Part shown: positions 1-64,000 of the stretch, in pieces
Position numbering within the stretch: position 1 is the stretch's first letter
Layout: each line of letters starts with the position of its first letter
Assembly: GCF_014863545.1 (NCBI RefSeq)
Contig: NZ_CP062260.1
Location: forward strand, 2,170,001-2,234,000
DNA length: 64,000 nucleotides
DNA from: Paenibacillus sp. JNUCC32
GTDB taxonomy: Bacteria; Bacillota; Bacilli; Paenibacillales; Paenibacillaceae
Reading direction: 5' to 3'
Program-made: the position numbers and the translations under genes
The notes under the pieces: model-generated
What the model was told of the DNA's origin: nothing
The model's input: only the letters and a program-made list of their open reading frames with translations
Databases searched by the model: none

Positions 1-255
1 CCCCGGATGTTTCTCCCCAATGATTCGCAATATATTCGTCAAGAATTGCGCAGAGGCGAAGCCGGCAAAATCGGATCGTTTAATTTTCTGGTCCCTCTCA
101 TTGCGATCGTGATCAGCGTTCTCTTATTGGGAGAAACGATTACGACCAAGATGGGGGTGGGACTTATTCTTACCCAATATGGTCGTATTCGTTCGGAGAC
201 AGCCCCAGTATCACGGATTGTCTTTGCTGCTATTACTTGCGATCAGATGTTCTGA
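1..255 (+). CDS. DMT/EamA-type transporter, C-terminal fragment (partial)
   Basis: The frame is open from the window edge, so only the 3' end of the gene is visible. The stretch FLVPLIAIVISVLLLGETIT followed by a second hydrophobic segment matches the last two membrane helices of EamA-family drug/metabolite transporters, which are integral membrane exporters. The tail after GVGLIL lacks the usual short basic end and looks out of frame, so the gene may be frameshifted. It overlaps the end of the convergent dehydrogenase gene by 13 bp. Family call is fairly safe; whether it is intact cannot be told. Confidence 0.5.
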   Translation, partial: PRMFLPNDSQYIRQELRRGEAGKIGSFNFLVPLIAIVISVLLLGETITTKMGVGLILTQYGRIRSETAPVSRIVFAAITCDQMF

Positions 256-998
256 CCACCCGAGACTTCGATTCTCTGCGCATTAACCCAGCGATTGTCG
301 GATCCAAGCAGGTTGGCGACTACAGGACCAATGTCCTCAGGTACGCCGACTCGACCAAGGGCAGTCATCGAGGCAAACGTGTCATTATAAGCAGGTATGT
401 CGCGTACAGAACCTCCTAGAAAATCGGTTTCGATTGCTCCAGGTGCAATGGTATTAGCGGTAATGCCTCGGTGACCAAGTTCTTTGGCCATATAGATGGT
501 TAGAATCTCGACCGCGCCCTTTGCAGCGGAATAGGCAGAGAAGCCAGGATAAGAAACGCGAGTGAGTCCCGATGAGAAGTTCAAGATACGACCACCATCT
601 GCAAGAAGCGGCAGAAGAGCCTGGGTCAAGAAAAATACGCCTTTGACATGCACATTAAACAGGCCGTCGAACTGAGCTTCTGTAGTTTCGGCATAGTCTA
701 TCATTTCTCCGTGGCCGGCATTATTCACCAAATGATCGAAAGTGGTACGATCCCAAGTTGACCGCAGGGTCGAACGTACTGTCTCAACAAAGGCCGCAAA
801 GCTGGCAATATTTCCAACATCAAGTTGTAATGCCACTGCTTTACGACCCAAAGATTCGATCTCAGAAACAACAGACTTTGCTTCTTCTGCTTGGCTACGA
901 TAGGTCAAGATGACATCACCGCCATGACGGGCAATACTGATGGCAGTATTGCGACCAAGTCCACGGCTACCACCAGTGACGATTGAGATATTATTCAT
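243..998 (-). CDS. SDR-family NAD(P)-dependent oxidoreductase
   Basis: A classical short-chain dehydrogenase/reductase of about 251 residues. The cofactor motif TGGSRGLG is at the N-terminus, NNAG follows mid-protein, the catalytic serine lies in LNFSSG and the YSAAK tyrosine-lysine pair comes next; the end GRVGVPEDIG...SGGQ is typical. Substrate cannot be predicted. The start is taken at the internal ATG (minus strand, 998) because an AAGGA Shine-Dalgarno precedes it and the glycine motif then sits at the expected place; an upstream in-frame ATG at 1061 would add 21 odd residues and lie inside the operator. It is divergent from a MerR regulator that probably controls it. Confidence 0.88.
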   Translation of the reverse strand: MNNISIVTGGSRGLGRNTAISIARHGGDVILTYRSQAEEAKSVVSEIESLGRKAVALQLDVGNIASFAAFVETVRSTLRSTWDRTTFDHLVNNAGHGEMIDYAETTEAQFDGLFNVHVKGVFFLTQALLPLLADGGRILNFSSGLTRVSYPGFSAYSAAKGAVEILTIYMAKELGHRGITANTIAPGAIETDFLGGSVRDIPAYNDTFASMTALGRVGVPEDIGPVVANLLGSDNRWVNAQRIEVSGGQNI

Positions 999-1040
999 TG
1001 TAACTTCATCCTTCCAGAGCTCATTTTTAATTACGTTGTT

Positions 1041-1071
1041 ATCATAGATTATAAAGTTCACTTTAAGTCAA
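1041..1071 (-). promoter_or_regulatory. MerR-type promoter and operator of the SDR gene
   Basis: On the minus strand TTGACT (1071-1066) and TATGAT (1046-1041) are separated by 19 bp instead of 17. The near-palindrome TAAAGTGAACTTTA sits in the spacer. This is the classical layout of promoters activated by MerR-family regulators, which untwist an over-long spacer. The adjacent divergent gene encodes a MerR protein, and the same dyad recurs at 1192-1207. Confidence 0.75.
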
Positions 1072-1191
1072 GACTTTTCCACTGAAAAAAAAGTGTATAA
1101 TGAAACAGTGAAATATTTGATTTAATCCTATCTTCCTTCTTCTTTCACAGCATAAATTTGGATTATTTAATTGGATATGCCAAAAAATCAG

Positions 1192-1207
1192 TTAAAGTTT
1201 ACTTTAA
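1192..1207. promoter_or_regulatory. Second MerR operator (inverted repeat)
   Basis: TTAAAGT-TT-ACTTTAA is a perfect 7-bp inverted repeat directly upstream of the ribosome binding site of the MerR gene. It matches the dyad inside the SDR promoter in 12 or more positions, pointing to autoregulation by the same protein. Binding is inferred. Confidence 0.6.
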
Positions 1208-1230
1208 TTAGGAGGCGATGAGTTTTATTT

Positions 1231-1614
1231 ATGTTGACTATAAGGAAAGTGACTGAATTGACAGGAATAGCGGCTCCCACACTTCGATATTACGAAAAGG
1301 AGGGGCTGCTTCCACATGTGAAGAGAAATGAAAATGGGAAGCGGTTATATGACGAAAATGATTTAAGCTGGATTCACTTCGTTACTGCGCTTAGAGCAAC
1401 AGGAATGCCGATTGCCCAAATTCAGAAGTATGTCTACTTGTATAAAGAAGGGGATTCGACGATTTCGGAACGAAAAATGATGATGCTCCATCATAAAAAA
1501 GAAATTGAGAAAAGCATAAGAGAGCTATATCTTAATTTGGATAAAATAAACTATAAACTTGCTCTATATGATGTAATAGAATCTCAGATTGAACGAACTA
1601 ACATCAAAATTTGA
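1231..1614 (+). CDS. MerR family transcriptional regulator
   Basis: 127 residues with the N-terminal winged-helix signature IRKVTELTGIAAPTLRYYEKEGLLP and the second MerR motif around NGKRLYDENDLSWIHFVTALRATGMPI, then a coiled-coil dimerisation helix. The protein is short and has no cysteine-based metal site, like the AdhR/small-molecule-sensing MerR proteins of Bacilli. It is transcribed away from the SDR gene, and both genes carry TTAAAGT dyads. GGAGG at 1211-1215 is 15 nt from the ATG, a long spacing; no better start is in frame. A strong terminator follows. Confidence 0.9.
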   Translation: MLTIRKVTELTGIAAPTLRYYEKEGLLPHVKRNENGKRLYDENDLSWIHFVTALRATGMPIAQIQKYVYLYKEGDSTISERKMMMLHHKKEIEKSIRELYLNLDKINYKLALYDVIESQIERTNIKI

Positions 1615-1625
1615 TTATGCCCTAA

Positions 1626-1660
1626 TACAAAGTCGCTGATTAGCGACTTTGTATTTTTGT
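1626..1660 (+). terminator. Rho-independent terminator of the merR gene
   Basis: Perfect 12-bp stem TACAAAGTCGCT / AGCGACTTTGTA with a 4-nt loop, followed by TTTTTG. The stem contains the AGTCGCT/AGCGACT core also used in the family B repeats further on. Confidence 0.85.
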
Positions 1661-1826
1661 ATAATTTCATCCGAAAAATCGGTCAAATTTAATGAACTTC
1701 GACGATGTTACAAATACGGAACGATTCCAAATTGCGCGGGAGCCCCGACAACCGTTTCATGGCATCGAGTAGGACGTACGGATGCGCACATCGGTTTTTT
1801 TAAGATAAGGAGAGGACGAGAGGAAC

Positions 1827-1940
1827 ATGAATGTGGAAGTGTATAAGTTAAATGCTTTTGCGAGGGGCCGTTGCGGTAAACCAGCAGGCGTTGTCTTGGA
1901 GGATGGCCTTTCGGACCGGTATAAATGCAAAGGAATTTAA
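1827..1940 (+). pseudogene. PhzF-family epimerase/isomerase, 5' remnant
   Basis: Reading from ATG 1827, the 37 codons MNVEVYKLNAFA... ...KPAGVVLEDGLS match the start of PhzF (phenazine-biosynthesis-like) proteins. A GAGAGG-type ribosome site precedes it. The frame then degenerates and stops at 1938; a full member is about 260-300 residues, so over 85% is missing. Assigned by recognisable N-terminal pattern only. Confidence 0.55.
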
Positions 1941-1945
1941 TGTTC

Positions 1946-2116
1946 CTCAAGAAATTTAATGTTCCTTCGGTTATGTTGAAAAAGCCGACCATTCAAAGAA
2001 TTAATGGAGGCAGTCGAGAAATGTTCGAGACACTGAATCATGCGATTACAGCGAATCAACTGCATCCGGTCATCGATCGTGTGTTTCCCTTTGGGTTTTG
2101 GAAAAATTGCGATTAA
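1946..2116 (+). pseudogene. Zinc/quinone-type alcohol dehydrogenase, 3' remnant
   Basis: The peptide INGGSREMFETLNHAITANQ followed by LHPVIDRVFPF is characteristic of the C-terminal end of medium-chain NADPH:quinone or zinc alcohol dehydrogenases. Everything upstream of it is gone, and the junction with the PhzF fragment carries a short direct repeat of GAATTTAATGTTCCT. The remainder of 1661-1826 holds no recognisable gene. Confidence 0.5.
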
Positions 2117-2191
2117 GCTATAGTTAGTCAGGCTGTCTTATGCGCGTTTTTTATAGTTATACAACATATGGATTCGGTTTGAATGACAGGC

Positions 2192-2743
2192 TCATTCTTT
2201 AAAATAGGGCGTAATCCCTCTTGAATATAGGTTCTCCACTAACTTGAAAAATTCTTCTGACGATAAGTCGTTTTGACGCTGGAGCCAAAGACGAAATAGA
2301 GAAAGGGAAGTTGTGAGGTAAAACTCAATGAAGTATGGCGTTAAGGAATGGTTTTGCGGAACGTTTAATTCTAATTGATCCAAAGTGATTTCTTTTTTTA
2401 AGCGTTTTAAAAAACGGGTACTTCCATAATCACCCAAAAGGGCATTAAGGATCAGGAGATGTTCTCTTTTATCCAGACAATAGAGCGTATCTTGAACCGT
2501 ATGCATCGATAGCTCTTTATTCGCCAATTCTTTTTTCATGTCATTTAATAAGTCATTTTCAACAGAGTCTAACAATTCGTAAATGTCAGTAAAGTATTGA
2601 TAAAAGGTGCTGCGGTTATATCCTGACTTATTCGCAATTTCCTGTACCGAAATCTTTTCAATCGGCTTTTGGCTATATAACTCACAAAAAACTTCTATAA
2701 ACGTTTGTCTTGTTTTCTCCGTTATTTGAGGTTGCTTTTTCAT
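2192..2743 (-). CDS. TetR/AcrR family transcriptional regulator
   Basis: 183 residues. The N-terminal helix-turn-helix is clear in IEKISVQEIANKSGYNRSTF followed by YQYFTDIYELLD, the standard TetR pattern. The C-terminal half resembles the TetR_C_7 type found in small Firmicute repressors. AGGAGGGT precedes the ATG at 2743. It is divergent from the reductase gene at 2892, the probable target, with a 12-bp palindrome between them. Ligand unknown. Confidence 0.88.
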   Translation of the reverse strand: MKKQPQITEKTRQTFIEVFCELYSQKPIEKISVQEIANKSGYNRSTFYQYFTDIYELLDSVENDLLNDMKKELANKELSMHTVQDTLYCLDKREHLLILNALLGDYGSTRFLKRLKKEITLDQLELNVPQNHSLTPYFIEFYLTTSLSLFRLWLQRQNDLSSEEFFKLVENLYSRGITPYFKE

Positions 2744-2837
2744 GATACCCTCCTACTAGCCAATAAAAATATCATCCGACAAATTCTAAAATACTGATGG
2801 TTGATCAAGGAATAATAAAGATTTATGATCACATCAT

Positions 2838-2849
2838 ACAACATGTTGT
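2838..2849. promoter_or_regulatory. Palindrome, candidate TetR operator
   Basis: ACAACATGTTGT is a perfect 12-bp palindrome in the 148-bp divergent intergenic region between the TetR gene and the ApbA-type gene. Its position fits control of both promoters. No experimental basis; inferred from location and symmetry. Confidence 0.4.
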
Positions 2850-2891
2850 CTGATAATCCAAAGGAAATGTTAATAAGTAGGGGTGGTTTTC

Positions 2892-3827
2892 ATGTCAGCA
2901 AAACAAGACAGAATTTTAATTTTTGGTGCAGGTGTCATCGGGAGCATGTACGCAATGAAGCTTATTGAAGCAGGGTTTGACGTTACGCTGTTTGCACATT
3001 CTAAAAGATTTAAATCATTAAGCGAAAATGGCCTGCAGTATACAGAAAAAGGTTCAGTTAAATCTATACAAGTGAAGGTCATTGATTCGCTCGAAAATGA
3101 CGATATATACGATTTTATTTTCGTCACCGTTCGTTATGATCGGTCCGAATCAGCGTTGTTAGCGCTAAAAGATAATCAAAGCAAACATATAGTTACGATG
3201 ACTAGTAATTCAATTGGGTTTTCTTCGTGGCTGGATATTGTAGGGGATCGACTTTTACCTGCTTTTCCCGGCTTCGGCGGACAGATTAAAGATGGAGTAT
3301 TGCATGCTCGATTTCTACCAAAGATTATAGCGGCAACTGCATTTGGAGAAATGAATGGTGAAGTGACTGAACGCATCGAAAAACTCGCAAAATTATTTAA
3401 AACAGCAAAGCTTCCCTACGTTATTAAAAAGGATATGCAAGCGTATCTCATCACGCATTCCGTATCAGATATTGCCATGTTGAGCGTTTTGCAGTCTGAA
3501 AATAAGATAATTGACAAAAAAAGAATCGGAACCAGAAAGACGGCACGCCAAATAACAATCACTTTAAAAGCGTATCTATTGGCAATACAAAAAGCTGGCG
3601 TTTCAATTGATCCACCCATGCTTAAAATGGTGCTTAAATTTCCAAACTTATTTTTGGATCTTTTCTTTATGACATGGCTACGAACTAAAATGGTTAGGGA
3701 TATGATGTTGCCGGATTATGCGAATAATGCGAATAATGAGATTGTGCAGCTGAGTCATGATTTAATGAAATTTTTAAATCAAAATGATGTCAAATCGGAA
3801 ATACATCTTCAGTCATATTTTTGTTAA
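2892..3827 (+). CDS. ApbA/PanE-type ketopantoate reductase family protein
   Basis: 311 residues. The N-terminus ILIFGAGVIGSMYAMKLIEAG is the Rossmann dinucleotide-binding loop of the ketopantoate reductase superfamily, and VTVRYDRSESAL continues the N-domain. The second half is an all-helical C-domain, but the typical PanE catalytic lysine/glutamate motifs are not obvious, so a biosynthetic role in pantothenate is not claimed. ATG 2892 is chosen over GTG 2883 because AGGGGTGG is correctly spaced before it. Divergent from the TetR gene. Confidence 0.8.
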   Translation: MSAKQDRILIFGAGVIGSMYAMKLIEAGFDVTLFAHSKRFKSLSENGLQYTEKGSVKSIQVKVIDSLENDDIYDFIFVTVRYDRSESALLALKDNQSKHIVTMTSNSIGFSSWLDIVGDRLLPAFPGFGGQIKDGVLHARFLPKIIAATAFGEMNGEVTERIEKLAKLFKTAKLPYVIKKDMQAYLITHSVSDIAMLSVLQSENKIIDKKRIGTRKTARQITITLKAYLLAIQKAGVSIDPPMLKMVLKFPNLFLDLFFMTWLRTKMVRDMMLPDYANNANNEIVQLSHDLMKFLNQNDVKSEIHLQSYFC

Positions 3828-4164
3828 AAGTATTATGGTGATGTTTGATTTATTTTCCATTAAATCCTTCAATTTCACAGAACAATAAGCGGATGCCCGC
3901 ATAAACGGAGGTACAAAGCTAAACTTGCTGCAGGCATTAAGCTAACGGACTGTTTATTGGCGGATCGGCATTTCTTGTCATGCGAAGGCATAAAGAAAAA
4001 AGAACTACTGAAATCCGCTTGATCGTCATATCGACGGTTTAGCGGATTTTGTGCAAAGATGAATTAAATCAACTTATACATAGCAACCGCACCTCTAAAT
4101 CGATAGACTCTAGTTGAGGTTGTTGTGATGAAGGACGGCCAGCTCATACGAAGGGGTGTAACGA
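3828..4164. other. Intergenic region with one family A half-site and a terminator
   Basis: No gene is recognised here. At 3934-3958 the stretch GCATTAAGCTAACGGACTG resembles a degenerate family A half-site. At 4011-4050 the arms AAATCCGCT / AGCGGATTT, with an inner CGTC/GACG stem, end in TTTT and form a plausible terminator for the preceding gene. Confidence 0.5.
4011..4052 (+). terminator. Rho-independent terminator
   Basis: 9-bp stem AAATCCGCT / AGCGGATTT, with a second inner stem CGTC/GACG and ending in TTTTG. Confidence 0.6.
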
Positions 4165-5247
4165 ATGAACGAAATCATAAAGAAGAAGCTGCTGGACAAA
4201 AATGAACTACTGATCAACATGGTGATCGAACGCGCAAGAAGAGATTTTCAAGACGATATCGCAATTATTGGGCTTACTGGTTCGTTTAGCACCGGGGACT
4301 TTCACGAAAAGAGCGATCTTGATTTAATTATCATAAATAATACGGAAAGGGGATGGGGAATATCCGATTGCTTCATCTTAGATGACGTTGGCTATGACAT
4401 CTATTGCACCCCATGGGATACAAGAATACACGCACAATCCATCTTAGAGAGTCCTAACGTGTCGAGCCTAACCGAGCTTAAAATTCTCTATTATGCAAAG
4501 CCTGAGGATTTGGAGAAATTGAACGACTTTAGGCAAAAAGCTCTTGATGCGCTTGCGGAGCCGATAGGAGAAGCGTGTCTTAATCGAGCAAAAAAATGGA
4601 TCGATCTGGCTAAGCAAGCATACACCGATACGATGCTGGGTGATAATATCGGTTCAGTGAGACATGCATCTGCCGGCGTTCTGTACAATTTGGTCAATGC
4701 CTTGGTCAGCATGAATAACACGTGCATCAAACGAGGTGTCAAGCGATATTTAGAAGAAATACGCTCGTATCGCCATGTTCCAGATGACCTCGAATCCTTA
4801 TACATGTCTGTCATCGAAGCTCATACCATTGAAGATATCCGAATTGCCTCTTTTAATATGTTGAAAAGCGTTACGAGGTTACATAGCAAGATGTGTGATA
4901 ACTTCATTGTTAAACCCGCTCCGACTTTTGATAATCTGAGGGGAACTTACGAAGAATTGTGGTGCAACTACCGCAATAAAATCTTGAACAGTGTTAAAAC
5001 GAACGATGCCTCCTATGCCTTTCTTTCGGCCTTTGGAGCACAAGGATATCTTGATGAAATGGCTGCGGAGAAAGGGACCAAGAAATTTGATCTTATGCAG
5101 TACTTTGATGCAAGTGATTTATCAGTAATGAAAGAGAAGTTCCTTGAAATGATGGATGAATATGTAGACGAATATGGTAAGGTCGGTAGAGAAGTCGAAC
5201 GTTTTACAACCATCGAGCAATTATATGACCATTATATCAATCATTGA
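4165..5247 (+). CDS. Nucleotidyltransferase domain protein (aminoglycoside-NTase-like fold)
   Basis: 360 residues. The polymerase-beta-type nucleotidyltransferase motif is clear: G-S at residues 39-40, then S50-D51-L52-D53 carrying the first two catalytic acids, and a likely third acid at about D78 in GYDIY. A long helical C-terminal region follows. Proteins of this size include antibiotic adenylyltransferases and many uncharacterised relatives, so the substrate is unknown. AAGGGG is 10 nt upstream of the ATG. It stands alone, with the AraC gene convergent downstream. Confidence 0.8.
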   Translation: MNEIIKKKLLDKNELLINMVIERARRDFQDDIAIIGLTGSFSTGDFHEKSDLDLIIINNTERGWGISDCFILDDVGYDIYCTPWDTRIHAQSILESPNVSSLTELKILYYAKPEDLEKLNDFRQKALDALAEPIGEACLNRAKKWIDLAKQAYTDTMLGDNIGSVRHASAGVLYNLVNALVSMNNTCIKRGVKRYLEEIRSYRHVPDDLESLYMSVIEAHTIEDIRIASFNMLKSVTRLHSKMCDNFIVKPAPTFDNLRGTYEELWCNYRNKILNSVKTNDASYAFLSAFGAQGYLDEMAAEKGTKKFDLMQYFDASDLSVMKEKFLEMMDEYVDEYGKVGREVERFTTIEQLYDHYINH

Positions 5248-5343
5248 TTTTACATCCCAGTTCGTGTACTATCTTTGATCATGCTTGACACGATCAACTT
5301 TTTTATCTAAGGTCCATATAAATATCAGGCGCATTCCCGTTAT

Positions 5344-6213
5344 TTAAGTACTCGTCCATTTTTTTCGATATTGATGCGGCGTGATTCCCATTTGCGACTT
5401 AAACAATTTGCAAAAATAAGAGCTATTCGTTAATCCGATCTCCTCCGCAATAAGCGAGATCGGTTTTTTTGTAGTCGCTAGGAGCTGTATGGATTGATGA
5501 ATCCTTCGGGCTGCTATGTATTCCGTGATGCTGATCCCTGTCGCTTCTTTAAAGAGATGTGATAAATGGTAGGGAGATAGATGCAGCGACTTCGCCATGT
5601 CGTCCAATCGGAAAGGAATCGTATAATTGGTCTCAATCCAGGTTAAGATGTGCTCCACCCGATGATTTTTACGGGCTTGGTAAGTTGAACTCCGTACTTT
5701 CCGCTTATCCCAGATTGGTTTCAAGGAGCGAAAAAGTGCGACAAGAAACAGCGAAATTTCTTCATGTTTTTCCGTGTCGGACAGCGTCGGGAATCGATCG
5801 TTCATGCTCTTGTATGCACCTTCCAGATACGGGTCGTCGACCTCGTATAAACAAGGGAAAGGAAGATTGCCTAGATAAATAAAATTGTAAAATTCATGGA
5901 GAGCGGGCCACTGTTTAAAATAAGCCTCAAACACCGTCGGTTCAAAAATCGCAATCGAACGTTCGAAGCATTGATGATCGTCGTATTCAAGCTTTAGGTG
6001 GTGGAGTTGACAGGGCTGAAATATACAAAGCATGCCCGGTTTAATCTCATAGCTGTTGTTGTTAACGATCATGGTCCCCCTTCCTTGATGAATGAACAAC
6101 ACTTCAAGGCCAAGATGGGAATGGAAAGTCTCTTTATGCTCGTAATTTTCGCTTTTACGTCTATAGGCAAAGTACAAGGGAGAGATACTGTAGTTGCTTG
6201 CAACGAATGACAA
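5344..6213 (-). CDS. AraC family transcriptional regulator
   Basis: About 290 residues: an N-terminal cupin-like sensor (HSHLGLEVLFIHQGRGTMIV) and a C-terminal double helix-turn-helix (LDDMAKSLHLSPYHLSHLFK and ISLIAEEIGLTNSSYFCKLF). A TTG start at 6213 is preferred: GGAGG lies 8 nt upstream and the sensor domain begins properly, while the longer frame from 6327 adds unrelated residues overlapping the divergent promoter. It faces the Gfo/Idh/MocA gene at 6374 and probably activates it in response to a sugar or polyol. Confidence 0.88.
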   Translation of the reverse strand: MSFVASNYSISPLYFAYRRKSENYEHKETFHSHLGLEVLFIHQGRGTMIVNNNSYEIKPGMLCIFQPCQLHHLKLEYDDHQCFERSIAIFEPTVFEAYFKQWPALHEFYNFIYLGNLPFPCLYEVDDPYLEGAYKSMNDRFPTLSDTEKHEEISLFLVALFRSLKPIWDKRKVRSSTYQARKNHRVEHILTWIETNYTIPFRLDDMAKSLHLSPYHLSHLFKEATGISITEYIAARRIHQSIQLLATTKKPISLIAEEIGLTNSSYFCKLFKSQMGITPHQYRKKWTST

Positions 6214-6373
6214 CTTGTTTGCCTCCTTCTTCCTCGTCTTCGTACATGCATTGAATATACCATACAATCCGCAATCTAGCGTTATTTTTCCCCCATAGCA
6301 AAACACATTTACAAGTTTGCACCGCATATAATTTTTTATATAAAAAATAAAGTTGGGAGGTAAAAAATAACGT

Positions 6374-7534
6374 ATGTTAAAGGTTGCGATTATAGGTACG
6401 GGTGCAATTTCGCCCAGTCATATCGAAGCATATCTGCAGTTTAAGGACCGCTGTAAAATTGTTGCCTTATGCGATCTTTACCCAGAGAAGGCTGAAGTAA
6501 GGCGGGATCAGTACGGACTGGAGGCTAAAATCGCACACGATTATAAGGAACTGCTTCAAGACGGAATCGATCTCGTGTCCATTTGTATGCCTCCGTACGT
6601 TCATGCGCAGGTTGCGGTCGATTTCCTGAACGCAGGAAGCCATGTCATTGTTGAGAAACCTATGGCAGCGTCGCTTAAGGAATGTGATGACATGATCGAA
6701 GCGGCACGAATTAACGGCAAGGTGTTGTCCGTGATCGCCCAGAATCGATTCAGAAATCCGATTATGAAGCTGAAACAAGTGCTGGATAGCGGTCTGGCCG
6801 GCAAGATTCTGCATGCCCAAGTGGATTCTTTTTGGTGGCGGGGCCATAGTTATTACGACTTATGGTGGCGCGGCACTTGGGAGAAAGAGGGGGGAGGCCC
6901 TACGCTGAACCATGCCGTACATCATATCGACGGATTGCTGTGGATGCTTGGTCGTCCTAGCCACGTACAAGCCTACATGGCTAATGTCGCGCATGACAAT
7001 GCCGAGGTTGAGGATTTATCCATCGCGATGATGAAATATCCGAATGGAGCTTTGGGGCAACTTACCAGCTCGGTCGTCCACCACGGAGAAGAACAGCAAT
7101 ACATCTTCCAAGGACAGTATGCACGGATTTCTGCCCCGTGGCGGGTAACGGCTTCCACTTCCTTGCCGAACGGATTCCCTGATCGCGATTTGGAACTAGA
7201 AGAAAAAATCCAGAAATACTATGACGAATTGCCGGATTTGCCGTACGAAGGTCATACTGGTCAGATCGACAATGTGCTGAGCGCGATCGAGCATGGAACG
7301 CCGGTGCTCATCGACGGAGAAGACGGCCGCAGCACGCTAGAGTTGATCATGAGCATCTACCAATCCGCAAGCATGGGAGAGAACGTGCAACTCCCGCTAC
7401 AAAAGAATGATCCCTTCTATACGCAAGAGGGTGCTCAACTAAACGTTCCTTATTTTTACCAAAAGGGCAAGAGCATTGAGAATTTTGAGGATGGGAAGAT
7501 CACGACAGGAAGCAATTATGGCGAAAAAAAATGA
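6374..7534 (+). CDS. Gfo/Idh/MocA family oxidoreductase
   Basis: 386 residues. The N-terminal Rossmann motif IIGTGAISPSH, the EKP loop (VIVEKPMAAS, around residue 96) and the C-terminal alpha/beta substrate domain with GGGPTLNHAVHHID are diagnostic. The last contains the conserved histidine used for catalysis in myo-inositol dehydrogenase relatives. These cytoplasmic NAD(P) enzymes oxidise sugars and polyols. GGGAGGT precedes the ATG. It is the first gene of an operon whose second gene is now only a deletion remnant (7553-7713), and it is divergent from an AraC regulator. Confidence 0.9.
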   Translation: MLKVAIIGTGAISPSHIEAYLQFKDRCKIVALCDLYPEKAEVRRDQYGLEAKIAHDYKELLQDGIDLVSICMPPYVHAQVAVDFLNAGSHVIVEKPMAASLKECDDMIEAARINGKVLSVIAQNRFRNPIMKLKQVLDSGLAGKILHAQVDSFWWRGHSYYDLWWRGTWEKEGGGPTLNHAVHHIDGLLWMLGRPSHVQAYMANVAHDNAEVEDLSIAMMKYPNGALGQLTSSVVHHGEEQQYIFQGQYARISAPWRVTASTSLPNGFPDRDLELEEKIQKYYDELPDLPYEGHTGQIDNVLSAIEHGTPVLIDGEDGRSTLELIMSIYQSASMGENVQLPLQKNDPFYTQEGAQLNVPYFYQKGKSIENFEDGKITTGSNYGEKK

Positions 7535-7552
7535 TATGGGCGGAGGATTATC

Positions 7553-7713
7553 ATGATGCAGAAAAGCGACGGAATGAACTATGCCCCGAAGGGGAAGCCC
7601 AGTCCGGTGGTGAAGCCGGGTGAATTTATCATCGCCGCTGTTGCGCTCGATCCGCTTTTATGGCGGCAGAACTGTGTCTGAAAGCGCAGCAGAAAGCTAT
7701 GCGGATAACGTAG
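7553..7713 (+). pseudogene. Second Gfo/Idh/MocA gene collapsed by internal deletion
   Basis: A good ribosome site (GGAGG) and ATG begin MNYAPKGKPSPVVKPGEF, the usual start of one Gfo/Idh/MocA subgroup. After about 31 codons the frame jumps to a C-terminal end (MAAELCLKAQQKAMRIT) in the +1 frame. The two ends of the gene are present and roughly 300 codons between them are missing. It was probably the partner of the upstream oxidoreductase. Confidence 0.6.
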
Positions 7714-7852
7714 TGTGTTTACAGGATTTCTCTACTATGTGATGGGATACACATTTACTCATTTCAATTCAATTTACAATTTGACATGCTGTCATACCCG
7801 TACATAGCCATGCATATATATCCCCGAGAATGTAGGTATGGGAGGCGGGTCA

Positions 7853-9250
7853 ATGGACGGTAACAAAGCTAACAATCAGGCAAACGATCGAAGCTGGCAG
7901 AGAGGCAATGCTCAATCACAATGGAGTGCTATGCAGTCGCCGGAACACCATTCGCAAACGGTGGGGGAACGGGGACCGATTCTGGAACAGGACAGCATGC
8001 TGCATGAAACACTTGAAACCTTTGTCCATGAAAAGCTATTAGAGCGTCCGGTCCACGTGAAGGGGTTTGGTGCCATGGGTTATTTTGAAACCCTTCACTC
8101 GATGGCCGCTTATACGAACCTGTGCTTCTTGCAGCAGCCGGGACAACGGGTACCCGTTACAGTTCGTTTCTCACTTGCGGTCAGCAACAAAGGGACACCC
8201 GATACATCCCGCAACGTGCGTGGATTCTCGACGAAATTTTATACCGAGCATGGCGTGTTCGACCTGCTCTGTAATCATATCCCTGTGTTCCTCGTACGAG
8301 ACCCGATCCGGTTCCCTGAGTCAATTCATGCTTTCCTGCCATCACCAGTTAACAATCTCATCGATCCGAATCGATTCTGGGGTTTCATTGCTACAGCGCC
8401 AGAGGCAACCCATTTCGTTGTACGTCTGTACTCGGACGAAGGGACGGTCAAGAGCTTCCGCCATACGCCAGGACACAGTGTTAACACCTATGTTTGGAAA
8501 AATGCACAGAACGTCCGCTTCTACGTCAAATATCGCTGGATTCCGTTGGCTGGAGAGCAATATATCGATGCGCAAGAAGCAGCTCGTTTGGCTTGCGAGA
8601 ACCCGGATTATTCGGGTAAAGATCTGTATGACGCGATTGCCAAAGGCACACCGGTCCAATACGGGCTGTATTTGCAGTTGATGAACCCAGAGGATGAAGC
8701 GATGCTGTCGTTCGATCCGCTGGATGACACGAAAGTGTGGGATGTGCATCAATTCCCTCTGCTGCCGGTTGGTCGACTCGTATTGGATACGAACCCTACT
8801 GATTATCAGGAGCAGATCGAGAAGCTGGCATTCTCCCCGTCAAATCTTCTGGATGGTGCCGAGCTGTCCGATGATAAAATGCTGCAAGGTCGCAGCAATA
8901 TTTATTGGGATTCACAGCGGCATCGCCTTGGATCGGATTTCCGCAAAATTCCGATTAACCATCAAGCAAACTGGTCACCGACTGAACAGGTAACGAGCGG
9001 GGCAGGTCGTTATGTAGCCGGTCGGCTCGTTCGATCCGATATTCCGAAGGCCGATAATTTCACGCAAGCGGGACAATTCTACCAATCGCTCACACAAGTT
9101 CAGCAGGATCATCTTGTTCAGAACCTCGCTGATGACTTATCGGCGGCTTCTCATGAGATTCAAAGGGTTGTGTTAGGCTATTTATTCCAGGCCGATGCAA
9201 CATTAGCCGATAGGGTAGCACGTCAGATCGCCGCACCGAAGAAGGGATGA
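7853..9250 (+). CDS. Heme catalase
   Basis: 465 residues. Catalase signatures in order are: distal histidine in PVHVKGFGAMGYFE, conserved RFS in VTVRFSLAVSNKG, RGFSTKFYT, distal asparagine in LCNHIPVF, RDPIRFP, and the proximal heme tyrosine in the IYWDSQRHRLG region. It converts hydrogen peroxide to water and oxygen. The sequence is more divergent than vegetative clade-3 catalases and may be a stress or spore form, but this cannot be settled here. ATG 7853 is chosen because GGAGGCGGG lies just before it; ATG 7838 has no ribosome site. A terminator follows. Confidence 0.9.
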   Translation: MDGNKANNQANDRSWQRGNAQSQWSAMQSPEHHSQTVGERGPILEQDSMLHETLETFVHEKLLERPVHVKGFGAMGYFETLHSMAAYTNLCFLQQPGQRVPVTVRFSLAVSNKGTPDTSRNVRGFSTKFYTEHGVFDLLCNHIPVFLVRDPIRFPESIHAFLPSPVNNLIDPNRFWGFIATAPEATHFVVRLYSDEGTVKSFRHTPGHSVNTYVWKNAQNVRFYVKYRWIPLAGEQYIDAQEAARLACENPDYSGKDLYDAIAKGTPVQYGLYLQLMNPEDEAMLSFDPLDDTKVWDVHQFPLLPVGRLVLDTNPTDYQEQIEKLAFSPSNLLDGAELSDDKMLQGRSNIYWDSQRHRLGSDFRKIPINHQANWSPTEQVTSGAGRYVAGRLVRSDIPKADNFTQAGQFYQSLTQVQQDHLVQNLADDLSAASHEIQRVVLGYLFQADATLADRVARQIAAPKKG

Positions 9251-9277
9251 TTCACGCAATGACATGAAGGAGAATGA

Positions 9278-9308
9278 GGTCAACCAATCCATTCGGTTGG
9301 CCTTTTTT
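9278..9308 (+). terminator. Terminator of the catalase gene
   Basis: GGTCAACC / GGTTGGCC stem (one wobble pair) followed by TTTTTT. Confidence 0.7.
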
Positions 9309-9349
9309 GGATCATAGCTTTAGGTATATGTAGCCAAAAAAAGAAATCA

Positions 9350-9490
9350 TGTCGAGGGACTAGAACATGCTCCCTTAGAAAGTCGCTAAAATAGCGGCTT
9401 TTTTGTTTTATCGGTACAAGAACATGAGCCGATTACCGATTAGATAAGCATCTAACTATGTATACCAAACAATCTAACTGGCAGTTTTGC
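9350..9490 (+). repeat. Family B repeat, internally deleted copy
   Basis: Begins TGTCGAGGGACTAGAAC, contains the terminator core AGTCGCTAAAATAGCGGC followed by a T-run, then TATCGGTACAAG. The second palindrome arm is missing: it jumps to GAGCCGATTACCGATTAG and ATCTAAC. A degraded family A half-site (CTAACTGGCAGTTTTG) closes it at about 9470-9490. Confidence 0.75.
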
Positions 9491-9549
9491 GTAATGGGTG
9501 GTCATTATTATCAGACAGATGGGGAATGTTTCCTTTATAATATTTAGGT

Positions 9550-9588
9550 GACACTCCATTGCACTAACGGGACATGTTAGTGCAATTC
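9550..9588 (+). repeat. Family A repeat, single perfect hairpin copy
   Basis: TTGCACTAAC (9559-9568) and GTTAGTGCAA (9576-9585) are perfect 10-bp arms around GGGACAT. It is preceded by GACACTCCA, the same flank seen in the copy at 23193. Lies 110 bp before the next gene. Confidence 0.75.
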
Positions 9589-9698
9589 CAATTGGTCAGC
9601 GAATATTTAACTAGGTTTAAGAAGTTAAAAAGATAAGGGCGAATGATGTGCCAATAGGGTAAAGCCAGAGAAGAGAAGGAAATGGTGGAGGGATTCAA

Positions 9699-10304
9699 AT
9701 GATAAACATAATTGAAGAGCTTAAGAAGATGTCCCAAAAAAGAGGGTATGAAAATAAAGACGATTTTCAACAGCTGCTGGAAAGATGTAAGGATATAACG
9801 TTGTCAAATGAAGATGTTGAATTTTTAATAGAACTGTATTTTAAGGCTAAAAATTTGTACACTCGCAACACAATATTGAAAGCACTTGTGTTCTGTGAAG
9901 ATATTGATTTAAAGGAATTCTTCTTAAAAGCGTTTAAAAAAGAGCGCTACCTAGATATGAGATTGACTGCAATTCGAGGCTATGCAAAGTATGCAACTGA
10001 GAAAGAAGTAGAGAAACTAATGACTAAATTCATTGAAATTCTGATGAAGCGTCCTGAAAGCACGCCTTATAACTATCAAGAATATGAGCTGCTTCGCTCT
10101 ACTTTTGGGCTGCCGTATTTAGTAAATCAATATGGATATGCTTGTTTTGTTCAGGCATATGAGCAGGAAGAGAAACAATATCATGCCATGCCAGATGCTT
10201 TCAAAGGACATTTTACTTTAAATGAAAGAGGGGATATTGTCCAGCTTCGCTCATTAGGAGAAAGCAAGAGGATGCTTGATGAATTTAGAAGCAGAGGTAA
10301 TTGA
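9699..10304 (+). CDS. HEAT-like helical repeat protein, uncharacterised
   Basis: 201 residues, soluble, nearly all helical. Paired-helix periodicity such as RLTAIRGYAKYATEKEVEKL resembles HEAT repeats. The C-terminus GDIVQLRSLGESKRML looks like a conserved end in unannotated Bacillales proteins. No catalytic motif was found. GGAGG precedes the ATG. It is followed after 22 bp by a second small gene of unknown function, so the two are probably cotranscribed. Function not assigned. Confidence 0.7.
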   Translation: MINIIEELKKMSQKRGYENKDDFQQLLERCKDITLSNEDVEFLIELYFKAKNLYTRNTILKALVFCEDIDLKEFFLKAFKKERYLDMRLTAIRGYAKYATEKEVEKLMTKFIEILMKRPESTPYNYQEYELLRSTFGLPYLVNQYGYACFVQAYEQEEKQYHAMPDAFKGHFTLNERGDIVQLRSLGESKRMLDEFRSRGN

Positions 10305-10326
10305 AGTTTGAAAGGTAGTGACACTA

Positions 10327-10731
10327 ATGATGAAACAACAACTGTTGTTTAAATTCAACAGATTCTCAGCAAATGAAGTTTTGACGGCATGGGAAAACGC
10401 GGATAAATCAAAAGATGTAATACTATTAGAATCCGCCCATTCGGATTGGTCAATAGAAGTAGACGGTTTCCAAAATATCTCTTATCAAATGTTTGAACAC
10501 TTTCTATCTAAAATGGATGTATTTGATAATGGAGTGCAGCTTTATTGTAAAGAAGTCTATGAAAACAGTAATTTTAATATAGAACATTTTATCGTGTCAC
10601 TGCAGTGGATTTCATTACATGAAAACTCTATTACACTGGGATATTGGGGAGATTATGTAAACGTAGAGCTAAGATCCATCATAGAGTGCGACAATGGCAT
10701 CTGGGAGCAGAAAGACATCTATTATCAATAG
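10327..10731 (+). CDS. Hypothetical protein, immunity-protein-like
   Basis: About 134 residues, acidic, no signal peptide. The end ITLGYWGDYVNVELRSIIE is the kind of closing strand pair seen in several small bacterial immunity-type families, but no family is firmly recognised. ATG 10327 follows AAAGG at 10312; a GTG at 10318 in the same frame is less well placed. Probably cotranscribed with the HEAT-like gene upstream. Confidence 0.55.
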   Translation: MMKQQLLFKFNRFSANEVLTAWENADKSKDVILLESAHSDWSIEVDGFQNISYQMFEHFLSKMDVFDNGVQLYCKEVYENSNFNIEHFIVSLQWISLHENSITLGYWGDYVNVELRSIIECDNGIWEQKDIYYQ

Positions 10732-10819
10732 AAGCAAGATGCTTATATCAACGTGATCTGCTGCCTTCTTGTTCAACAAATGGACAGTGAGGCCCTGGTA
10801 TATTAACGGGAGGTTTACT

Positions 10820-12808
10820 GTGAAAATAAAGATTAAACATGCGATGCTTTTGGCAGTTAGTATTGTTTGGGTTGTTATCTTAGTCGGGTGTGGCAACGAC
10901 AATGAGTTAACGATTGATCAAGTGGACGTTATGGCCAAGGTAATGGCGGACGGTGACTTATATGTGGAAGAGCTATTCACTTACACAGTACAAGGAGAGT
11001 ATGAAAGAATTCCTAGATATATGGACAATTTCGGGGGAGCGAATATTGAATTTTTTGAAGCTTATGTACCGCCGAATGACCGAGAGCTCGGTAATCTTGG
11101 TTATGTTAATTTGGAGCGTTATCCGGTCTATTTAAGAACTAAATCGGGTTCTTATTACATCGAATTACAAGCTAAAGATGAAACGAGGCAGATCTATTAT
11201 CGCTATAGGCTTGATCGAGAAGCTGTGAAATATGACGATCGTGGAGAGCTGGATTGGACCGTACTCAAAGATAACAGGTTTGATCATCGCAACGTAACCG
11301 TTAGGGTATATACGGAACAGCCTGCAAAAGAGAATTTATCTGGATTTGCTTACGATCGCTCAAGAGGCAGCTTGACAGAAGTAAACAATCGTTGGATCAG
11401 GTACGAAAACGCGCTATTACCTGAAGGGGATAGTGCGAGGCTGAAGTTGTATTTCCCCCCAGAGGTGCTGACGGAGAGGGAAACAGAAGAGACCTCAGCC
11501 TCACTCTCGGAACGACTGTTAGCTGAACAGAAGCTTCAGCAAAGATTCGAAAAGCGTGAACATTTACTGAAAGCGGGTCAACATATCAGCCGCTGGCTGA
11601 CCTATGCAGCCATAGCAGGTATCGTATATTATTCCCTTTCACTGCGTAGGATTTCATCCTGGTGGAGGGGGAGGAGGATCAGCTTCGAAGATATCGCAGC
11701 GATGGATCCAATCGATATGATTTACCTTTTCCGGAAGGGAAAGCTCCGGCTTGCAGATGGGCTGGCCGGTGTATTTTCGCTGCGCCGTAAAGGTATGGTG
11801 AGTCTTTCCTTAGTGCCATCAGCTATGCGATTCCAGGAAGATTCGAGAGCGCCGAAGAGGCTTCCCGAGTTTACATTCAAGGGTAATCGTACAGCCCTGA
11901 ACAAACCGGACCGTTACTTGCTTGGTTGGCTGTCTCACGGTACGACTGTCCTGAACCTGGATAAATTTTCTGGCCCTACGAAAACAGAGCGCAGGAATAA
12001 AGCGACTATGGGTAAATACATAAAGCGCATGAGAAGTCTTAAAAAGGGACTCAGCCGCTGGCAGGAGCTTGTGGAGACTGAGAATAGCAAAGGGATCATG
12101 TACAAGGAATACGCGGCGAGAAAAGTCATCATGCCGGCTCTAGCTCTCATACATCTGGTTTTGCTCATCTATCTGTACATTGCAGACGTAACACCTTGGG
12201 GATGGGTAGGAGTATTGGCCATTGTTTTGGGCGGCGGACTCATATTAGCTATTTTTCGCTGGCGCCTCAAAAGATACATCATCGTCTTTTTGGTCGTTTG
12301 CTTTTTCGTGGCAGCTCCAATTTTGTATGATCCCCTGGTAGACGAATACTTGAACTTCGTAATTCTTTCATTTTTACTTGTTGGGTTATTACCCCGAGGA
12401 GCATTAGATCAGCGTTCGGCAGCTTACCGAAGCGCTATAAAGCGGTATCGACGAAAGCTGGCTAGAGGCGGACATGACGTAGGAAGGGCTAATAATGACC
12501 GCAAAATGCTGGAAAAGATGAGGGAAGATGCGCTATTACTTGGTGTAGGAGAACGTTTTATGAGAAATGTAAGCAAAGAAAACCCGGATTTTCCTTTATC
12601 AGAGGCTTCTTCCCTGTTTGATAACGATGTGGATACCGCTATCGATTATGTCTTTAATCGTTCTTGGAAGGGAATACCTGGGGGGACAACTTCCGGGAGA
12701 ACTCCGAGCAGCGATAGTGACAGTGGAGCAGACGGGGGGAGTTCATACTACAGTAGTGACAGTGGCAATGATGGAGGTTCGGGAGATGGCGGTGGGGGAG
12801 GAGATTGA
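10820..12808 (+). CDS. DUF2207-type membrane lipoprotein
   Basis: 662 residues. The N-terminus has a signal sequence ending in the lipobox LVGC, with the cysteine at about residue 24. An extracellular DUF2207-like domain follows (DVMAKVMADGDLYVEELFTY, residues about 30-240). A membrane segment is near 275, a cluster of hydrophobic helices at about 450-540, and the end is a Gly/Ser/Asp-rich tail as in other DUF2207 proteins. The family is membrane-anchored and functionally uncharacterised. GTG 10820 is chosen because GGGAGG lies 6 nt upstream; the longer frame from 10769 would hide the signal peptide. Confidence 0.82.
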   Translation: MKIKIKHAMLLAVSIVWVVILVGCGNDNELTIDQVDVMAKVMADGDLYVEELFTYTVQGEYERIPRYMDNFGGANIEFFEAYVPPNDRELGNLGYVNLERYPVYLRTKSGSYYIELQAKDETRQIYYRYRLDREAVKYDDRGELDWTVLKDNRFDHRNVTVRVYTEQPAKENLSGFAYDRSRGSLTEVNNRWIRYENALLPEGDSARLKLYFPPEVLTERETEETSASLSERLLAEQKLQQRFEKREHLLKAGQHISRWLTYAAIAGIVYYSLSLRRISSWWRGRRISFEDIAAMDPIDMIYLFRKGKLRLADGLAGVFSLRRKGMVSLSLVPSAMRFQEDSRAPKRLPEFTFKGNRTALNKPDRYLLGWLSHGTTVLNLDKFSGPTKTERRNKATMGKYIKRMRSLKKGLSRWQELVETENSKGIMYKEYAARKVIMPALALIHLVLLIYLYIADVTPWGWVGVLAIVLGGGLILAIFRWRLKRYIIVFLVVCFFVAAPILYDPLVDEYLNFVILSFLLVGLLPRGALDQRSAAYRSAIKRYRRKLARGGHDVGRANNDRKMLEKMREDALLLGVGERFMRNVSKENPDFPLSEASSLFDNDVDTAIDYVFNRSWKGIPGGTTSGRTPSSDSDSGADGGSSYYSSDSGNDGGSGDGGGGGD

Positions 12809-12824
12809 CTAAGTTAGTAAAAAT

Positions 12825-12940
12825 TGTCGGGTGACAAAAACATAGTAACATTAGAAGCCGCTGATTATGCGGCTTTTTATATTTAGGTTATCAAGCAATG
12901 ACAAGAACATGGTTACATTCCCGATTTGATTTCATCGAGG
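12825..12940 (+). repeat. Family C repeat (variant), copy 1, with terminator
   Basis: TGTCGGGTGACAAAAACATAG, then the stem AAGCCGC/GCGGCTT with T-run (12855-12878), then GACAAGAACATGG and CCCGATTTGATTTCAT. It acts as the terminator of the DUF2207 gene. Two further copies are at 21950 and 32328. Confidence 0.75.
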
Positions 12941-12979
12941 CAGCATACGTCTTTTTATTAAGTAAACGGGGGAAGGCGT

Positions 12980-13031
12980 GTCATATGACATTTTGACACT
13001 GTTGTACATAACAACGAGTGCAGTAGGATAC
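12980..13031 (+). promoter_or_regulatory. Duplicated 52-bp regulatory box, copy 1
   Basis: GTCATATGACATTTTGACACT (20 of 21 bases equal to copy 2), then 20 variable bases, then CAGTAGGATAC identical in copy 2 (14783-14834). It contains the palindrome GTCATATGAC. It lies about 70 bp before the esterase-type gene, so it is probably the promoter with binding sites for a shared regulator. Confidence 0.65.
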
Positions 13032-13101
13032 AGAAGAGAGTTCTGGGAACTAGAATATATCTCATCAAACCAAATCACAAAGTATTTAAGGAGAGGATTT
13101 T

Positions 13102-14442
13102 ATGAAACAGAAAATGGGTATCGCAATTGCTGCTTCGATGATCACACTGGCTGGTTTTACAGGAAATATTCATGCAGCTTCGAAAGTAGGTGATTCTCTT
13201 ATAGCTCCCTACAACTCCAATCAGAAAGCCGAGCAGATAAAATGGTTAGAAAAGCATGCCATGCCATTAAAGTCAACGGATCCAACAGCATCTCTTCAGG
13301 ATTTAAGACCGCTTAAGGATATGATCGGATCAGCTACAATTGTTGGTTTAGGCGAAGCGACGCATGGAGCTCACGAAGTTTTTACCATGAAGCATCGCAT
13401 TGTTAATTATTTGACAGCTGAAATGGGCTTTAAGGCCTTAGTGTTAGAAGAGGGATGGGACAGAGCATTGGGACTCGATCGCTATGTTCTTACGGGTAAA
13501 GGGGACCCAAGCCAATATCTAAGTCCTGTATTTAACACGAAAGAAATCATTGATCTGCTTCAATGGATACGCCAATATAATGCGGATCCAAAGCATAAAT
13601 CCAAAATACGGATCATCGGCATGGATATACAAACCGTAAACGAGAGTGTTTATAACAATATCCTAGCGTATATAAAGAAATACGATCCAAAACTTGTCAC
13701 TCGTTTCGATCAAAAGATGAAAGGCCTTATTCCTGTAACCAAGGATTTAGATACCTTTGGCGGCCTTAAGAAAGAAACGAAAGCACGGTATGTTTCAGAT
13801 GCGAAACAAATTAGCGCTTTATTAGAGCAAAATAAACATAAACTGAATGGAAAATCCCCAGAGTTCGCATGGATCAAACAAAATGCCCGTATTATTGAGC
13901 AATTTACGACAATGACAGCCGCATATCCTGATAACCTGGAAGACTTTTATTTGAAACACGATATTGCCATGTATGAGAATGCGAAATGGACTGAAGAACA
14001 TATAGGAAAAACAATCGTGTGGGGCCATAATGGGCACGTGTCGAAAACAAATATGCTTCCTTTCGTATACCCTAAAATGGCTGGGCAGCACTTAGCAGAA
14101 CATTATGGCAAACGGTATGTAACCATTGGAACATCTGTTTTCGAGGGACGTTACAATGTTTATAACACCAGCCAACAATTCGGGCCCTATGGAATCTTAA
14201 AATTAGATGACCCGAACAATTTTAATTATACGTTTGGACAAGTCAAATACGACCAGTTCTTTGTTGATTTACGTAAGGCAAGCGGAGTGACTAAAACTTG
14301 GATAAACGAGCAACATCCTATTTTTGCCGGAGTAACAACGGTAGGTCCAGATATCCCAACGACTGTTGATGTATCATTAGGTAAAACATTTGACATCCTC
14401 GTTCACATTCAGAAAGTGAAGCCCTCTCAACTGAATCAATAA
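13102..14442 (+). CDS. Secreted erythromycin-esterase-family protein
   Basis: 446 residues with a Sec signal peptide (MKQKMGIAIAASMITLAGF, cleavage near AHA/ASK). The erythromycin esterase fold (PF05139) is recognised from GLGEATHGAHEVF and its catalytic-type Glu/His, MKHRIVNYL, LEEGWDRA, and the later WGHNGHVSK. Members hydrolyse macrolide lactones, but many environmental homologues have unknown substrates, and an exported form is unlike the cytoplasmic EreA/EreB enzymes. AAGGAGAGG precedes the ATG. The promoter box is shared with the sensor/kinase operon downstream. A family-B-type terminator follows. Confidence 0.82.
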   Translation: MKQKMGIAIAASMITLAGFTGNIHAASKVGDSLIAPYNSNQKAEQIKWLEKHAMPLKSTDPTASLQDLRPLKDMIGSATIVGLGEATHGAHEVFTMKHRIVNYLTAEMGFKALVLEEGWDRALGLDRYVLTGKGDPSQYLSPVFNTKEIIDLLQWIRQYNADPKHKSKIRIIGMDIQTVNESVYNNILAYIKKYDPKLVTRFDQKMKGLIPVTKDLDTFGGLKKETKARYVSDAKQISALLEQNKHKLNGKSPEFAWIKQNARIIEQFTTMTAAYPDNLEDFYLKHDIAMYENAKWTEEHIGKTIVWGHNGHVSKTNMLPFVYPKMAGQHLAEHYGKRYVTIGTSVFEGRYNVYNTSQQFGPYGILKLDDPNNFNYTFGQVKYDQFFVDLRKASGVTKTWINEQHPIFAGVTTVGPDIPTTVDVSLGKTFDILVHIQKVKPSQLNQ

Positions 14443-14462
14443 AATCTTAATTATGTATGCTT

Positions 14463-14495
14463 AAAAGTCGCTTAGTTGCGGCTTTTTTGTTTTAA
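14463..14495 (+). terminator. Terminator, family B core only
   Basis: AAGTCGC-TTAGTT-GCGGCTT followed by TTTTGTTTTA, the same stem and T-run as the middle of the family B repeats, without the flanking palindromes. The 300 bp after it hold no recognisable gene. Confidence 0.75.
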
Positions 14496-14782
14496 CGATT
14501 TATGTTTGTCAAAAACCGATAGACTTCCAAAATATGGACTGTCATGTTGACAGCGAGAATACGGTGTATGATTTTGTTCTGGGCTGAATTTTAGAGCGAT
14601 CATTCAATATGAAAGCACATTGAAAGAGAAAATGCATAAAGCTGGCTGATTTGGTTTAGTGCTTAATTACTTTTTTCCCTGTAGTATAGTAAGAGAATAC
14701 TGGCACACAGGGGTCTTCCTGGTTTTGAACAATTCTACTGTGCAGTTGGTCATAACCGTAGCTTACACTCCGTTCATTTTAT

Positions 14783-14834
14783 GTCATATGACATTATGAC
14801 ACTGGCAGAATTGACATCAAGAGCAGTAGGATAC
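14783..14834 (+). promoter_or_regulatory. Duplicated 52-bp regulatory box, copy 2
   Basis: GTCATATGACATTATGACACT, 20 variable bases, CAGTAGGATAC, with the same spacing as copy 1 at 12980. It is immediately upstream of the sensor-domain gene and hence of the fused kinase-regulator. A NarL-type regulator binding here would autoregulate its own operon. Confidence 0.65.
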
Positions 14835-14866
14835 GTTTACTACTTGCAAAGGATGTGAGCTCTTTG

Positions 14867-15454
14867 ATGGCAAGAACCGTCGCCAGTTTTGTTCAAAACG
14901 GCTATTTCCTGCTGTTTACTTTCGTCACCGGATTGTTTTACTTCTGCTTTTATTTGGTTGCCATTATTCTGGGTTTGAGTCTTTCGTTTACTGTCGTGGG
15001 CGTTCCTCTCCTGGCTAACGTTTTGCGCACGACAACTGCCTTCCTGCAATTCGAACGAGTACAAACCAAGATCTATATGGATATCACCACCGAGCCATGT
15101 GTTAAAGCTGTCATCCCGAAAGTATCCAACTGGCTCCAAGCAAAAAAGGAGTTGCTGAACCGACGCAACTGGATCGCTATTGGCTGGCTGATGTTGAAGT
15201 TTCCGGTAGGGATTTTAAGTCTGATCAGTGCGGCCTTACTCTATGTGGCGCCGCCTGTATTGATTGCGGTTCCGTTCCTCTATCCGTTTATCAGCCTTTC
15301 CATTTTGGGTGCGACGGTAGACACGTTTGCCAAAGCTATGATGGTATCGGCCACAGGGATCGTACTGATGTTGGTGAGCTGCTGGCTTGCAGACCGCTTG
15401 GCGCGTTGGATAGGCGGCTACACGCGTCTAATGATCAAGCATGTGAACCGGTAG
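14867..15454 (+). CDS. Putative sensor membrane protein (PF13796 type)
   Basis: About 195 residues with four hydrophobic segments (near residues 10-45, 110-145, 160-180). The pattern matches the Sensor domain PF13796, with the conserved LKFPVGILS stretch after the cytoplasmic loop, which usually sits in or next to HisKA_3 kinases. The gene lies 102 bp before the kinase-regulator gene and probably feeds signal to it at the membrane. The start is uncertain: ATG 14867 or TTG 14864 are suitably spaced from AAAGGA, while GTG 14855 is too close. Confidence 0.75.
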   Translation: MARTVASFVQNGYFLLFTFVTGLFYFCFYLVAIILGLSLSFTVVGVPLLANVLRTTTAFLQFERVQTKIYMDITTEPCVKAVIPKVSNWLQAKKELLNRRNWIAIGWLMLKFPVGILSLISAALLYVAPPVLIAVPFLYPFISLSILGATVDTFAKAMMVSATGIVLMLVSCWLADRLARWIGGYTRLMIKHVNR

Positions 15455-15556
15455 ACGAATGCCCTGCTTCGCTTCGTAGGTCGTCGGAGGATAGTTTACT
15501 CTATAGCAGTTTACTTTATAATAGTTACGTAATGTCATACTGAAAGTCTTTAGGGG

Positions 15557-17365
15557 ATGATGGTTTTGTTCGATATGGTCAAGCAATGGTACTGGTACGA
15601 CTGGCTTATGTTTATAATCCGCCTGATATCCAGCATTTCTCTCGTGTTTACGACAATAAGTCTGCAACAATATTTCACGCTGCCGATTGTGGTCCTTGTC
15701 CTATGGCAGCTGATTGCTTTTTCCGTTCCATGGCTTTGCTTGCAGCTCAATTATAAATACTACTTGTTTACCGAAATTGTGATCTCGGGTGGGTTGTGTT
15801 TGTATCTGGCTTCATTTTTTCCCCAAGCCTACTTAGCATTCCTGCTGTATGCATTTTTCATTGCTGCCCATAGCGCGCATAGGACCTATCTCTGGTCAGG
15901 GCCAGTAACCATCTTGCTCCTGCCAGCCATAATCAAGCAGCTTGCAGAGCAGAGTGAATACTGGGTCATGGCCGTTCACATCGGGCTGGCGTATATCTTC
16001 GGATTCTCCTTCCATTTACTCGTGCTCAATCATCGTCAAGGCGAAACGATTCGCGAGCAAAATGCGGTGTTGGAGCAGTACCTGTCCCAAATCGAGCGTA
16101 TCACGCTTGCCGAAGAACGGAGCCGGCTGTCCAAAGAGCTTCATGATACCGTCGGTCATGCCTACACTTCGCTCATTATGGGATTGGAAACGTTGCGTCC
16201 TCAGATGGCAACGGATACGGGAACCGAAAGTCTCGATTCCCTATTGAACCTGGCCCGCCAAAATATGGAGGAGGTCAGAGGCTACGTGCATCAAATCGAA
16301 TCGCCGCATGAGACTCTCCCGCTGCTTCAGTCTTTGAGGAAGCTGGCGGAGGAGTTTCAGGAACATGCCAAGGTGCCGGTTACTTTCCATGCCTACGGGG
16401 AGGAATACCCTGTAATGAAGCAAGCGAAGACAGCGCTCTACCGCTGCCTGCAAGAGTCGTTGACGAATGCCGTGCGCCATGGACACTCGACAGAGATTAA
16501 GGTTTCCGTGCATTTCGAGCCCCAACAGACGAGACTGGAAATTCAAGATAACGGCCGCGGGATGGAGCATGGAAGGGAGGGCTTTGGCCTCAACGCCATG
16601 AAGGAGCGGGCGATGATTTTGCAAGGCTATGTGGCCGTCTATACGGAGCGGGGAGAAGGCACTCTCGTTACCTGCACGCTACCCAGACAAACGGAGCTTA
16701 AGGATGAAGTCATCCGCCTGTTGGTCGTCGATGACCACCCCGTTATTCGTGAAAGCTTGCGGACTTTGCTGGAAGAGCAGCAGGATTTTCAGGTTGTCGG
16801 GACGGCAGAGGATGGCGAGCAAGCGATCGAGCTGTGCAGGCAAGTTAGGCCGCAGCTGGTGCTTATGGATGTTGAGATGCCGAATGTGGATGGAATCTCC
16901 GCATCCCGTACGATAAAAGAATCGTGGCCCCACATCCGGATTCTGATTCTCACCACGTTCGAGGATACCAAACAGGCTATGGAGGCAATGCGAAGCGGGG
17001 TGGATGGATACCTATTGAAGTCCATGCAGCCGTTAGAGCTGGCTGAAACGATTCGCACCGTCCACCGCGGGGGCACGCTGATCGATCAGGGCATGTCGCA
17101 CAAATTATTTGCCCAACTGGAAGCGGACAATAGCGGGGATGATCCTTCGTCAATCAAAGCGTCATCGCCCTATGATTTAACGCCGCGGGAGCTTGAAATT
17201 TTACAGTTCGTGTCCGAAGGGCTGCGATATAAAAGCATTGCTTCCAAATTGTACTTATCCGATGGTACGGTTCGAAACTATGCGTCATCGGCTTATATGA
17301 AGCTGGGGGTCCGCAACCGGGAGGAAGCGGTGCAAAAAGCCAGGGAGGCTGGGCTTCTGGAATAA
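15557..17365 (+). CDS. Fused sensor histidine kinase and NarL/LuxR response regulator
   Basis: 602 residues. Five or six hydrophobic helices (about 15-155) lead into a HisKA_3 dimerisation domain with KELHDTVGH (His near 196), an HATPase domain (N-box LTNAVRHG, G-box DNGRGM, FGLNAMKER), a receiver domain (DDHPV, phospho-Asp near 438 in VLMDVEMPNVDG, Lys near 488) and a C-terminal LuxR helix-turn-helix (LTPRELEIL ... DGTVRNYASSAYMKLGV). Normally the kinase and regulator are two overlapping genes; here they read through without a stop at the LPRQTELKDEVIRLLVVDD junction. The exact start is unsettled (ATG 15557 or 15560, or TTG 15566). Confidence 0.87.
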   Translation: MMVLFDMVKQWYWYDWLMFIIRLISSISLVFTTISLQQYFTLPIVVLVLWQLIAFSVPWLCLQLNYKYYLFTEIVISGGLCLYLASFFPQAYLAFLLYAFFIAAHSAHRTYLWSGPVTILLLPAIIKQLAEQSEYWVMAVHIGLAYIFGFSFHLLVLNHRQGETIREQNAVLEQYLSQIERITLAEERSRLSKELHDTVGHAYTSLIMGLETLRPQMATDTGTESLDSLLNLARQNMEEVRGYVHQIESPHETLPLLQSLRKLAEEFQEHAKVPVTFHAYGEEYPVMKQAKTALYRCLQESLTNAVRHGHSTEIKVSVHFEPQQTRLEIQDNGRGMEHGREGFGLNAMKERAMILQGYVAVYTERGEGTLVTCTLPRQTELKDEVIRLLVVDDHPVIRESLRTLLEEQQDFQVVGTAEDGEQAIELCRQVRPQLVLMDVEMPNVDGISASRTIKESWPHIRILILTTFEDTKQAMEAMRSGVDGYLLKSMQPLELAETIRTVHRGGTLIDQGMSHKLFAQLEADNSGDDPSSIKASSPYDLTPRELEILQFVSEGLRYKSIASKLYLSDGTVRNYASSAYMKLGVRNREEAVQKAREAGLLE

Positions 17366-17386
17366 CCGCAAGTTATGTATCCTGGT

Positions 17387-17448
17387 GACGGGTGTCGATC
17401 ATACGTGAGTGATTTACTCCGTATGATCGACACCCGTCATTTCAATTT
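17387..17448. terminator. Strong bidirectional terminator
   Basis: Perfect 19-bp arms (17387-17405 and 17420-17438, ending GGGTGTCGATCATACG and its complement), plus an inner GAGT/ACTC stem, followed by AATTTTT on the plus strand. Separates the kinase operon from the convergent SLH remnant. Confidence 0.8.
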
Positions 17449-17475
17449 TTATAGGCCATTTTTACTTTTTCAGAG

Positions 17476-17762
17476 CTATGGTTTCTGTTCATTACGGATT
17501 GGCAATCTGTAGTAATCAAATGCTAGATACAATAAGGCGCTTGCTTCCTGCCGCTTCAGCAGCTGTTTGGAACTGTATGGATGGAGCCGTCTATCCGAAT
17601 CCATGATGCCTTGGGATACAAGGGTTGTGATGGCTTCAACTGCCAGTCATCCCTTTCGCCACTCAATGTAACCTTGGCTCCAGGCTCAGTTTGTCACAGA
17701 TTTTGGATCATCACTGCCGCCATCTGTCTGGGTTCAGAAGAATCAGGTTGAATGATGAGATT
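17476..17762 (-). pseudogene. S-layer-homology domain remnant
   Basis: Minus-strand translation gives PRQMAAVMIQNL, then a stop, then VSQGIMDSDRRLHPYSSKQ followed by LLKRQEASALLYLAFDYY, the conserved pattern of an SLH repeat pair at a protein C-terminus. An in-frame stop and missing bases break it. Its upstream end coincides with the left edge of the repeat at 17766. Confidence 0.6.
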
Positions 17763-17765
17763 ATA

Positions 17766-17868
17766 TGTCGGGGGACAAGAACTTGAGCCGATAACCGATT
17801 AGATAAATATCTAACTGCTTTCCATACAATTTCATTAAGCTAACGGGCAGGTTAGTTCCAATATGTGG
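17766..17868 (+). repeat. Family B/A composite repeat, deleted copy
   Basis: TGTCGGGGGACAAGAACTTG joins directly to GCCGATAACCGATTAG, so the terminator and palindrome are missing. The right part is TTTCATTAAGCTAACGGGCAG then GTTAGTTCCAATATGTGGT, the latter tail shared with the copy at 33046-33150. Confidence 0.75.
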
Positions 17869-17933
17869 TATTATCTATTTATTAACTTAATGACCGCGTT
17901 ACTTTATTATCAGTACGGATGGGGGCGTGAAAC

Positions 17934-18155
17934 ATTAAACAGAAACATTTTGTTGGATTGTTCGCATCAATATTTCTCATTCTCTATGGTATATGGAAAC
18001 TAAATCATTTTTTCGAACCAAAAGTTGGTCCAGTAGGTAACGGTATTAGCGATACTGATGTGAAAATAGTGTGGATATTGTTTGCGATATCAATGATTTT
18101 GGGTGTTGGTGGAGTGATATATTTTTCTTATTCTATTTTTAAAAGAAATGATTAA
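17934..18155 (+). CDS. Small membrane protein with a probable ATT start
   Basis: A two-helix membrane protein of about 73 residues (FVGLFASIFLILYGIWKL and VWILFAISMILGVGGVIYF). No ATG, GTG or TTG with a ribosome site is available: TTG 17958 is inside the first helix. Reading from ATT 17934, which follows GGGGG by 8-9 nt, gives (M)KQKHFVGLFAS, a natural N-terminus. If ATT is not used, the protein begins at TTG 17958 with 65 residues. Function unknown. Confidence 0.55.
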   Translation: MKQKHFVGLFASIFLILYGIWKLNHFFEPKVGPVGNGISDTDVKIVWILFAISMILGVGGVIYFSYSIFKRND

Positions 18156-18206
18156 TTAAGTAAACGGGAGAGGAAAGTTGAATAAAGAAGAGAAGAGGTT
18201 TTAGCG

Positions 18207-19133
18207 ATGAAGAAATTGGTATTATTTACCTTTGCTGTTCTATGTTCTTCGATTTTGTTACTTCCAACCAATGAGGCAGCCGCAGCAGTAAAAAGTCCAA
18301 AAGGAACACAAGTTGTTGTGAATAATCATGACTTAGATTCAAAAGATATTTTCATTAAGAACAATCAGGTATTTTTTAGTCTGACTTCACTCAAAGATTT
18401 AGGTGGCTTAACGTTTGCCTGGAATAATACTGCCAAGCAAGCGACAGTGAAGGGGGGCGACACAAACTTGCAGTTGACTATGAATAATAAAGTAGCACAA
18501 AAAAATGGATCTCCTGTTTCATTAAGTACTGCTCCATTTGTTCAAAACGGTAAAACAATGATTCCCTTACGTTTTGTTGCAGAAGCATTGGACGGTTCAG
18601 TAACTTGGAATCAAAAGACCCGAACGGCGTTTGTTTCAAAACCAAGCGCGAAACTGCTGACTGACTTTAAGAGTAGTGCATTAAGCACGGCCAGAAATGC
18701 TGCAATCAATCTTCCTAGAGTATCACAGCTCACGGAGGACTTTAAACCAATTATGGAAGCATCCAGTCTTCAATATTATTTTCCGGAAAACACCCATGAC
18801 CGATTCATCGAGGTCAATAATAATGTACTCCGCTATTATAAAATCACGAAGAACACTGCTTATCTTAAGTGGCAAGCTAGCATTAGCGAAAAAACCACTA
18901 CGCAAGATAACCTTTATTTCATAAACCGCTCCTTTGCAAAAGAGAACGGTTCCCTACCGAATTTTAAAGATACGACATTCGCCAACTTTCGCTGGATGCC
19001 TCATATTACTTCTACTGGATATGGTTTAATCACTAAGGAGAATTGGAATGACGTTGTTTTTAAACAAGCCGAACTTCCTCAAGTTAATCTAAAAGAAAAC
19101 TATATTATTGTTGACATTCCAGAAGAAAAATAA
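18207..19133 (+). CDS. Secreted protein with copper-amine-oxidase N-terminal-type stalk domain
   Basis: 308 residues. A signal peptide (MKKLVLFTFAVLCSSILLL, cleavage near AAAA) is followed by a PF07833 domain at residues about 35-145, with the hallmark GKTMIPLRFVAEALDGSVTW. The C-terminal 160 residues match no family recognised here. This domain is a cell-surface stalk module and implies no oxidase activity. AAGAGG precedes the ATG. Two relatives lie at 27374 and 52961. Confidence 0.82.
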   Translation: MKKLVLFTFAVLCSSILLLPTNEAAAAVKSPKGTQVVVNNHDLDSKDIFIKNNQVFFSLTSLKDLGGLTFAWNNTAKQATVKGGDTNLQLTMNNKVAQKNGSPVSLSTAPFVQNGKTMIPLRFVAEALDGSVTWNQKTRTAFVSKPSAKLLTDFKSSALSTARNAAINLPRVSQLTEDFKPIMEASSLQYYFPENTHDRFIEVNNNVLRYYKITKNTAYLKWQASISEKTTTQDNLYFINRSFAKENGSLPNFKDTTFANFRWMPHITSTGYGLITKENWNDVVFKQAELPQVNLKENYIIVDIPEEK

Positions 19134-19167
19134 TTAGAAGTTGTCATAAAGAGGAGTTTGCAGTTGA

Positions 19168-19420
19168 CGCAATTATTATCGTAAGGCCGCATGTCGGTAT
19201 CGGTCCTTTTCGGCTAGGGATGCGCAGGGAAGAGGTGGAGCGGACTTTCCAAGCTTTGGGCCGTTGGAGAGCTAATCATCGTATACATGGTAATCCTAGC
19301 TACATAGAAATGCTGTTTATACGCGAACATTTCAATACGATGGCAATAGTCGGGTGAAGTTCATTCAACTGATAATCCGCAATACGCGGATAACATCTGC
19401 ATTCCCTGCCTGTTTCAAGG
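19168..19420 (+). pseudogene. Uncharacterised Paenibacillus-type protein, frameshifted and truncated
   Basis: TTG 19168 behind GAGGAG reads LTQLLS and stops; in the next frame IVRPHVGIGPFRLGMRREEV continues a pattern common in small unannotated Bacillales proteins. A second frame change near 19330 leads to YDGNSRVKFIQL. The reading ends exactly where a family A repeat begins. At least two frameshifts plus 3' truncation. Confidence 0.5.
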
Positions 19421-19454
19421 TGCAATTTCATTAAGCTAACGGGCAGGATAGTGG
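19421..19454 (+). repeat. Family A half-site
   Basis: AATTTCATTAAGCTAACGGG followed by CAGGATAGTGG. A single right half-site; it abuts the broken gene upstream and precedes the yjdF leader. Confidence 0.75.
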
Positions 19455-19484
19455 AACGGTTTAACAATTGTGAAAAATGTGATA

Positions 19485-19610
19485 TAACCTTAAAGGAGTG
19501 TAAAAACACAGATCGGTTGGTAGTCCGGTCGCACAGGGTCAGTTCCAGTGTCAGTGACCTTCCCCCCTCGGGATGTCCATCACTCCAGTAAAAACAGAGG
19601 GGGAGTAAGT
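19485..19610 (+). ncRNA. yjdF-motif riboswitch
   Basis: The leader contains CAGATCGGTTGGTAGTCCGG, then GGTCAGTTCCAGTGTCAGTGACC, and lies directly ahead of a yjdF-type gene. The yjdF motif is an established RNA class that responds to azaaromatic compounds. CTTCCCCCCTC (about 19558-19568) can pair with the GAGGGGGAG that holds the ribosome binding site (19597-19605), so control of translation is likely. Boundaries are approximate. Confidence 0.75.
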
Positions 19611-20027
19611 GTGAAGCTTACCGTATTGTTTGATGAAAGTTGTAAGTACTGGATTGGTGTGATTGAGCAGGAAGAACAAGGACGTCTAAAAGCTTGTCGT
19701 CATATTTTTGGCAACGAGCCAAAGGATCCGGAGATATTAGAGTTCGTTAGCGAGAAAATGATGGAATTGATGAACCTTACGAAGGTAGGAACGGATGCGA
19801 AACGAAGTAAAAACACTCGAATAAATCCGAAAAGACTAGCTCGGCAGGCGTCTAGAGAGATTGCCCAACGAGGTTTATCTAGCCATGCTCAGGAGGCAAT
19901 AAAGCTGGACCTCGAATCCAGGAAACTGCAACGAAAAGTGCATAATCGTCAACAAAATCTTGTGGAAAATGAAAGGAAATATCAACTTAGAGTTCAAAAG
20001 GCGAAGAAGAAGCACAGGGGCAAATAG
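19611..20027 (+). CDS. yjdF: YjdF family protein (DUF2992)
   Basis: 138 residues. The N-terminus KLTVLFDESCKYWIGVIEQEEQG and the basic, lysine-rich helical C-terminus (LQRKVHNRQQ...KKKHRGK) are typical of DUF2992/YjdF. Its biochemical role is unknown; in Bacillus it is controlled by an azaaromatic-sensing riboswitch, suggesting a response to toxic aromatic compounds. GTG 19611 is chosen because GGGGGAG is 5 nt upstream, and this ribosome site is the part the riboswitch can hide; the longer frame would run through the RNA element. Confidence 0.85.
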   Translation: MKLTVLFDESCKYWIGVIEQEEQGRLKACRHIFGNEPKDPEILEFVSEKMMELMNLTKVGTDAKRSKNTRINPKRLARQASREIAQRGLSSHAQEAIKLDLESRKLQRKVHNRQQNLVENERKYQLRVQKAKKKHRGK

Positions 20028-20089
20028 TCAAAACCAAGTAGCGTTTCAGATGAAGCAGGTGGGACTGGCTCCATAGCGTGAGATAAATT

Positions 20090-20154
20090 AAAAACACCTT
20101 CAAGAGAAAACCATGTCATAAGATATGGAGACAATTTCGGGAGGTGTTTTTGCG
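20090..20154 (+). terminator. Long-loop hairpin with T-run
   Basis: AAAAACACCT / AGGTGTTTTT, 10-bp arms with an inner CCAT/ATGG stem. Probably the terminator of yjdF; it could be an attenuator for the small gene at 20287. The following 130 bp hold no recognisable gene. Confidence 0.55.
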
Positions 20155-20286
20155 TTGGCTACAAGAGTTAGTTAACCGGAATATTGGATGGCATTCCAGT
20201 GAAAGAAGTCATGGACCAAAGGTACAGGCGGAAGATCGTTTTTTTTGGTGTAAGTGAAATAAGTTTTATAAGGAGTTGAGAACAGC

Positions 20287-20466
20287 ATGATTTACTATAA
20301 AGGAGCAGTACCTGGATCAGATAACTTCATATATTTTAAAAGCGAAGCCAAATTAAAGGAAACTGATGTTGTTATTTTAGATGATAAGAAGTACTTCATT
20401 GAGAGTATTGATAATGGATTGTTGATTCTTCAGAGGGTTGGGTCAATTATATCAGTAAGTGTCTAA
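20287..20466 (+). CDS. Small protein of 59 residues, unknown
   Basis: MIYYKGAVPGSDNFIYFKSE... with alternating strands (VVILDDKKYFIESIDNGLLIL) looks like a compact beta-rich domain. AAGGAG is 11 nt before the ATG. No family recognised. It sits between the yjdF gene and a family B repeat. Confidence 0.5.
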   Translation: MIYYKGAVPGSDNFIYFKSEAKLKETDVVILDDKKYFIESIDNGLLILQRVGSIISVSV

Positions 20467-20598
20467 TAGGTAAAAGGAAAATAAGCTACGGTTGTCTGAA
20501 ACCAGTGACGTCTAAAAATAAAGGAGTTCGTAAGTTCGAAGAAAAGGAAATATAAACTGTCCTTAAGCTTTTTTATGTAGAAAAGGATCCCAAGAGGT

Positions 20599-20712
20599 CT
20601 AGGGACAAGAACTGTCGAGGGACAAGACATGATCCCATAGAAAGTCGCTATTTTAGCGACTTTTTTGTTTTATCGGTACTAGTTCTTGTTAACGGACAGG
20701 ATAATTCAATGT
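20599..20712 (+). repeat. Family B repeat fused to family A end
   Basis: Starts with a partial duplicate of its own end (GGGACAAGAACTGTCGAGGG), has the AGTCGCT/AGCGACT terminator and TATCGGTACTAGTTCTTGT. It then joins directly to TAACGGACAGGATAATTCAAT, so the second palindrome arm and linker are lost. Confidence 0.8.
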
Positions 20713-20856
20713 TCGTATGGAATATAAAGGTAATCGATTAAAGGAAGATTTGCGTGTTTAGCGAAGACGCCAGTATCAAATTAGACGGGATGAACGGTTA
20801 TAGAGGGAAGAGTGAGAAAGAAGCGAAAATGTGTTGAATGAAAGAAGGTATAGAAA

Positions 20857-21873
20857 ATGATACGTGAAATTGAAGAGCAATTCACTGAAGAGATCCTTAC
20901 CGAAGCAATAAAGCGATATGACATTAATAAAGACACTGTTCGTTCATTGGGCGGTTATGAAAGCTTTGTTTATGAATACCAGAAAAACAACGCATTTTTC
21001 ATATTAAAAATCTCACATACAATTAGAAGATCGAGAAATAATATACGGGGTGAAATTGAATTTTTAAATTTTTTGTCGAATAAAGGACTGACAGTTTCAA
21101 ATGCTGTTCCATCGACCAGGGGTAATATGGTTGAAGAAATTGCTGCAGAAATTGGTTCGTTCCTAGCCATTTCATACGAAATGGCTCTTGGAAAAGAAGT
21201 GTCGGATGAAGATTGGAATGAATCGCTTTACGAAAAATGGGGCGAATTTATGGGGAAAATTCATCATGCCACAAAGAGTTACGAATGGAGTAATCCGGCG
21301 TTTAAACGACAAGCCTGGGACCAAGAAGTTCAATTAAAGGCGGAGAAGTACCTGCGACCTGATGATGTAATGATATCAATTGTAAAAGAAAGATTAACAA
21401 AACTTACTTCTCTGCCGAAGTCCAAAGATACATACGGTTTGACTCATACTGATTTTCATCAAAGTAATTTTCATCTGCATAACGGAGACATTTATTTGTT
21501 CGATTTCGATGATTGTGGTTATACGTATTTCGTAAACGATATTGGGATTACATTGTGTTATGCACTTTTTTTTCCGTATAAGGAATTTGAAAATAAAACG
21601 GGATATTATAGATTGTTTTTCCGCCATTTTATGAAAGGATATCTGAAGGAAAATACAATCCAAGAAGAAGAAATAGAATATTTACAAGAGTCTATTAAAC
21701 TTCGTTATGTATTGCAGTATATTTATTTTCATCAAGCAAACGATGTGTCAAATTTGGATGAAGAATCAATGAACAGGTTAAAAGAGCTTCAACAAATAGC
21801 CGCTTCTGATGAGCCTATGCTGCCGATTGACTTTGTTCATGAATTTAAAAGCATTTATAATAGTATTCATTAA
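20857..21873 (+). CDS. Aminoglycoside-phosphotransferase-family kinase
   Basis: 338 residues with the APH/choline-kinase fold. The N-lobe contains the nucleotide-binding lysine in FFILKIS; the catalytic loop is LTHTDFHQSNF (Asp then Asn), followed by the metal-binding LFDFDDCGY. It phosphorylates a small-molecule hydroxyl; antibiotic resistance is possible but not implied. GAAAGAAGG lies upstream of the ATG. It is a stand-alone gene bracketed by family B and family C repeats. Confidence 0.85.
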   Translation: MIREIEEQFTEEILTEAIKRYDINKDTVRSLGGYESFVYEYQKNNAFFILKISHTIRRSRNNIRGEIEFLNFLSNKGLTVSNAVPSTRGNMVEEIAAEIGSFLAISYEMALGKEVSDEDWNESLYEKWGEFMGKIHHATKSYEWSNPAFKRQAWDQEVQLKAEKYLRPDDVMISIVKERLTKLTSLPKSKDTYGLTHTDFHQSNFHLHNGDIYLFDFDDCGYTYFVNDIGITLCYALFFPYKEFENKTGYYRLFFRHFMKGYLKENTIQEEEIEYLQESIKLRYVLQYIYFHQANDVSNLDEESMNRLKELQQIAASDEPMLPIDFVHEFKSIYNSIH

Positions 21874-21949
21874 TCTGAGAGCATCGTATTTTACCTAAAG
21901 TAGGGGGAGGGGCTGACTCAACACATCCGCTTATAGGGGCCGGCTGTGT

Positions 21950-22020
21950 TGTCGGGTGACAAAAACATAGTAACATTAGAAGCCGCTGATTATGCGGCTT
22001 TAAATATTTATGTTATCAAG
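21950..22020 (+). repeat. Family C repeat, copy 2
   Basis: TGTCGGGTGACAAAAACATAG, then AGTAACATTAGAAGCCGC and TGATTATGCGGCTT. Nearly identical to the copy at 12825, but the T-run is interrupted. CAACACA/TGTGTTG just before it (21919-21951) can form another hairpin. Confidence 0.75.
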
Positions 22021-22125
22021 TTTATCAAAACACTCGGAAACCGGATTTTCAAAAAGGATACTTAAGGTTTCAACTTTAAAAGATACATACCTTGTGAATA
22101 TAAATGGAAAGCTAATATGTTCATC

Positions 22126-22220
22126 TGTCGAGGGACAAGAACATAGTCCGATTACCGGTTTGATAAGTCTCTAACGATGGTTCCATGGAATTTCATTAAG
22201 CTAACGGGCAGTTTAGTTTA
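22126..22220 (+). repeat. Family B/A composite repeat, deleted copy
   Basis: TGTCGAGGGACAAGAACATAG, then CCGATTACCGG and ATAAGTCTCTAAC, ending in TTTCATTAAGCTAACGGGCAG and TTTAG. The terminator and long palindrome are absent, as in the copy at 17766. Confidence 0.75.
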
Positions 22221-22358
22221 AAAATAATAATTTTGCTGTCTGGTAAAAGGGAAATTATAGGCCAATTGGCGAATGTATAAAATATTTTTCCTGAATATTA
22301 GTACTACAAAGATTTTACTGATAAATAGTTAATTATCAATTACATAGTGAGGTGTAAT

Positions 22359-23114
22359 ATGAACTCCAATTGCAAGGCACCTAAATTGCTGCAACAACTT
22401 GTGGAATGGGAAGGTTCTTTTGCACATGAGGTTGCATATCTAGAAAACCCTTCAGGACTTTTCCTCGGATTAGATTATAGTCAAGATGGTTACTTCTGTA
22501 CTCCCGTAGACAGCATTCCATTTGCCAGCACTGGTGGAGACGGTGTACACTTTGCGCTCCTAACAGATTTTGGAGTAGTTAAAGATTTAGAAGAGGCTTT
22601 AGTTATTAGAGTGTCTCCTATGGATCATGAACGTGTTCGTATAGTTGCGAAGAATATAAATGATTTTTTTTCACTTCACTTTTACAATGAATCGTTAGCA
22701 TGGAACGAATTCCAAAATGAAGATCGATACTTAAGTCATCTCCAAGAAGAACAAAGTAGGGAAAGTAATTCAGAATGGTTTGATCATGATCGGTGGAAGT
22801 TCGAAAAAGGAAAGGTGTTAAATGAAGTAAAGAATAGGTTCAACATTTTGCCTATAGAACAGCCTTTTTCCTATATAAACAATCTTCGTATAGAAAGATC
22901 ATTCCAAGTAACTGTAAATACTCTAGATTCAATTGGTACCAAACAATTTATGCCAGCAGTGTCTAATGAAACTATAGAAATGTTAGCACTCGTTCGCCAT
23001 CTTCAACATACTTGCTCTGGTGATAAAACTTTAATTGACCGAATTGCCAATGATCTTCGTTTATTAGGGTATAACCACGAGGCTGACTCACTAGTTTCTC
23101 GTCTATTCATTTAA
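22359..23114 (+). CDS. Hypothetical protein, cassette-like single gene
   Basis: 251 residues, soluble. The middle segment TPVDSIPFASTGGDGVHFAL and LLTDFGVVKDLEEALVIRVSP has the look of a SUKH-like (SMI1/KNR4-type) module, as found in many orphan immunity proteins, but the match is weak. GAGGTG precedes ATG 22359; the frame can be extended to GTG 22347 without a ribosome site. Flanked by repeats on both sides. Confidence 0.6.
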   Translation: MNSNCKAPKLLQQLVEWEGSFAHEVAYLENPSGLFLGLDYSQDGYFCTPVDSIPFASTGGDGVHFALLTDFGVVKDLEEALVIRVSPMDHERVRIVAKNINDFFSLHFYNESLAWNEFQNEDRYLSHLQEEQSRESNSEWFDHDRWKFEKGKVLNEVKNRFNILPIEQPFSYINNLRIERSFQVTVNTLDSIGTKQFMPAVSNETIEMLALVRHLQHTCSGDKTLIDRIANDLRLLGYNHEADSLVSRLFI

Positions 23115-23192
23115 ACATCGAACAGTTACCGGGTGGCAGCTGCTCCTTTTTTCGTTAGAAAACAATCTATACAATTCAGAATTATATTTAGA

Positions 23193-23297
23193 TGACACTC
23201 CATTGCACTAACGGGAAACGTTAGTTCAATAGAAGACAAGAAGGCAGCCGTTATCGAGATCGGCTTCTTTTGTTCAACTAACGGGCAGTTTAATGCA
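23193..23297 (+). repeat. Family A double repeat (complete)
   Basis: Left site CATTGCACTAACGGGAAACG followed by TTAGTTCAAT; centre hairpin AAGAAG..AGCCG / CGGCTTCTTTT; right site CAACTAACGGGCAGTTTAAT. The whole element folds on itself: the outer ends TTGCA[C/T]TAA and the inner CGTTAGTT pair, leaving GGGAAA opposite GGGCAG unpaired. The T-run after the centre stem can terminate transcription. Confidence 0.8.
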
Positions 23298-23375
23298 ACT
23301 GAAGGAATTCCAGGAAATATGGGGAATTCTATTTTTACCCCATATGGGAGATATCAGTAAAGTGAGGGAGATACG

Positions 23376-24041
23376 ATGAGTCAAACCGCAAATAAATTTG
23401 AAAAAGAAATAACTAAAAGAGTGCGGATGAAATACCTCTTACATTTGCCAGATCAACATGAAAAAGAATCCGCAATTAAGTGGCCTTTAATCTTATTTCT
23501 TCATGGGGCAGGTGAACGTGGAGATGATCTGGAGTTGGTTAAAGCACATGGAATTCCTATGATAGCAGAACGCGATCCTTCTTTTCCATTCATTACGATC
23601 TCCCCTCAATGCCCGGAGGATTCTTTTTGGAATGCTGAACAAGACGGATTGATGGCATTAGTAGATGAGATCATTGCAAACTATAACGTAGATCCAGATC
23701 GGATATACTTGACGGGGCTAAGCATGGGTGGTTATGGGACGTGGCACTTAGCAGCAGAATATCCAGGAAGGTTCGCAGCTATCGCTCCAATATGTGGTGG
23801 AGGTAACCCCAACCGGGTACATGAACTAATAGGAACACCCACCTGGGCATTCCATGGCGCGAAGGATGATATAGTGCCCATTGCTGAATCAAAAAAAATG
23901 GTAGACGCACTTCGCGAAAACGGCGGAAAAGTCTCTTTCACAATTTATCCTGAGTCGAATCACAACTCTTGGACAGAAACATACGATAATCCGGAATTAT
24001 ACAGCTGGTTTCTAGGTCATTCTCTAATGGTAAGGAAATGA
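23376..24041 (+). CDS. Alpha/beta hydrolase (PHB-depolymerase/esterase-like)
   Basis: 221 residues. The oxyanion region LILFLHGAGERGDD, the nucleophile elbow GLSMGGYGTW (Ser near residue 117), the acid in AKDDIVP and the catalytic histidine in ESNHNSW form a complete triad. The type is close to the LpqC/prolyl-oligopeptidase-like esterases. There is no signal peptide, so it acts in the cytoplasm. GTGAGGGAG is upstream of the ATG. A single gene between two double family A repeats, the clearest cassette-like unit in the window. Confidence 0.85.
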   Translation: MSQTANKFEKEITKRVRMKYLLHLPDQHEKESAIKWPLILFLHGAGERGDDLELVKAHGIPMIAERDPSFPFITISPQCPEDSFWNAEQDGLMALVDEIIANYNVDPDRIYLTGLSMGGYGTWHLAAEYPGRFAAIAPICGGGNPNRVHELIGTPTWAFHGAKDDIVPIAESKKMVDALRENGGKVSFTIYPESNHNSWTETYDNPELYSWFLGHSLMVRK

Positions 24042-24048
24042 AGTTGTT

Positions 24049-24146
24049 TTACACTAACGGGACACGTTAATTTAAAATAGCATGGAGCAGTTCGCCTGTA
24101 GGCAGCTGTTCCTTTTTTTAAGCTAACGGGCAGGGTAGTTCAATAA
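24049..24146 (+). repeat. Family A double repeat (complete)
   Basis: Left site ACACTAACGGGACACGTTAA, centre hairpin GGAGCAG...CTGTTCC with a seven-base T-run, right site AAGCTAACGGGCAGGGTAG. It follows the hydrolase stop codon by 8 bp. Confidence 0.8.
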
Positions 24147-24238
24147 TTTCGTGAATACTCTACATATGGAATGATTCACGAAGGTATATAGAATGATAGT
24201 GCGAAGTCAAAAGTGCAATAAGGAGAGTTCTAGAATGT

Positions 24239-24775
24239 ATGGACAATACCTCATTAAAATCCCTTGTTAAAGAAAAAGAGATCCATGAAACATATGAAGT
24301 AGCATCGAAAGAAGATATAGAAAAAACTGAAAATGATTTGAATTACAAACTACCAAAATCCTATTGTGATTTTGTATCACAGTTTAGCAATGGTGCATTT
24401 CTGTACATGATTCAAGAAGTAAGCGCAGTAGGAGATGGAAACAAACAAATCTTATCGATTCAGAGACTTTCTTTACAAAGAATGACGAGCGTTGAGACTC
24501 ATAAAATGATCAATATTAGAGAGGGTGGTTCAGTGGAAATAGGCCATTTAATCCCGTTTTCTCTAGATCATAATGGAATTGCATGGTGTTTCATTGCGAG
24601 CCAGATGAAGAATGAAGAATACAAAGTTGCTTATTTCGATAGTCACAACCCCAGATTGTATGGAATCATGGATAATTTCAATGAGTGGTTAAAGGTTTTG
24701 ATAAACAATAGAGAGGAAGTAATTAGAACCTTATATGACGATAATGTGATTTCTACGGAACTAGGGTTGGGATAA
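24239..24775 (+). CDS. SMI1/KNR4 (SUKH) family protein
   Basis: 178 residues. KEDIEKTENDLNYKLPKSYC and DFVSQFSNGAFL are the signature of SUKH proteins, which often serve as immunity proteins against contact-delivered toxins; no toxin gene is adjacent. AAGGAG lies about 14 nt before ATG 24239, a long spacing, and another out-of-frame ATG at 24235 is nearer, so the start is not certain. Stands alone between repeats. Confidence 0.8.
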   Translation: MDNTSLKSLVKEKEIHETYEVASKEDIEKTENDLNYKLPKSYCDFVSQFSNGAFLYMIQEVSAVGDGNKQILSIQRLSLQRMTSVETHKMINIREGGSVEIGHLIPFSLDHNGIAWCFIASQMKNEEYKVAYFDSHNPRLYGIMDNFNEWLKVLINNREEVIRTLYDDNVISTELGLG

Positions 24776-24942
24776 ATACTAGTTACAGCGAGATTTTTCA
24801 TAACACCATAACGTTTAATCAGGAAACGTTGGAAATTGAGTGCGTCTCTAAGAAAAGGTGTGAACGAAGTTCGTAGATATATCGTTAATCGGAAACCGAT
24901 AGATCGAGAGCGAACCCTTAGCAGTGCATGGCTTATAGACAG

Positions 24943-24967
24943 AAAAAAAGAGCCGCATATGCGACTC
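24943..24967 (-). terminator. Minus-strand hairpin terminator
   Basis: GAGTCGCATATGCGGCTC followed by TTTTTTT on the minus strand. No minus-strand gene ends immediately before it, apart from possible read-through from the aldo/keto reductase. Confidence 0.5.
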
Positions 24968-24978
24968 AATTATTACCT

Positions 24979-25071
24979 GTCGGGGGACAGCATGGTCCCA
25001 TTGAAAGTTGCTAATTTAGCGGCTTTTTTGTTTTATCGGTACAAGTTCTTGTCCCGAGTCGAGGACAATAA
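24979..25071 (+). repeat. Family B repeat, truncated at the right
   Basis: TGTCGGGGGACAGCATGGTCCC, terminator AGTTGCT...TAGCGGC with T-run, palindrome left arm TCGGTACAAGTTCTTGTCC; the right arm breaks off after GAGGACAA. Confidence 0.8.
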
Positions 25072-25108
25072 GTGAATGAGTTTAAAGGACAAGCGAGTTT
25101 ACAACACG

Positions 25109-25136
25109 AAAGGACAGGAGTTCCGGCCTGTCCTTT
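25109..25136. terminator. Terminator of the aldo/keto reductase gene
   Basis: Perfect 10-bp stem AAAGGACAGG / CCTGTCCTTT just beyond the minus-strand stop codon. It can act in both directions. Confidence 0.6.
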
Positions 25137-25161
25137 CTAAATGGAGAAACCGGACCAAGGT

Positions 25162-26013
25162 TTACAGTTCGACTCTCCAGTTGCCCATCATCTTGGCGAC
25201 TCCCGGATCGCGGTACGATAAGAATAGACTCTCCCGAGTATCAAGGGTGGAAATGTGTTCCATATCGTCCGCGCCCAACTCAAAATCAAAAATGTTGATA
25301 TTTTCGACGATTCGCTCTTTTCGTACTGACTTTGGAATGACAACAACTTCTCGTTGAACAAGCCATCGCAATACGATCTGGGCGACGGATTTGTTGTGTT
25401 TTCCCGCGATCGAGGTCAGCACTTCGTTGCCGAACATATTGTTTCGTCCTTCAGCGAACGGCGCCCACGACTGGTGTTGCACGCCCTGCTCTTTTACGAA
25501 AGCAGCGCTCTCTGTCTGCTGGTAGAACGGGTGCGTTTCAATCTGGTTGACGGCGGGCACAATTTCGTTATGCACAATGAGGTCCATCAGACGATCGGGC
25601 ATGAAGTTGCTGACCCCGATGGCCTTGATTTTGCCGTCACGGTACAGTTCTTCCATCGCACGCCAAGTGCCGTAGTAATCGCCAAATGGCTGGTGAATCA
25701 GGTACAGATCGAGATAGTCAAGCTGCAGCTTCTTCAGGGATTTTGCAAATGCAAGCTTGGCACTCTCGTAGCCGGCATCCTGAACCCAAATCTTGGTCGT
25801 AATGAACAGCTCCTCACGCGGTACACCGCTGCGCTTGATCGCGCGTCCGACCGCTTCCTCGTTAAGATAACCGGCGGCGGTGTCGATCAAGCGGTAACCG
25901 GCCGACAGCGCTTCGTACACCGCGTTTTCGCACTCATCAGCATCGGGAATCTGGTAGACACCGAAGCCTAGGATTGGCATTTTCACACCGTTGTTCAAAG
26001 TTACAGTTTGCAT
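25162..26013 (-). CDS. Aldo/keto reductase
   Basis: 283 residues, cytoplasmic NADPH-dependent reductase of the 2,5-diketo-gluconate-reductase-like group. The tetrad is visible: Asp in LIDTAAGY (with Tyr in AGYLNEE), Lys in FITTKIW, His in [15 protein letters not shown] and the cofactor loop [11 protein letters not shown] follow. AGGAGG is 8 nt before the ATG. It is divergent from a MerR regulator, with a typical MerR-activated promoter between them. Confidence 0.92.
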
Positions 26014-26117
26014 TGCGATTCCTCCTATTGATCAAATGTATAACAGCAACCGGCGCGTATCCCCAACATCGTGGACTGAAGCGGGAATTCCGATTACGAC
26101 AAAGTTGCGTTACAATA

Positions 26118-26148
26118 AGCATAGTGCCTTCGTGTTACACGAAGGCAA
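26118..26148 (-). promoter_or_regulatory. MerR-type promoter and operator of the aldo/keto reductase gene
   Basis: On the minus strand TTGCCT (26148-26143) and TATGCT (26123-26118) are 19 bp apart. The spacer carries the perfect dyad GCCTTCGTG-TAA-CACGAAGGC. The arrangement is the same as at 1041-1071, with a different operator sequence. Confidence 0.75.
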
Positions 26149-26184
26149 GAGGCTCTTATTCTTTTTTTTCAAGGGGGATTCCAC

Positions 26185-26628
26185 ATGTATACGGTCAAAG
26201 AAGCCGCTCAAATCACGGGGCTCACTGAGCACGCCGTGCGCTTTTATACGGATAAAGCTCTAGTGCCAAGCGTACAACGCAATGAGAATAATATTCGATT
26301 ATTCGACGAAGAATCGATCAACTGGCTGCATGGCATCAAATGCCTCAAGCAATCCGGGATGCCGATCGATGTCATAAAAATGTATATCGATTTATGTCTC
26401 GAGGGGGATTCTACCATTCCACAACGCTACAGACTCATGATGGAGCATAAAGAAGCTGCGCTCGCTAAGCTCGAAGAAGCCAAACAGCACGTTGCCCATT
26501 TGGAAGAGAAGACGGCACTGTACCAGGCCATTCTGGAGAACCGCTCACCAGACACGATGAATCCCGCCCACTGGGGCAGAATTCAGCATATGCACGGGGA
26601 CGTGTTTTACTCGCGCTCTGCTCGTTAG
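26185..26628 (+). CDS. MerR family transcriptional regulator
   Basis: 147 residues: helix-turn-helix VKEAAQITGLTEHAVRFYTD then NNIRLFDEESINWLHGIKCLKQSGMPI, and a dimerisation coiled coil (EHKEAALAKLEEAKQHVAHLEEK). No metal-binding cysteines. GGGGGA precedes the ATG. It likely activates the divergent aldo/keto reductase gene through the 19-bp-spacer promoter. Organised exactly like the MerR/SDR pair at the left end. Confidence 0.9.
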   Translation: MYTVKEAAQITGLTEHAVRFYTDKALVPSVQRNENNIRLFDEESINWLHGIKCLKQSGMPIDVIKMYIDLCLEGDSTIPQRYRLMMEHKEAALAKLEEAKQHVAHLEEKTALYQAILENRSPDTMNPAHWGRIQHMHGDVFYSRSAR

Positions 26629-26631
26629 GCG

Positions 26632-27334
26632 TGAGATACCTTTTTGACAGGACCGGCGTGCTTACCCTCGGTTATGCCTATCCGAATCTGGTGATGGCGG
26701 AAAATTATAATGCGCCGGGTTCGCGTATTGGGCGCTTAAAACCTTTCTTGTGCTGGCACTTGCTGAAGATTTCCCGTTCTGGACCGCGGTGGAGGAGGAC
26801 CTTCGGGCAGGCCCCGCCATCTCGGTACAGCCCGAGCCACATTTAGTGGTTTGCCGGAACAAGGAGACGGGCCATGTGGCTGCATTCAACAGCGGACATT
26901 TATCAAGCAACGCACATACGCATACCTCGGCCAAATATGAAAAGTTCGTCACGGGACAAGATCAACACATCGAGAGAACAGGCAGCCTGGGATTGTCGGT
27001 CGACCATGCGCTTGGCCGAAGCGCCATTTATGGCTTGAAAGGGTACGAGAGGGTAGAGATGGTATATCCGAATGCCAATACAAATGTACTTTATCCCCGA
27101 ACAGTTTTGCCGACTCAGCAGGCAGACCTTGAGCCGGGAAGCCATCTGCTTCTGTCGGCGGTATGCGGGGAGACGGCAAGCAGCAAAGCTGTCCATTCTC
27201 CGGAAGAAGCATTGCGTAAACTTGGCATTGCTCTAACACAAGACGGAATCTCTATCTCGAAAGGGAGAAGCGGAAATAGGTATTCCGTTCATTTTGGGCA
27301 ACTTTTTCATGGAATAGGACGTCTAAATAAATAG
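26632..27334 (+). pseudogene. DUF2264 protein, C-terminal half with frameshift
   Basis: RYLFDRTGVLTLGYAYPNLV followed by MAENYNAPGS breaks off and resumes one frame over as YWALKTFLVLALAEDFPFW, then SVQPEPHLVV and HTHTSAKYEKFV. These are the conserved C-terminal blocks of DUF2264 (glycosidase-like) proteins. The N-terminal half is missing: the fragment begins 3 bp after the MerR stop. The frameshift is near 26722. Confidence 0.65.
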
Positions 27335-27373
27335 GACTGGAAGAAAATAGGGCTGATTTGAGGGGGAGCGCAT

Positions 27374-28201
27374 TTGAAAAAGATATTGATTAGCATATCG
27401 ACGTTCATGATTTTTTTTCTTGCGAACGTCATTCCAACACAAGCATCAGGCAATGAAGTAATCGAGCATGGTATTCTAAAGAACAATCGAGTGTTGATCC
27501 CTATACGGGCAGTATCTCAGAACATGGGTATCGATGTGAAATGGAACCAATTTCAAAAAACGGCTCAATTGACCAAAGGCGAAACTGTAATCACACTTGC
27601 GGTTCAATTCAAAAGGGCCTTAGTAAACCAGGACCGCGTTGATTTTGATGCTCCGGTTGAGCTCATCCAAAACACAACTTATGTACCTTTAAGGTTCGTT
27701 AGCCAAACCATGGGAGCAGATGTGAAGTGGGATCAGAAAACCAAAGAAGCTACCGTTATCCTTGATGGAAAGCAAGTCGTCGTTAAGTTGATGAAGCCGA
27801 AGTATCAAGTACCTACCAACCAACGACTAAGTGATACTCGTATTGCGCGGTTATCGGAGAAATTGAACGAGGCATCTGATCTATCGAAAGTGAAACAGGT
27901 TCGCACTTACTTCAAACCTTATTTTACGGATCGTCTAATTCAGCAAATCATAGAGCAGGAAGGACTTCACTTTAAAGAAATGAATTTTGATATGAATACG
28001 GCAACGGTAAACTATGCAAGCAATACTAGCGCGATCCTTATTCAATCCTACATTCCAGGAAATATATTAACGGGCGAGCTGCATTATGTTTTTGATCGGG
28101 AAGCGCACATTATTTATGCTAATGGAGCATGGAAGGTGGACAAGGTAAGCGATCATTTGAGACAGATCCCTAATATGAGCCTGGAACCCGATCTTCAGTA
28201 G
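27374..28201 (+). CDS. Secreted protein with copper-amine-oxidase N-terminal-type stalk domain
   Basis: 275 residues, signal peptide (LISISTFMIFFLANVIPTQA). A PF07833 domain occupies about residues 30-135 with two half-repeats, NNRVLIPIRAVSQNMGIDVKW and TYVPLRFVSQTMGADVKW. A C-terminal 130-residue domain of unknown function follows. The start is TTG 27374 with AGGGGGAG 8 nt before it. Paralogous in architecture to the gene at 18207. Confidence 0.82.
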   Translation: MKKILISISTFMIFFLANVIPTQASGNEVIEHGILKNNRVLIPIRAVSQNMGIDVKWNQFQKTAQLTKGETVITLAVQFKRALVNQDRVDFDAPVELIQNTTYVPLRFVSQTMGADVKWDQKTKEATVILDGKQVVVKLMKPKYQVPTNQRLSDTRIARLSEKLNEASDLSKVKQVRTYFKPYFTDRLIQQIIEQEGLHFKEMNFDMNTATVNYASNTSAILIQSYIPGNILTGELHYVFDREAHIIYANGAWKVDKVSDHLRQIPNMSLEPDLQ

Positions 28202-28294
28202 TGATATCTAACCAAATCATGCCCAGCTCAATAGTGGAACGATCAAACCTCGGTTGACTCACTCCAAGGTGAAAGTTTGAAGTCGATGAGGCGC

Positions 28295-28378
28295 CTTAAA
28301 CTAACGGGATACGATAGCAGAGGAGCTTGCAGCGATGTGGCTCCTCTTTTCTTATTGAAGTAACGGGCAGCTTATCGT
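28295..28378 (+). repeat. Family A double repeat (diverged)
   Basis: Left AAACTAACGGGATACGATAG, centre stem AGGAGC...GCTCCT with T-run, right AAGTAACGGGCAGCTTATCG. The end blocks differ from the other copies, so the outer-arm pairing is not maintained in the same way. Confidence 0.7.
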
Positions 28379-28392
28379 GAAAGGATCTCGAT

Positions 28393-28482
28393 ATGGATTT
28401 TGATAACTTCAGATTTGAATATGGAGATATGGAAGAGGAAGATTTACGATTCGCAGGAATTCATAATAAAGAATGCATGTAA
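28393..28482 (+). CDS. Possible 29-residue acidic peptide or gene remnant
   Basis: MDFDNFRFEYGDMEEEDLRF... from ATG 28393, with AAAGGA 7 nt upstream. Too short to judge; it may be the start of a lost gene. No other gene is seen in 28379-28614. Confidence 0.2.
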   Translation: MDFDNFRFEYGDMEEEDLRFAGIHNKECM

Positions 28483-28614
28483 GAAGAAGGAACAAGGAGT
28501 TCCGAGTTAGGACTTACTATATAATCATAGTTCGATATTACTACTTTCTGTCTGTCCTATTGGACCTAGATCTGTTATTATAAAACAAATAACGGAAAAG
28601 GCGAGGAAATCAGC

Positions 28615-29238
28615 ATGGCTAAAAAATTGAATATCTTTTTATCTTTTCTAATATCTATTATCATCGCGTTCAGCTGCGGTGTGTATTTCTCGGAAGACTT
28701 GGGTTATAGTCGGAGTGAACCAACTATAGTTAAAGCTGGGCAAACAGTGGATGCCGAAAACGAACCTTCCAACGGAGATGGCGAAAAAGGCGCAACGATT
28801 TCCACGGCTAAGAATCAAGGAGGTAACGAAACGGCCAACGACGAACCCGAAGCTACCCGAGTGACAGCGGAGAATCGTTTCAGCGACCCAAGAGAGTTCA
28901 GATATAGTGTCAATTCAGCGAACGGTATCACGCTGACGTGGCTCGTCGATAATTTGACCGGCAAAACGATCAACTACTATACCGTGAAGGTCAGCACATT
29001 TAATCCCGTAGGGGACCCTTCGTATGACGAGCACTCCGGAAAGAACTCTTTCAATCTTCAATATGTCGGTCCGGTCATACCGGGGTTAGAACTCGGTGTG
29101 TTTGAGCTCTTCACGTATCAAGGTGCTTTGGATTCAATCCGTATCGACGAAGTTGACCTGGAATACGCGGACGGCACCAAAGAAACCGTCGTCTACAATC
29201 GCACGACTAAGGACGATAGCGGGCTCAATAATAGATAG
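28615..29238 (+). CDS. Exported or lipid-anchored protein, DUF5780-like C-terminus
   Basis: 207 residues. The hydrophobic N-terminus IFLSFLISIIIAFSCGVYF contains a cysteine in a poor lipobox, so it is either a lipoprotein or membrane anchored. Residues about 35-85 are a low-complexity polar linker. The C-terminal domain (NGITLTWLVDNLTGKTINYY, later PVIPGLELG and DEVDLEYADGTKE) resembles DUF5780-type beta-sandwich domains. Role unknown. A gcGAGG-type ribosome site precedes the ATG. Confidence 0.65.
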   Translation: MAKKLNIFLSFLISIIIAFSCGVYFSEDLGYSRSEPTIVKAGQTVDAENEPSNGDGEKGATISTAKNQGGNETANDEPEATRVTAENRFSDPREFRYSVNSANGITLTWLVDNLTGKTINYYTVKVSTFNPVGDPSYDEHSGKNSFNLQYVGPVIPGLELGVFELFTYQGALDSIRIDEVDLEYADGTKETVVYNRTTKDDSGLNNR

Positions 29239-29299
29239 GAAAGTTTATTGCCACTTGCATAGTATTCATTTAAGAGGAAAGAACATACATATCCATTTA

Positions 29300-29328
29300 A
29301 GTCCGCGTTTTACGCGGATTTTTTTTGG
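29300..29328 (+). terminator. Rho-independent terminator
   Basis: TCCGCG-TTTTA-CGCGGA followed by eight T, closing the exported-protein gene. Confidence 0.8.
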
Positions 29329-29584
29329 TTTGAATTATGTTTTGTCTCGTAATTTAGATATGAAATATCTTTGAGTGTATATCATGATATTGAATGTTCA
29401 TGGTGAACAAACTAATTAATTGCACGGGGGTTCAACGCGTGAACGTGGTATGTCTGGCACTTAGGCACTTTAGATGCAGGTCCTACCGTTTCTTTTTCAG
29501 ATGGAACCTCTTGCTTAAATCTGATAAGTTTTTTTGAAAAGTAAAACGAGGAACACCCATAACAAATGATTTTGTTTTTTGGTG

Positions 29585-29637
29585 TTGACAATAAAAGGAT
29601 GAGCGGATATATTTGTTACATACCAACCGAATGTATG
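29585..29637 (+). promoter_or_regulatory. Promoter and operator of the tetR gene
   Basis: TTGACA (29585-29590), 17 bp, TATATT (29608-29613) is a near-consensus vegetative promoter. The dyad CATACCAACCGAATGTATG (29619-29637) overlaps the expected transcription start. A 17-of-19 match in reverse orientation lies at 30351-30369. Confidence 0.75.
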
Positions 29638-29651
29638 AAAGGAGGAGGCGA

Positions 29652-30317
29652 ATGGCAAGGAATAAATATCCTGAAGAAACAATCAACCAAATCCTAACCG
29701 TGGCTCTTAACCTGTTCATGCAAAAAGGATACGAGCAGACTTCCATTCAGGATATCATCAACGAGTTGGGCGGGCTGACAAAAGGGGCAATTTACCATCA
29801 CTTCAAGTCGAAGGAGGAGATCCTGCAGGCTGTCACCGATCATTTGTTCCAAGGTGTTGATGATATGCTGTCCAGTGTCCGGGACGACAAGGAGCTGAAC
29901 GGACGGGAAAAGCTTCGCAAGATTTCCCTCGTCTCTCTCGACAATCCCGCCCAAGACGAATTGGCATCGGTGGCACCGAACCTCTTGCGCAATCCGAAGA
30001 TGCTGGCGGCACTGATCGAGAACATCATCGATAAAGCCGTACCCGTCTATATCCAGCCCATTATCGAACAGGGTATGCGAGACGGATCGATTCGAACCGA
30101 CTATCCTAGGGAGCTTAGCGAAGTGCTGATGGTACTCACCAACATTTGGCTAAACCCGGCGATCATTCCAGCTTCGCCCGAGGTTGTGTTGCGCAAGGTA
30201 AAGCTTTTCGATGAAATATTGAAAGGCCTGGGGCTTGACCTGTTCGATGAGCAAATGATACAACGGTACGAGGAACTGTTGCGTATGTCAGCTAGAGAAG
30301 TCAGCAAAGAAAACTAA
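29652..30317 (+). CDS. TetR/AcrR family transcriptional regulator
   Basis: 221 residues. N-terminal helix-turn-helix YEQTSIQDIINELGGLTKGA followed by IYHHFKSKEEIL. The C-terminal ligand domain is of the kind that regulates drug-efflux ABC transporters in Bacilli. ATG 29652 follows GGAGGAGG. The dyads on both sides of the gene indicate autorepression plus control of the downstream genes, which are now a pentapeptide-type remnant and an ABC ATPase remnant. Confidence 0.9.
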   Translation: MARNKYPEETINQILTVALNLFMQKGYEQTSIQDIINELGGLTKGAIYHHFKSKEEILQAVTDHLFQGVDDMLSSVRDDKELNGREKLRKISLVSLDNPAQDELASVAPNLLRNPKMLAALIENIIDKAVPVYIQPIIEQGMRDGSIRTDYPRELSEVLMVLTNIWLNPAIIPASPEVVLRKVKLFDEILKGLGLDLFDEQMIQRYEELLRMSAREVSKEN

Positions 30318-30318
30318 A

Positions 30319-30341
30319 CTGCCGAGAGGCAGCTTATTTTT
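30319..30341 (+). terminator. Short terminator
   Basis: CTGCC-GAGA-GGCAG then CTTATTTTT. Confidence 0.6.
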
Positions 30342-30350
30342 AAGCCTATA

Positions 30351-30369
30351 CATACCATCGGTTGGTATG
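30351..30369. promoter_or_regulatory. Second TetR operator
   Basis: CATACCATCGGTTGGTATG; its reverse complement matches the dyad at 29619 in 17 of 19 positions. It precedes the pentapeptide-type gene. Confidence 0.65.
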
Positions 30370-30420
30370 AATAGGTGATCCGGATTCAAAGTGCTTGTTA
30401 GAAACTTACTATAAGAAGAT

Positions 30421-30684
30421 ATGAATGTAATGAATCAGAAATTGACAATGACCCGCTCGCTGGAACAACAAGTCGTGACCAACTTTAGCGGAAGCAACCT
30501 GGCGAAGAGTGACTTAGGCGGGCGTAACGGCCCTAAAGGACTGTTTAAGGGCAGCGCGCTCTCCGGTTCCGACTTTTCGGGCGCGGATTTAACCGGCAGT
30601 ACATTTAAGAGAAGCGACGTACGCGAGACATTTGCTGCTCTCAAAGGCATGGATGCCAATTTGTCAAAAGTCACAGCCATTTAA
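30421..30684 (+). CDS. Pentapeptide-repeat-like small protein, possibly truncated
   Basis: 87 residues. FSGSNLAKSDL ... SGSDFSGADLTGSTFKRSDV are pentapeptide-type repeats (A[D/N]LXX). It resembles the N-terminal part of longer Paenibacillus pentapeptide proteins and ends abruptly at ANLSKVTAI, so it may be a shortened gene. No clear ribosome site is visible before ATG 30421 or before ATG 30430. It lies behind a TetR operator. Confidence 0.5.
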   Translation: MNVMNQKLTMTRSLEQQVVTNFSGSNLAKSDLGGRNGPKGLFKGSALSGSDFSGADLTGSTFKRSDVRETFAALKGMDANLSKVTAI

Positions 30685-30697
30685 GGGAGCGAATCCG

Positions 30698-30820
30698 ATG
30701 CAAACCAAGACCATTCAAGCAAAAGGACTGCAATAATCCAACAAGCAGCACCAAGTGCTGAAAGGTGACGTTTCGGAGCCTTCTATAGTGAAAGAACACA
30801 AGCCGATTCTTGGATAAAGG
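30698..30820 (+). pseudogene. ABC transporter ATPase, N-terminal scrap
   Basis: MQTKTIQAKGLQ, stop, SNKQHQVLKG continues the pattern of the first strand of drug-efflux ABC ATPases (MxTxTIxAxGLxKSYKxHxVLKG). An in-frame stop at 30734 and loss of the Walker motifs make it non-functional. GGGAGCG precedes the ATG. Confidence 0.5.
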
Positions 30821-30891
30821 AAAACGCTAAGCCAGGGAATTTATAGTTTAAAACAATAGGACTGATAAAAAAGTAAAGTGAGGGAAACGAA

Positions 30892-32070
30892 ATGGAAAAG
30901 AAAACAACAGAAAATTTTAGTTCGTCAGAAATTGTGAAGGAAAAAAGATTCGCTGCCGGGGAGGATCGCCCGGAGCTGCAGAAGGCCATCCAGGAGATCG
31001 TCGATTCCGGTTTCCTCGGAGTGCAGCTGCGCGTGCACGATGAGCAGGGCGAGTGGGTCGGCAGCGCCGGGGTGAGCAGGTTGGGCGAGGAGGCGAAGCC
31101 GCCTACAAACGGGCACTTCCGGATCGGCAGCAACACCAAGACCTTCACCGCGACCGTGGTGCTGCAATTGGTTGCCGAGGGCAGGATCGGGCTGGACGAC
31201 CCGGTGGTAGACTACCTGCCCGAGTTCGGGCTGGACCGGCGGATCACGGTGCGGATGCTGCTGCAACACACCAGCGGTGTGTTCAACTTTACCGGCGAGT
31301 ACTACGAAGACGGGACGGTCGTGCCGGGGATCCCTTGGCAAGGCCAAGAGTGGGTAGACAACCGGTTCAAGACCTACCGGCCAGAGGAGCTGGTACGGCT
31401 GGCATTGTCCAAGCCGATGCGATTCGAGCCGGGAACGGACTGGAGCTATTCCAACACCAACTACGTGCTGGCCAGGCTGCTGATCGAGAAGGTCACCGGC
31501 AGCTCGCTCGCCGAGGAGATGCAGAGGCTGATTTTGGGACCGCTTGGGCTGTCGGGTACCGTGGTACCAGAAACCCAACCTGAGATCCCCGGGCCGCACG
31601 CCCACGCCTACTACCGGTACGAGGACGCCGGTGAGCAGAAGACGGTCGACGTCACCCGCCAGAACCCCTCTTGGATCTCCACCGGCGGTGACATGATCTC
31701 GACCACTCAGGATCTCCACACGTTCATCTCCGCGCTGATGGGCGGCAAGCTCCTCCCGGCCCCGCTGCTGGCCGAGATGTGCAAGCCGCATCCCAAAATA
31801 GGCTATGGCTTGGGGGTGTTCGTGCAGGACGCCGGCCCGAACGGCGACGGTACCATCATCACCCACAACGGCGGCATTTCGGGCTACGCGGCACTGATGT
31901 ACAGCACGCCCGACGGCCGCAAGACCCTGACTGCCTCCGTGAACTATGTGGACGACGTCGCAATGTCCCTGGCAGTGCCGTTCCAGAAGGCGACGCAGAG
32001 GCTCGTCGAGGAGGTGTTCGGCGGCGGGCTGTCGGCTGACGCGGCCGAACCGGCCAGTAAACAGAGCTGA
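30892..32070 (+). CDS. Serine hydrolase, beta-lactamase/D-Ala-D-Ala carboxypeptidase family
   Basis: 392 residues of the class-C beta-lactamase fold. The catalytic S-x-x-K is in GSNTKTFTATV (Ser near residue 83), the second motif is YSNTNY, and the third is HNGG in THNGGISGYAAL. No signal peptide is seen. From codon 20 on, the gene is strongly GC-rich with G/C-ending codons, like Streptomyces, while the first 19 codons and all surrounding DNA are AT-richer. The GC-rich tract continues past the stop to about 32150. This suggests a horizontally acquired body joined to a local ribosome site (GAGGGAAACGA). Confidence 0.85.
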   Translation: MEKKTTENFSSSEIVKEKRFAAGEDRPELQKAIQEIVDSGFLGVQLRVHDEQGEWVGSAGVSRLGEEAKPPTNGHFRIGSNTKTFTATVVLQLVAEGRIGLDDPVVDYLPEFGLDRRITVRMLLQHTSGVFNFTGEYYEDGTVVPGIPWQGQEWVDNRFKTYRPEELVRLALSKPMRFEPGTDWSYSNTNYVLARLLIEKVTGSSLAEEMQRLILGPLGLSGTVVPETQPEIPGPHAHAYYRYEDAGEQKTVDVTRQNPSWISTGGDMISTTQDLHTFISALMGGKLLPAPLLAEMCKPHPKIGYGLGVFVQDAGPNGDGTIITHNGGISGYAALMYSTPDGRKTLTASVNYVDDVAMSLAVPFQKATQRLVEEVFGGGLSADAAEPASKQS

Positions 32071-32141
32071 GCACCGTGGCTCGGTACGCCTTGAGGCTGG
32101 ACTCCTTCCGGTTGTGCATGGGGTAGAGCGGTCGCCGGCCG

Positions 32142-32226
32142 ACCAACGATAGTTCAATAATGAACAAGAAGCCAGCCGATTACTTTGACCGGCTGGCTTT
32201 ATCCAGCTGACGGGCAGGTTAGTTAA
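32142..32226 (+). repeat. Family A double repeat
   Basis: Left half CAACGATAGTTCAATAATG, centre hairpin AAGCCAGCCG...CGGCTGGCTT, right half CAGCTGACGGGCAGGTTAG. It starts at the end of the GC-rich tract and terminates the serine hydrolase gene. Confidence 0.75.
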
Positions 32227-32269
32227 GTATAAACGTACTTTAGTGTAGAAAACCTAACTGATATGAGAC

Positions 32270-32400
32270 ATTTGCTGTTATGTCCGATTACCGATTTAAC
32301 ACATATCTAATACAAAGAAAAGAACGATGTCGGGCGACAAAAACATAGTGACATTAGAAGCCGCTGATTATCCGGCTTATCAACTTCTTGTCAAAATAAA
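32270..32400 (+). repeat. Family B fragment followed by family C copy 3
   Basis: TGTCCGATTACCGATTTAAC (32281) is the family B right end. TGTCGGGCGACAAAAACATAG with AGAAGCCGCTGATTATCCGG (32328-32377) is family C with one stem mismatch. Its right end TTCTTGTCAAAA joins the APH-type remnant directly. Confidence 0.7.
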
Positions 32401-33024
32401 ATGGTCCGTTATCTGGCGGAGAATGGAATGTCAGTCTTAAAACCGATCCCTTCGGCTCTAGGGATAGACGTTGAACGTGTCTCTGGAAAGATAATCGGTT
32501 TCTACGCGACCTCCTTCAGACACGCTCCCGGAAGTAAAATCGGATATCCGGAATGTCTAAATAATCCCAGCTCTATGAGCAGTGCGGACGCATGACCGGC
32601 CATCTTCATGATCTGGCCAAACGTTATGATCCTTTGACCAGAAGACACTTGTGGGAGCGTAACGATTACCTTTTACGCGCCCGGAGGTATTTACTGCCCG
32701 AGCATGCACCAATCCTTCGTGTCCTTGTTAAACTTAAAGAGCGTTTTGCTAGTCTGCCTGTTACTCCGGATAATTTCGGTCTAATTCACGGGGATATCAA
32801 TGTAGGCAATTTTATGGTCGACGAAACAGGTGAAATCACACGCTTTGACGAATGCCAATACAGTTGGTATGCAGAGGGTATTGCCTTTCAACTCTATTAT
32901 TTGCTTCGTTGGTATGTACCGGAGCTGGGATTTGCGTCAGCCGGATAATTGGACTCGCGATGTTCTGAAAGATAGTCAGATGCGGATCATCAATGGATTT
33001 TCGTTGATCCACGATTTTCTATAG
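32401..33024 (+). pseudogene. Aminoglycoside-phosphotransferase-family kinase, broken
   Basis: Three frames carry one protein: VRYLAENGMSVLKPIPSALG, then (one frame over) LYEQCGRMTGHLHDLAKRY to FGLIHGDINVGNFMVDETGE and EGIAFQLYYLL, then DVLKDSQMRIINGF. The catalytic loop HGDINVGNF identifies the APH fold. The ATP-binding N-lobe start is missing at the repeat edge (32400), and frameshifts lie near 32570 and 32925. Confidence 0.7.
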
Positions 33025-33045
33025 TATTCAAATAAATGGATAGCG

Positions 33046-33145
33046 CTGAATAACGGGAAACGTTAGCTCATTGAAGACATAAAGAGGCAGTCGGCTTTTG
33101 GGTCGGCTGCTTTTTCTCAACTAACGGACAGGTTTTTTCCAATAT
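33046..33145 (+). repeat. Family A double repeat (complete)
   Basis: Left CTGAATAACGGGAAACGTTAG, centre GGCAGTCGGC...GTCGGCTGC with T-run, right CAACTAACGGACAGG. The tail CCAATATGTGGT is shared with the copy at 17766-17868. Confidence 0.8.
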
Positions 33146-33249
33146 GTGGTGTATATGATTTAATGCCCATAGGTGCCCCATAGTTTAACGCGTTAGCATG
33201 AGGAGCAGATGTAATTGAAATGAATTCGCTTTGTATAAGGGTTATTAAC

Positions 33250-33285
33250 CCATGAACCCTGACATAATGTAGTCAGAGTTCATGG
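33250..33285 (+). promoter_or_regulatory. Inverted repeat before the epoxide hydrolase gene
   Basis: CCATGAACcCTGAC / GTCAGaGTTCATGG, 14 bp with one mismatch on each side, loop ATAATGTA, 50 bp before the start codon. Operator or leader hairpin; undecided. Confidence 0.5.
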
Positions 33286-33334
33286 ATTATTATGAGTATA
33301 TCAGCAAAACAAACATTTAAAGGAGGAAGTTCAC

Positions 33335-34501
33335 ATGACAAATACAAGACCTATTATTTCCGAGGAAAGCACAGAAATTCAGCCGTTCCGTATCTCCGTA
33401 GCGCAAGACGATCTAGAGGACCTTCGGTATCGTTTATCTCGGACTCGTTGGCCGGAAAAGTTAGGTGAAGCGGGCTGGAAATATGGGGTATCGCTGGATT
33501 ATGTGAAAGAATTAGCACTCTATTGGGAGAAAGAATACGATTGGCGTAAATTCGAAGCTCGCCTGAATGAGTATCCTCAATTCACTACGAATATCAATGG
33601 TGCCAACATTCATTTTTTACATGTTCGTTCGCCAGAACCAGACGCATTTCCACTACTGCTTACCCATGCATGGCCTAGCTCGATTGTCGAGTTCTTGGAA
33701 CTCATCGGTCCGCTCAGCGATCCGCGCAATCACGGTGGTGATCCGGCTCAAGCGTTTCACCTAGTCATTCCTTCCGTTCCTGGATTTGGGTTTTCAGGGC
33801 CAATTCTTGAATCGGGATGGGATATCGCTCGTATTTCAAAAGCATGGGATGTCTTAATGAAGCGTTTGGGATATAAGGAATACGGTACCCACGGCAGCGA
33901 TTGCGGTGCACTTGTATCCAGAGAACTCGGCATTCTGAAGCCGGAGGGTCTCCGCGGCATTCATGTACTGCAGCTGTTTTCGTTCCCTTCCGGAGATCCG
34001 GCAGAGATGGCTGACTTAACGGAAGAAGATCAGCGAAAACTTCAATTCCTTGCCAATTTCCATGAACGGGCAGGCTTTAATTCGATTCAATCCACACGCC
34101 CGCAAACACTCTCCTATGGGCTAACAGACTCGCCGTCAGGTCAGCTTGCTTGGATTGCCGATTTATTTTGTGGCTTTGGTGACCATGTGGATTTTATCGA
34201 CCGGGACGCATTTCTGACGAACGTCACCTTATATTGGTTGACCAATACGGCGGAATCATCTTCTCGCTTGTATTATGAGAACGCGCACAGCCACAGTCAG
34301 GAGCCGCAGGGACCGAATACGACACCGACAGCAGTGGCCGTGTTCGGAGATGATTTCAAATCTATAAGACGCTTTGCTGAACGTGACAACACGAATATTG
34401 TGCAATGGTCAGAATTTGAGCGCGGAACCCACTTTGCCGCAATGGATGCACCGGATCTTCTAATCCCTGACATTCAGTCTTTTTTTCGGAGATTCCGTTG
34501 A
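33335..34501 (+). CDS. Epoxide hydrolase (alpha/beta hydrolase)
   Basis: 388 residues. The N-terminal epoxide hydrolase domain (QDDLEDLRYRLSRTRWP) is followed by an alpha/beta-hydrolase core with HAWPSSIVEF (oxyanion HGxP type), the nucleophile aspartate in THGSDCGALVS and the catalytic histidine in GTHFAAMDAPDLL. In microsomal-type epoxide hydrolases the nucleophile motif is usually GGDWG; HGSDCG is unusual. It is cytoplasmic. AAAGGAGG is 7 nt before the ATG. A single plus-strand gene between repeats. Confidence 0.88.
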   Translation: MTNTRPIISEESTEIQPFRISVAQDDLEDLRYRLSRTRWPEKLGEAGWKYGVSLDYVKELALYWEKEYDWRKFEARLNEYPQFTTNINGANIHFLHVRSPEPDAFPLLLTHAWPSSIVEFLELIGPLSDPRNHGGDPAQAFHLVIPSVPGFGFSGPILESGWDIARISKAWDVLMKRLGYKEYGTHGSDCGALVSRELGILKPEGLRGIHVLQLFSFPSGDPAEMADLTEEDQRKLQFLANFHERAGFNSIQSTRPQTLSYGLTDSPSGQLAWIADLFCGFGDHVDFIDRDAFLTNVTLYWLTNTAESSSRLYYENAHSHSQEPQGPNTTPTAVAVFGDDFKSIRRFAERDNTNIVQWSEFERGTHFAAMDAPDLLIPDIQSFFRRFR

Positions 34502-34540
34502 CACTATTTAATATGGTTATAGAAGATAGGAGCTATAACA

Positions 34541-34621
34541 GTGAGTAAGCTGAACAAAGAGCAAATCCAAGAAGCAGTATCGATCAATAACCCAGTAAAA
34601 TTTATAGTAACCCCGACTTGA
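34541..34621 (+). pseudogene. Truncated start of an unidentified gene
   Basis: GTG 34541 behind AGGAG (8 nt) opens MSKLNKEQIQEAVSINNPVK followed by FIVTPT and a stop. The well-formed start and abrupt end suggest the head of a lost gene. The 170 bp that follow up to the repeat at 34794 hold nothing recognised. Confidence 0.35.
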
Positions 34622-34793
34622 ATCGCTCGCTAGTACGCATAGCGCGTCAGACCCTGTACCTAGACTCTTCCCGTAACGCATTGCAATTACGTCCCTTGCT
34701 GGAGCCCGGAGGCTGTAGCGGGAGTGGTTCGGAACAAGGTACCGTTAGTGCAAATTTCCCGGCGGGGCATATGGGGGAAAAAGGTTTACCATA

Positions 34794-34991
34794 TGTCCGA
34801 GGACAAGAACATAGCCCATTTGAGAGTCGCTAATTTAGCGGCTTTTTTGTTTTATCGGTACAAGTTATTGTCCCAATTCGAAGACAAGAACTTGTACCGA
34901 TTTCCGTAAAGGATAAGAACATGAGCCGATTACAATTAGATAAGCGTCTAACTATATTTCCATTCAATTTCATTAAGGTAACGGGCAGGAT
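34794..34991 (+). repeat. Family B/A composite repeat, full length
   Basis: In order: TGTCCGAGGACAAGAAC; terminator AGTCGCTAATTTAGCGGC with T-run; palindrome arms at 34854-34872 and 34883-34901 (one mismatch); GAGCCGATTACAATTAG and GCGTCTAAC; then TTTCATTAAGGTAACGGGCAG. This is the most complete B-to-A unit, about 198 bp. Confidence 0.85.
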
Positions 34992-35226
34992 CACTCACCA
35001 ATCTGGATTGATTGAAGAATCGCTTGTGAAAGATACATTAAAACTGGCTTATGTTGCGTTAAGCAGACCGCGCTATTTCGCAGGCGTAGCGATGCATAAA
35101 GAAAATGTTGCGGATGAAACCATTTTGGTCGCTGCAAGACATTATTGGAGGATCGTAAAAGTTGAAGAGGAACACGAATCCTTTTCAGAAGAGTTGTCGC
35201 ATCTGACATTACAATCCGTTAATTGA
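34992..35226 (+). pseudogene. UvrD-type helicase, C-terminal remnant
   Basis: SLVKDTLKLAYVALSRPRYF followed by AGVAMHKENV is the late motif of UvrD/Rep-family helicases (KxAYVAxSRPxH). About 75 codons to the natural-looking end LTLQSVN remain. The upstream edge is exactly the right end of the family A half-site, with no start codon of its own. Confidence 0.5.
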
Positions 35227-35633
35227 TTTTGGAGAAATTGAAGTGCATATCAGCCGTCTATATGCCATGAGACACCATTCTAATCCGACTTATTATGTCG
35301 TCCGACGGCTGCTGGATAACTATTGGGGACGAACTTAGTCCCAACCATCAAAATGCTTCTGATAACCCGAATTATATAAAGGAATATTTCAAACTGACCG
35401 AACCTATAGAAGGATTCGATATTCGATAACATGAAGAAAAGCCAAATGCTGGCACCCATAGCCTTGATTAACCGTAGAAGGCCAAATGTCCACATTTGTA
35501 TATGGAATGTAAACACATGTATATCGATGCTTCATTGCCCTCTACTTATAATGAAGTTGCCGCAGCAAATAGCATGGAAGGTCATGCGGGTTGCTTGTGG
35601 TAATTCGTGCAAATGACAAAGGGAGGGATATTC
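35227..35633. other. Intergenic stretch, no recognised gene
   Basis: A short frame ending NYIKEYFKLTEPIEGFDIR at about 35429 could be another gene end, but no family was recognised. GGGAGGGA at 35621-35628 is the ribosome site of the next gene. Confidence 0.4.
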
Positions 35634-38600
35634 GTGGGTTTACGGCAGAGGGTTATTTTTTTAGTTATATTTGTTACCGCTTTCATAATGGTGACCACCC
35701 TTTCGGAGAGGTCCAATGCCGCAACAGGGAATATGGCTCTAGGGAAGACGGCTTATTCGTCGTCGAACGAAGTGGATTTTCTCGGACCTGAGAAAGCGGT
35801 CGATGGGGGCACCGAACATGCAAGCCGCTGGTCTTCGGAAAGAACGGACGATCAGTGGTTTTACGTTGATCTGGGTGTGCCTGTAGAAATCGGAAGAGTA
35901 ATCATCAACTGGCAGACTCCGGCGGAGCAATATCAGATTCTCGTATCCGACGATGCGGTATCCTGGCGGAACGTATTCGCGGACAACCGCGTGCTCGTCG
36001 CGTCCGGGCCGGGTGAAGATACGATCGATTTCGAGCCGACTGTGGCGCAATACGTCAAGTTTCAAGGGGAGACGCGACGTCCTATTGAAGGCGTTTATTA
36101 CGGATACTCCTTCTGGGAATTCGAGGTATACAAAGGCAGACCTCAACTGCAGCCAATTATGGACGCGGTGAAAAACAGCATCGTCGTCTCGGAAGGGGAT
36201 ACCCTGCTGAATCTGCCCGCTGTACCGGAAGGTTATACGCTGACGCTGGTGAACACGGACAGCTTGCCGGTGATCGACGTGCAGGGCAATATTCATGCGC
36301 CGCTTGTCGATACTCAGGTTCAGCTGCTGCTGCAAATCCAGAGCGACAGCGATCCGACTTATCTTTTAACGGATAATGCGCTAGTCACCGTACCCGGTCT
36401 CTACGAGCAGACGAGCGATCGGAACCCGGAGCCGCGCGTCATTCCTTCTTTGCGTGAGTGGCTGGGCGCAACCGGCGAGTTCCGCTTGTCGGACAAATCC
36501 AAAATCGTCATTCGCGCAGATGATGAGGCGGCTCTGCGGGGGACGGCTGACATTTTGCAGCAGGACTTATTGGATTTATCGAAGTTGTCACTGACCGTTG
36601 AGGTTGGTTCTCCTCAAGAGGGAGATATCTATTTGATGCTGGATGCCGCCCATACGGGATTGGGGAAAGAGGGATATGAGCTGAATATCGGCGAATATGC
36701 TTCTGTTGCTGCGTCCGAGCAGACGGGTGTCATGTTCGGCACGAGAACGATCTTGCAGCTGCTCGGCCACGCTGCCGATCATAAAGCGATGCCTAAGGGG
36801 CAATCGCGCGATTATCCGAAATACCCAGATCGGGGCTTTATGCTCGATGTGGGCCGCAAGTTTTATACGATCGAGTTTTTGCAGGACTATGTCAAGCTGA
36901 TGTCCTACTATAAGATGAACCGGTTCCAGATTCACCTGAACGATGATGTCGACGATGTCGGTTACTTCCGTCTGGAGAGCGAGAAATTTCCGGGAGTGAC
37001 GAGCAAGGACGGCTATTATACGAAGCAGCAATTCAGAGACCTGCAGCTGCTTGGGATGGAATACGGCGTAAACGTCGTGCCGGAAATTGATACGCCGGGC
37101 CACTCCGGCGCGTTCATCGCCTACGATTCTCGATTGGGCAGCAACAATCAACTGGATATCCATCGTCCAGAGACGCTCGACTTCATTAAAGCGCTGTTTG
37201 ACGAGTATCTCGACGGCAGCAATCCGACCTTCGTCGGCCCGGATGTGCACGTCGGCACGGATGAATATTTCGGCGACGACAAGGAGGCGTTCCGCAGGTA
37301 CGCGGATATGCTCCTTAACCACATTAACAGCAAAGGCAAACGCGCCCGTCTATGGGGCAGTCTGTCCGCATACGACGGCACGACGCCGGTCAGCAACAAT
37401 GCGACGATGGACATCTGGTATGAACCGTACGGAAGCGCTCAGCAGGCCGTGGAGCTCGGCTACGATATTATCAATACCAATACGAATTTGCTCTACATCG
37501 TTCCGCAGCTGTACCGCAGTTATTTGAATTACGATTTTATTTACAACGAGTGGGAGCCCAACGATTGGCTGGAGACGAAGCTTCCTTATGCGCATCCGCA
37601 GGTCAAAGGCGGCATGTTCGCGCTCTGGAACGATGTGTCCGTAGAGAAAGGCGTATCCATGGCGGACTCGCATCAGCGGATCTTGCCTTCCATGCAAGTG
37701 CTGGCGGAAAAGCTGTGGAGAGGCAACCGAATCGATCGGAACTTCGCAAGCTTCCAGGCGGATGCCGCAAAGTACGTGGACCCGCCGGGTGTTCATCAGT
37801 CACACAAGCTTCAAATCGACAATGAGCGGCATCTCGTGCTGGATTATACCTTCGACGAAGGCTTCGCGGACCGTTCGGGGAACGGCTTTGACGGCAACGC
37901 GGTGAATGCAGGCACAGAGAAGGGAATCTTCGGTCAAGCCGTGAGGCTAAACGGCGGGGCCAGCTACGTGGAAACGCCGCTTCGCACGCTTGGTTTCGGC
38001 TGGACGATGTCCATGTGGATCAAACCGGACACTGACAACCCGCAAGGAGTTGTGCTGCTGGAATCTCCGGACGGACAGCTGAAATACAACATTGGGGGCA
38101 GCGGCAAAATCGCCATCACAAAAGAAAATTACGTCAGCGAATTCAATTATAAGCTGCCGACCGATCGCTGGACCCATGTCAGTATGATCGGCGACGACAC
38201 GGGGACCTCCATCTTCATTAACGGCAGTGAATATACGGCTACTCTCAAAGACGGCTCCAAGCTGGAAACATTCGTTCTGCCGGTAGCCAAAATCGGCAGC
38301 GAGACGAATGCGTTTAAAGGCTTGATTGACGAGCTCATCGTAAGGAACACCTACTTGGACCTGCATGGAAATCTGGCTTTGCATAAGCAAGCTGAATCCT
38401 CGCAGCCGGAATCCTCGTCCTACACGGCGGATAAAGCGGTGGACGGCAGAGGGGATACCAGATGGTCCAGCGATTGGGTGGACGATACCTGGTTCATGGT
38501 GGATCTAGGTGAAGTGAAGAACATTGATGCTGTATCTATTTTGTGGCAAACGGCATATGGTTCGAAGTACCGCATTCTCGTGTCCGAGGACAAGGAGAAC

Positions 38601-39950
38601 TGGACGAACGTTGTGAAAGACAACAACGGGGAGATTAACGGAAAGCCGGGACGTGTCGTGACTACCTTCCAGAGCACGCAAGCCAGATACGTGAAGTTCG
38701 AAGGGGTGTCCAGAGCTACTATGTTCGGCTATTCCTTTGAGGAATTTGAAGTGTACGGCGAGGAATATAAACTCGGCAATCTACGGCCGATTATCGACCT
38801 GTTGACGGCTATCGAGGCCGACAAGCTTGTGGAGGACGATTACTCTCCTGAGGGCTGGGCACAGCTTCAGCAAGCGATTGGGCAAGCGACTGCGGCTATT
38901 CAATCCGCCCAACTGTCTCGTCCTGAGGCCGAGCAGGCGTATGCCGAGCTGAGCGTTGCTCGCGATCGTCTCACGATCGAAGACGTAATGGACCTGATCG
39001 AGCTTAATGTGAACGGAAGTATCGCATCCAACCTTTACCTGCCGCAGAAAGGGCAGCTCGGTACGCGCATCGTCTGGAACAGCTCAAAACCAGACTACCT
39101 GAATGCGAATGGACAGTTGTTGAAACGTCCGTCAAGCGGGTCGGGCGACATGGAGGTCGTGCTGACCGCGACGATCAGCAAGGGAGCTGCATCCGCGGAA
39201 AAAACGTTCAAGATCAAAATCAAAGCGCTGCCTGGCTCCGGGGGCGGAGGATGGGTTCCGACTCCAGTAACTCCTGATCCGGAAGAAGGTCAAAACGGCG
39301 GTTCGAATCCGGGAGGTGAAGATCCAGGCAATGGCAATGAGAACGGCAATGGCAATGGCAATGGCGGGGAGTCCGGCGGATCGACAACGCTTCGGCTGAA
39401 CGATATTGCGAGCCATTGGGCAGAAGCGTCCATCAAACGGGCGGTTGAGCTTGGATTCGTAACGGGCTACACCGACAAGACGTTCAAGCCGAATAAGACG
39501 GTCAGCAGAGACGAATTCGTCGTCATGCTGGTCAAAGCGTTGAAGCTGCAGGGTGCGAACAGTTCGCTGGACTTCGCGGACGCAGGTTCGATTCAAACCG
39601 TGGCGAAGCCTTATATTGCACAGGCCTTGGAATCCGGCCTGATCAGCGGCTATGCGGACGGGACATTCCGACCAAAGGTTTCGATTCGTCGAGCAGAACT
39701 GGCAGCAATGATTGTTCGCGGCTTGGGTCTGAAGACTTCGGAAGGGCATGAGCTCTCTTACGCGGACGCGGATCAAATCCCGGCTTGGGCGAAGCCGTAC
39801 GTGGCAGCAGCCCAGGAGGCGGGAGTGATGAACGGTCGCGGGGACAACCGTTTCGCACCGGCCGCCTCGGCGACGAGAGCTGAAGCAGTAACCGTTATTC
39901 TAAATATGCTTGATGCGCTTGGGGAGTTGAAGGAACAGGAGCAGAACTAA
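35634..39950 (+). CDS. SLH-anchored GH20-type beta-N-acetylhexosaminidase, multidomain
   Basis: 1438 residues from GTG 35634 (GGGAGGGA 6-8 nt upstream; a longer frame starts at 35607). Order: signal peptide (to about 31); F5/8-type C carbohydrate-binding domain (33-160); GH20 N-domain (about 235-345); GH20 barrel (345-660) with VPEIDTPGHSG near 482 and the catalytic pair D543-E544 in HVGTDEYFG; LamG-like domain (733-905); second F5/8 C domain (913-1045); helical module and Ig-like domain; Gly/Asn-rich linker; three SLH repeats (1256-1438). It is secreted and bound to the cell wall. The DEY form of the catalytic pair is nearer lacto-N-biosidase-type GH20 than simple hexosaminidases. Likely cotranscribed with the next gene (29-bp gap). 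Confidence 0.88.
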   Translation: MGLRQRVIFLVIFVTAFIMVTTLSERSNAATGNMALGKTAYSSSNEVDFLGPEKAVDGGTEHASRWSSERTDDQWFYVDLGVPVEIGRVIINWQTPAEQYQILVSDDAVSWRNVFADNRVLVASGPGEDTIDFEPTVAQYVKFQGETRRPIEGVYYGYSFWEFEVYKGRPQLQPIMDAVKNSIVVSEGDTLLNLPAVPEGYTLTLVNTDSLPVIDVQGNIHAPLVDTQVQLLLQIQSDSDPTYLLTDNALVTVPGLYEQTSDRNPEPRVIPSLREWLGATGEFRLSDKSKIVIRADDEAALRGTADILQQDLLDLSKLSLTVEVGSPQEGDIYLMLDAAHTGLGKEGYELNIGEYASVAASEQTGVMFGTRTILQLLGHAADHKAMPKGQSRDYPKYPDRGFMLDVGRKFYTIEFLQDYVKLMSYYKMNRFQIHLNDDVDDVGYFRLESEKFPGVTSKDGYYTKQQFRDLQLLGMEYGVNVVPEIDTPGHSGAFIAYDSRLGSNNQLDIHRPETLDFIKALFDEYLDGSNPTFVGPDVHVGTDEYFGDDKEAFRRYADMLLNHINSKGKRARLWGSLSAYDGTTPVSNNATMDIWYEPYGSAQQAVELGYDIINTNTNLLYIVPQLYRSYLNYDFIYNEWEPNDWLETKLPYAHPQVKGGMFALWNDVSVEKGVSMADSHQRILPSMQVLAEKLWRGNRIDRNFASFQADAAKYVDPPGVHQSHKLQIDNERHLVLDYTFDEGFADRSGNGFDGNAVNAGTEKGIFGQAVRLNGGASYVETPLRTLGFGWTMSMWIKPDTDNPQGVVLLESPDGQLKYNIGGSGKIAITKENYVSEFNYKLPTDRWTHVSMIGDDTGTSIFINGSEYTATLKDGSKLETFVLPVAKIGSETNAFKGLIDELIVRNTYLDLHGNLALHKQAESSQPESSSYTADKAVDGRGDTRWSSDWVDDTWFMVDLGEVKNIDAVSILWQTAYGSKYRILVSEDKENWTNVVKDNNGEINGKPGRVVTTFQSTQARYVKFEGVSRATMFGYSFEEFEVYGEEYKLGNLRPIIDLLTAIEADKLVEDDYSPEGWAQLQQAIGQATAAIQSAQLSRPEAEQAYAELSVARDRLTIEDVMDLIELNVNGSIASNLYLPQKGQLGTRIVWNSSKPDYLNANGQLLKRPSSGSGDMEVVLTATISKGAASAEKTFKIKIKALPGSGGGGWVPTPVTPDPEEGQNGGSNPGGEDPGNGNENGNGNGNGGESGGSTTLRLNDIASHWAEASIKRAVELGFVTGYTDKTFKPNKTVSRDEFVVMLVKALKLQGANSSLDFADAGSIQTVAKPYIAQALESGLISGYADGTFRPKVSIRRAELAAMIVRGLGLKTSEGHELSYADADQIPAWAKPYVAAAQEAGVMNGRGDNRFAPAASATRAEAVTVILNMLDALGELKEQEQN

Positions 39951-39979
39951 TTATGCATAGAAAGAGAGCGTGAGATTAG

Positions 39980-42900
39980 GTGAAAACTAGACGAAGTTTG
40001 ACTGCTTTGCTGCTTGTCCCGGTCATGCTGTTATCATTAATCTCCTCCGTGTATGCGGAGGAGGCGGGCATAGAAAGCGCCGGCTTTTATAATCTGGCCC
40101 AAGGGAAACCGTACACATGGTCGGAACAGCCGGAGGGTGCTTTCCCGGATGACGGGACGAAGCTGACGGACGGCAATGCCGCCGACCCCTCGCGTGACAG
40201 CGGCAACTGGGTGGGCCACCGCAACAAGAAATCCCGTTCGGTTGTATTTGATCTAGGCGAGCAAAAGACGGTTCAGGAGGTGAGCGCGCGTTTCCTGCAC
40301 GATTGGCCGAACAACGAAACGCTTGTGCCGCTCACCGTTTCGTTCTACGCGTCGGACGATGGGGCGAGCTGGGGCGTATTGTCTCATAATGCAACTCAGT
40401 TGTTATGGGGCGACCAGACCAACATCGAGACATTTGCATGGGACGGCAGCCCTGAAACTGGAGCAGTCAAGCGTGGCGATTATACCGAAGGACTCGTATA
40501 CGCTCGGTATGTGAAAGTGGTGTTCTCCATGCATCCGAGGGCATGGAGCATGATCGACGAGGTGACGATTACCGGTGCGGATGGCTTGATCGCCGGAGCG
40601 CAGCCGGTACAGCCTGAGCCGTACGCCCTCCTGCAGCCTGGAGATGCTACTGGCGGGATTCAAAACCTGGGCTTGCTGTATAACGGACACTACGCGGACG
40701 GCACAGGAAATTGGACGAAGGAACGGGCTATCCCTAATATCAGTTATGTGAACGAGCAGGGAGAGCCTGTCGATTGGCTGTTCGACGGCGTGCTGTATCT
40801 GGGCTTGACATCGGATAACGGCAGAGGCTTCGGAGCGGCAGAAGCGGCCGGAAAAGCCAGAAAACAGGAATGGGAATGGTATTTGGATAAAACGTTTAAC
40901 GCTGGCGGCGATATGAGCGCGTTGAACGAGGCGACGGTCGAGGCAGGCGTGAAGCTTGGCGAGCCCGACCATAAGACGAAGGTTGTTCTGATGATTCCAG
41001 AACCGGGCGAGTATCAGTCCGACTTCGGCAGCATTGACGGCGAGGATCTGAACTTCGATGTAGGAGCGGTCGGCGATGCCGCATCGCTGGATAACAGGGC
41101 CAAAGCGATTCAGTGGTGGGTCGATGAAGTGCAAGCCAGATGGACGGCTGCGGGTTACTCGAACCTGGAGCTCGTCGGCATGTATTGGCTGGAGGAACAA
41201 ATCAGCACGCATGCGACCGGGCCGGAGATGGTCAAGAGAGCGAGCGACATCGTTCATAACGCAGGCCTGAAGCTGTTCTGGATTCCTCATTTTATGGCCT
41301 ATAAGGCATTCATGTGGAAGGATGTCGGCATTGATGCCGTATCTCTGCAGCCGAACTATTTCTTCGAGAAACTGGACCCTTCGCGTCTGGAGGATACAGC
41401 GGATATGGCGAAGCGGTACGGCATGTCGCTGGAGCTGGAATTCGACGACCGGATGATTAACGACGCCGTCTTCCGCGAGCGGTTCATCGAGTACTTGAAC
41501 AGCGGCGTGGATACCGGTCTGATGCAGCATGGATATAAAGCTTACTATCAAGGCAACAACGCTGTATACAACGCGGCGAAAAGCACAGACCCTGCTACCC
41601 GAGTGCTTTACGATTGGCTATACCAATTCTCTAAAGGCACTTATCAGAAGCAAGACGCTGCTCCGCCTGATGTTGTAGCGCTCATGAACGGGCAGCCGAT
41701 CTCGGAGCATACGATCGTGCCTGATACGACACAGGCCGCATTCACCTGGACCATTCCGGGAGACGACGGGAGCGGGATCGTTAAAGTTACGGCCAAGTAT
41801 GACGGCAAGCCTTATACGGAAGGAACTGTTGTAGATCTGACGGGTAAGCCGGGCAAACATGTGCTGGAGCTGACGGTGGCGGCTGCCAAATCCAAAACGG
41901 TTAAATTCGTAATAGAAGCTCGTTTGGGCGCTGATGGCCTATTGGCTCTTGTTGATAAGTACGCGGACAACAAGCAGCTTAGCAATGCCGATACGGTACG
42001 CGCTATGCGCAACGCCTTGATCATGATGGAGCGTACGCAAGAGAGCAACCCTGAGCAAGCCAGGGACTATTTGCTGGCATTCAATGCGAAGCTGGAAGAA
42101 GCTAAAGGCCTTGAGTTTGTAACGGAAGGCGCTTATACGGCGCTGAAGGAAGGCGTGTATTACGAGGCTGGCAGCATCGCACAAGATAAAGAAGCAGAGG
42201 CATCCTCAACGGAAGCCGCAGGTCTGGAGCCTGCGAAGGCGCTCGACGGCGCACCGGCCACGCGTTGGGCAAGCGAAGTTCGCGATACGTCTTGGTTCCA
42301 GGTTGATCTGGACAGCCAGCAAACCTTCGACACGATCCGCATCGATTGGGAATATGCGCGCGCGGACCAATACCGTCTGAGCGTCTCGGATGATAAGCAA
42401 ACGTGGGAGCCCTTGAAAGTCGGCAACAATGGCGTGGTTAAAGCTGCCGACGGCAAGAACACCCTGGTTTTCCCGGCAACGACGGCAAGATACATCAAGT
42501 TCGAGGGATTGAATCGGGCAACGTTTTACGGTTATTCCTTTTATGAATTCGGCGTGTACGATCTTGCTCCGCAGCAAGAACTAAAGACGTTGGACGGCAT
42601 ACAAGCCGCTGTGGACGCTTCCACGAAGAAAGTCACGATTGACGGTCTGGTCATGAACGGCAAGAAAGAACATTTGTATGTGAAAGTGCTTGACCCAAAA
42701 GGCAACATTCAATATACCGGTCAGACGGGCACTGAGGATGACGGAAGCTTCCGCATCGCCTTTACGTTGACCGGAGAAGAGCAAGGGAAGTATACGGTCG
42801 AGCTTGAAACGGATGACATGACGATTCCCGAGCTGGTAACCTTCGAATACCGCAAGACGCCTACGAGTGGTGGAGGCAATGGAGGCGGCGGTGGAAGCAA

Positions 42901-44146
42901 TGGTGGTGGCAGCAGTGGAGGCAGCGGCGGAGGCGGTCAGGCGCAGAATCCGTATACCTTGCAAGCGGACGGTTCAGTCAAAGCCGTGCTTGTCCCAACG
43001 ATGAACGGCCAGCAGGCTGCCGCTGCGGTCGGGGCGTCGGATCTGAATGCCGCCATTCAGAGGGCAGTGGCCGACAGCAAAGGCAATAAACATGTTCATG
43101 TTGAATTGAAGTCGTCGAACGCGGCTGGGAGCTATGCTTTGGAGCTTCCGGCGGCTAATTTGACGAACCAGCCTAATCTGATTCTGCATATCTCCACGCC
43201 GTACGCTCAGCTTGTTTTGACTGGTGACATGCTGGCAGGAGTCAAGGAGAATGCTGTAAAGCTGCTCGTAATCGTAAGCGATTATGCGGGCGAGTATCGC
43301 AGTAACGAAGCGGCCGGGCGGATCGGCAACAGGCCAATCGTAGAAATTGCATTGCAACTGGACGGTGAAGCTCTGTCTTGGAAAAATACGAAGGCATCGA
43401 TTTCGATTGCCATTCCGTATTCGCTTCAAGCAGGAGAGCAAGCTGTTGATCTGCAAGCTTTCGAGCTGATGGGCGACAGCGCGGCGGCAATTAATGGCGC
43501 GTCTTATGACAAAGACAAGAATATGCTGCGATTCTCCATCGACCATGTCGGCGTCTATGCTATCGGCGGCAAGAATCCGGCTGCATTTAGCGACCTTGGC
43601 AAGCATGAATGGGCGCGCGAGGCGATCGAGAAGCTGGCGGAAAGAGGCATCGTCAAAGGCACCTCGATCGAAAAGGGCACGTTCAGCCCCGCAAATCAGG
43701 TAACGCGAGCTGATTTTATTTTGATGCTGGTGAACATGCTTGACCTGCGTGCCGAAATCGCCTCGACGTTCGCCGATGTGAAACCGAATGATTATTACTA
43801 TGATGCGGTCTCCATCGCCAAGCAATTGGGAATCGCTTCGGGAGTGAACGAAGTTAACTTCGCTCCTCGTGATTCAATCAGCCGCCAGGATGCTATGGTT
43901 ATGCTGACCCGAGCGCTGCAAACGACGGGGGCAATAAAGCCATCCGCATCCGGTTCAACGCTTGAGGGCTTCCGTGATGCGAGCCAGATTGCGCCATATG
44001 CTGCGGACAGCGTGGCAACGATGTTCGAGTATGGGCTGGTTACTGGCTCTAACGGCTACATGAAGCCGAAGAGTACGACCAGCAGGGCTGAAGCGGCGAT
44101 GTTCTTGTATCGCGTTCTTCAATTAATCGAGGGGCAGCAGCAGTAG
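39980..44146 (+). CDS. SLH-anchored DUF4855 protein with carbohydrate-binding domains
   Basis: 1388 residues from GTG 39980. Order: signal peptide (to about 27); F5/8-like discoidin domain (36-205) with NLAQGKPYTW and KLTDGNAAD; DUF4855 domain (about 225-555), a glycosidase-like barrel with IQNLGLLYNGHY, VGMYWLEEQ and LFWIPHFMAYK; second F5/8 C domain (731-860); a bacterial Ig-like segment; a Gly/Ser linker (964-990); three SLH repeats (1204-1388). The glutamates in WLEEQ and LELEFDDR are candidate acids but no catalytic residue is proven. It shares architecture with the upstream GH20 protein and probably works on the same wall or host glycan. Confidence 0.85.
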   Translation: MKTRRSLTALLLVPVMLLSLISSVYAEEAGIESAGFYNLAQGKPYTWSEQPEGAFPDDGTKLTDGNAADPSRDSGNWVGHRNKKSRSVVFDLGEQKTVQEVSARFLHDWPNNETLVPLTVSFYASDDGASWGVLSHNATQLLWGDQTNIETFAWDGSPETGAVKRGDYTEGLVYARYVKVVFSMHPRAWSMIDEVTITGADGLIAGAQPVQPEPYALLQPGDATGGIQNLGLLYNGHYADGTGNWTKERAIPNISYVNEQGEPVDWLFDGVLYLGLTSDNGRGFGAAEAAGKARKQEWEWYLDKTFNAGGDMSALNEATVEAGVKLGEPDHKTKVVLMIPEPGEYQSDFGSIDGEDLNFDVGAVGDAASLDNRAKAIQWWVDEVQARWTAAGYSNLELVGMYWLEEQISTHATGPEMVKRASDIVHNAGLKLFWIPHFMAYKAFMWKDVGIDAVSLQPNYFFEKLDPSRLEDTADMAKRYGMSLELEFDDRMINDAVFRERFIEYLNSGVDTGLMQHGYKAYYQGNNAVYNAAKSTDPATRVLYDWLYQFSKGTYQKQDAAPPDVVALMNGQPISEHTIVPDTTQAAFTWTIPGDDGSGIVKVTAKYDGKPYTEGTVVDLTGKPGKHVLELTVAAAKSKTVKFVIEARLGADGLLALVDKYADNKQLSNADTVRAMRNALIMMERTQESNPEQARDYLLAFNAKLEEAKGLEFVTEGAYTALKEGVYYEAGSIAQDKEAEASSTEAAGLEPAKALDGAPATRWASEVRDTSWFQVDLDSQQTFDTIRIDWEYARADQYRLSVSDDKQTWEPLKVGNNGVVKAADGKNTLVFPATTARYIKFEGLNRATFYGYSFYEFGVYDLAPQQELKTLDGIQAAVDASTKKVTIDGLVMNGKKEHLYVKVLDPKGNIQYTGQTGTEDDGSFRIAFTLTGEEQGKYTVELETDDMTIPELVTFEYRKTPTSGGGNGGGGGSNGGGSSGGSGGGGQAQNPYTLQADGSVKAVLVPTMNGQQAAAAVGASDLNAAIQRAVADSKGNKHVHVELKSSNAAGSYALELPAANLTNQPNLILHISTPYAQLVLTGDMLAGVKENAVKLLVIVSDYAGEYRSNEAAGRIGNRPIVEIALQLDGEALSWKNTKASISIAIPYSLQAGEQAVDLQAFELMGDSAAAINGASYDKDKNMLRFSIDHVGVYAIGGKNPAAFSDLGKHEWAREAIEKLAERGIVKGTSIEKGTFSPANQVTRADFILMLVNMLDLRAEIASTFADVKPNDYYYDAVSIAKQLGIASGVNEVNFAPRDSISRQDAMVMLTRALQTTGAIKPSASGSTLEGFRDASQIAPYAADSVATMFEYGLVTGSNGYMKPKSTTSRAEAAMFLYRVLQLIEGQQQ

Positions 44147-44165
44147 AAGCGGGAACAATTGATTT

Positions 44166-44212
44166 AAGCACATTCCGATTAGCGCGGTAACGCGCCCGGG
44201 GTGTGCTTTTTC
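44166..44212 (+). terminator. Terminator of the surface-glycosidase operon
   Basis: AAGCACA...TGTGCTT outer stem and GCGCG/CGCGC inner stem, followed by TTTTT. Confidence 0.75.
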
Positions 44213-44336
44213 GACGATACAGAATAGAACTTCGTAAACGGAGGGATGAGAAGTTGAAGAACTACTTGAATGAACAAACTATGTTATGCTAGATACAACA
44301 AAGTGCGTTCATTTCAAGAAAGGGGTTTAAAATGCC

Positions 44337-44609
44337 ATGTGCCGAAATATCAAGACCTTATTCAATTTCGACCCGCCTGCGACGGATGAAGAAATTCAGG
44401 CTGCAGCGCTGCAATTCGCAAGGAAGCTCTCGGGGTTTAACCGTCCTTCCAAAGCGAACGAAGCGGCGTTTAACCAAGCGGTGCAAGAGTTTACCGCCGT
44501 TGCACGGCAGCTGCTGGATTCTCTGGTGACTCAAGCCGAACCCCGCAATCGAGAGGTCGAGATCGCTCGGGCCCGGGAACGAGCCGCTAAGCGATTCGGA
44601 GAATCCTAA
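44337..44609 (+). CDS. DUF2277 family protein
   Basis: 90 residues. MCRNIKTLFNFDPPATDEEI and QFARKLSGFNRPSKANEAAF are the conserved DUF2277 blocks; small cytoplasmic proteins of unknown function found in many bacteria. AAAGGGG precedes, 11 nt from ATG 44337; an out-of-frame ATG lies at 44332. Stands alone. Confidence 0.9.
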   Translation: MCRNIKTLFNFDPPATDEEIQAAALQFARKLSGFNRPSKANEAAFNQAVQEFTAVARQLLDSLVTQAEPRNREVEIARARERAAKRFGES

Positions 44610-44834
44610 GCGGGATAGACGGAATCGCATTAAAGGTACCTAGGTTATTTGGAAACTCGATCGTTATGACTCCTGAACGTAAAACGCTGTCGAAAGTATT
44701 GAAACTCCGCCTAAAGCTTCATTGTTTCCACCGACAAAAGAGGACGTTCAACATGAAATGCCAGACGGGGGTTAATTGTTACCATTCGAGATCTCTCTCA
44801 AGTATTGTATGGGTGGGAGAATGTTATCAAGTTC

Positions 44835-44997
44835 TGTCGAGAGACAAGAACAAGGTCCCAAAGAAAGTCGCTTATTTAGCGACTTTTTTGTTTTATAGGT
44901 ACAAGTTCTTGTCCCGAGTCGAGGACAAGAACTTGTACCTATTACCGTAATGGACATGAACTTGGTCCGATTACCGATATGATAAATATCTAATCAG
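44835..44997 (+). repeat. Family B repeat with complete palindrome
   Basis: TGTCGAGAGACAAGAAC, terminator AGTCGCTTATTTAGCGACT with T-run, perfect 20-bp arms at 44895-44914 and 44923-44942, then CCGATTACCGATATG and ATATCTAATC. Both arms carry compensating changes (TAGGTA/TACCTA) relative to the copy at 34794 (TCGGTA/TACCGA). No gene was recognised in 44610-44834. Confidence 0.85.
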
Positions 44998-45116
44998 CTT
45001 GTTATTCTAACCATGATTTTGTATTATACGTGTTTTTTGATATCGTTGTCGCACATTATCACAGAGCTGCTGGGAACAATCAGTTTAAGCCACCCCAAAT
45101 AAGTTGGAGGAAGTGC

Positions 45117-45251
45117 ATGAAATGTTTCGGATCAGCGGCGATTCTCCCAGTGATCCCATCGCCCGGAGCCCGGAAGCCTACGGACGACCAGTTGGAATGG
45201 CCCTGCAAAGTGGCTGCCGCGCAGGAGAAACTGGTTAGGGGGTATGATTAA
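45117..45251 (+). CDS. Doubtful 44-residue open frame
   Basis: ATG 45117 has a well-placed GGAGG 6 nt upstream and runs MKCFGSAAILPVIPSPGARK... to a stop that overlaps another short frame (ATG 45251). No family is recognised and neither frame looks strongly protein-like; more likely a gene remnant. Confidence 0.2.
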   Translation: MKCFGSAAILPVIPSPGARKPTDDQLEWPCKVAAAQEKLVRGYD

Positions 45252-45447
45252 TGCCAAGGATGTGGAGAGAAGACAGGGCAAATAAGAAGTCTGATGGATG
45301 GAATCGGCCTGCGATAATCGCCTATGACTCTTCTCGATGGGGTAGTATTGACCGGGCTCAAGGTGTGACGACCATTCGCTTTGGAGTCTTGATAACCCTT
45401 GTTGTACTTGAATCTTAAGTATATTCTTGAAGAAGGGAGGTGGCCAG

Positions 45448-46338
45448 ATGGAGAAGAAACGTTCCGCCAAATATAACACACCAAAGGATTCACGTTTGCT
45501 TGAATCAGACAAAGAAATTCGTTTCGAGCTTCCTTACGAGACCGAATTTGAAAATTTATCTTATATTGGAGTCGTTTTATACGAAACATGGCATGTGCCC
45601 GGTCACCATCATGAACATTTTGAACTGTGTTATGTGGAAAGTGGGCAAGGGTGGTTTACGATAGACGGATCTTACTACACCGTTAGTCAGGGAGATCTTT
45701 TTATAACGAAACCAGGCGAAAGTCATCAGGGAGCTGCCGCTGGAGACTTGCCGTTTAGGTTGTATTACCTTGGCTTTAATCTCGAGCAGATGAGAAGCTT
45801 GGAAGTGGAATATTACAAAATCGGTTTTAATCGGGTGGAGAAGGACGAAAATGGTCTCATAAAAAGCATATTCGATAACATTTTTGAAGAACTGCGCATG
45901 AAAATCTTTTTAAGTAAACCGATGGTACAAGGATTGTTTATCCAATTGCTTGTCTCCATAGCACGAATCTATAAGGCCTCATCGCAAGAAAGAAATCATG
46001 GAGCGAAAAAACTGCCTTCGGACATTATCGAAATTTTAAATTACTTGCATGCCGAAATTCGTGCCGACCTTACAATCAATGACCTTGCGCATCAGTTCCA
46101 TATCAGTCGTTCTCATCTGGCCCGAGAATTTAAAGAGCATTTGGGGGTAACCATCGGGGAGTATATTCGTTCACTCTGTTTGGACAAGGCGAAGCACTTG
46201 CTGCTTGAAACCGGCGAATCGGTAAGTTCCATCGCCGTGAAGCTGCATTTCACATCGATCCATACGTTCAGCATATTCTTTAAGCGGCACAGTGGAAAAT
46301 CCCCCCTCGAGTTTCGGAATCACAATACCTCTCGTTGA
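45448..46338 (+). CDS. AraC family transcriptional regulator
   Basis: About 296 residues: cupin-type sensor (HHHEHFELCYVESGQGWFTI) and a C-terminal double helix-turn-helix (INDLAHQFHISRSHLAREFK, then VSSIAVKLHFTSIHTFSIFF). ATG 45448 is preferred because GGGAGG lies 7 nt before it; TTG 45427 is an alternative. It is directly upstream of the oxygenase gene at 46487 and probably its activator. The 148-bp gap contains the likely promoter. Confidence 0.88.
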   Translation: MEKKRSAKYNTPKDSRLLESDKEIRFELPYETEFENLSYIGVVLYETWHVPGHHHEHFELCYVESGQGWFTIDGSYYTVSQGDLFITKPGESHQGAAAGDLPFRLYYLGFNLEQMRSLEVEYYKIGFNRVEKDENGLIKSIFDNIFEELRMKIFLSKPMVQGLFIQLLVSIARIYKASSQERNHGAKKLPSDIIEILNYLHAEIRADLTINDLAHQFHISRSHLAREFKEHLGVTIGEYIRSLCLDKAKHLLLETGESVSSIAVKLHFTSIHTFSIFFKRHSGKSPLEFRNHNTSR

Positions 46339-46486
46339 CCGGTCCATCCTGCGCAGTGCAAGACGCAGAAAAGAGTTTAATTGGTGAAAATGTTTAAATT
46401 TAAAGCAATTATTTAAAAATACATCCCGCAGTATCACAAGTATAATTACAGCAGATTCAAAAAAAGTTAGGATGAGGTGTTGACAG

Positions 46487-47338
46487 ATGGTAAATCATCA
46501 TGATGTACGTGTGAATTGTCTTCCATCGGAGCGGGATGTTGCTTTTTTTGACGAGAATGGTTATTGGATGTCTCCGGTCATCTTCTCGGCGGAAGAGCTT
46601 GCTCAGATTAAGGAACATCAAGACAAGATGTACACAGGTGAATACGAGACGGGGAGAGAACCGGTATGCAATTGGTTGGAAGGTCAGAATAACCCGAAAG
46701 CGTTGCGAAAAACGGATAACTCTCATTGGTCCGACAGGACGCTTCGTCAGGTTGCGACCGACCCTACCATCGGAGCCATTGCCGCCAAACTGATGCATGC
46801 CGATGCGATTCGGCTGTTTCACGACCAACTGCTTTATAAACCGGGCAGAGGTAATGGTAAAGAAACGGCTAATGTGGGCTGGCACCAAGATTATTCGTAT
46901 TGGCAATGCTGTAAGGAGCCGTCGCTCATTACTGCGTGGGTGGCATTTACCGATGTGGACTTGTCCAATGGGTGTATGCAAATGGTGCCGCGAAGTCATA
47001 AATGGGGGCTTCTGAACGTGAGTGATTTCTTCGAGCAAAACATGGAGAAGCAGCAGGAAACGATGGATATTCCGGAAAATGAAAGCTTCACTACAGTTCC
47101 GATGGTGATGAAAGCCGGTCAGGTAAGCTTCCACCACGCACTGACCATTCACGGCAGCGGCCCTAACATAACCGAAGGCGCTCGACGCTCGATGGCTGTG
47201 CATTTGATGACGGGGGAGACGAGATACACCTACAATCCAAGAGGAGATGGCCATTTTAATGCGCAAATGATGGCAGGTAAAGATGGAGAGCTATTCGCAG
47301 GTGAAGCCTGGCCTGTGCTTTATGAGGCCAAGATCTAA
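46487..47338 (+). CDS. Phytanoyl-CoA dioxygenase-family (PhyH) oxygenase
   Basis: 283 residues. Fe(II)/2-oxoglutarate oxygenase signature: HxD in GWHQDYSYW, SLITAWVAFTDVDLSNGCMQ then VPRSHKWG, and the distal histidine in SFHHALTIHGSGPN with the 2-oxoglutarate-binding arginine in GARRSMAVH. It hydroxylates an unknown small substrate. GAGGTG precedes the ATG. The stop codon overlaps the start of a TIM-barrel epimerase pseudogene (TAATG), so the two were translationally coupled. Regulated by the AraC protein upstream, by inference. Confidence 0.87.
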   Translation: MVNHHDVRVNCLPSERDVAFFDENGYWMSPVIFSAEELAQIKEHQDKMYTGEYETGREPVCNWLEGQNNPKALRKTDNSHWSDRTLRQVATDPTIGAIAAKLMHADAIRLFHDQLLYKPGRGNGKETANVGWHQDYSYWQCCKEPSLITAWVAFTDVDLSNGCMQMVPRSHKWGLLNVSDFFEQNMEKQQETMDIPENESFTTVPMVMKAGQVSFHHALTIHGSGPNITEGARRSMAVHLMTGETRYTYNPRGDGHFNAQMMAGKDGELFAGEAWPVLYEAKI

Positions 47339-47779
47339 TGAAAGTAGCGATATATAAGGCTTTGTGGGGCATGACCGGCAGTTGGGAAGAAAGCTTCAAG
47401 CCAATCGCTGGGGCGGAATACGATGGGGTTGAAGCTGGCCTTCCCGGCCTGCAGGATCAACAGCGTAAAGCTCACGATCTCGAGATCCGTCCAAATTCAT
47501 GCCCGTGTCGGCTATGCTCAAGGACCGCAAGTTCCGCATCCCGCAGCTCCCGAATACCAGCAGGAACTCTTAACTCATACCCGTTGGTGGCGCGAGATTT
47601 ATCAACATCGTAGTAAAGAGGGAGCAGAGTGCTTGTCGGTTACGACCGATTTCGGCCCGCCAAATTATTTGCACACAATGCATTTCAGCAATGAACCTGT
47701 GGCGAATTTATGGGAGGTGTGCGACTGGATGAGACAATATATCGCTGCTGAAATTGCACACGAATCCTTTAAAGAGTAA
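47338..47779 (+). pseudogene. Sugar-phosphate isomerase/epimerase, internal deletion
   Basis: MKVAIYKALWGMTGSWEESF gives the barrel start. After about 45 codons the frame shifts to a C-terminal part HARVGYAQGPQVPHPAAPEY, THTRWWREIYQH, FGPPNYLHTMHFSNEPVANL. Family members are about 270-290 residues and here roughly half is gone. It was the operon partner of the oxygenase. Confidence 0.7.
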
Positions 47780-47800
47780 CGATCAGCCGACATCATGTTC

Positions 47801-47838
47801 AAGCGTATTCTCTATTACAATGAGAATGCGCTTTTTTG
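47801..47838 (+). terminator. Rho-independent terminator
   Basis: AAGCGTATTCTC / GAGAATGCGCTT, 12-bp stem with one wobble, then TTTTTT. Confidence 0.85.
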
Positions 47839-47865
47839 TGCTTCCGTACCATAAGCAACTTTTGT

Positions 47866-47892
47866 TCAACTAATAGGCAGGATAGTCAAATA
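47866..47892 (+). repeat. Family A right half-site
   Basis: TTCAACTAATAGGCAGGATAG; an isolated half-site after the terminator. No other feature was recognised before the next gene. Confidence 0.55.
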
Positions 47893-48063
47893 TGCAGATG
47901 TGTTGATGGTATCCTTTTCGACGATCATTACCTTACTGGCGGTCCAAACGATACAATTGTTCCTCGTTAATGATAAGATAGAAAATTTATCAAGAACCAG
48001 GCACTACAAAAAAATTTCATCATATATAATTGATATCCGTTCGGATTTGATGAGGAGGATATT

Positions 48064-49161
48064 ATGCAACCTATGTTACCTATGGAAAAATATTTTGGAC
48101 GGTTTGAACTGGTCCATGCTTTTTATGGGGCAATGCCTACAGGTGTCAGCGTTTCCGAAACCGGTCGTATTTTTGTTTGCTTTCCGAAATGGGGAGACGA
48201 CGTTCCATTTACTGTGGCGGAAATTGTTGAGGGTGAATTGCAGCCTTATCCCAGTTTAGAAAACAATATGGTTAGTACTGGTAATATCACAATGTCTTTC
48301 GTCAGTGTCCAAAGTATCGTTGCCGATGGAAGAGGAACGCTTTGGGTACTAGATACAGGGGCACCAAATTTTTCTGAACCTATTCAAGGGGGAGCAAAAT
48401 TAGTTGCTGTTGATTTAAGCACGAATACAATAAGGAGAGTATATACCTTTACAGAAGATGTTGTCTTGCCAACCACTTATCTGAATGATGTCCGTTTGGA
48501 TTTTCGGGTTGGAAGCGCGGGATATGCATATATAACGGATTCTTCTTCCAGAGGGCCAGGGGCTGTTATCGTCGTAGATTTAGACAATGGGAACGCGTTT
48601 AGACGATTAAATGGGGCAGAATCAACTTCACCTGATCCCTATTTTTTACCGAAAGTAGAAGGTGAAATTTTGATGAATCGAAACCCGGACGGCTCGACTT
48701 TCCCATTTAGATTGGCTTCCGATAGTTTAGCGATTTCTCCTGATGGAAAGGTTTTATTTTATGCTCCGCTAACCAGCCGTCAACTGTTCTCCATCTCAAC
48801 AGAAGCCCTTAGAGACAGAAGAATACAGGACATGAATTTATCCCAATATGTGCAGTATTGGGGAGAAAAAGGTGCGTCTGATGGAATGATCACCGGCGCA
48901 AAAGGAACGATTTATGCGGGAGACTATGAAAACAACAGTATCCGGAAAATATTGCCGAATGGCGCAATGGAAACCATCGCGCATGACCCGAGAATTTTAT
49001 GGCCGGATACTTTTTCGATTGGCCCCGATCAATACTTATATGTCATTGTGAATCAATTACATCGGCAGGCGAGATTTCATTATGGAAGAGACCTGCGGGA
49101 AAAACCATATAGTTTACTTCGTATGAGAATTGATGAATTCCCTGCTCCTACCTTTTCATAA
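48064..49161 (+). CDS. Major royal jelly / L-dopachrome-tautomerase-related protein
   Basis: 365 residues, six-bladed propeller. The blocks LNDVRLDFRVGSAGYAYITD, SSSRGPGAVIVVDLDNGNAF, DSLAISPDGKVLFYAPLTSR and SIGPDQYLYVIVNQLHR follow the MRJP/yellow family (PF03022), which bacteria also carry. No signal peptide is visible, and the activity is unknown in bacteria. GAGGAGG precedes ATG 48064 by about 5 nt. Single gene with its own terminator. Confidence 0.85.
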   Translation: MQPMLPMEKYFGRFELVHAFYGAMPTGVSVSETGRIFVCFPKWGDDVPFTVAEIVEGELQPYPSLENNMVSTGNITMSFVSVQSIVADGRGTLWVLDTGAPNFSEPIQGGAKLVAVDLSTNTIRRVYTFTEDVVLPTTYLNDVRLDFRVGSAGYAYITDSSSRGPGAVIVVDLDNGNAFRRLNGAESTSPDPYFLPKVEGEILMNRNPDGSTFPFRLASDSLAISPDGKVLFYAPLTSRQLFSISTEALRDRRIQDMNLSQYVQYWGEKGASDGMITGAKGTIYAGDYENNSIRKILPNGAMETIAHDPRILWPDTFSIGPDQYLYVIVNQLHRQARFHYGRDLREKPYSLLRMRIDEFPAPTFS

Positions 49162-49173
49162 TAATCTTAAACG

Positions 49174-49212
49174 AAGGTAGCTATCCCTCATCAGGGAGCT
49201 GCCTTTTTTGTC
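49174..49212 (+). terminator. Terminator of the MRJP-type gene
   Basis: AAGGTAGCTATCCCT / AGGGAGCTGCCTT with loop CATC, then TTTTTT. Confidence 0.8.
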
Positions 49213-49345
49213 AGTTGAAATTATGATATATTCCCGCAAATGGCACCTGACCCTGAAAAACGTTTGCGCAGCAAATATTTAAGGGCTTTTTGAGGTCGGA
49301 TGACAATGGTGTACTTGGCGGGAAAATGTTGCTTCCTAGAAGCAA

Positions 49346-49376
49346 AAGCCCCTCCACAGTTTTGCGGAAAGGGCCG
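49346..49376 (-). terminator. Terminator of the spore-coat/adhB operon
   Basis: On the minus strand GCCCTTTCC...GGAGGGGC followed by TTTTGC, about 46 bp past the last stop codon of the operon. Confidence 0.6.
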
Positions 49377-49421
49377 TGAACCATTGTGGTTTTATGCATT
49401 TTGCCTGGACGAAATACGGTG

Positions 49422-49718
49422 TCAGGACAGAATGTTCATAGCGGTCTGAATGTTTTTCAGATCAAGCTGAATTTGCTCTGGAATATGGTAGGGATGGTAT
49501 AAGCCCCTCTGCATCATGTAGTTTGTTATCTTTTCATGGGACTCTATGGCTTCTTCGAGCTGTTTCATCATAATTTGCTTGATTTCGGGGGTGGCACATT
49601 CCGTCACGGCCATGGCGTAGTTCCTGACTCCGCTCTTGGCGTTCATCAAAAAATCCATTGCGATCACTTCATCGGTCAGCATATGAAGCCCTGTCATGTG
49701 TTCTAATATTGGGTTCAT
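49422..49718 (-). CDS. yraD: Spore coat protein CotF-domain, YraD-like
   Basis: 98 residues of the Coat F (PF07875) four-helix type: TDEVIAMDFLMNAKSGVRNY, then EIKQIMMKQLEEAIESHEKI and MMQRGLYHPYHIPEQ. Length and position match B. subtilis YraD (last gene of yraGF-adhB-yraED). Expected in the spore coat; no enzymatic motif. It lies 10 bp after the YraE-like gene. Confidence 0.82.
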   Translation of the reverse strand: MNPILEHMTGLHMLTDEVIAMDFLMNAKSGVRNYAMAVTECATPEIKQIMMKQLEEAIESHEKITNYMMQRGLYHPYHIPEQIQLDLKNIQTAMNILS

Positions 49719-49728
49719 GTTTTATCTC

Positions 49729-49929
49729 CTATAGGGTCGCTTTAGACAGCACTCCACCGAGTTCCTGAAGCTGCTGTTGTGATAATTGTACGTCTTGTTG
49801 CAAAATCTGCATGAGCTCAGGGTCGGTTACCAGAGCTTGCATGGTCTTGGATTTGGTCATGCAAACCGTCTTGAACGCAGCCATTTCATGAACCTCCAGC
49901 ATCTCATGCAAAGCGTGATTGGAATTCAT
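49729..49929 (-). CDS. yraE: Small spore-coat-associated protein, YraE-like
   Basis: 66 residues, helical: HEMLEVHEMAAFKTVCMTKS then KTMQALVTDPELMQILQQDV. Same size and operon position as B. subtilis YraE and similar to the YraG-like product at 51493. GGGAGGAC precedes the ATG. Confidence 0.8.
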   Translation of the reverse strand: MNSNHALHEMLEVHEMAAFKTVCMTKSKTMQALVTDPELMQILQQDVQLSQQQLQELGGVLSKATL

Positions 49930-49961
49930 TCGGATTGTCCTCCCGTGTATCTATCCATAAT

Positions 49962-51098
49962 TTAAGGCTTTAAGATGACTTTAATGCAATCGTCCGTTTT
50001 GGTATCGAACACTTCATAGCCCCGTTTTGCTTCGCTGAGCGGAATGACATGCGTAACAATGTCTCCAGGGTCCACTTTGCCAGACGTAACCAACTCGTAC
50101 ATATACGGCATGTAGTGAATGACCGGAGCTTGCCCGGAGCGGATATTCACGTTTCGCTGCATGATGTCGCCGAGCGGGAATCCGTTATAGCGTCCGCCGT
50201 ATACCCCAGTGACTTGGATAGTCCCGCCTTTGCGGACAGCCTGTGACGCAATGATAAATGCGCTCATGGTGCCGCCTTGCAGTTTCAAACCACTGGCTAG
50301 AAACTCAAGATCGCTCATCTTGCCGTCCATGCCTACCGCATCAATGACGACATCGGCGCCGCCTTTGGTCATTTCCTTGAGATTGTTGCCGATATTCTTA
50401 TCTTGTTCGAAGTTCACGATTTCCACATGGTTCGTTCGCTTCGCATGCTGTAAGCGGTAATCGACATAGTCAACGGCGATAACCCTCTTTGCTCCCTTTA
50501 GCCAACAGAATTTCTGGGCCAGAAGTCCGACCGGACCGCAGCCGAGCACAATGACAGTATCTCCATTCTTGACGCCGGCGTTATCTACGCTCCAGAATGC
50601 CGTCGTCATGGCATCGGCGATCAAGCTTAGCTTTTCGTCCGGTTGCTCGCAGTTTTCAGGAATCTTGAAGTGGGTGAAATTAGCAAACGGAACTCGTAAA
50701 TACTCAGCTTGCCCACCAGGGTAACCACCGGTCGTTCCGGAGTAACCGAAATAGGCGCCCATATCCCCGTGTTCGTTTGAATTGTCGCATTGGCTTTCCA
50801 ACTGATTCTTACAATAAAAGCATTCTCCGCATGCGATGTTGAAAGGGATGATCACCCGGTCGCCTTTCTTTACCTTGGTCACTCCAGGACCTACTTCTTC
50901 TACAATCCCCATCGGTTCATGCCCGATGACATAGTTTTCCTGAAGGTTAGGGATCATTCCGTGAATCAGGTGAAGGTCCGAACCGCAAATGGCGGAACTT
51001 GTGACTCTTACGATCATATCGTCCGGTTTTTCAATCTTCGGATCCGGCACCTCTTTGACCACGACATTTTTAATCCCTTGATACGTTACCGCCTTCAT
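49962..51098 (-). CDS. adhB: Zinc-dependent alcohol dehydrogenase AdhB
   Basis: 378 residues, the same length as B. subtilis AdhB and close to it throughout. Catalytic zinc ligands Cys and His-Glu are in [10 protein letters not shown] and [10 protein letters not shown]; the four-cysteine structural zinc loop is [18 protein letters not shown] binding is [14 protein letters not shown]. The group is related to glutathione-independent formaldehyde dehydrogenases. Its start overlaps the YraF-like gene by 4 bp (ATGA), so the two are coupled. Sits between coat-protein genes, suggesting an oxidoreductase of the spore. Confidence 0.92.
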
Positions 51099-51481
51099 GC
51101 TTTGTGTCCTCCAATATGTTCATCTGGGGTCCGATCAAACATCCCTTTACGCGACGTATCATCCGGGAACAAATTCATCTGCCCGATCATCACCGTATTG
51201 TTTGCCGAAAGCTGGTCGAGTTGGTACTGTTCGTTCAGCTCGTAGGGATGGAACCATTTTTTGCGAATCATGAGCTCCGTGATTTCTTGGTGCATTGCAA
51301 TACCCTGCTTAAGATGATTGTGCAGCAGGGCTCTTACATCCGGTGAAGCCGTTTCCGTCAGGGCGATGGACAAATTACGCACACCCTCCTTGGCACGAAG
51401 AAGGAAGTCCATGGCAAAAGTCATATCTGCCATTTCCGGCATATTTAATGAATTAATCGGGTCTAGATAATCGGTATTCAT
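51095..51481 (-). CDS. yraF: Spore coat protein CotF-domain, YraF-like
   Basis: 128 residues. [20 protein letters not shown], then EIKQ-type helix [20 protein letters not shown] and [19 protein letters not shown] form the Coat F domain; the C-terminus is a polar extension. Homologous to the product of 49422 and in the position of B. subtilis yraF. Confidence 0.85.
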
Positions 51482-51492
51482 TTGAATTCCCC

Positions 51493-51735
51493 TTAATGTG
51501 TTATAGGTGTCGGACTATTCGGAACAGGCGCTTGGAAAGGAGCTCTTGCGTAGATTGCTTGCAGCTCGGCGAGCTGTTGTATGGATTGGATTACGTCTTT
51601 CTGCATTAAGGCCTTTAGCTCTTGATCAAAGACCAGGCCTTGCATAAGTTTTGACTTAGCGAGGCAGAGCGTTTTAAAGTTTAACGCTTCATGCAGTTCC
51701 ATCGATTCGTGCGGTGCTAGCGTTGGATTTTTCAT
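51493..51735 (-). CDS. yraG: Small spore-coat-associated protein, YraG-like, first gene of the operon
   Basis: 80 residues, [20 protein letters not shown] then [20 protein letters not shown]. Helical, related to the YraE-like protein; proline-rich tail. GGGAGGTG lies 9-10 nt before the ATG. The upstream region contains CATTTTA resembling a sporulation sigma -10, but no matching -35 could be established. Confidence 0.82.
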
Positions 51736-51931
51736 TCAGAAATGATCACCTCCCTTTTCATCAACGTTAGATTTTCCAACGCATCGGATCTTATACTAAA
51801 ATGGATTGCCGGAGATGTAAGATCCGTATATTCCCATACCGTTCACAGGAATATAAACAAATTCTTAACCTCATACTTAATTCTGTTTAACTTAACTGAA
51901 TGATCTTGCTCAAAAGGGAGGAGTACTCACT

Positions 51932-52213
51932 GTGCCCAATAAAAACAAAATTGATCTAGGCACCGAAACTACAAGAGAACCGGCAGAAGGTACACTTAAT
52001 TCCAGCGGTAATACGCTGGAGCAGCATGCATCTAACGCTGCTTCTGAGGCACAAACTGCATTAAATCAGGCGATAAGCTCGATAAGTGAATCTAATGCGG
52101 CAACAAATTCACAAGCTTTAGAGAGGGCCCGGCAGCAATTGACCCAAGCTGAGGAATTTTTAGATCAAGCGCAAACTTCAGCAAATGCATTACGTCTGCC
52201 TGATCAACGATAA
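51932..52213 (+). CDS. Small hydrophilic coiled protein, unknown
   Basis: 93 residues from GTG 51932; GGGAGGAG is 9 nt upstream. The sequence is rich in Ala, Ser, Asn, Gln and Glu, with a helical C-terminal half (SQALERARQQLTQAEEFLDQ). It looks like a small spore or stress-associated hydrophilic protein but no family is recognised. Divergent from the spore-coat operon. Confidence 0.6.
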   Translation: MPNKNKIDLGTETTREPAEGTLNSSGNTLEQHASNAASEAQTALNQAISSISESNAATNSQALERARQQLTQAEEFLDQAQTSANALRLPDQR

Positions 52214-52235
52214 GACGGTTTTGGCACAGATAGGC

Positions 52236-52464
52236 TTGACATAGATTCTTCTTTTTCGGATACAGTAGAGTCAGGCTTACTAATGTCGAGGTATGGTTGT
52301 CTGTCTATATCGAGTATATCCCGATGATGTTTCCGAACTTACGCCGATACTTTTTCCGCATGGGCAAATGACCTGCGTAGCTGCTCAAGGAACGTATTTG
52401 CCTTAGACACGGTGAGTTTCCGTCAAAAGGCTTCGGCTTTTGACGAAGCTTTTTGTTTTTTGAG
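52236..52464 (+). ncRNA. Candidate short transcript with two overlapping micro-ORFs
   Basis: TTGACA (52236-52241), 17 bp, GATACA could start a transcript of about 190 nt. It ends at the hairpin CGTCAAAAG...CTTTTGACG plus T-run (52421-52462). Inside it, a 14-codon frame (52283-52327) overlaps by ATGA a 15-codon frame MMFPNLRRYFFRMGK (52324-52371). The second peptide is basic and aromatic. Real transcription is unproven. Confidence 0.3.
52421..52464 (+). terminator. Rho-independent terminator
   Basis: CGTCAAAAG / CTTTTGACG stem with loop GCTTCGG, then AAGCTTTTTGTTTTTT. Confidence 0.75.
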
Positions 52465-52563
52465 CTGTCTCAGACATTTTCAAAAAAAATTATCGAAACC
52501 GGATATGATTAAGCAGTGTAGCCCAATATATACAATTTGCCGGACTTTGATCACTTTATTGGG

Positions 52564-52695
52564 AAAAATCCCCTTTCAGTAGACAAGAGAAAAAAGACAT
52601 CTGTTAAGATGGACTTAATCTTGCCTAACGAATGAAGGGGATTTTTTCATGACTAAAAAAGAAAAGGACAAGAACATGTGCCGATGTGTCCCAAG
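52564..52695 (+). repeat. Inverted repeat and IS-end-like remnant with family B fragment
   Basis: AAAAATCCCCTT (52564-52575) and AAGGGGATTTTT (52635-52646) form an inverted pair around 59 bp. Immediately after, ATG 52650 opens MTKKEKDKNMCRCVPS and stops, like the start of a transposase or other gene cut short. GGACAAGAACATGTGCCGAT (52668-52687) is a family B piece. The region to 52960 has no gene. Confidence 0.35.
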
Positions 52696-52960
52696 CTGAT
52701 CCGTCTACCCAGTAACCGTGTCGCCAATCACAAGTATTTCGTTGGTAATGGGCGCGGGCTTACGCTTTTGGGTCCGGGAAAATTGATATTATCAATTACG
52801 ATAAACGAGATTTATGTATAAGCCATCCTTTATTTCAAATTCTGCAATCGATCGAGCCTGTTGATCTTGTTACCAATTATTACATACCTTATAATCTCAT
52901 TATGTGCAAATGCGTGCACAGTAAGAAAAAGAACAAATTCAAAAAGATAGGAAATCAACC

Positions 52961-54187
52961 ATGAGAAAATTGCTAGTATGCACGTTAGCTATCATGCTAA
53001 GTTTAGCTGCGTTTACCCCCGCTATTTACGCTTCTGAAGTCCAAGTATCCGTGGATGGGCGTGATGTACAATTCCCGGATGAGCACCCATATGTCGATCA
53101 GAGATCCAACCTTACGATGGTTCCACTTGCTTTTATATCCGACAAGCTTGGAGCTGCTACGAAATGGGACTCAAAATTAAAACAAATCACGATCTCGCTT
53201 AACCGTGACACTGTTATTTTGGTGATTGGCGATCATCATGCACTGGTGAACGGTAAAAGAGTAGACTTTGAAGGGTCGGCAGTGCTCAAAAACGGCCGCA
53301 CGATGGTTCCGTTGCGTTTTATAAGTGAAGCCCTGCATGCTAATGTGGAGTGGCAGCCCACGCGCAATCTGGTGAGCATTATGACCTCCGTGGCCAATGT
53401 TCCGAAAGGAACATGGATATGGGACAGTCAGATCATCAAACAGGATCAAGAGAAAATTATAAGCTTTGCAAAAATGAAGGGTGTGACATCTGTTTACCTT
53501 CAGGTGAATAGAGATATCGATCCAGCGATATATGAAGGTTTTATACGAAAAGCCAAAAGCGAAGGAATTCAAGTGGAAGCCCTTGAGGGGCGCCCCGAAT
53601 GGGTCTATAAGTCTAAGCAGGAGGATATTCGAAAATTCATCACGTGGGTTAAAACCTACAATTCCTTTGTTGGCCCGGAGGCAAGCTTTACAGGACTGCA
53701 TTTCGATATTGAACCTTATGCGCTAAGCGAATGGAAAAAGGACAACAAGGCGATTATTGAAAGCTGGATGGACAATTTGAGACTGATCGAGAAAGAAACC
53801 AGAGGAAGCGGCTTGAAAATTGCTATCGATGTTCCGTATTGGCTGAATACGATTAATGTTCCGGGGAAGGATTACAGTATGAGCGCATGGCTGCTCGAGA
53901 AGTTCGATTGCCTCGTCATAATGAATTATCGGAATCATGCATTAGGCAGCAATGGAATTGTGGAAAATGCGCAGGCCATGCTGAGAGAAGCATCCACTCT
54001 GAAGAAGAAAGTTGTTGTTGCTGTAGAAACGGTCAAAAGCACAGAGGGTCCGCGGGTCTCATTCTTTTCCATGAGCAATGAAGTGATGGAAAAGGAGCTT
54101 CAATCTGCCCATAATCAATTGGCTCGCTACGCAAGCTATGCCGGCTTTGCCGTTCACGATTTTAAAAGCTGGCAGGACATGAAATAA
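52961..54187 (+). CDS. Secreted stalk-domain protein with TIM-barrel glycosidase-like domain
   Basis: 408 residues, signal peptide (LLVCTLAIMLSLAAFTPAIYA). A PF07833 stalk covers about residues 28-145 (NLTMVPLAFISDKLGAATKW, GRTMVPLRFISEALHANVEW). A barrel-like domain of about 260 residues follows, with TWIWDSQII, VTSVYLQVNRDID, GLHFDIEPYALSEW and VIMNYRNHA. The HFDIEPY motif resembles the acidic centre of GH18-like hydrolases, but substrate and activity are unassigned. A weak AGGAAATCAACC site precedes the ATG. Confidence 0.8.
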   Translation: MRKLLVCTLAIMLSLAAFTPAIYASEVQVSVDGRDVQFPDEHPYVDQRSNLTMVPLAFISDKLGAATKWDSKLKQITISLNRDTVILVIGDHHALVNGKRVDFEGSAVLKNGRTMVPLRFISEALHANVEWQPTRNLVSIMTSVANVPKGTWIWDSQIIKQDQEKIISFAKMKGVTSVYLQVNRDIDPAIYEGFIRKAKSEGIQVEALEGRPEWVYKSKQEDIRKFITWVKTYNSFVGPEASFTGLHFDIEPYALSEWKKDNKAIIESWMDNLRLIEKETRGSGLKIAIDVPYWLNTINVPGKDYSMSAWLLEKFDCLVIMNYRNHALGSNGIVENAQAMLREASTLKKKVVVAVETVKSTEGPRVSFFSMSNEVMEKELQSAHNQLARYASYAGFAVHDFKSWQDMK

Positions 54188-54295
54188 GCAGCTGGTGTTT
54201 ATCTAATTGTCTGACGTTTAAGTCGAAGGGCATTAAAACGGCTTGCTGATCGGGGAAAACTTTACCGCATATGCCATAGCTCATAACACTCCCAA

Positions 54296-54390
54296 ATAAT
54301 TAAGCTAACGGTGTCGAGGGACAAGAACAGGGTCCCATAGAAAGTCGCTATAATAGCGGCTTTTTTGTTTTATCGGTACAAGTTTTACAA
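54296..54390 (+). repeat. Family A half-site joined to family B left end
   Basis: AATTAAGCTAACGG runs directly into TGTCGAGGGACAAGAAC, then GGGTCCC, AGTCGCTATAATAGCGGC with T-run and TATCGGTACAAG, where it breaks. The order A-then-B is opposite to the other composites and suggests insertion of B inside an A site after CTAACGG. Confidence 0.8.
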
Positions 54391-54577
54391 TTTTTAATGA
54401 AGAAGGAGAAGTTGATGAAATTAGTTTTTCCCCATAGACGAACTACCATCTCCTGTCATATTTCACTGTACAAAGGATAAGAGATGCAGTCCATTTCCAA
54501 GGTAAGGTCTTTACGAGAACAAAATATACGTACGTAATTATGTAATAGGCGATACAAAAGGACATTAAAAAGAAAAT

Positions 54578-54594
54578 GGCACCCTTTGGGTGCC
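54578..54594 (-). terminator. Minus-strand terminator-like hairpin
   Basis: GGCACCC-TTT-GGGTGCC; on the minus strand it is followed by ATTTTCTTTTT, just beyond the stop of the fragment at 54606. Confidence 0.55.
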
Positions 54595-54605
54595 GCTTGA
54601 GCATG

Positions 54606-54756
54606 TTATGGTTTTAATAACTTATCCGATAGCGTGAGGTGATACAGATCTCGCCTGTCGCCGGTGTCGGCTGTGGCCCCTGCAGCTGTAATTTGTATGG
54701 AGTTAAAGTTAGTTTTGGTAAAGCTCAAGCTCGAACCGGGGTCAACCTTCAACTTT
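54606..54756 (-). pseudogene. C-terminal fragment of an unidentified protein
   Basis: Open minus-strand frame of about 49 codons without a start, KLKVDPGSSLSFTKTNFNSI then QITAAGATADTGDRR and LTLSDKLLKP. The polar, strand-rich pattern and the hairpin after its stop suggest the true end of a lost secreted protein. No family recognised. Confidence 0.3.
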
Positions 54757-54909
54757 CATCGAGATTTTATCTGATATTGAACTTGTGAACAATTTAAGTA
54801 CGTAAGGGAGGTATGGAAATCCACTGGACTTACAAGTGGTATCGTATGGAAAAGAATCTAGATTAACAATATACTAGCTATAACAGTTTATTGTTGAGGA
54901 GAATATTAA

Positions 54910-55470
54910 ATGGATGAAGTCAACGAATCAAAACAAATTGTATTACAAATGGGCGGTGCCTTGAAAAAGTACAGAAAAGAAAAAAATATGAGCTTAGACG
55001 ATTTAGCGGAATTAACGGGCGTAAGCAAACTTACTCTGGGGAATATCGAACGTGGCGAAACAAATCCAACTTTAGCGATTATATGGAAAATTTCAAAAGG
55101 CATATCTTTACCGCTATTTGCTTTGTTCAAATCAGAGAACCCTGTTAGTTTGTATCGAGCAGGCGAAGGATTACGGTTTTCTAATGATGAAAAAAATTGG
55201 ATCATTGAACCAGTCTTTAAAAGCAGCGATATGGAAATGTGTCGGGCATACCTACAGCCAAATAGCTCGTATTACCCTGAAGGTCATCATGTGAATACAA
55301 CTGAAATCGCGACAGTAATGACTGGCTCCATTGAAATTCAAGTCAATGAAGAGATTTATACATTGAATCAATATGATACGATCAGTTTTCGTGCAGATTG
55401 TCCTCACTCTTATACCAATCATACGAATAGCGAAACAGTGCTCCATATATCCTTAAAATATGGTTTCTAA
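54910..55470 (+). CDS. XRE-family regulator with cupin domain
   Basis: 186 residues. Helix-turn-helix LDDLAELTGVSKLTLGNIER followed by GETNPTLAIIWKISKGI, then a C-terminal cupin (NTTEIATVMTGSIEIQVNEE, SFRADCPHSYTNHT). This HTH-plus-cupin type controls transport or amine/amino-acid genes in many bacteria. GAGGAG is 8 nt before the ATG. The next gene is an MFS exporter 222 bp away, a plausible target. A terminator separates them. Confidence 0.88.
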   Translation: MDEVNESKQIVLQMGGALKKYRKEKNMSLDDLAELTGVSKLTLGNIERGETNPTLAIIWKISKGISLPLFALFKSENPVSLYRAGEGLRFSNDEKNWIIEPVFKSSDMEMCRAYLQPNSSYYPEGHHVNTTEIATVMTGSIEIQVNEEIYTLNQYDTISFRADCPHSYTNHTNSETVLHISLKYGF

Positions 55471-55495
55471 AAGTCGATAAATTCTACTTATTAAA

Positions 55496-55540
55496 AACAA
55501 CTCCGAATTCATGGCGGGAATTCAGAGTTGTTTTTTTATT
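55496..55540 (+). terminator. Rho-independent terminator
   Basis: AACAACTCCGAATTC / GAATTCAGAGTTGTT with loop ATGGCGG, then TTTTTT. Confidence 0.85.
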
Positions 55541-55692
55541 GTCAGATGAGTTTTGGTATATCTTAAAATATTTATTGTTAATTTTAATATATTATAATAT
55601 ACTTTTGTTGTTCGCGCGGATGTTATAGCAAAGTTTTTTTCAATCAACAGGTAGCAAATCATACGTAAGAATTCAGGAAGGAGAAGTGAAGA

Positions 55693-56919
55693 ATGCCGAA
55701 CAAACCAAAAAACGTACCGTCCTCTATATTGCTGATTATTCTCGGCATTATTGTTATCGCAGCTAATTTACGTACTCCCTTAACCTCAGTCGGTCCTTTA
55801 GTGAGTCTTATAAGGGATGACGTTCATATTTCAAATACATTAGCAGGCCTGATCACAACGGTACCCTTGCTCGCCTTTGCTTTATTATCGTCTTTAGTAC
55901 CAAAATTAGGACGAAGATATGGGGTTGAGCGTGTCATTTGGATTGCCCTTATCTTTCTGACTGCTGGTATTGTCATACGTTCATTATCTGGCGCAGTTAA
56001 TCTGTTTATTGGGACAGCAGTTCTTGGATTCGCCATTGCCGTATGTAATGTATTATTGCCAAGTATAATCAAAAGGGATTTCCCGGATAAAATTGGCTCC
56101 ATGACAGGTGTTTACTCCATTTCAATGAATTTATGTGGAGCAATCGCATCGGGGATCAGTGTACCGCTAGCCGTGAACGCAGGTCTAAAATGGCAGGGAG
56201 CACTGGGAATATGGGGGATTCTAAGCTTTGTATCGATCCTCTGTTGGCTACCCCAATTAAGAAATCAAACAAAACAAACTGCCACGACGAGTCAAAGGAT
56301 GGTCAGCTACGATGTGAATGTTTGGCGATCCCCGCTTGCCTGGCAAGTAACGTTATTTATGGGTATACAGTCCATGGTATTCTATGTGTTGATCGCATGG
56401 TTGCCTGAAATTTTAAAGCAGCAAGGAATTGACTCCAACCAATCAGGATGGTACCTCTCGATCATGCAGTTAGCGATGCTCCCATTTACCTTTATTGTCC
56501 CCGTTATTGCCGGGCGCATGTCTAGCCAACGTTTATTAGTGGTCATCACAACCATTTTGCTTATGACGGGAACGATCGGACTTCTTTACGGAAGCTCCAA
56601 TATCATTCTGCTGTGGATCATCATGCTCGGAATTGGTGGAGGCTTCGCTTTTAGTTTGTCCATGATGTTTTTCGGGTTGCGCACTCAAAATGCGCATCAA
56701 GCAGCGGAACTGTCTGGCATGGCCCAATCGGTCGGATATCTTCTTGCCGCAATCGGCCCTGCCCTTATAGGATATCTGCATGATGCGACAAATAGTTGGA
56801 ACCTGCCACTTTTCATTCTGCTTGGGGCTTCGGTCGTACTCTTTTTAGTCGGTATAGGAGCAGCAAGTAATCGTTTTGTAGGTAGCCGGAATCGTTACGA
56901 GTTGCCACGGAAAGGATGA
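55693..56919 (+). CDS. MFS transporter, CynX/NimT (YycB-like) family
   Basis: 408 residues with about twelve hydrophobic helices. The start IIVIAANLRTPLTSVGPLVS, then AGLITTVPLLAFALLSSLVP, is the signature of the CynX/NimT/YycB branch, which moves cyanate, nitroimidazoles or other small compounds. Located in the cytoplasmic membrane. AAGGAG is 8-9 nt before the ATG. Its stop overlaps the leader of the universal stress protein gene, so both form one unit, likely under the XRE-cupin regulator. Confidence 0.88.
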   Translation: MPNKPKNVPSSILLIILGIIVIAANLRTPLTSVGPLVSLIRDDVHISNTLAGLITTVPLLAFALLSSLVPKLGRRYGVERVIWIALIFLTAGIVIRSLSGAVNLFIGTAVLGFAIAVCNVLLPSIIKRDFPDKIGSMTGVYSISMNLCGAIASGISVPLAVNAGLKWQGALGIWGILSFVSILCWLPQLRNQTKQTATTSQRMVSYDVNVWRSPLAWQVTLFMGIQSMVFYVLIAWLPEILKQQGIDSNQSGWYLSIMQLAMLPFTFIVPVIAGRMSSQRLLVVITTILLMTGTIGLLYGSSNIILLWIIMLGIGGGFAFSLSMMFFGLRTQNAHQAAELSGMAQSVGYLLAAIGPALIGYLHDATNSWNLPLFILLGASVVLFLVGIGAASNRFVGSRNRYELPRKG

Positions 56920-56924
56920 TAAAT

Positions 56925-57356
56925 ATGTTTGACAAAATTATGGTGGCCATTGATAAAGCTGAAATAACGAACAAAATCCTCGATGCAACCATTGAAATAG
57001 CCCGAAACAAACAAACCCAAGTTACCTTGGTTCATGTCAGCCAGGATTATGTGTCGAACGGAATGACATATGTACCAGTGAATTTCTTGGAAGAAGTATT
57101 GAACGAAATGGAGAAAGCGAGTCTGGAACAGCTGCAAGAAGCCAAATCTAAATTAAAATCTGCGGGAATTAACCCGGAAACCATTCATCTTAAGGGAGAT
57201 CCTGCACATGAAATATTAAATTATGCATGGGATACCGAGCAGCGACTTATTATTATCGGAAGCCGTGGCCTAAGGGGAGTAAAAGGAATGATGCTTGGAA
57301 GTGTCAGCCACAAGGTTTCTCAGTTATCAAGTTGCCCAGTCCTCATTGTACATTAA
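56925..57356 (+). CDS. Universal stress protein (UspA family)
   Basis: About 143 residues. FDKIMVAIDKAEITNK opens the fold, and the ATP-binding motif G-2x-G-9x-G(S/T) appears as GSRGLRGVKGMMLGSVSHKV, ending CPVLIVH. ATG 56925 is chosen because AAAGGA lies 8 nt before it; ATG 56916 overlaps the stop of the exporter gene. Cotranscribed with the exporter. Confidence 0.9.
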   Translation: MFDKIMVAIDKAEITNKILDATIEIARNKQTQVTLVHVSQDYVSNGMTYVPVNFLEEVLNEMEKASLEQLQEAKSKLKSAGINPETIHLKGDPAHEILNYAWDTEQRLIIIGSRGLRGVKGMMLGSVSHKVSQLSSCPVLIVH

Positions 57357-57793
57357 CTCCTTCGGGAACTGCTGAGATGATGTAGTGTTATACTGGCAGG
57401 GGAATGTTTATCGTACTATATCTATTAGTTGTTCACAGGCTGACGCTAAAGATGACGGGAGGGGGACCTGTCACTACACGGTGCTCCACAACGATCACCA
57501 CCGTCCGGGCGCGCACGAAGAAATGTAAAATTCTGTTAATAATATGGATAAAAATGACACAACGTTACCATTTTGCTCGGAGTTAATGACACAAAGTCAT
57601 CCCTTTGGTTGGAGGTTACGACATAAAGATTCCCTTTATATGGTGCAATGGAATTGTTCACTGTTTGCGCTCCAAAACAAAAAGTTTATGTGTTAGAAAC
57701 GAGTAGAAGAGGGCAAAATCGTGTCAATAATGAGAGTAACTTTAACAATCCATAATAAATAATGGCTGAAAGGTGATAAGGTCATTAGACATC
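57357..57793. other. Intergenic stretch, no recognised gene
   Basis: Contains short frames without ribosome sites. The repeated words AATGACACAA (57553, 57587) might be ends of a lost insertion sequence, but nothing firm is visible. Confidence 0.35.
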
Positions 57794-57955
57794 TGTCGAG
57801 GGACAAGAACATGGTCCCATTGAAAGTCGCTATTATAGCGGCTTTTTTGTTTTATCGATACAAGTTCTTGTCCCGATTTGTGGACAAGAACTTGTATCGA
57901 TTGCCGAAAAGGACAAGAAGATAGTACGATTACCGATTAGATAAGCATACAACTG
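57794..57955 (+). repeat. Family B repeat with complete palindrome
   Basis: TGTCGAGGGACAAGAACATGG then TCCC, terminator AGTCGCTATTATAGCGGC with T-run, perfect 20-bp arms at 57854-57873 and 57882-57901, then CCGATTAGATAAGCATAC. The arms read TCGATA/TATCGA where other copies read TCGGTA/TACCGA, a paired change. Confidence 0.85.
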
Positions 57956-58129
57956 TTTTAAAAGAAAAATACTTATCAAATTACACATTGATTATGTCAG
58001 AACACATATTTTCGGATTTACTACTATATCCGCACAATAAATACAATGATTCATCTTGACTTGAACATCCTCCAAATCAGCTGAAATTAGGAAATTGCAA
58101 TAACCTAAAGACAGAACAGTTTTAATAGT

Positions 58130-58771
58130 TTGTTACAACCTACACGGATCACAACGATGCAGGGTTATGCAGAGGTGCTGCGGCTCGGTATGGAACAGAG
58201 CGAAGAGCAGCGTCAGAAATATGCGAACCGCATACATACCAAGGCGAGGTTTATCGCTTCGCTTGTTGATGACCTGTTTGAGTTAACCAAACTGGAGAGC
58301 ACGGAACTGTCATACGAGCGGAAGATAGGCGATTTAGCTGAGCTGTGCCGCACTGCGGCAGCCGATCTGTACGATTCGTTTGAACGGAAGGGAATTACGC
58401 TGGACATCCGCATTCCGGAATCGCCAGTCATGTTGTCTTATCACGAAGGTCTCATGCATAGAGCTCTTTCGAATTTATTGACGAATGCCCTGAAATACAA
58501 TAAGGAGGGTGCTCATGTATGGCTGGAGCTGGAGGCATGCGAGAAAGATATCCTGCTTACCGTTGGAGATGACGGTCCGGGAATATCGGACCCTGTGAGA
58601 GAGACGGTGTTCGAACCTTTCGTGCGCGGTGATCAAGCTAGGAGAAGTGACGGCGGCAGCGGGCTCGGCTTAGCCATCGCACGAAGTTCAGTTGAGCGGC
58701 ATGCCGGGCAAATTTGGCTTGATCCGGAGGCGGAGGGCACCGTTGTTCATATTCGATTGACCAAGACATGA
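58130..58771 (+). pseudogene. Histidine kinase, beheaded before the phospho-acceptor
   Basis: About 210 residues: [20 protein letters not shown] continues the dimerisation helix just after the H-box, then HATPase motifs N-box [21 protein letters not shown]1 GDDGPGIS, and [12 protein letters not shown]. The sensor domain, membrane helices and the phosphorylated histidine (expected in SHELRTPLT) are absent. The preceding frame reads [11 protein letters not shown], a garbled H-box. Non-functional as a kinase. Confidence 0.7.
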
Positions 58772-59127
58772 GTGTATGGAGCGATTCACCGTTTCCAACT
58801 ATAAAGCGCCATGCAAGATAAACTTTCAAATAGGGGCCCTCCAACATTTTTACGAAAACATACGTTAAGTTTTTAAACATGACGGTATTGTCGTTATTTA
58901 TTCCTTTAATCTGAAAAAGTGTAACCTTATCGCCACTTACTATTACTGGAGTTAGGGCCTAGCCGTTTACGTTACGGATGATAATTTCTAATTTTGAGCG
59001 GATGCGCCCGTTTACAATCAGACGCATCATTGGATATGCTACGCTGATTCTGTCAAATGTTGTATAGAAGCCGCAGATCGCGCTAAAATGGCTTTAAATT
59101 AACGCTCAAAAAAACGGGGGCTTCGCC
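58772..59127. other. Intergenic stretch, no recognised gene
   Basis: No frame with a ribosome site and no clear hairpin; contains only the upstream region of the AraC gene. Confidence 0.5.
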
Positions 59128-59964
59128 GTGACGATGAAATGGATCGACTTGTCCAGGAATGCGATAGACTTATACGAGCAGAAACATAGGGGCGGGCATC
59201 TCGTGTCCGAGCACTATCACCAGACGCACCAGCTGCTATTTGTGCTGGAAGGGGAAGGCACGATCCGGCTAGGGGATGAAGTTCGGAAGCTTACGGTCGA
59301 CGATACGGCGCTGATCGTTCCGTATTCCGTCCACTCCGTCATGTCCGACTTCAGGCTGACCTTGTTAGTGTTGGCGTTTGACGAGGCAGTGCTCGATCCG
59401 GATATGAGGGCGCAGCTGCTCCACGCCTACTTTCCGGCCTCCTGCCTGCTGAAGCCGGGATTGTTTGCTGCGAGCGAACTGCGTCAGCTGCTGAGGAAAA
59501 TGCTGTTCGAGCAGTCCAGGGAGCTGTCGCCGCTCGTCCGGCTTTCGCTCAAAGTCCAGCTATCCCAGTTGCTGCTTTTGCTGGTTCGATCGGCCGGAAC
59601 GGAGGCAGCCGGAGCGGGCTCCAGCTCCAACAAGCTGCGTGCCGAGAAAATTCGCAGCTATATCGATTCGAAGTATTTTGATCCGCTGACCGCGGGGGAC
59701 ATCGCTTCCAAGCTGGACATCAGCACGCGGCACGTGAACAACATCTTCAAGGAACGGTACAACATGACACCGATGCAATATTTGACCGAGGTACGCATCC
59801 GCGTCGCCCAGAAGTTGCTGGTGGAAACGGGTAAGGACATTATTTCGATCTGCTTCGAGGTCGGCTACGATTCCGTGTCTACGTTTTACCGGTCGTTCAA
59901 AGCTGTCGCCAAGCTGTCGCCAAAGGCGTACCGGGAGCTGAACGCGCCCGCGCATGCTGAGTAG
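59128..59964 (+). CDS. AraC family transcriptional regulator
   Basis: 278 residues: N-terminal cupin (HLVSEHYHQTHQLLFVLEGE) and a C-terminal double helix-turn-helix (AGDIASKLDISTRHVNNIFK, IISICFEVGYDSVSTFYRSF). The start is GTG 59128, 7 nt after GGGGG; ATG 59134 is an alternative. It precedes the catabolic gene set beginning at 60216 and most likely controls it. From here to the window end the DNA is clearly GC-richer than the accessory region. Confidence 0.88.
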   Translation: MTMKWIDLSRNAIDLYEQKHRGGHLVSEHYHQTHQLLFVLEGEGTIRLGDEVRKLTVDDTALIVPYSVHSVMSDFRLTLLVLAFDEAVLDPDMRAQLLHAYFPASCLLKPGLFAASELRQLLRKMLFEQSRELSPLVRLSLKVQLSQLLLLLVRSAGTEAAGAGSSSNKLRAEKIRSYIDSKYFDPLTAGDIASKLDISTRHVNNIFKERYNMTPMQYLTEVRIRVAQKLLVETGKDIISICFEVGYDSVSTFYRSFKAVAKLSPKAYRELNAPAHAE

Positions 59965-60215
59965 GCAGGGATCCTTCCGTCAAATGGACAGCGAGTGCAC
60001 AATGTGCGATCAAAGGAACAAGATAACGATCAAGGGATGTCCGGCCGATTGATTGAAACATATTTTCCCCTTCATCCCCCATCGGATAAGCGCCGGCGGG
60101 GATTTTGTTTTTCGCTCGAATAATTCGCTTCCAAAATTGAGAATCGTGTTCCCGTAATCGTAAGAAAAGCGGTTTCTCATCGACTACAATACGGTTATAC
60201 GAAGCGAAGGGAGCG

Positions 60216-61379
60216 ATGAATGTGGCAGTTCGCAACATCGGCATTATTATGAACGGCGTTACCGGACGGATGGGAACCAACCAGCATTTGATCCGTTCGA
60301 TTCTTGCGATTCGCAAGCAAGGGGGCGTTGCGCTACCGAGCGGAGACGTCATCATGCCCGACCCGATTCTGATCGGCCGGCAGGAGAGCAAGCTGCAGGC
60401 GCTGGCCGCCGCCCACAGCGTCGAACGTTGGAGTACCGATCTTGAAGTTTGCCTCGCCGATCCGTACTACGAAATTTATTTCGACAGCCAGACGACGGTG
60501 CGCCGCGCCGAAAGCATCAAGCAGGCGATCGCCGCGGGAAAGCATATTTATTGCGAGAAGCCGACGGCCGTCGATTTGGAAGGGGCGCTTGAACTGGCTC
60601 GCATCGCCGCTGAGGCCGGAGTGAGAAACGGTGTCGTGCAAGACAAGCTATTTTTGCCAGGATTGCTCAAGCTGAAACGCTTAAACGACTCTGGCTTCTT
60701 CGGGCGTATCCTGTCCGTGCGATTGGAGTTCGGCTATTGGGTATTCGAGGGCGACTGGCAGCAGGGTCAGCGGCCATCGTGGAACTACCGCAAGGAAGAC
60801 GGCGGCGGTATTATCGTCGACATGTTTGCACACTGGCGATATGTTCTCGAGAATTTGTTCGGGGAAGTGAAGGCTGTCTCCTGTCTTGCCGCTACGCATA
60901 TTCCGAAACGTCTGGATGAGCAGGGCGTTCCGTACGAATGCACGGCGGACGATGCGGCGTACGCCATATTTGAGCTGGAAGGCGGCATTATCGTGCAGGC
61001 CAACTCGTCCTGGGCGGTGCGGGTAGACCGCGACGATCTGCTCACGGTTACGGTCGACGGCACCGAAGGCAGCGCCGTGGCGGGTTTGCGGAACTGCAAG
61101 ACGCAGCATCGGGTCAACACGCCGAAGCCGGTATGGAATCCGGACATTCCGAACCCGTTCCAGTTCCGTGACCAATGGGTGGAGGTGCCGGATAACGCGT
61201 CATACGACAACGCGTTCAAGGTGCAATGGGAACTCTTCTTGAAGCATGTCGTCATCGGCACGCCGTTTCCGTGGGATTTGCTCGAAGGCGCGAAGGGCAC
61301 CCAGCTTGCCGATCTCAGCTTGCAGTCGTGGCTGGAACGCCGCTGGATCGACGTGCCGAAGCTGAGCCTGGAAAAATAA
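60216..61379 (+). CDS. Gfo/Idh/MocA family oxidoreductase
   Basis: 387 residues. The N-domain has an unusual Rossmann loop (IIMNGVTGRMGTNQHLIRSI), the EKP loop in HIYCEKPTAVDLEGAL (near residue 110), and a C-domain with DGGGIIVDMFAHWRYVLE, the counterpart of the catalytic histidine region. It oxidises a sugar, polyol or glycoside using NAD(P). ATG 60216 is only about 3 nt from GGGAG; GTG 60222 would be better spaced and may be the real start. First gene of the set; a hairpin separates it from the DUF993 gene. Confidence 0.87.
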   Translation: MNVAVRNIGIIMNGVTGRMGTNQHLIRSILAIRKQGGVALPSGDVIMPDPILIGRQESKLQALAAAHSVERWSTDLEVCLADPYYEIYFDSQTTVRRAESIKQAIAAGKHIYCEKPTAVDLEGALELARIAAEAGVRNGVVQDKLFLPGLLKLKRLNDSGFFGRILSVRLEFGYWVFEGDWQQGQRPSWNYRKEDGGGIIVDMFAHWRYVLENLFGEVKAVSCLAATHIPKRLDEQGVPYECTADDAAYAIFELEGGIIVQANSSWAVRVDRDDLLTVTVDGTEGSAVAGLRNCKTQHRVNTPKPVWNPDIPNPFQFRDQWVEVPDNASYDNAFKVQWELFLKHVVIGTPFPWDLLEGAKGTQLADLSLQSWLERRWIDVPKLSLEK

Positions 61380-61383
61380 ATAC

Positions 61384-61421
61384 TAAAAAAATCGGCTTTT
61401 CAGCACCGGCCGATTTTTTAA
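61384..61421 (+). terminator. Intra-operon terminator-like hairpin
   Basis: AAAAAATCGGC...GCCGATTTTTT. It probably lowers rather than abolishes expression of the following genes, or marks a processing point. Confidence 0.65.
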
Positions 61422-61446
61422 TTACCTCTTAAGGAGGGGAATACAG

Positions 61447-62616
61447 ATGGCCAAGTCGTTGCTCCTCCCCCGCGCAGGGGGAGCGTTGTATGAATATACT
61501 CCGGGCAAAGCAGGCTCGTTCTCCGTGCCGGCCAAGCCGTTTACGGGCCGCATCGCCTTCTCGGCCGCCCATGTCGTCTGCGATCCGTTTGCGGACGCAG
61601 ATCCGCTGCATCATTCGCAGATTGATTGGAACTCGACGCTCGCCTACCGGCACCATTTATGGTCGCTCGGTCTGGCCGTGGCGGAAGCGATGGATACCGC
61701 GCAGCGCGGCATGGGCCTCGACTGGAACCGCTCGAAGGAGCTTATCCGCGCTTCGATCGCGGAAGCGCGCTCAGTCGGTGGCAAAATCGCCTGCGGCGCG
61801 GGAACCGACCATCTGTTTCCGGGACCGTCGGTCACGATCGCCGACGTGGAAGCCGCCTATGAAGAGCAAGTCGGCTTCATCGAAGGCGAGGGCGGTCAAG
61901 TCATTCTGATGGCGAGCCGAGCGCTTGCCGCCTGCGCGAAAGCGCCCGAAGACTACGAGAGGGTGTATGGGCGCATTTTGGGACAGGTGAAACAGCCGGT
62001 CATCCTGCATTGGCTTGGTGATATGTTTGATCCCGCTCTGGCCGGCTATTGGGGATGCAAGGACGATCTGGACGAGGCGATGGACGTTTGTTTGCGCGTC
62101 ATTCGGGCAAACGCGGACAAGGTCGACGGGATTAAAATCTCGCTGCTCGATGCCGGTAAAGAAATCAAGATGCGCCGGCTGCTGCCGGAAGGCGTCAAGA
62201 TGTACACCGGCGACGACTTCAGCTACCCGGAACTGATCAAGGGTGATGGGCAGGGCTACAGCCATGCGCTGCTCGGCATATTCGACGCGATCGCGCCGGC
62301 CGCCGCCCAAGCGCTTCATGCGCTTGACGCAGGCGATCTGGTCAGTTATGAGGCGATTATGGAGCCTACAGTTGCCTTGTCGCGTCATATTTTCCAGAAG
62401 CCGACGTACGCCTACAAGACGGGAATTGTGTTCATGGCCTACTTAAACGGCCACCAACAGCATTTCCGCATGATCGGGGGAGCGGAGGGATCGCGCTCGA
62501 TCGTCCATTTGGCCCAGTTGTTCGTGCTTGCCGACAGGGCCGGGCTATTGGCCGATCCGGAGCTTGCCGCCGAACGGATGAAGCCTGTCTTGGCGCTGGC
62601 GGGTATTCGGCCGTAA
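61447..62616 (+). CDS. DUF993 family protein (DHDPS-like barrel)
   Basis: 389 residues. RIAFSAAHVVCDPF, WNSTLAYRHHLWSLGLAVAE, IACGAGTDHL, QVILMASRALA and VKMYTGDDFSYPELI are the conserved DUF993 blocks, a barrel distantly like dihydrodipicolinate synthase/aldolases. The lysine in DGIKISLLDAGKE is placed like the Schiff-base lysine of that superfamily, which would fit a retro-aldol step; this is inference. AAGGAGGGG precedes the ATG. Between an oxidoreductase and an epimerase gene. Confidence 0.85.
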   Translation: MAKSLLLPRAGGALYEYTPGKAGSFSVPAKPFTGRIAFSAAHVVCDPFADADPLHHSQIDWNSTLAYRHHLWSLGLAVAEAMDTAQRGMGLDWNRSKELIRASIAEARSVGGKIACGAGTDHLFPGPSVTIADVEAAYEEQVGFIEGEGGQVILMASRALAACAKAPEDYERVYGRILGQVKQPVILHWLGDMFDPALAGYWGCKDDLDEAMDVCLRVIRANADKVDGIKISLLDAGKEIKMRRLLPEGVKMYTGDDFSYPELIKGDGQGYSHALLGIFDAIAPAAAQALHALDAGDLVSYEAIMEPTVALSRHIFQKPTYAYKTGIVFMAYLNGHQQHFRMIGGAEGSRSIVHLAQLFVLADRAGLLADPELAAERMKPVLALAGIRP

Positions 62617-62654
62617 TCATTTATAGAAATGTTTGAAAGCAAGGAGGGATCAGC

Positions 62655-63476
62655 ATGGAACCGCTTCGTTCCATAGACAGACTCAGCTTGAACCAGATTA
62701 CGACCGATCGGCTGAATATGCGTGAGGCCGTGGAAGCATGCGTTCGAGCCGAAGTGCCTTGGATCGCGCTGTGGCGGCATAAAGTGGCCGAAACCGGCCT
62801 GGCCGAGAGCAAGCGGCTTGTGCGGGACGCGGGCCTGCGCATCTCCAGCCTGTGCCGTGGGGGTTATTTTCCGGCGGCCACCGCGCCTGCGCGCAAAGAG
62901 CGGATGGACGACAATCGCCGCGCTGTCGAGGAGGCGGCCGAGCTCGGCACCGATGTGCTCGTGCTCGTTTGCGGTCCGGCGCCAGACCGGGATATCGATT
63001 TCGCCCGCAAGACGGTCGAAGAAGCGATCGCGGAACTAGTGCCGTTCGCCCGCTCGCACGGAGTCAAGCTCGGCATCGAGCCTTTGCACCCGATGTACGC
63101 CGCTGAACGCTCCGTCATCAATACGCTGGCGCAAGCCAACACGCTCGCGGAGCAGCACGACCCGCAAGACGTCGGCGTCGTCGTCGATGCGTTCCACGTC
63201 TGGTGGGACCCGGAGCTGTACGCGCAAATTGAGCGGGCCAGGGGGCGTATACTCGGCTTCCACGTCTCCGATTGGATCGTGCCGGTACCCGACCTGCTGA
63301 TGGGCAGAGGGATGATGGGGGACGGCGTTATCGAGTTGCGCCGGATGCGTCATGCCGTTGAAGCGGCCGGTTACGCGGGGGCGATCGAGGTGGAAATCTT
63401 CAACCGGCAGGTATGGGATATGCCGGGAGACGAGGCGCTCACGCTCATCAAGGAACGTTATTTGCAGCATGTATGA
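62655..63476 (+). CDS. Sugar-phosphate isomerase/epimerase (AP-endonuclease-2-like barrel)
   Basis: 273 residues. LNQITTDRLNMREAVEACVR and VPWIALWRHKVAETG start the barrel; metal ligands are apparent in LGIEPLHPMY (Glu), VVVDAFHVWWDPEL (Asp/His), ILGFHVSDW (His) and GAIEVEIFN (Glu). The TIM-barrel epimerase set is complete. AAGGAGGGA precedes the ATG, 38 bp after the DUF993 stop; the genes are surely cotranscribed. Confidence 0.88.
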   Translation: MEPLRSIDRLSLNQITTDRLNMREAVEACVRAEVPWIALWRHKVAETGLAESKRLVRDAGLRISSLCRGGYFPAATAPARKERMDDNRRAVEEAAELGTDVLVLVCGPAPDRDIDFARKTVEEAIAELVPFARSHGVKLGIEPLHPMYAAERSVINTLAQANTLAEQHDPQDVGVVVDAFHVWWDPELYAQIERARGRILGFHVSDWIVPVPDLLMGRGMMGDGVIELRRMRHAVEAAGYAGAIEVEIFNRQVWDMPGDEALTLIKERYLQHV

Positions 63477-63552
63477 ATTATAAATTTGCAGCTTTGGCGG
63501 GCCGGGAGAATCGTTCCCGGCTCGTCAAGGCATAGCTTTGGAGGGAAGGAAT

Positions 63553-64000
63553 GTGAAGATTTGTCGCACCGCGCTGATCGGGATCGGGGGATTCGGCGCT
63601 GAACATGTGAAAGTCATGCAGAAGCTGGTCGAAGAGGGTAGCCTGCAGGTTGCTGCTTTTGCGGAGCCGAATGTCGGCGCTCATCAGGAGTCTTACGGCA
63701 AGCTGACCGCGCTTGGGGCCGTCCATTATATAGACTACGTGCAGATGCTCACGCTGCATTCGGATATCGATTTCGTCGTCATCGTCACGCCGATCTCCTC
63801 CCACAAGCCGATGTGCATCCAGGTGATGCGGATGGGCTTTCACGTGCTGGTGGAGAAGCCCCCGGCGGTAACGATTCAGGACTTGGACGAGATGATCGCG
63901 GTGCAGATGGAGACCGGGCGCTTGTGCCAGGTGAACTTCCAGAATACGTCGGGCCAGGCGTTCCGAACGCTGCTGGAAAGGATCGGCTCCGGTGTGCTCG
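63553..64000 (+). CDS. Gfo/Idh/MocA family oxidoreductase (partial, runs off the window)
   Basis: Open from GTG 63553 (GAGGGAAGGA upstream) to the window end, 149 codons: ICRTALIGIGGFGAEHVKVM is the Rossmann motif, DIDFVVIVTPISSHKPM the second strand, and HVLVEKPPAVTIQDLDEMI the EKP loop. A second oxidoreductase in the same operon, about 40% of a full protein visible. The intergenic 63477-63552 carries no hairpin of note. Confidence 0.85.
   Translation, partial: MKICRTALIGIGGFGAEHVKVMQKLVEEGSLQVAAFAEPNVGAHQESYGKLTALGAVHYIDYVQMLTLHSDIDFVVIVTPISSHKPMCIQVMRMGFHVLVEKPPAVTIQDLDEMIAVQMETGRLCQVNFQNTSGQAFRTLLERIGSGVL

Follow-up and report, generated by a model that had tools for sequence, protein, structure and literature searches.

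A probable integron-like array of mobile gene cassettes in Paenibacillus with borders at the putative site of an Xer-like tyrosine recombinase

Cassette capture is known chiefly from integrons. In dif modules, another setting in which genes lie between short sites, the sites alternate in orientation. In the SCC elements of staphylococci, the recombinase gene lies inside the mobile unit, and units pile up side by side at attachment sites. The system described here resembles SCC elements in both respects, but these have serine recombinases, one chromosomal attachment site and much larger units. It resembles integrons, sedentary chromosomal integrons and CALINs included, in its long arrays of cassettes that face one way and mostly hold a single gene, in its short exchange site and in its tyrosine recombinase, and orphan arrays resemble CALINs. 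One survey of complete genomes (PMC9024848) reports only a single complete integron among Firmicutes, in Limnochorda pilosa, besides a few CALINs. As described for Acinetobacter (PMC6449649, PMC13141974), dif modules likewise hold genes between short Xer-type sites and are shuffled between replicons and species. They use the host XerC/XerD and dif-like sites, whereas in the present system the sites appear to be accompanied by a recombinase of their own, the sites of one array are co-oriented (305 versus 11), and the arrays are chromosomal. Among the titles and abstracts listed in searches of open-access literature, no report of such a cassette system was found.

The window, i.e. the whole stretch of 64,000 nucleotides that was analyzed, is probably part of a chromosomal mobile-gene-cassette array, in which a shared core serves as the recombination site of an Xer-like tyrosine recombinase. 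An earlier note had described a dense system of terminator-bearing repeats of families A, B and C, alternating with single unrelated genes, and this description holds. All 26 noted sites were inspected at their coordinates, and the repeats were found at each. The element common to the families is core2, an imperfect palindrome of about 21 bp, CTAACGGGCAGNNTAGTTNAA; core1 is a variant of it, CTAACGGGA-ACG-TAG. Family A consists of core1, a terminator hairpin and core2, and families B and C are longer bodies bearing a terminator. The features of the window are as follows.

9351..9450, plus strand, B copy, shortened
9564..9580, plus strand, core1 alone (A site 9550), CTAACGGGACATGTTAG, 11-bp complementary arms
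12826..12895, plus strand, C copy
14465..14492, plus strand, B fragment, terminator only
17767..17820, plus strand, B copy without terminator, 20 nt before core2
17840..17860, plus strand, core2 (core2 match)
19436..19456, plus strand, core2 (core2 match), then azaaromatic riboswitch (RNA family search) and yjdF-type gene
20597..20690, plus strand, B copy, start doubled
20689..20699, plus strand, degenerate core2 joined to B copy, TTAACGGACAG
21951..22020, plus strand, C copy
22127..22180, plus strand, B copy without terminator, before core2
22201..22221, plus strand, core2 (core2 match), left border of gene cassette
22201..23224, plus strand, putative gene cassette, core2 to core1, one 255-aa gene (22347-23114) without Pfam match
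23208..23298, plus strand, complete A element: core1, terminator hairpin, core2
23278..24070, plus strand, putative gene cassette, core2 to core1, one 221-aa hydrolase-like gene (23376-24041)
24054..24143, plus strand, complete A element
24979..25050, plus strand, B copy, shortened
28301..28380, plus strand, complete A element
32142..32227, plus strand, A element, core1 damaged
32329..32398, plus strand, C copy, damaged terminator
33050..33141, plus strand, complete A element
34795..34977, plus strand, long B copy, ends at core2
34978..34998, plus strand, core2 after long B copy
44836..45010, plus strand, long B copy without core2
47870..47885, plus strand, degenerate core2
52666..52690, plus strand, B fragment
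54304..54311, plus strand, half core GCTAACGG fused to B copy
54313..54395, plus strand, B copy, shortened
57795..57960, plus strand, long B copy without core2

Five of the 12 sites noted for family A have the full structure (23193, 24049, 28295 and 33046, and 32142 with a damaged core1). At six of the other seven (9550, 17840, 19421, 22195, 34967, 47866), the core is single or degenerate; the seventh, 54296, has half a core that runs straight into the B copy at 54310. The 11 B sites comprise three long copies (34794, 44835, 57794), two without terminator (17766, 22126), two fragments (14463, 52668) and four shortened copies. The three C copies were borne out, the other two being 96% and 78% identical to the first. 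The division into independent families was partly superseded, since a single recombination core links A with roughly half of the B motifs. With regard to B as a possible site in its own right, its left border is sharp. Of 42 forward B motifs, 22 sit 60-70, 92-99 or 172-179 nt upstream of core2; 25 lie within 220 nt of it and 17 beyond 1.6 kb. B motif counts correlated with core counts (rho 0.53).

In the 7.0-Mb genome, all 18 core2 matches were on the plus strand within 137 kb, and all 12 core1 matches (at most 1 mismatch) were on the plus strand and clustered in one region. The repeats were also more numerous than expected by chance: on both strands, searches with TAACGGGCAG (at most 1 mismatch) gave 16 matches, 14 plus and 2 minus (shuffled mean 3.2), those with AGCGGCTTTTTTG (at most 2) gave 12, 10 plus and 2 minus (2.7), and those with GGACAAGAACATG (at most 3) gave 44 (17.7); none of 100 shuffles equalled any of these counts. 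The single orientation reported earlier was also seen in 284 kb around the window, where the repeat system runs past the window on either side: 31 B, 27 terminator, 20 C and 17 B-tail motifs were on the plus strand and none on the minus strand. Of two looser 10-base core motifs, one matched there 41 times on the plus and 7 times on the minus strand, the other 18 and 2 times. Among Paenibacillaceae, core2 was found in 143 of 197 genomes. These genome-wide and cross-genome counts exclude a few window-bound copies from one tandem duplication.

Hairpins with T-runs were found 3' of genes in gene orientation, as would be expected if the repeats were terminators or other RNA elements, held by selection and spread via gene duplication. 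However, the cores at 17840, 19436 and 22201 have no terminator, copies are regional, and block borders (see below) fall on cores, which makes this explanation very improbable. The azaaromatic riboswitch was the sole match to known RNA families at the gathering threshold. In 64 A elements, no attC-like folding was seen, i.e. no excess arm pairing and no co-variation (p = 0.85 for the core1 dyad, 0.12 for the core2 dyad, 0.98 for the inner and 0.86 for the outer arms); the set came from 101 extracted candidates, chance pairs among them, after 37 unparsed ones were dropped. It is the core and not the terminator that accounts best for the orientation of the copies, their clustering and their alternation with genes. 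Acting as terminators may be an additional function of the repeats.

The borders of genes shared between species were compared with core positions in two sets of blocks, the second from other loci, although its genomes may overlap with those of the first. Blocks below 250 bp were left out of the block-end and neighbor counts. In the first set, 31 of 184 block ends fell at cores (null 4.5, maximum 13 in 1000), and in the second, where ends near masked or contig borders were dropped, 48 of 258 did (null 8.7, maximum 21); the core pattern used was loose (87 plus and 44 minus sites in genome G000), and the shift null was run on identical sites. Antiparallel blocks, 4 of 368 rows in the first set and 7 of 98 in the second, were left out as well, apart from their ends in the first sequence, which entered the counts of the first set. 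Most ends lay away from cores (153/184 and 210/258), which is expected where BLAST stops early and is not proof of cassettes. In the first set 46 of 50 blocks, and in the second 66 of 91, had no collinear second block within 1.5 kb. Block ends at cores above chance, together with mostly different neighbors, indicate that the genes behave as cassettes. As in integrons, the array appears to hold cassettes with borders at a short site, judged by sequence comparison of block ends and changed neighbors.

Identity of shared blocks begins and ends inside the short core, and the adjoining hairpins differ. An APH-type cassette, 97% identical in two species, starts at CTAACGGGCAG and stops after CTAACGGGACACG; the hairpins and flanks of the two species differ. 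These limits bear on the explanation that only the repeats move, with A as a miniature non-autonomous recombinase unit inserting between genes, and with genes exchanged via homologous recombination between repeats. A and the recombinase unit do have core1 and core2 ends in common, as in a MITE and its autonomous element, and each carries a terminator hairpin adjoining core2; a collinear neighbor within 1.5 kb was present for 25 of 91 blocks in the second set (4 of 50 in the first). However, homologous recombination would tend to take the hairpin along, so identity limits inside the core count against this explanation. Beyond the cores, shared genes mostly have unrelated neighbors, and the copies are confined to one region of this genome. 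We therefore regard it as unlikely and retain the cassette reading.

Presence of a 280-aa Xer-like tyrosine recombinase is associated with core count (p = 6e-11), and the enzyme was absent from all 54 core-free genomes; Paenibacillus sp. FSL K6-0276 and P. glacialis are among its carriers. At 80 loci, 305 cores had the same orientation as its gene and 11 the opposite, with no locus showing an opposing majority. In many loci the gene is flanked by core1 before and core2 after it, and some genomes hold several copies. No core2-like site followed the gene in 33 of 76 testable loci, and no core1-like site preceded it in 16 of 78, the core1 pattern being loose and present in 20% of control windows. 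At the unit borders in 24 loci, identity was 73% and 64% inside and 36% and 34% outside, the latter at the shuffled level; the loci were hand-picked among the 80, most with recognizable cores, so the inside values are biased upward and the outside values are unbiased. In a 52% relative from a different family, CTAAGGGGCAGGTTAGTTCAA lies downstream, and for the 53% relative of G585 a core was not evident.

Residues R138, K162, H229, R232, H255 and Y264, which we take to have catalytic roles, are invariant in 31 relatives. The recombinase scored 91 bits against the integrase_gron model (cut-off 265) and did not reach the curated XerC, XerD and XerA cut-offs. Its nearest solved structures and models are Xer proteins (XerC, XerD, archaeal XerA); these serve one dif site, whereas the recombinase here would travel between array sites. 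Unlike integron integrases, it lacks the IntI-specific insertion of about 40 residues, judged by alignment offsets; this insertion in the catalytic domain is called essential in one source (PMC8138268).

At 68% identity or more, no recombinase match was obtained in 21 of the 42 genomes with at least 8 cores, the window's genome included. A full-length or nearly full-length copy was present in 17 of 32 positive genomes, after 11 of 43 were dropped from the counts for matches below 40% identity. No remnants were detected by tblastn at 0.01 in the 284 kb around the window. Six Phage_integrase genes are present in the window's genome, none inside the array; by NCBIfam, single genes resemble XerD, XerS, a further Xer type and a phage type, one is short, and one is IntI-like. 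Because the recombinase was not found in this genome, the array looks orphaned and is probably a relic or dependent on an enzyme from elsewhere.

A second cassette system, with IntI-type arrays and attC-like sites, is present in Paenibacillaceae. The IntI-like gene of the window's genome, at 2.85 Mb, together with some IntI-type cassettes in the array studied here, would fit an ordinary integron array with the cores as attC sites of the family's IntI-like integrase. However, IntI-like presence showed no association with the number of cores (median 2 versus 3, p = 0.32), and no core2-like site occurred in six IntI-type arrays (128 kb). The IntI-type sites, CGTGAATACNNNNAC followed by GTTAYRYG, are unlike the cores in sequence. 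IntI-type cassettes (67 of those possible between 117 sites were used) showed strong end-to-end complementarity, which was not clear in core cassettes: pairing gave z = 2.1 in a first scoring and p = 0.08 over all eight positions in a second, and the cassette start matched its own R'' box at 7 or more of 8 positions in 13 of 202 cases (global null 4.6; within-locus null 6.3, maximum 14). The assignment of the cores to the IntI-like enzyme was rejected on the missing association, the lack of core2 in IntI-type arrays and the different sites, and we give it very little credence.

The Xer-like recombinase, not an integron integrase, thus appears to shuffle single-gene cassettes among Paenibacillus and relatives. 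Most likely, it binds both arms of the core, cuts at or beside CTAACGGG and swaps one or both strands between cores. DNA between two cores would leave, presumably as a circle, and re-enter at another core, and such exchange may still occur today. Three types of unit would move. Gene cassettes would span from core2 to the core1 that follows. Terminator units would reach from core1 to core2 and comprise family A as well as the longer bodies B and C. Carriers of the recombinase gene would likewise extend from core1 to core2. An asymmetric spacer would set the single orientation, and entry limited to existing cores would keep copies clustered. The system is integron-like in its working, yet fails to show features of integrons: there is no fixed intI/attI platform, judged from the position of the recombinase between core1 and core2 inside arrays, and the site sequence differs.

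On balance, we favor the view that Paenibacillaceae evolved an integron-independent cassette platform, with an Xer-like recombinase travelling in the array as its own unit and chromosomal arrays of at least 100 kb, side by side with the IntI-type arrays. If this is true, the defined site and enzyme can be tested at the bench, and some of the variation in gene content among Paenibacillus would be explained. Two cassette systems would operate in parallel in these Gram-positive bacteria, and cassette platforms would have arisen more than once, here with a dedicated Xer-like recombinase in a large soil family.

The earlier note had described two to three families of plus-oriented, terminator-bearing interspersed repeats; all of those listed were read at their own coordinates, and three short motifs far exceeded the shuffled expectation. 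When the 284 kb surrounding the window were compared with themselves, 424 of the 448 repeat pairs obtained were direct. Over the same 284 kb, motifs for family B, the terminator, family C and the B tail gave 95 plus and 0 minus matches, and looser core motifs 59 plus and 9 minus. A complete family A element consisted of core1 (CTAACGGGA-ACG-TAG), a terminator hairpin that differed in sequence from copy to copy, and core2 (CTAACGGGCAGNNTAGTTNAA), the cores being two variants of an imperfect palindrome of ~21 bp. Because core2 stood alone at several A sites of the window, 22 of the array's 42 forward B motifs lay at three fixed distances 5' of core2 (60-70, 92-99 and 172-179 nt) and C had the layout of B, the families are best seen as bodies of differing length, and roughly half of the B motifs as joined to one common core site. 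This view accounts for B in part. Of the 42 motifs, 17 lay >1.6 kb before a core2. Extraction of A-element candidates gave 101 core1-core2 pairs, chance pairs among them. In 64 A elements the arms of one core reassorted freely, which fits, and does not prove, exchange at the core. In short B forms (17767 and 22127 of the window, and a number of B starts in genome G115) the first GGACAAGAAC repeat looks fused to the last one and the terminator lost; such products would be expected from recombination between B's own repeats.

In the 7.0-Mb JNUCC32 genome, all 18 core2 matches with up to 2 mismatches were on the plus strand, from C1:2156204 to 2293639, and a reversed-pattern control gave 0. For core1, all 12 matches with up to 1 mismatch were plus and lay within 2.160-2.294 Mb; the 13 matches with 2 mismatches were scattered, two of them minus, with controls of 8 and 9. 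The B motif had 42 forward and 8 reverse matches genome-wide, and 42 forward within 204 kb fetched from this genome. Of 197 Paenibacillaceae genomes, 143 carried core2, frequently as clustered, co-oriented copies; the control gave 0-2 matches per strand and genome.

A motif screen covering 1069 reading frames of fetched arrays gave two clear tyrosine recombinases: the 280-aa Xer-like P0001 of Paenibacillus sp. FSL K6-0276 (G094 array) and a 360-aa protein in G074 similar to an XerS-like protein of JNUCC32. The screen also returned a serine-recombinase-like frame of 525 aa (L094:16602-18179, minus strand, G053) in a fetched stretch with a core array. Relatives of P0001 (≥68% identity) occurred in 32 of the 197 genomes, near full-length in 17 and otherwise as fragments or broken copies. 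The median core count was 11 with such a relative vs 2 without (p = 6e-11); none was found in the 54 core-free genomes, and none was detected in 21 of the 42 genomes with at least 8 cores. The best 80 of 238 loci, all named (Paenibacillus, Cohnella, Brevibacillus, Bacillus sp. and one MAG), had 305 flanking cores that point the way the recombinase gene does and 11 that point the other way; by locus, the majority ran with the gene in 67, was tied in 13 and ran against it in none. Where this was testable among the 80, a core1-like site stood 5' of the gene at 62 of 78 loci (control windows, 20%) and a core2-like site 3' at 43 of 76 (controls, 2.7%); 37 loci had both. Identity from core1 to the start codon was 73% (24 chosen loci; 36% just outside, 33% shuffled) and from the stop to core2 64% (22 chosen loci; 34% just outside, 34% shuffled). 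Since identity was high inside these borders and at the shuffled level outside, the recombinase unit appears to move as a whole. In four loci (z -3.1 to -5.2) the leader of the unit folds into a hairpin that takes in the ribosome-binding region, which suggests that recombinase expression is controlled.

Blocks of up to 1252 bp were common to the arrays of eight further genomes in differing order. Most block ends were not at a core; those within 15 nt of one numbered 31 of 184 in a first set (null mean 4.5, maximum of 1000 shifts 13), and those within 20 nt 48 of 258 (null 8.7, maximum 21) in a second, taken from the flanks of the 80 named loci after masking of the recombinase. No collinear second block lay within 1.5 kb for 46 of 50 blocks in the first set and 66 of 91 in the second. 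The most clear-cut example is 1.1 kb of DNA that carries an APH-family gene (PF01636) and is 97% identical between P. radicibacter (L155) and P. pabuli (L157). Here homology started at CTAACGGGCAG and ended after CTAACGGGACACG; hairpins and flanks were unlike. Two stretches of the window have this layout:

22201-23224, putative cassette unit
23278-24070, putative cassette unit

Ten window genes were searched; their functions were unrelated (erythromycin esterase, APH kinase, SUKH, hydrolase, DUF2207, sensor, copper amine oxidase N-terminal domain), and three had no Pfam match. Judged by sequence comparison, genes in core arrays behave as cassettes. End-to-end pairing of these cassettes was weak, and attC-like single-strand folding is therefore unsupported. 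An azaaromatic (yjdF) riboswitch (window 19490-19596, 82 bits) starts ~34 nt 3' of a core2 and reaches into the beginning of the listed frame 19548-20027; it seems to lie inside a cassette.

The P0001-type recombinase scored 193 bits with XerC, 190 with XerD, 187 with XerA and 91 with the integron integrase model, each below the cut-off. Its closest solved sequences were XerD and archaeal Xer proteins; the predicted structure (pLDDT 89.5, pTM 0.70) matched XerA best by E-value, and lambda integrase, IntI4 and XerH also matched. At 1e-50, matches occurred in 11 of 398 genomes of the phylum, two of the 11 from Paenibacillaceae. Two further families of the class had relatives with 52-53% identity; CTAAGGGGCAGGTTAGTTCAA stood downstream of the gene at one such locus, and the core was not evident at another (G585). 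The core system would work like both integrons and dif modules, but differs from the former in integrase and platform features and from the latter in orientation. The recombinase was not found in the JNUCC32 genome at 1e-30, nor a remnant of it in the 284 kb around the window. Decay of the array is consistent with its degenerate cores and with B copies that are fused or lack a terminator.

A second system involves an IntI-like gene, found in 77 of the 197 genomes at 1e-40 and followed by attI-like DNA and, in several genomes, arrays of attC-like sites. Such sites (CGTGAATACNNNNAC/GTTAYRYG) occurred in 149 of 197 genomes, in up to 67 copies. The IntI-like enzyme, encoded in JNUCC32 at G000:C1:2849273-2849986 (L030) and also at L232-L239, ends in SPLD. 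It reached 183 bits with integrase_gron vs a cut-off of 265, and its catalytic K-to-H spacing is 65 residues, so that the IntI insertion seems absent. Open frames of relatives (L057-L085) were mostly 370-440 aa vs 238 aa in JNUCC32, whose frame seems truncated at the N-terminus. In 48 of 67 usable cassettes (shuffled mean 3.4, maximum 11), the 6 bases that follow the opening GTT were perfectly complementary to the R'' box of that cassette itself; against the next cassette, this held in 6 of 45. Gene and arrays together look like a genuine integron system in Paenibacillaceae.

The core and IntI-type systems are interleaved in JNUCC32. A GNAT acetyltransferase cassette at G000:C1:2272648-2273404 and one behind the IntI-like gene (2.849 Mb) were near-identical by eye, the likeness beginning at GTTACATG; this cassette was apparently copied within one genome. 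Core2 at G000:C1:2271890, 2280316, 2289380, 2293620 and 2194124 led into a stretch similar to the attI-like DNA that follows the IntI-like gene; at the first four of these positions, a GTTA start like that of IntI-type cassettes came next. At these points the two systems seem to meet.
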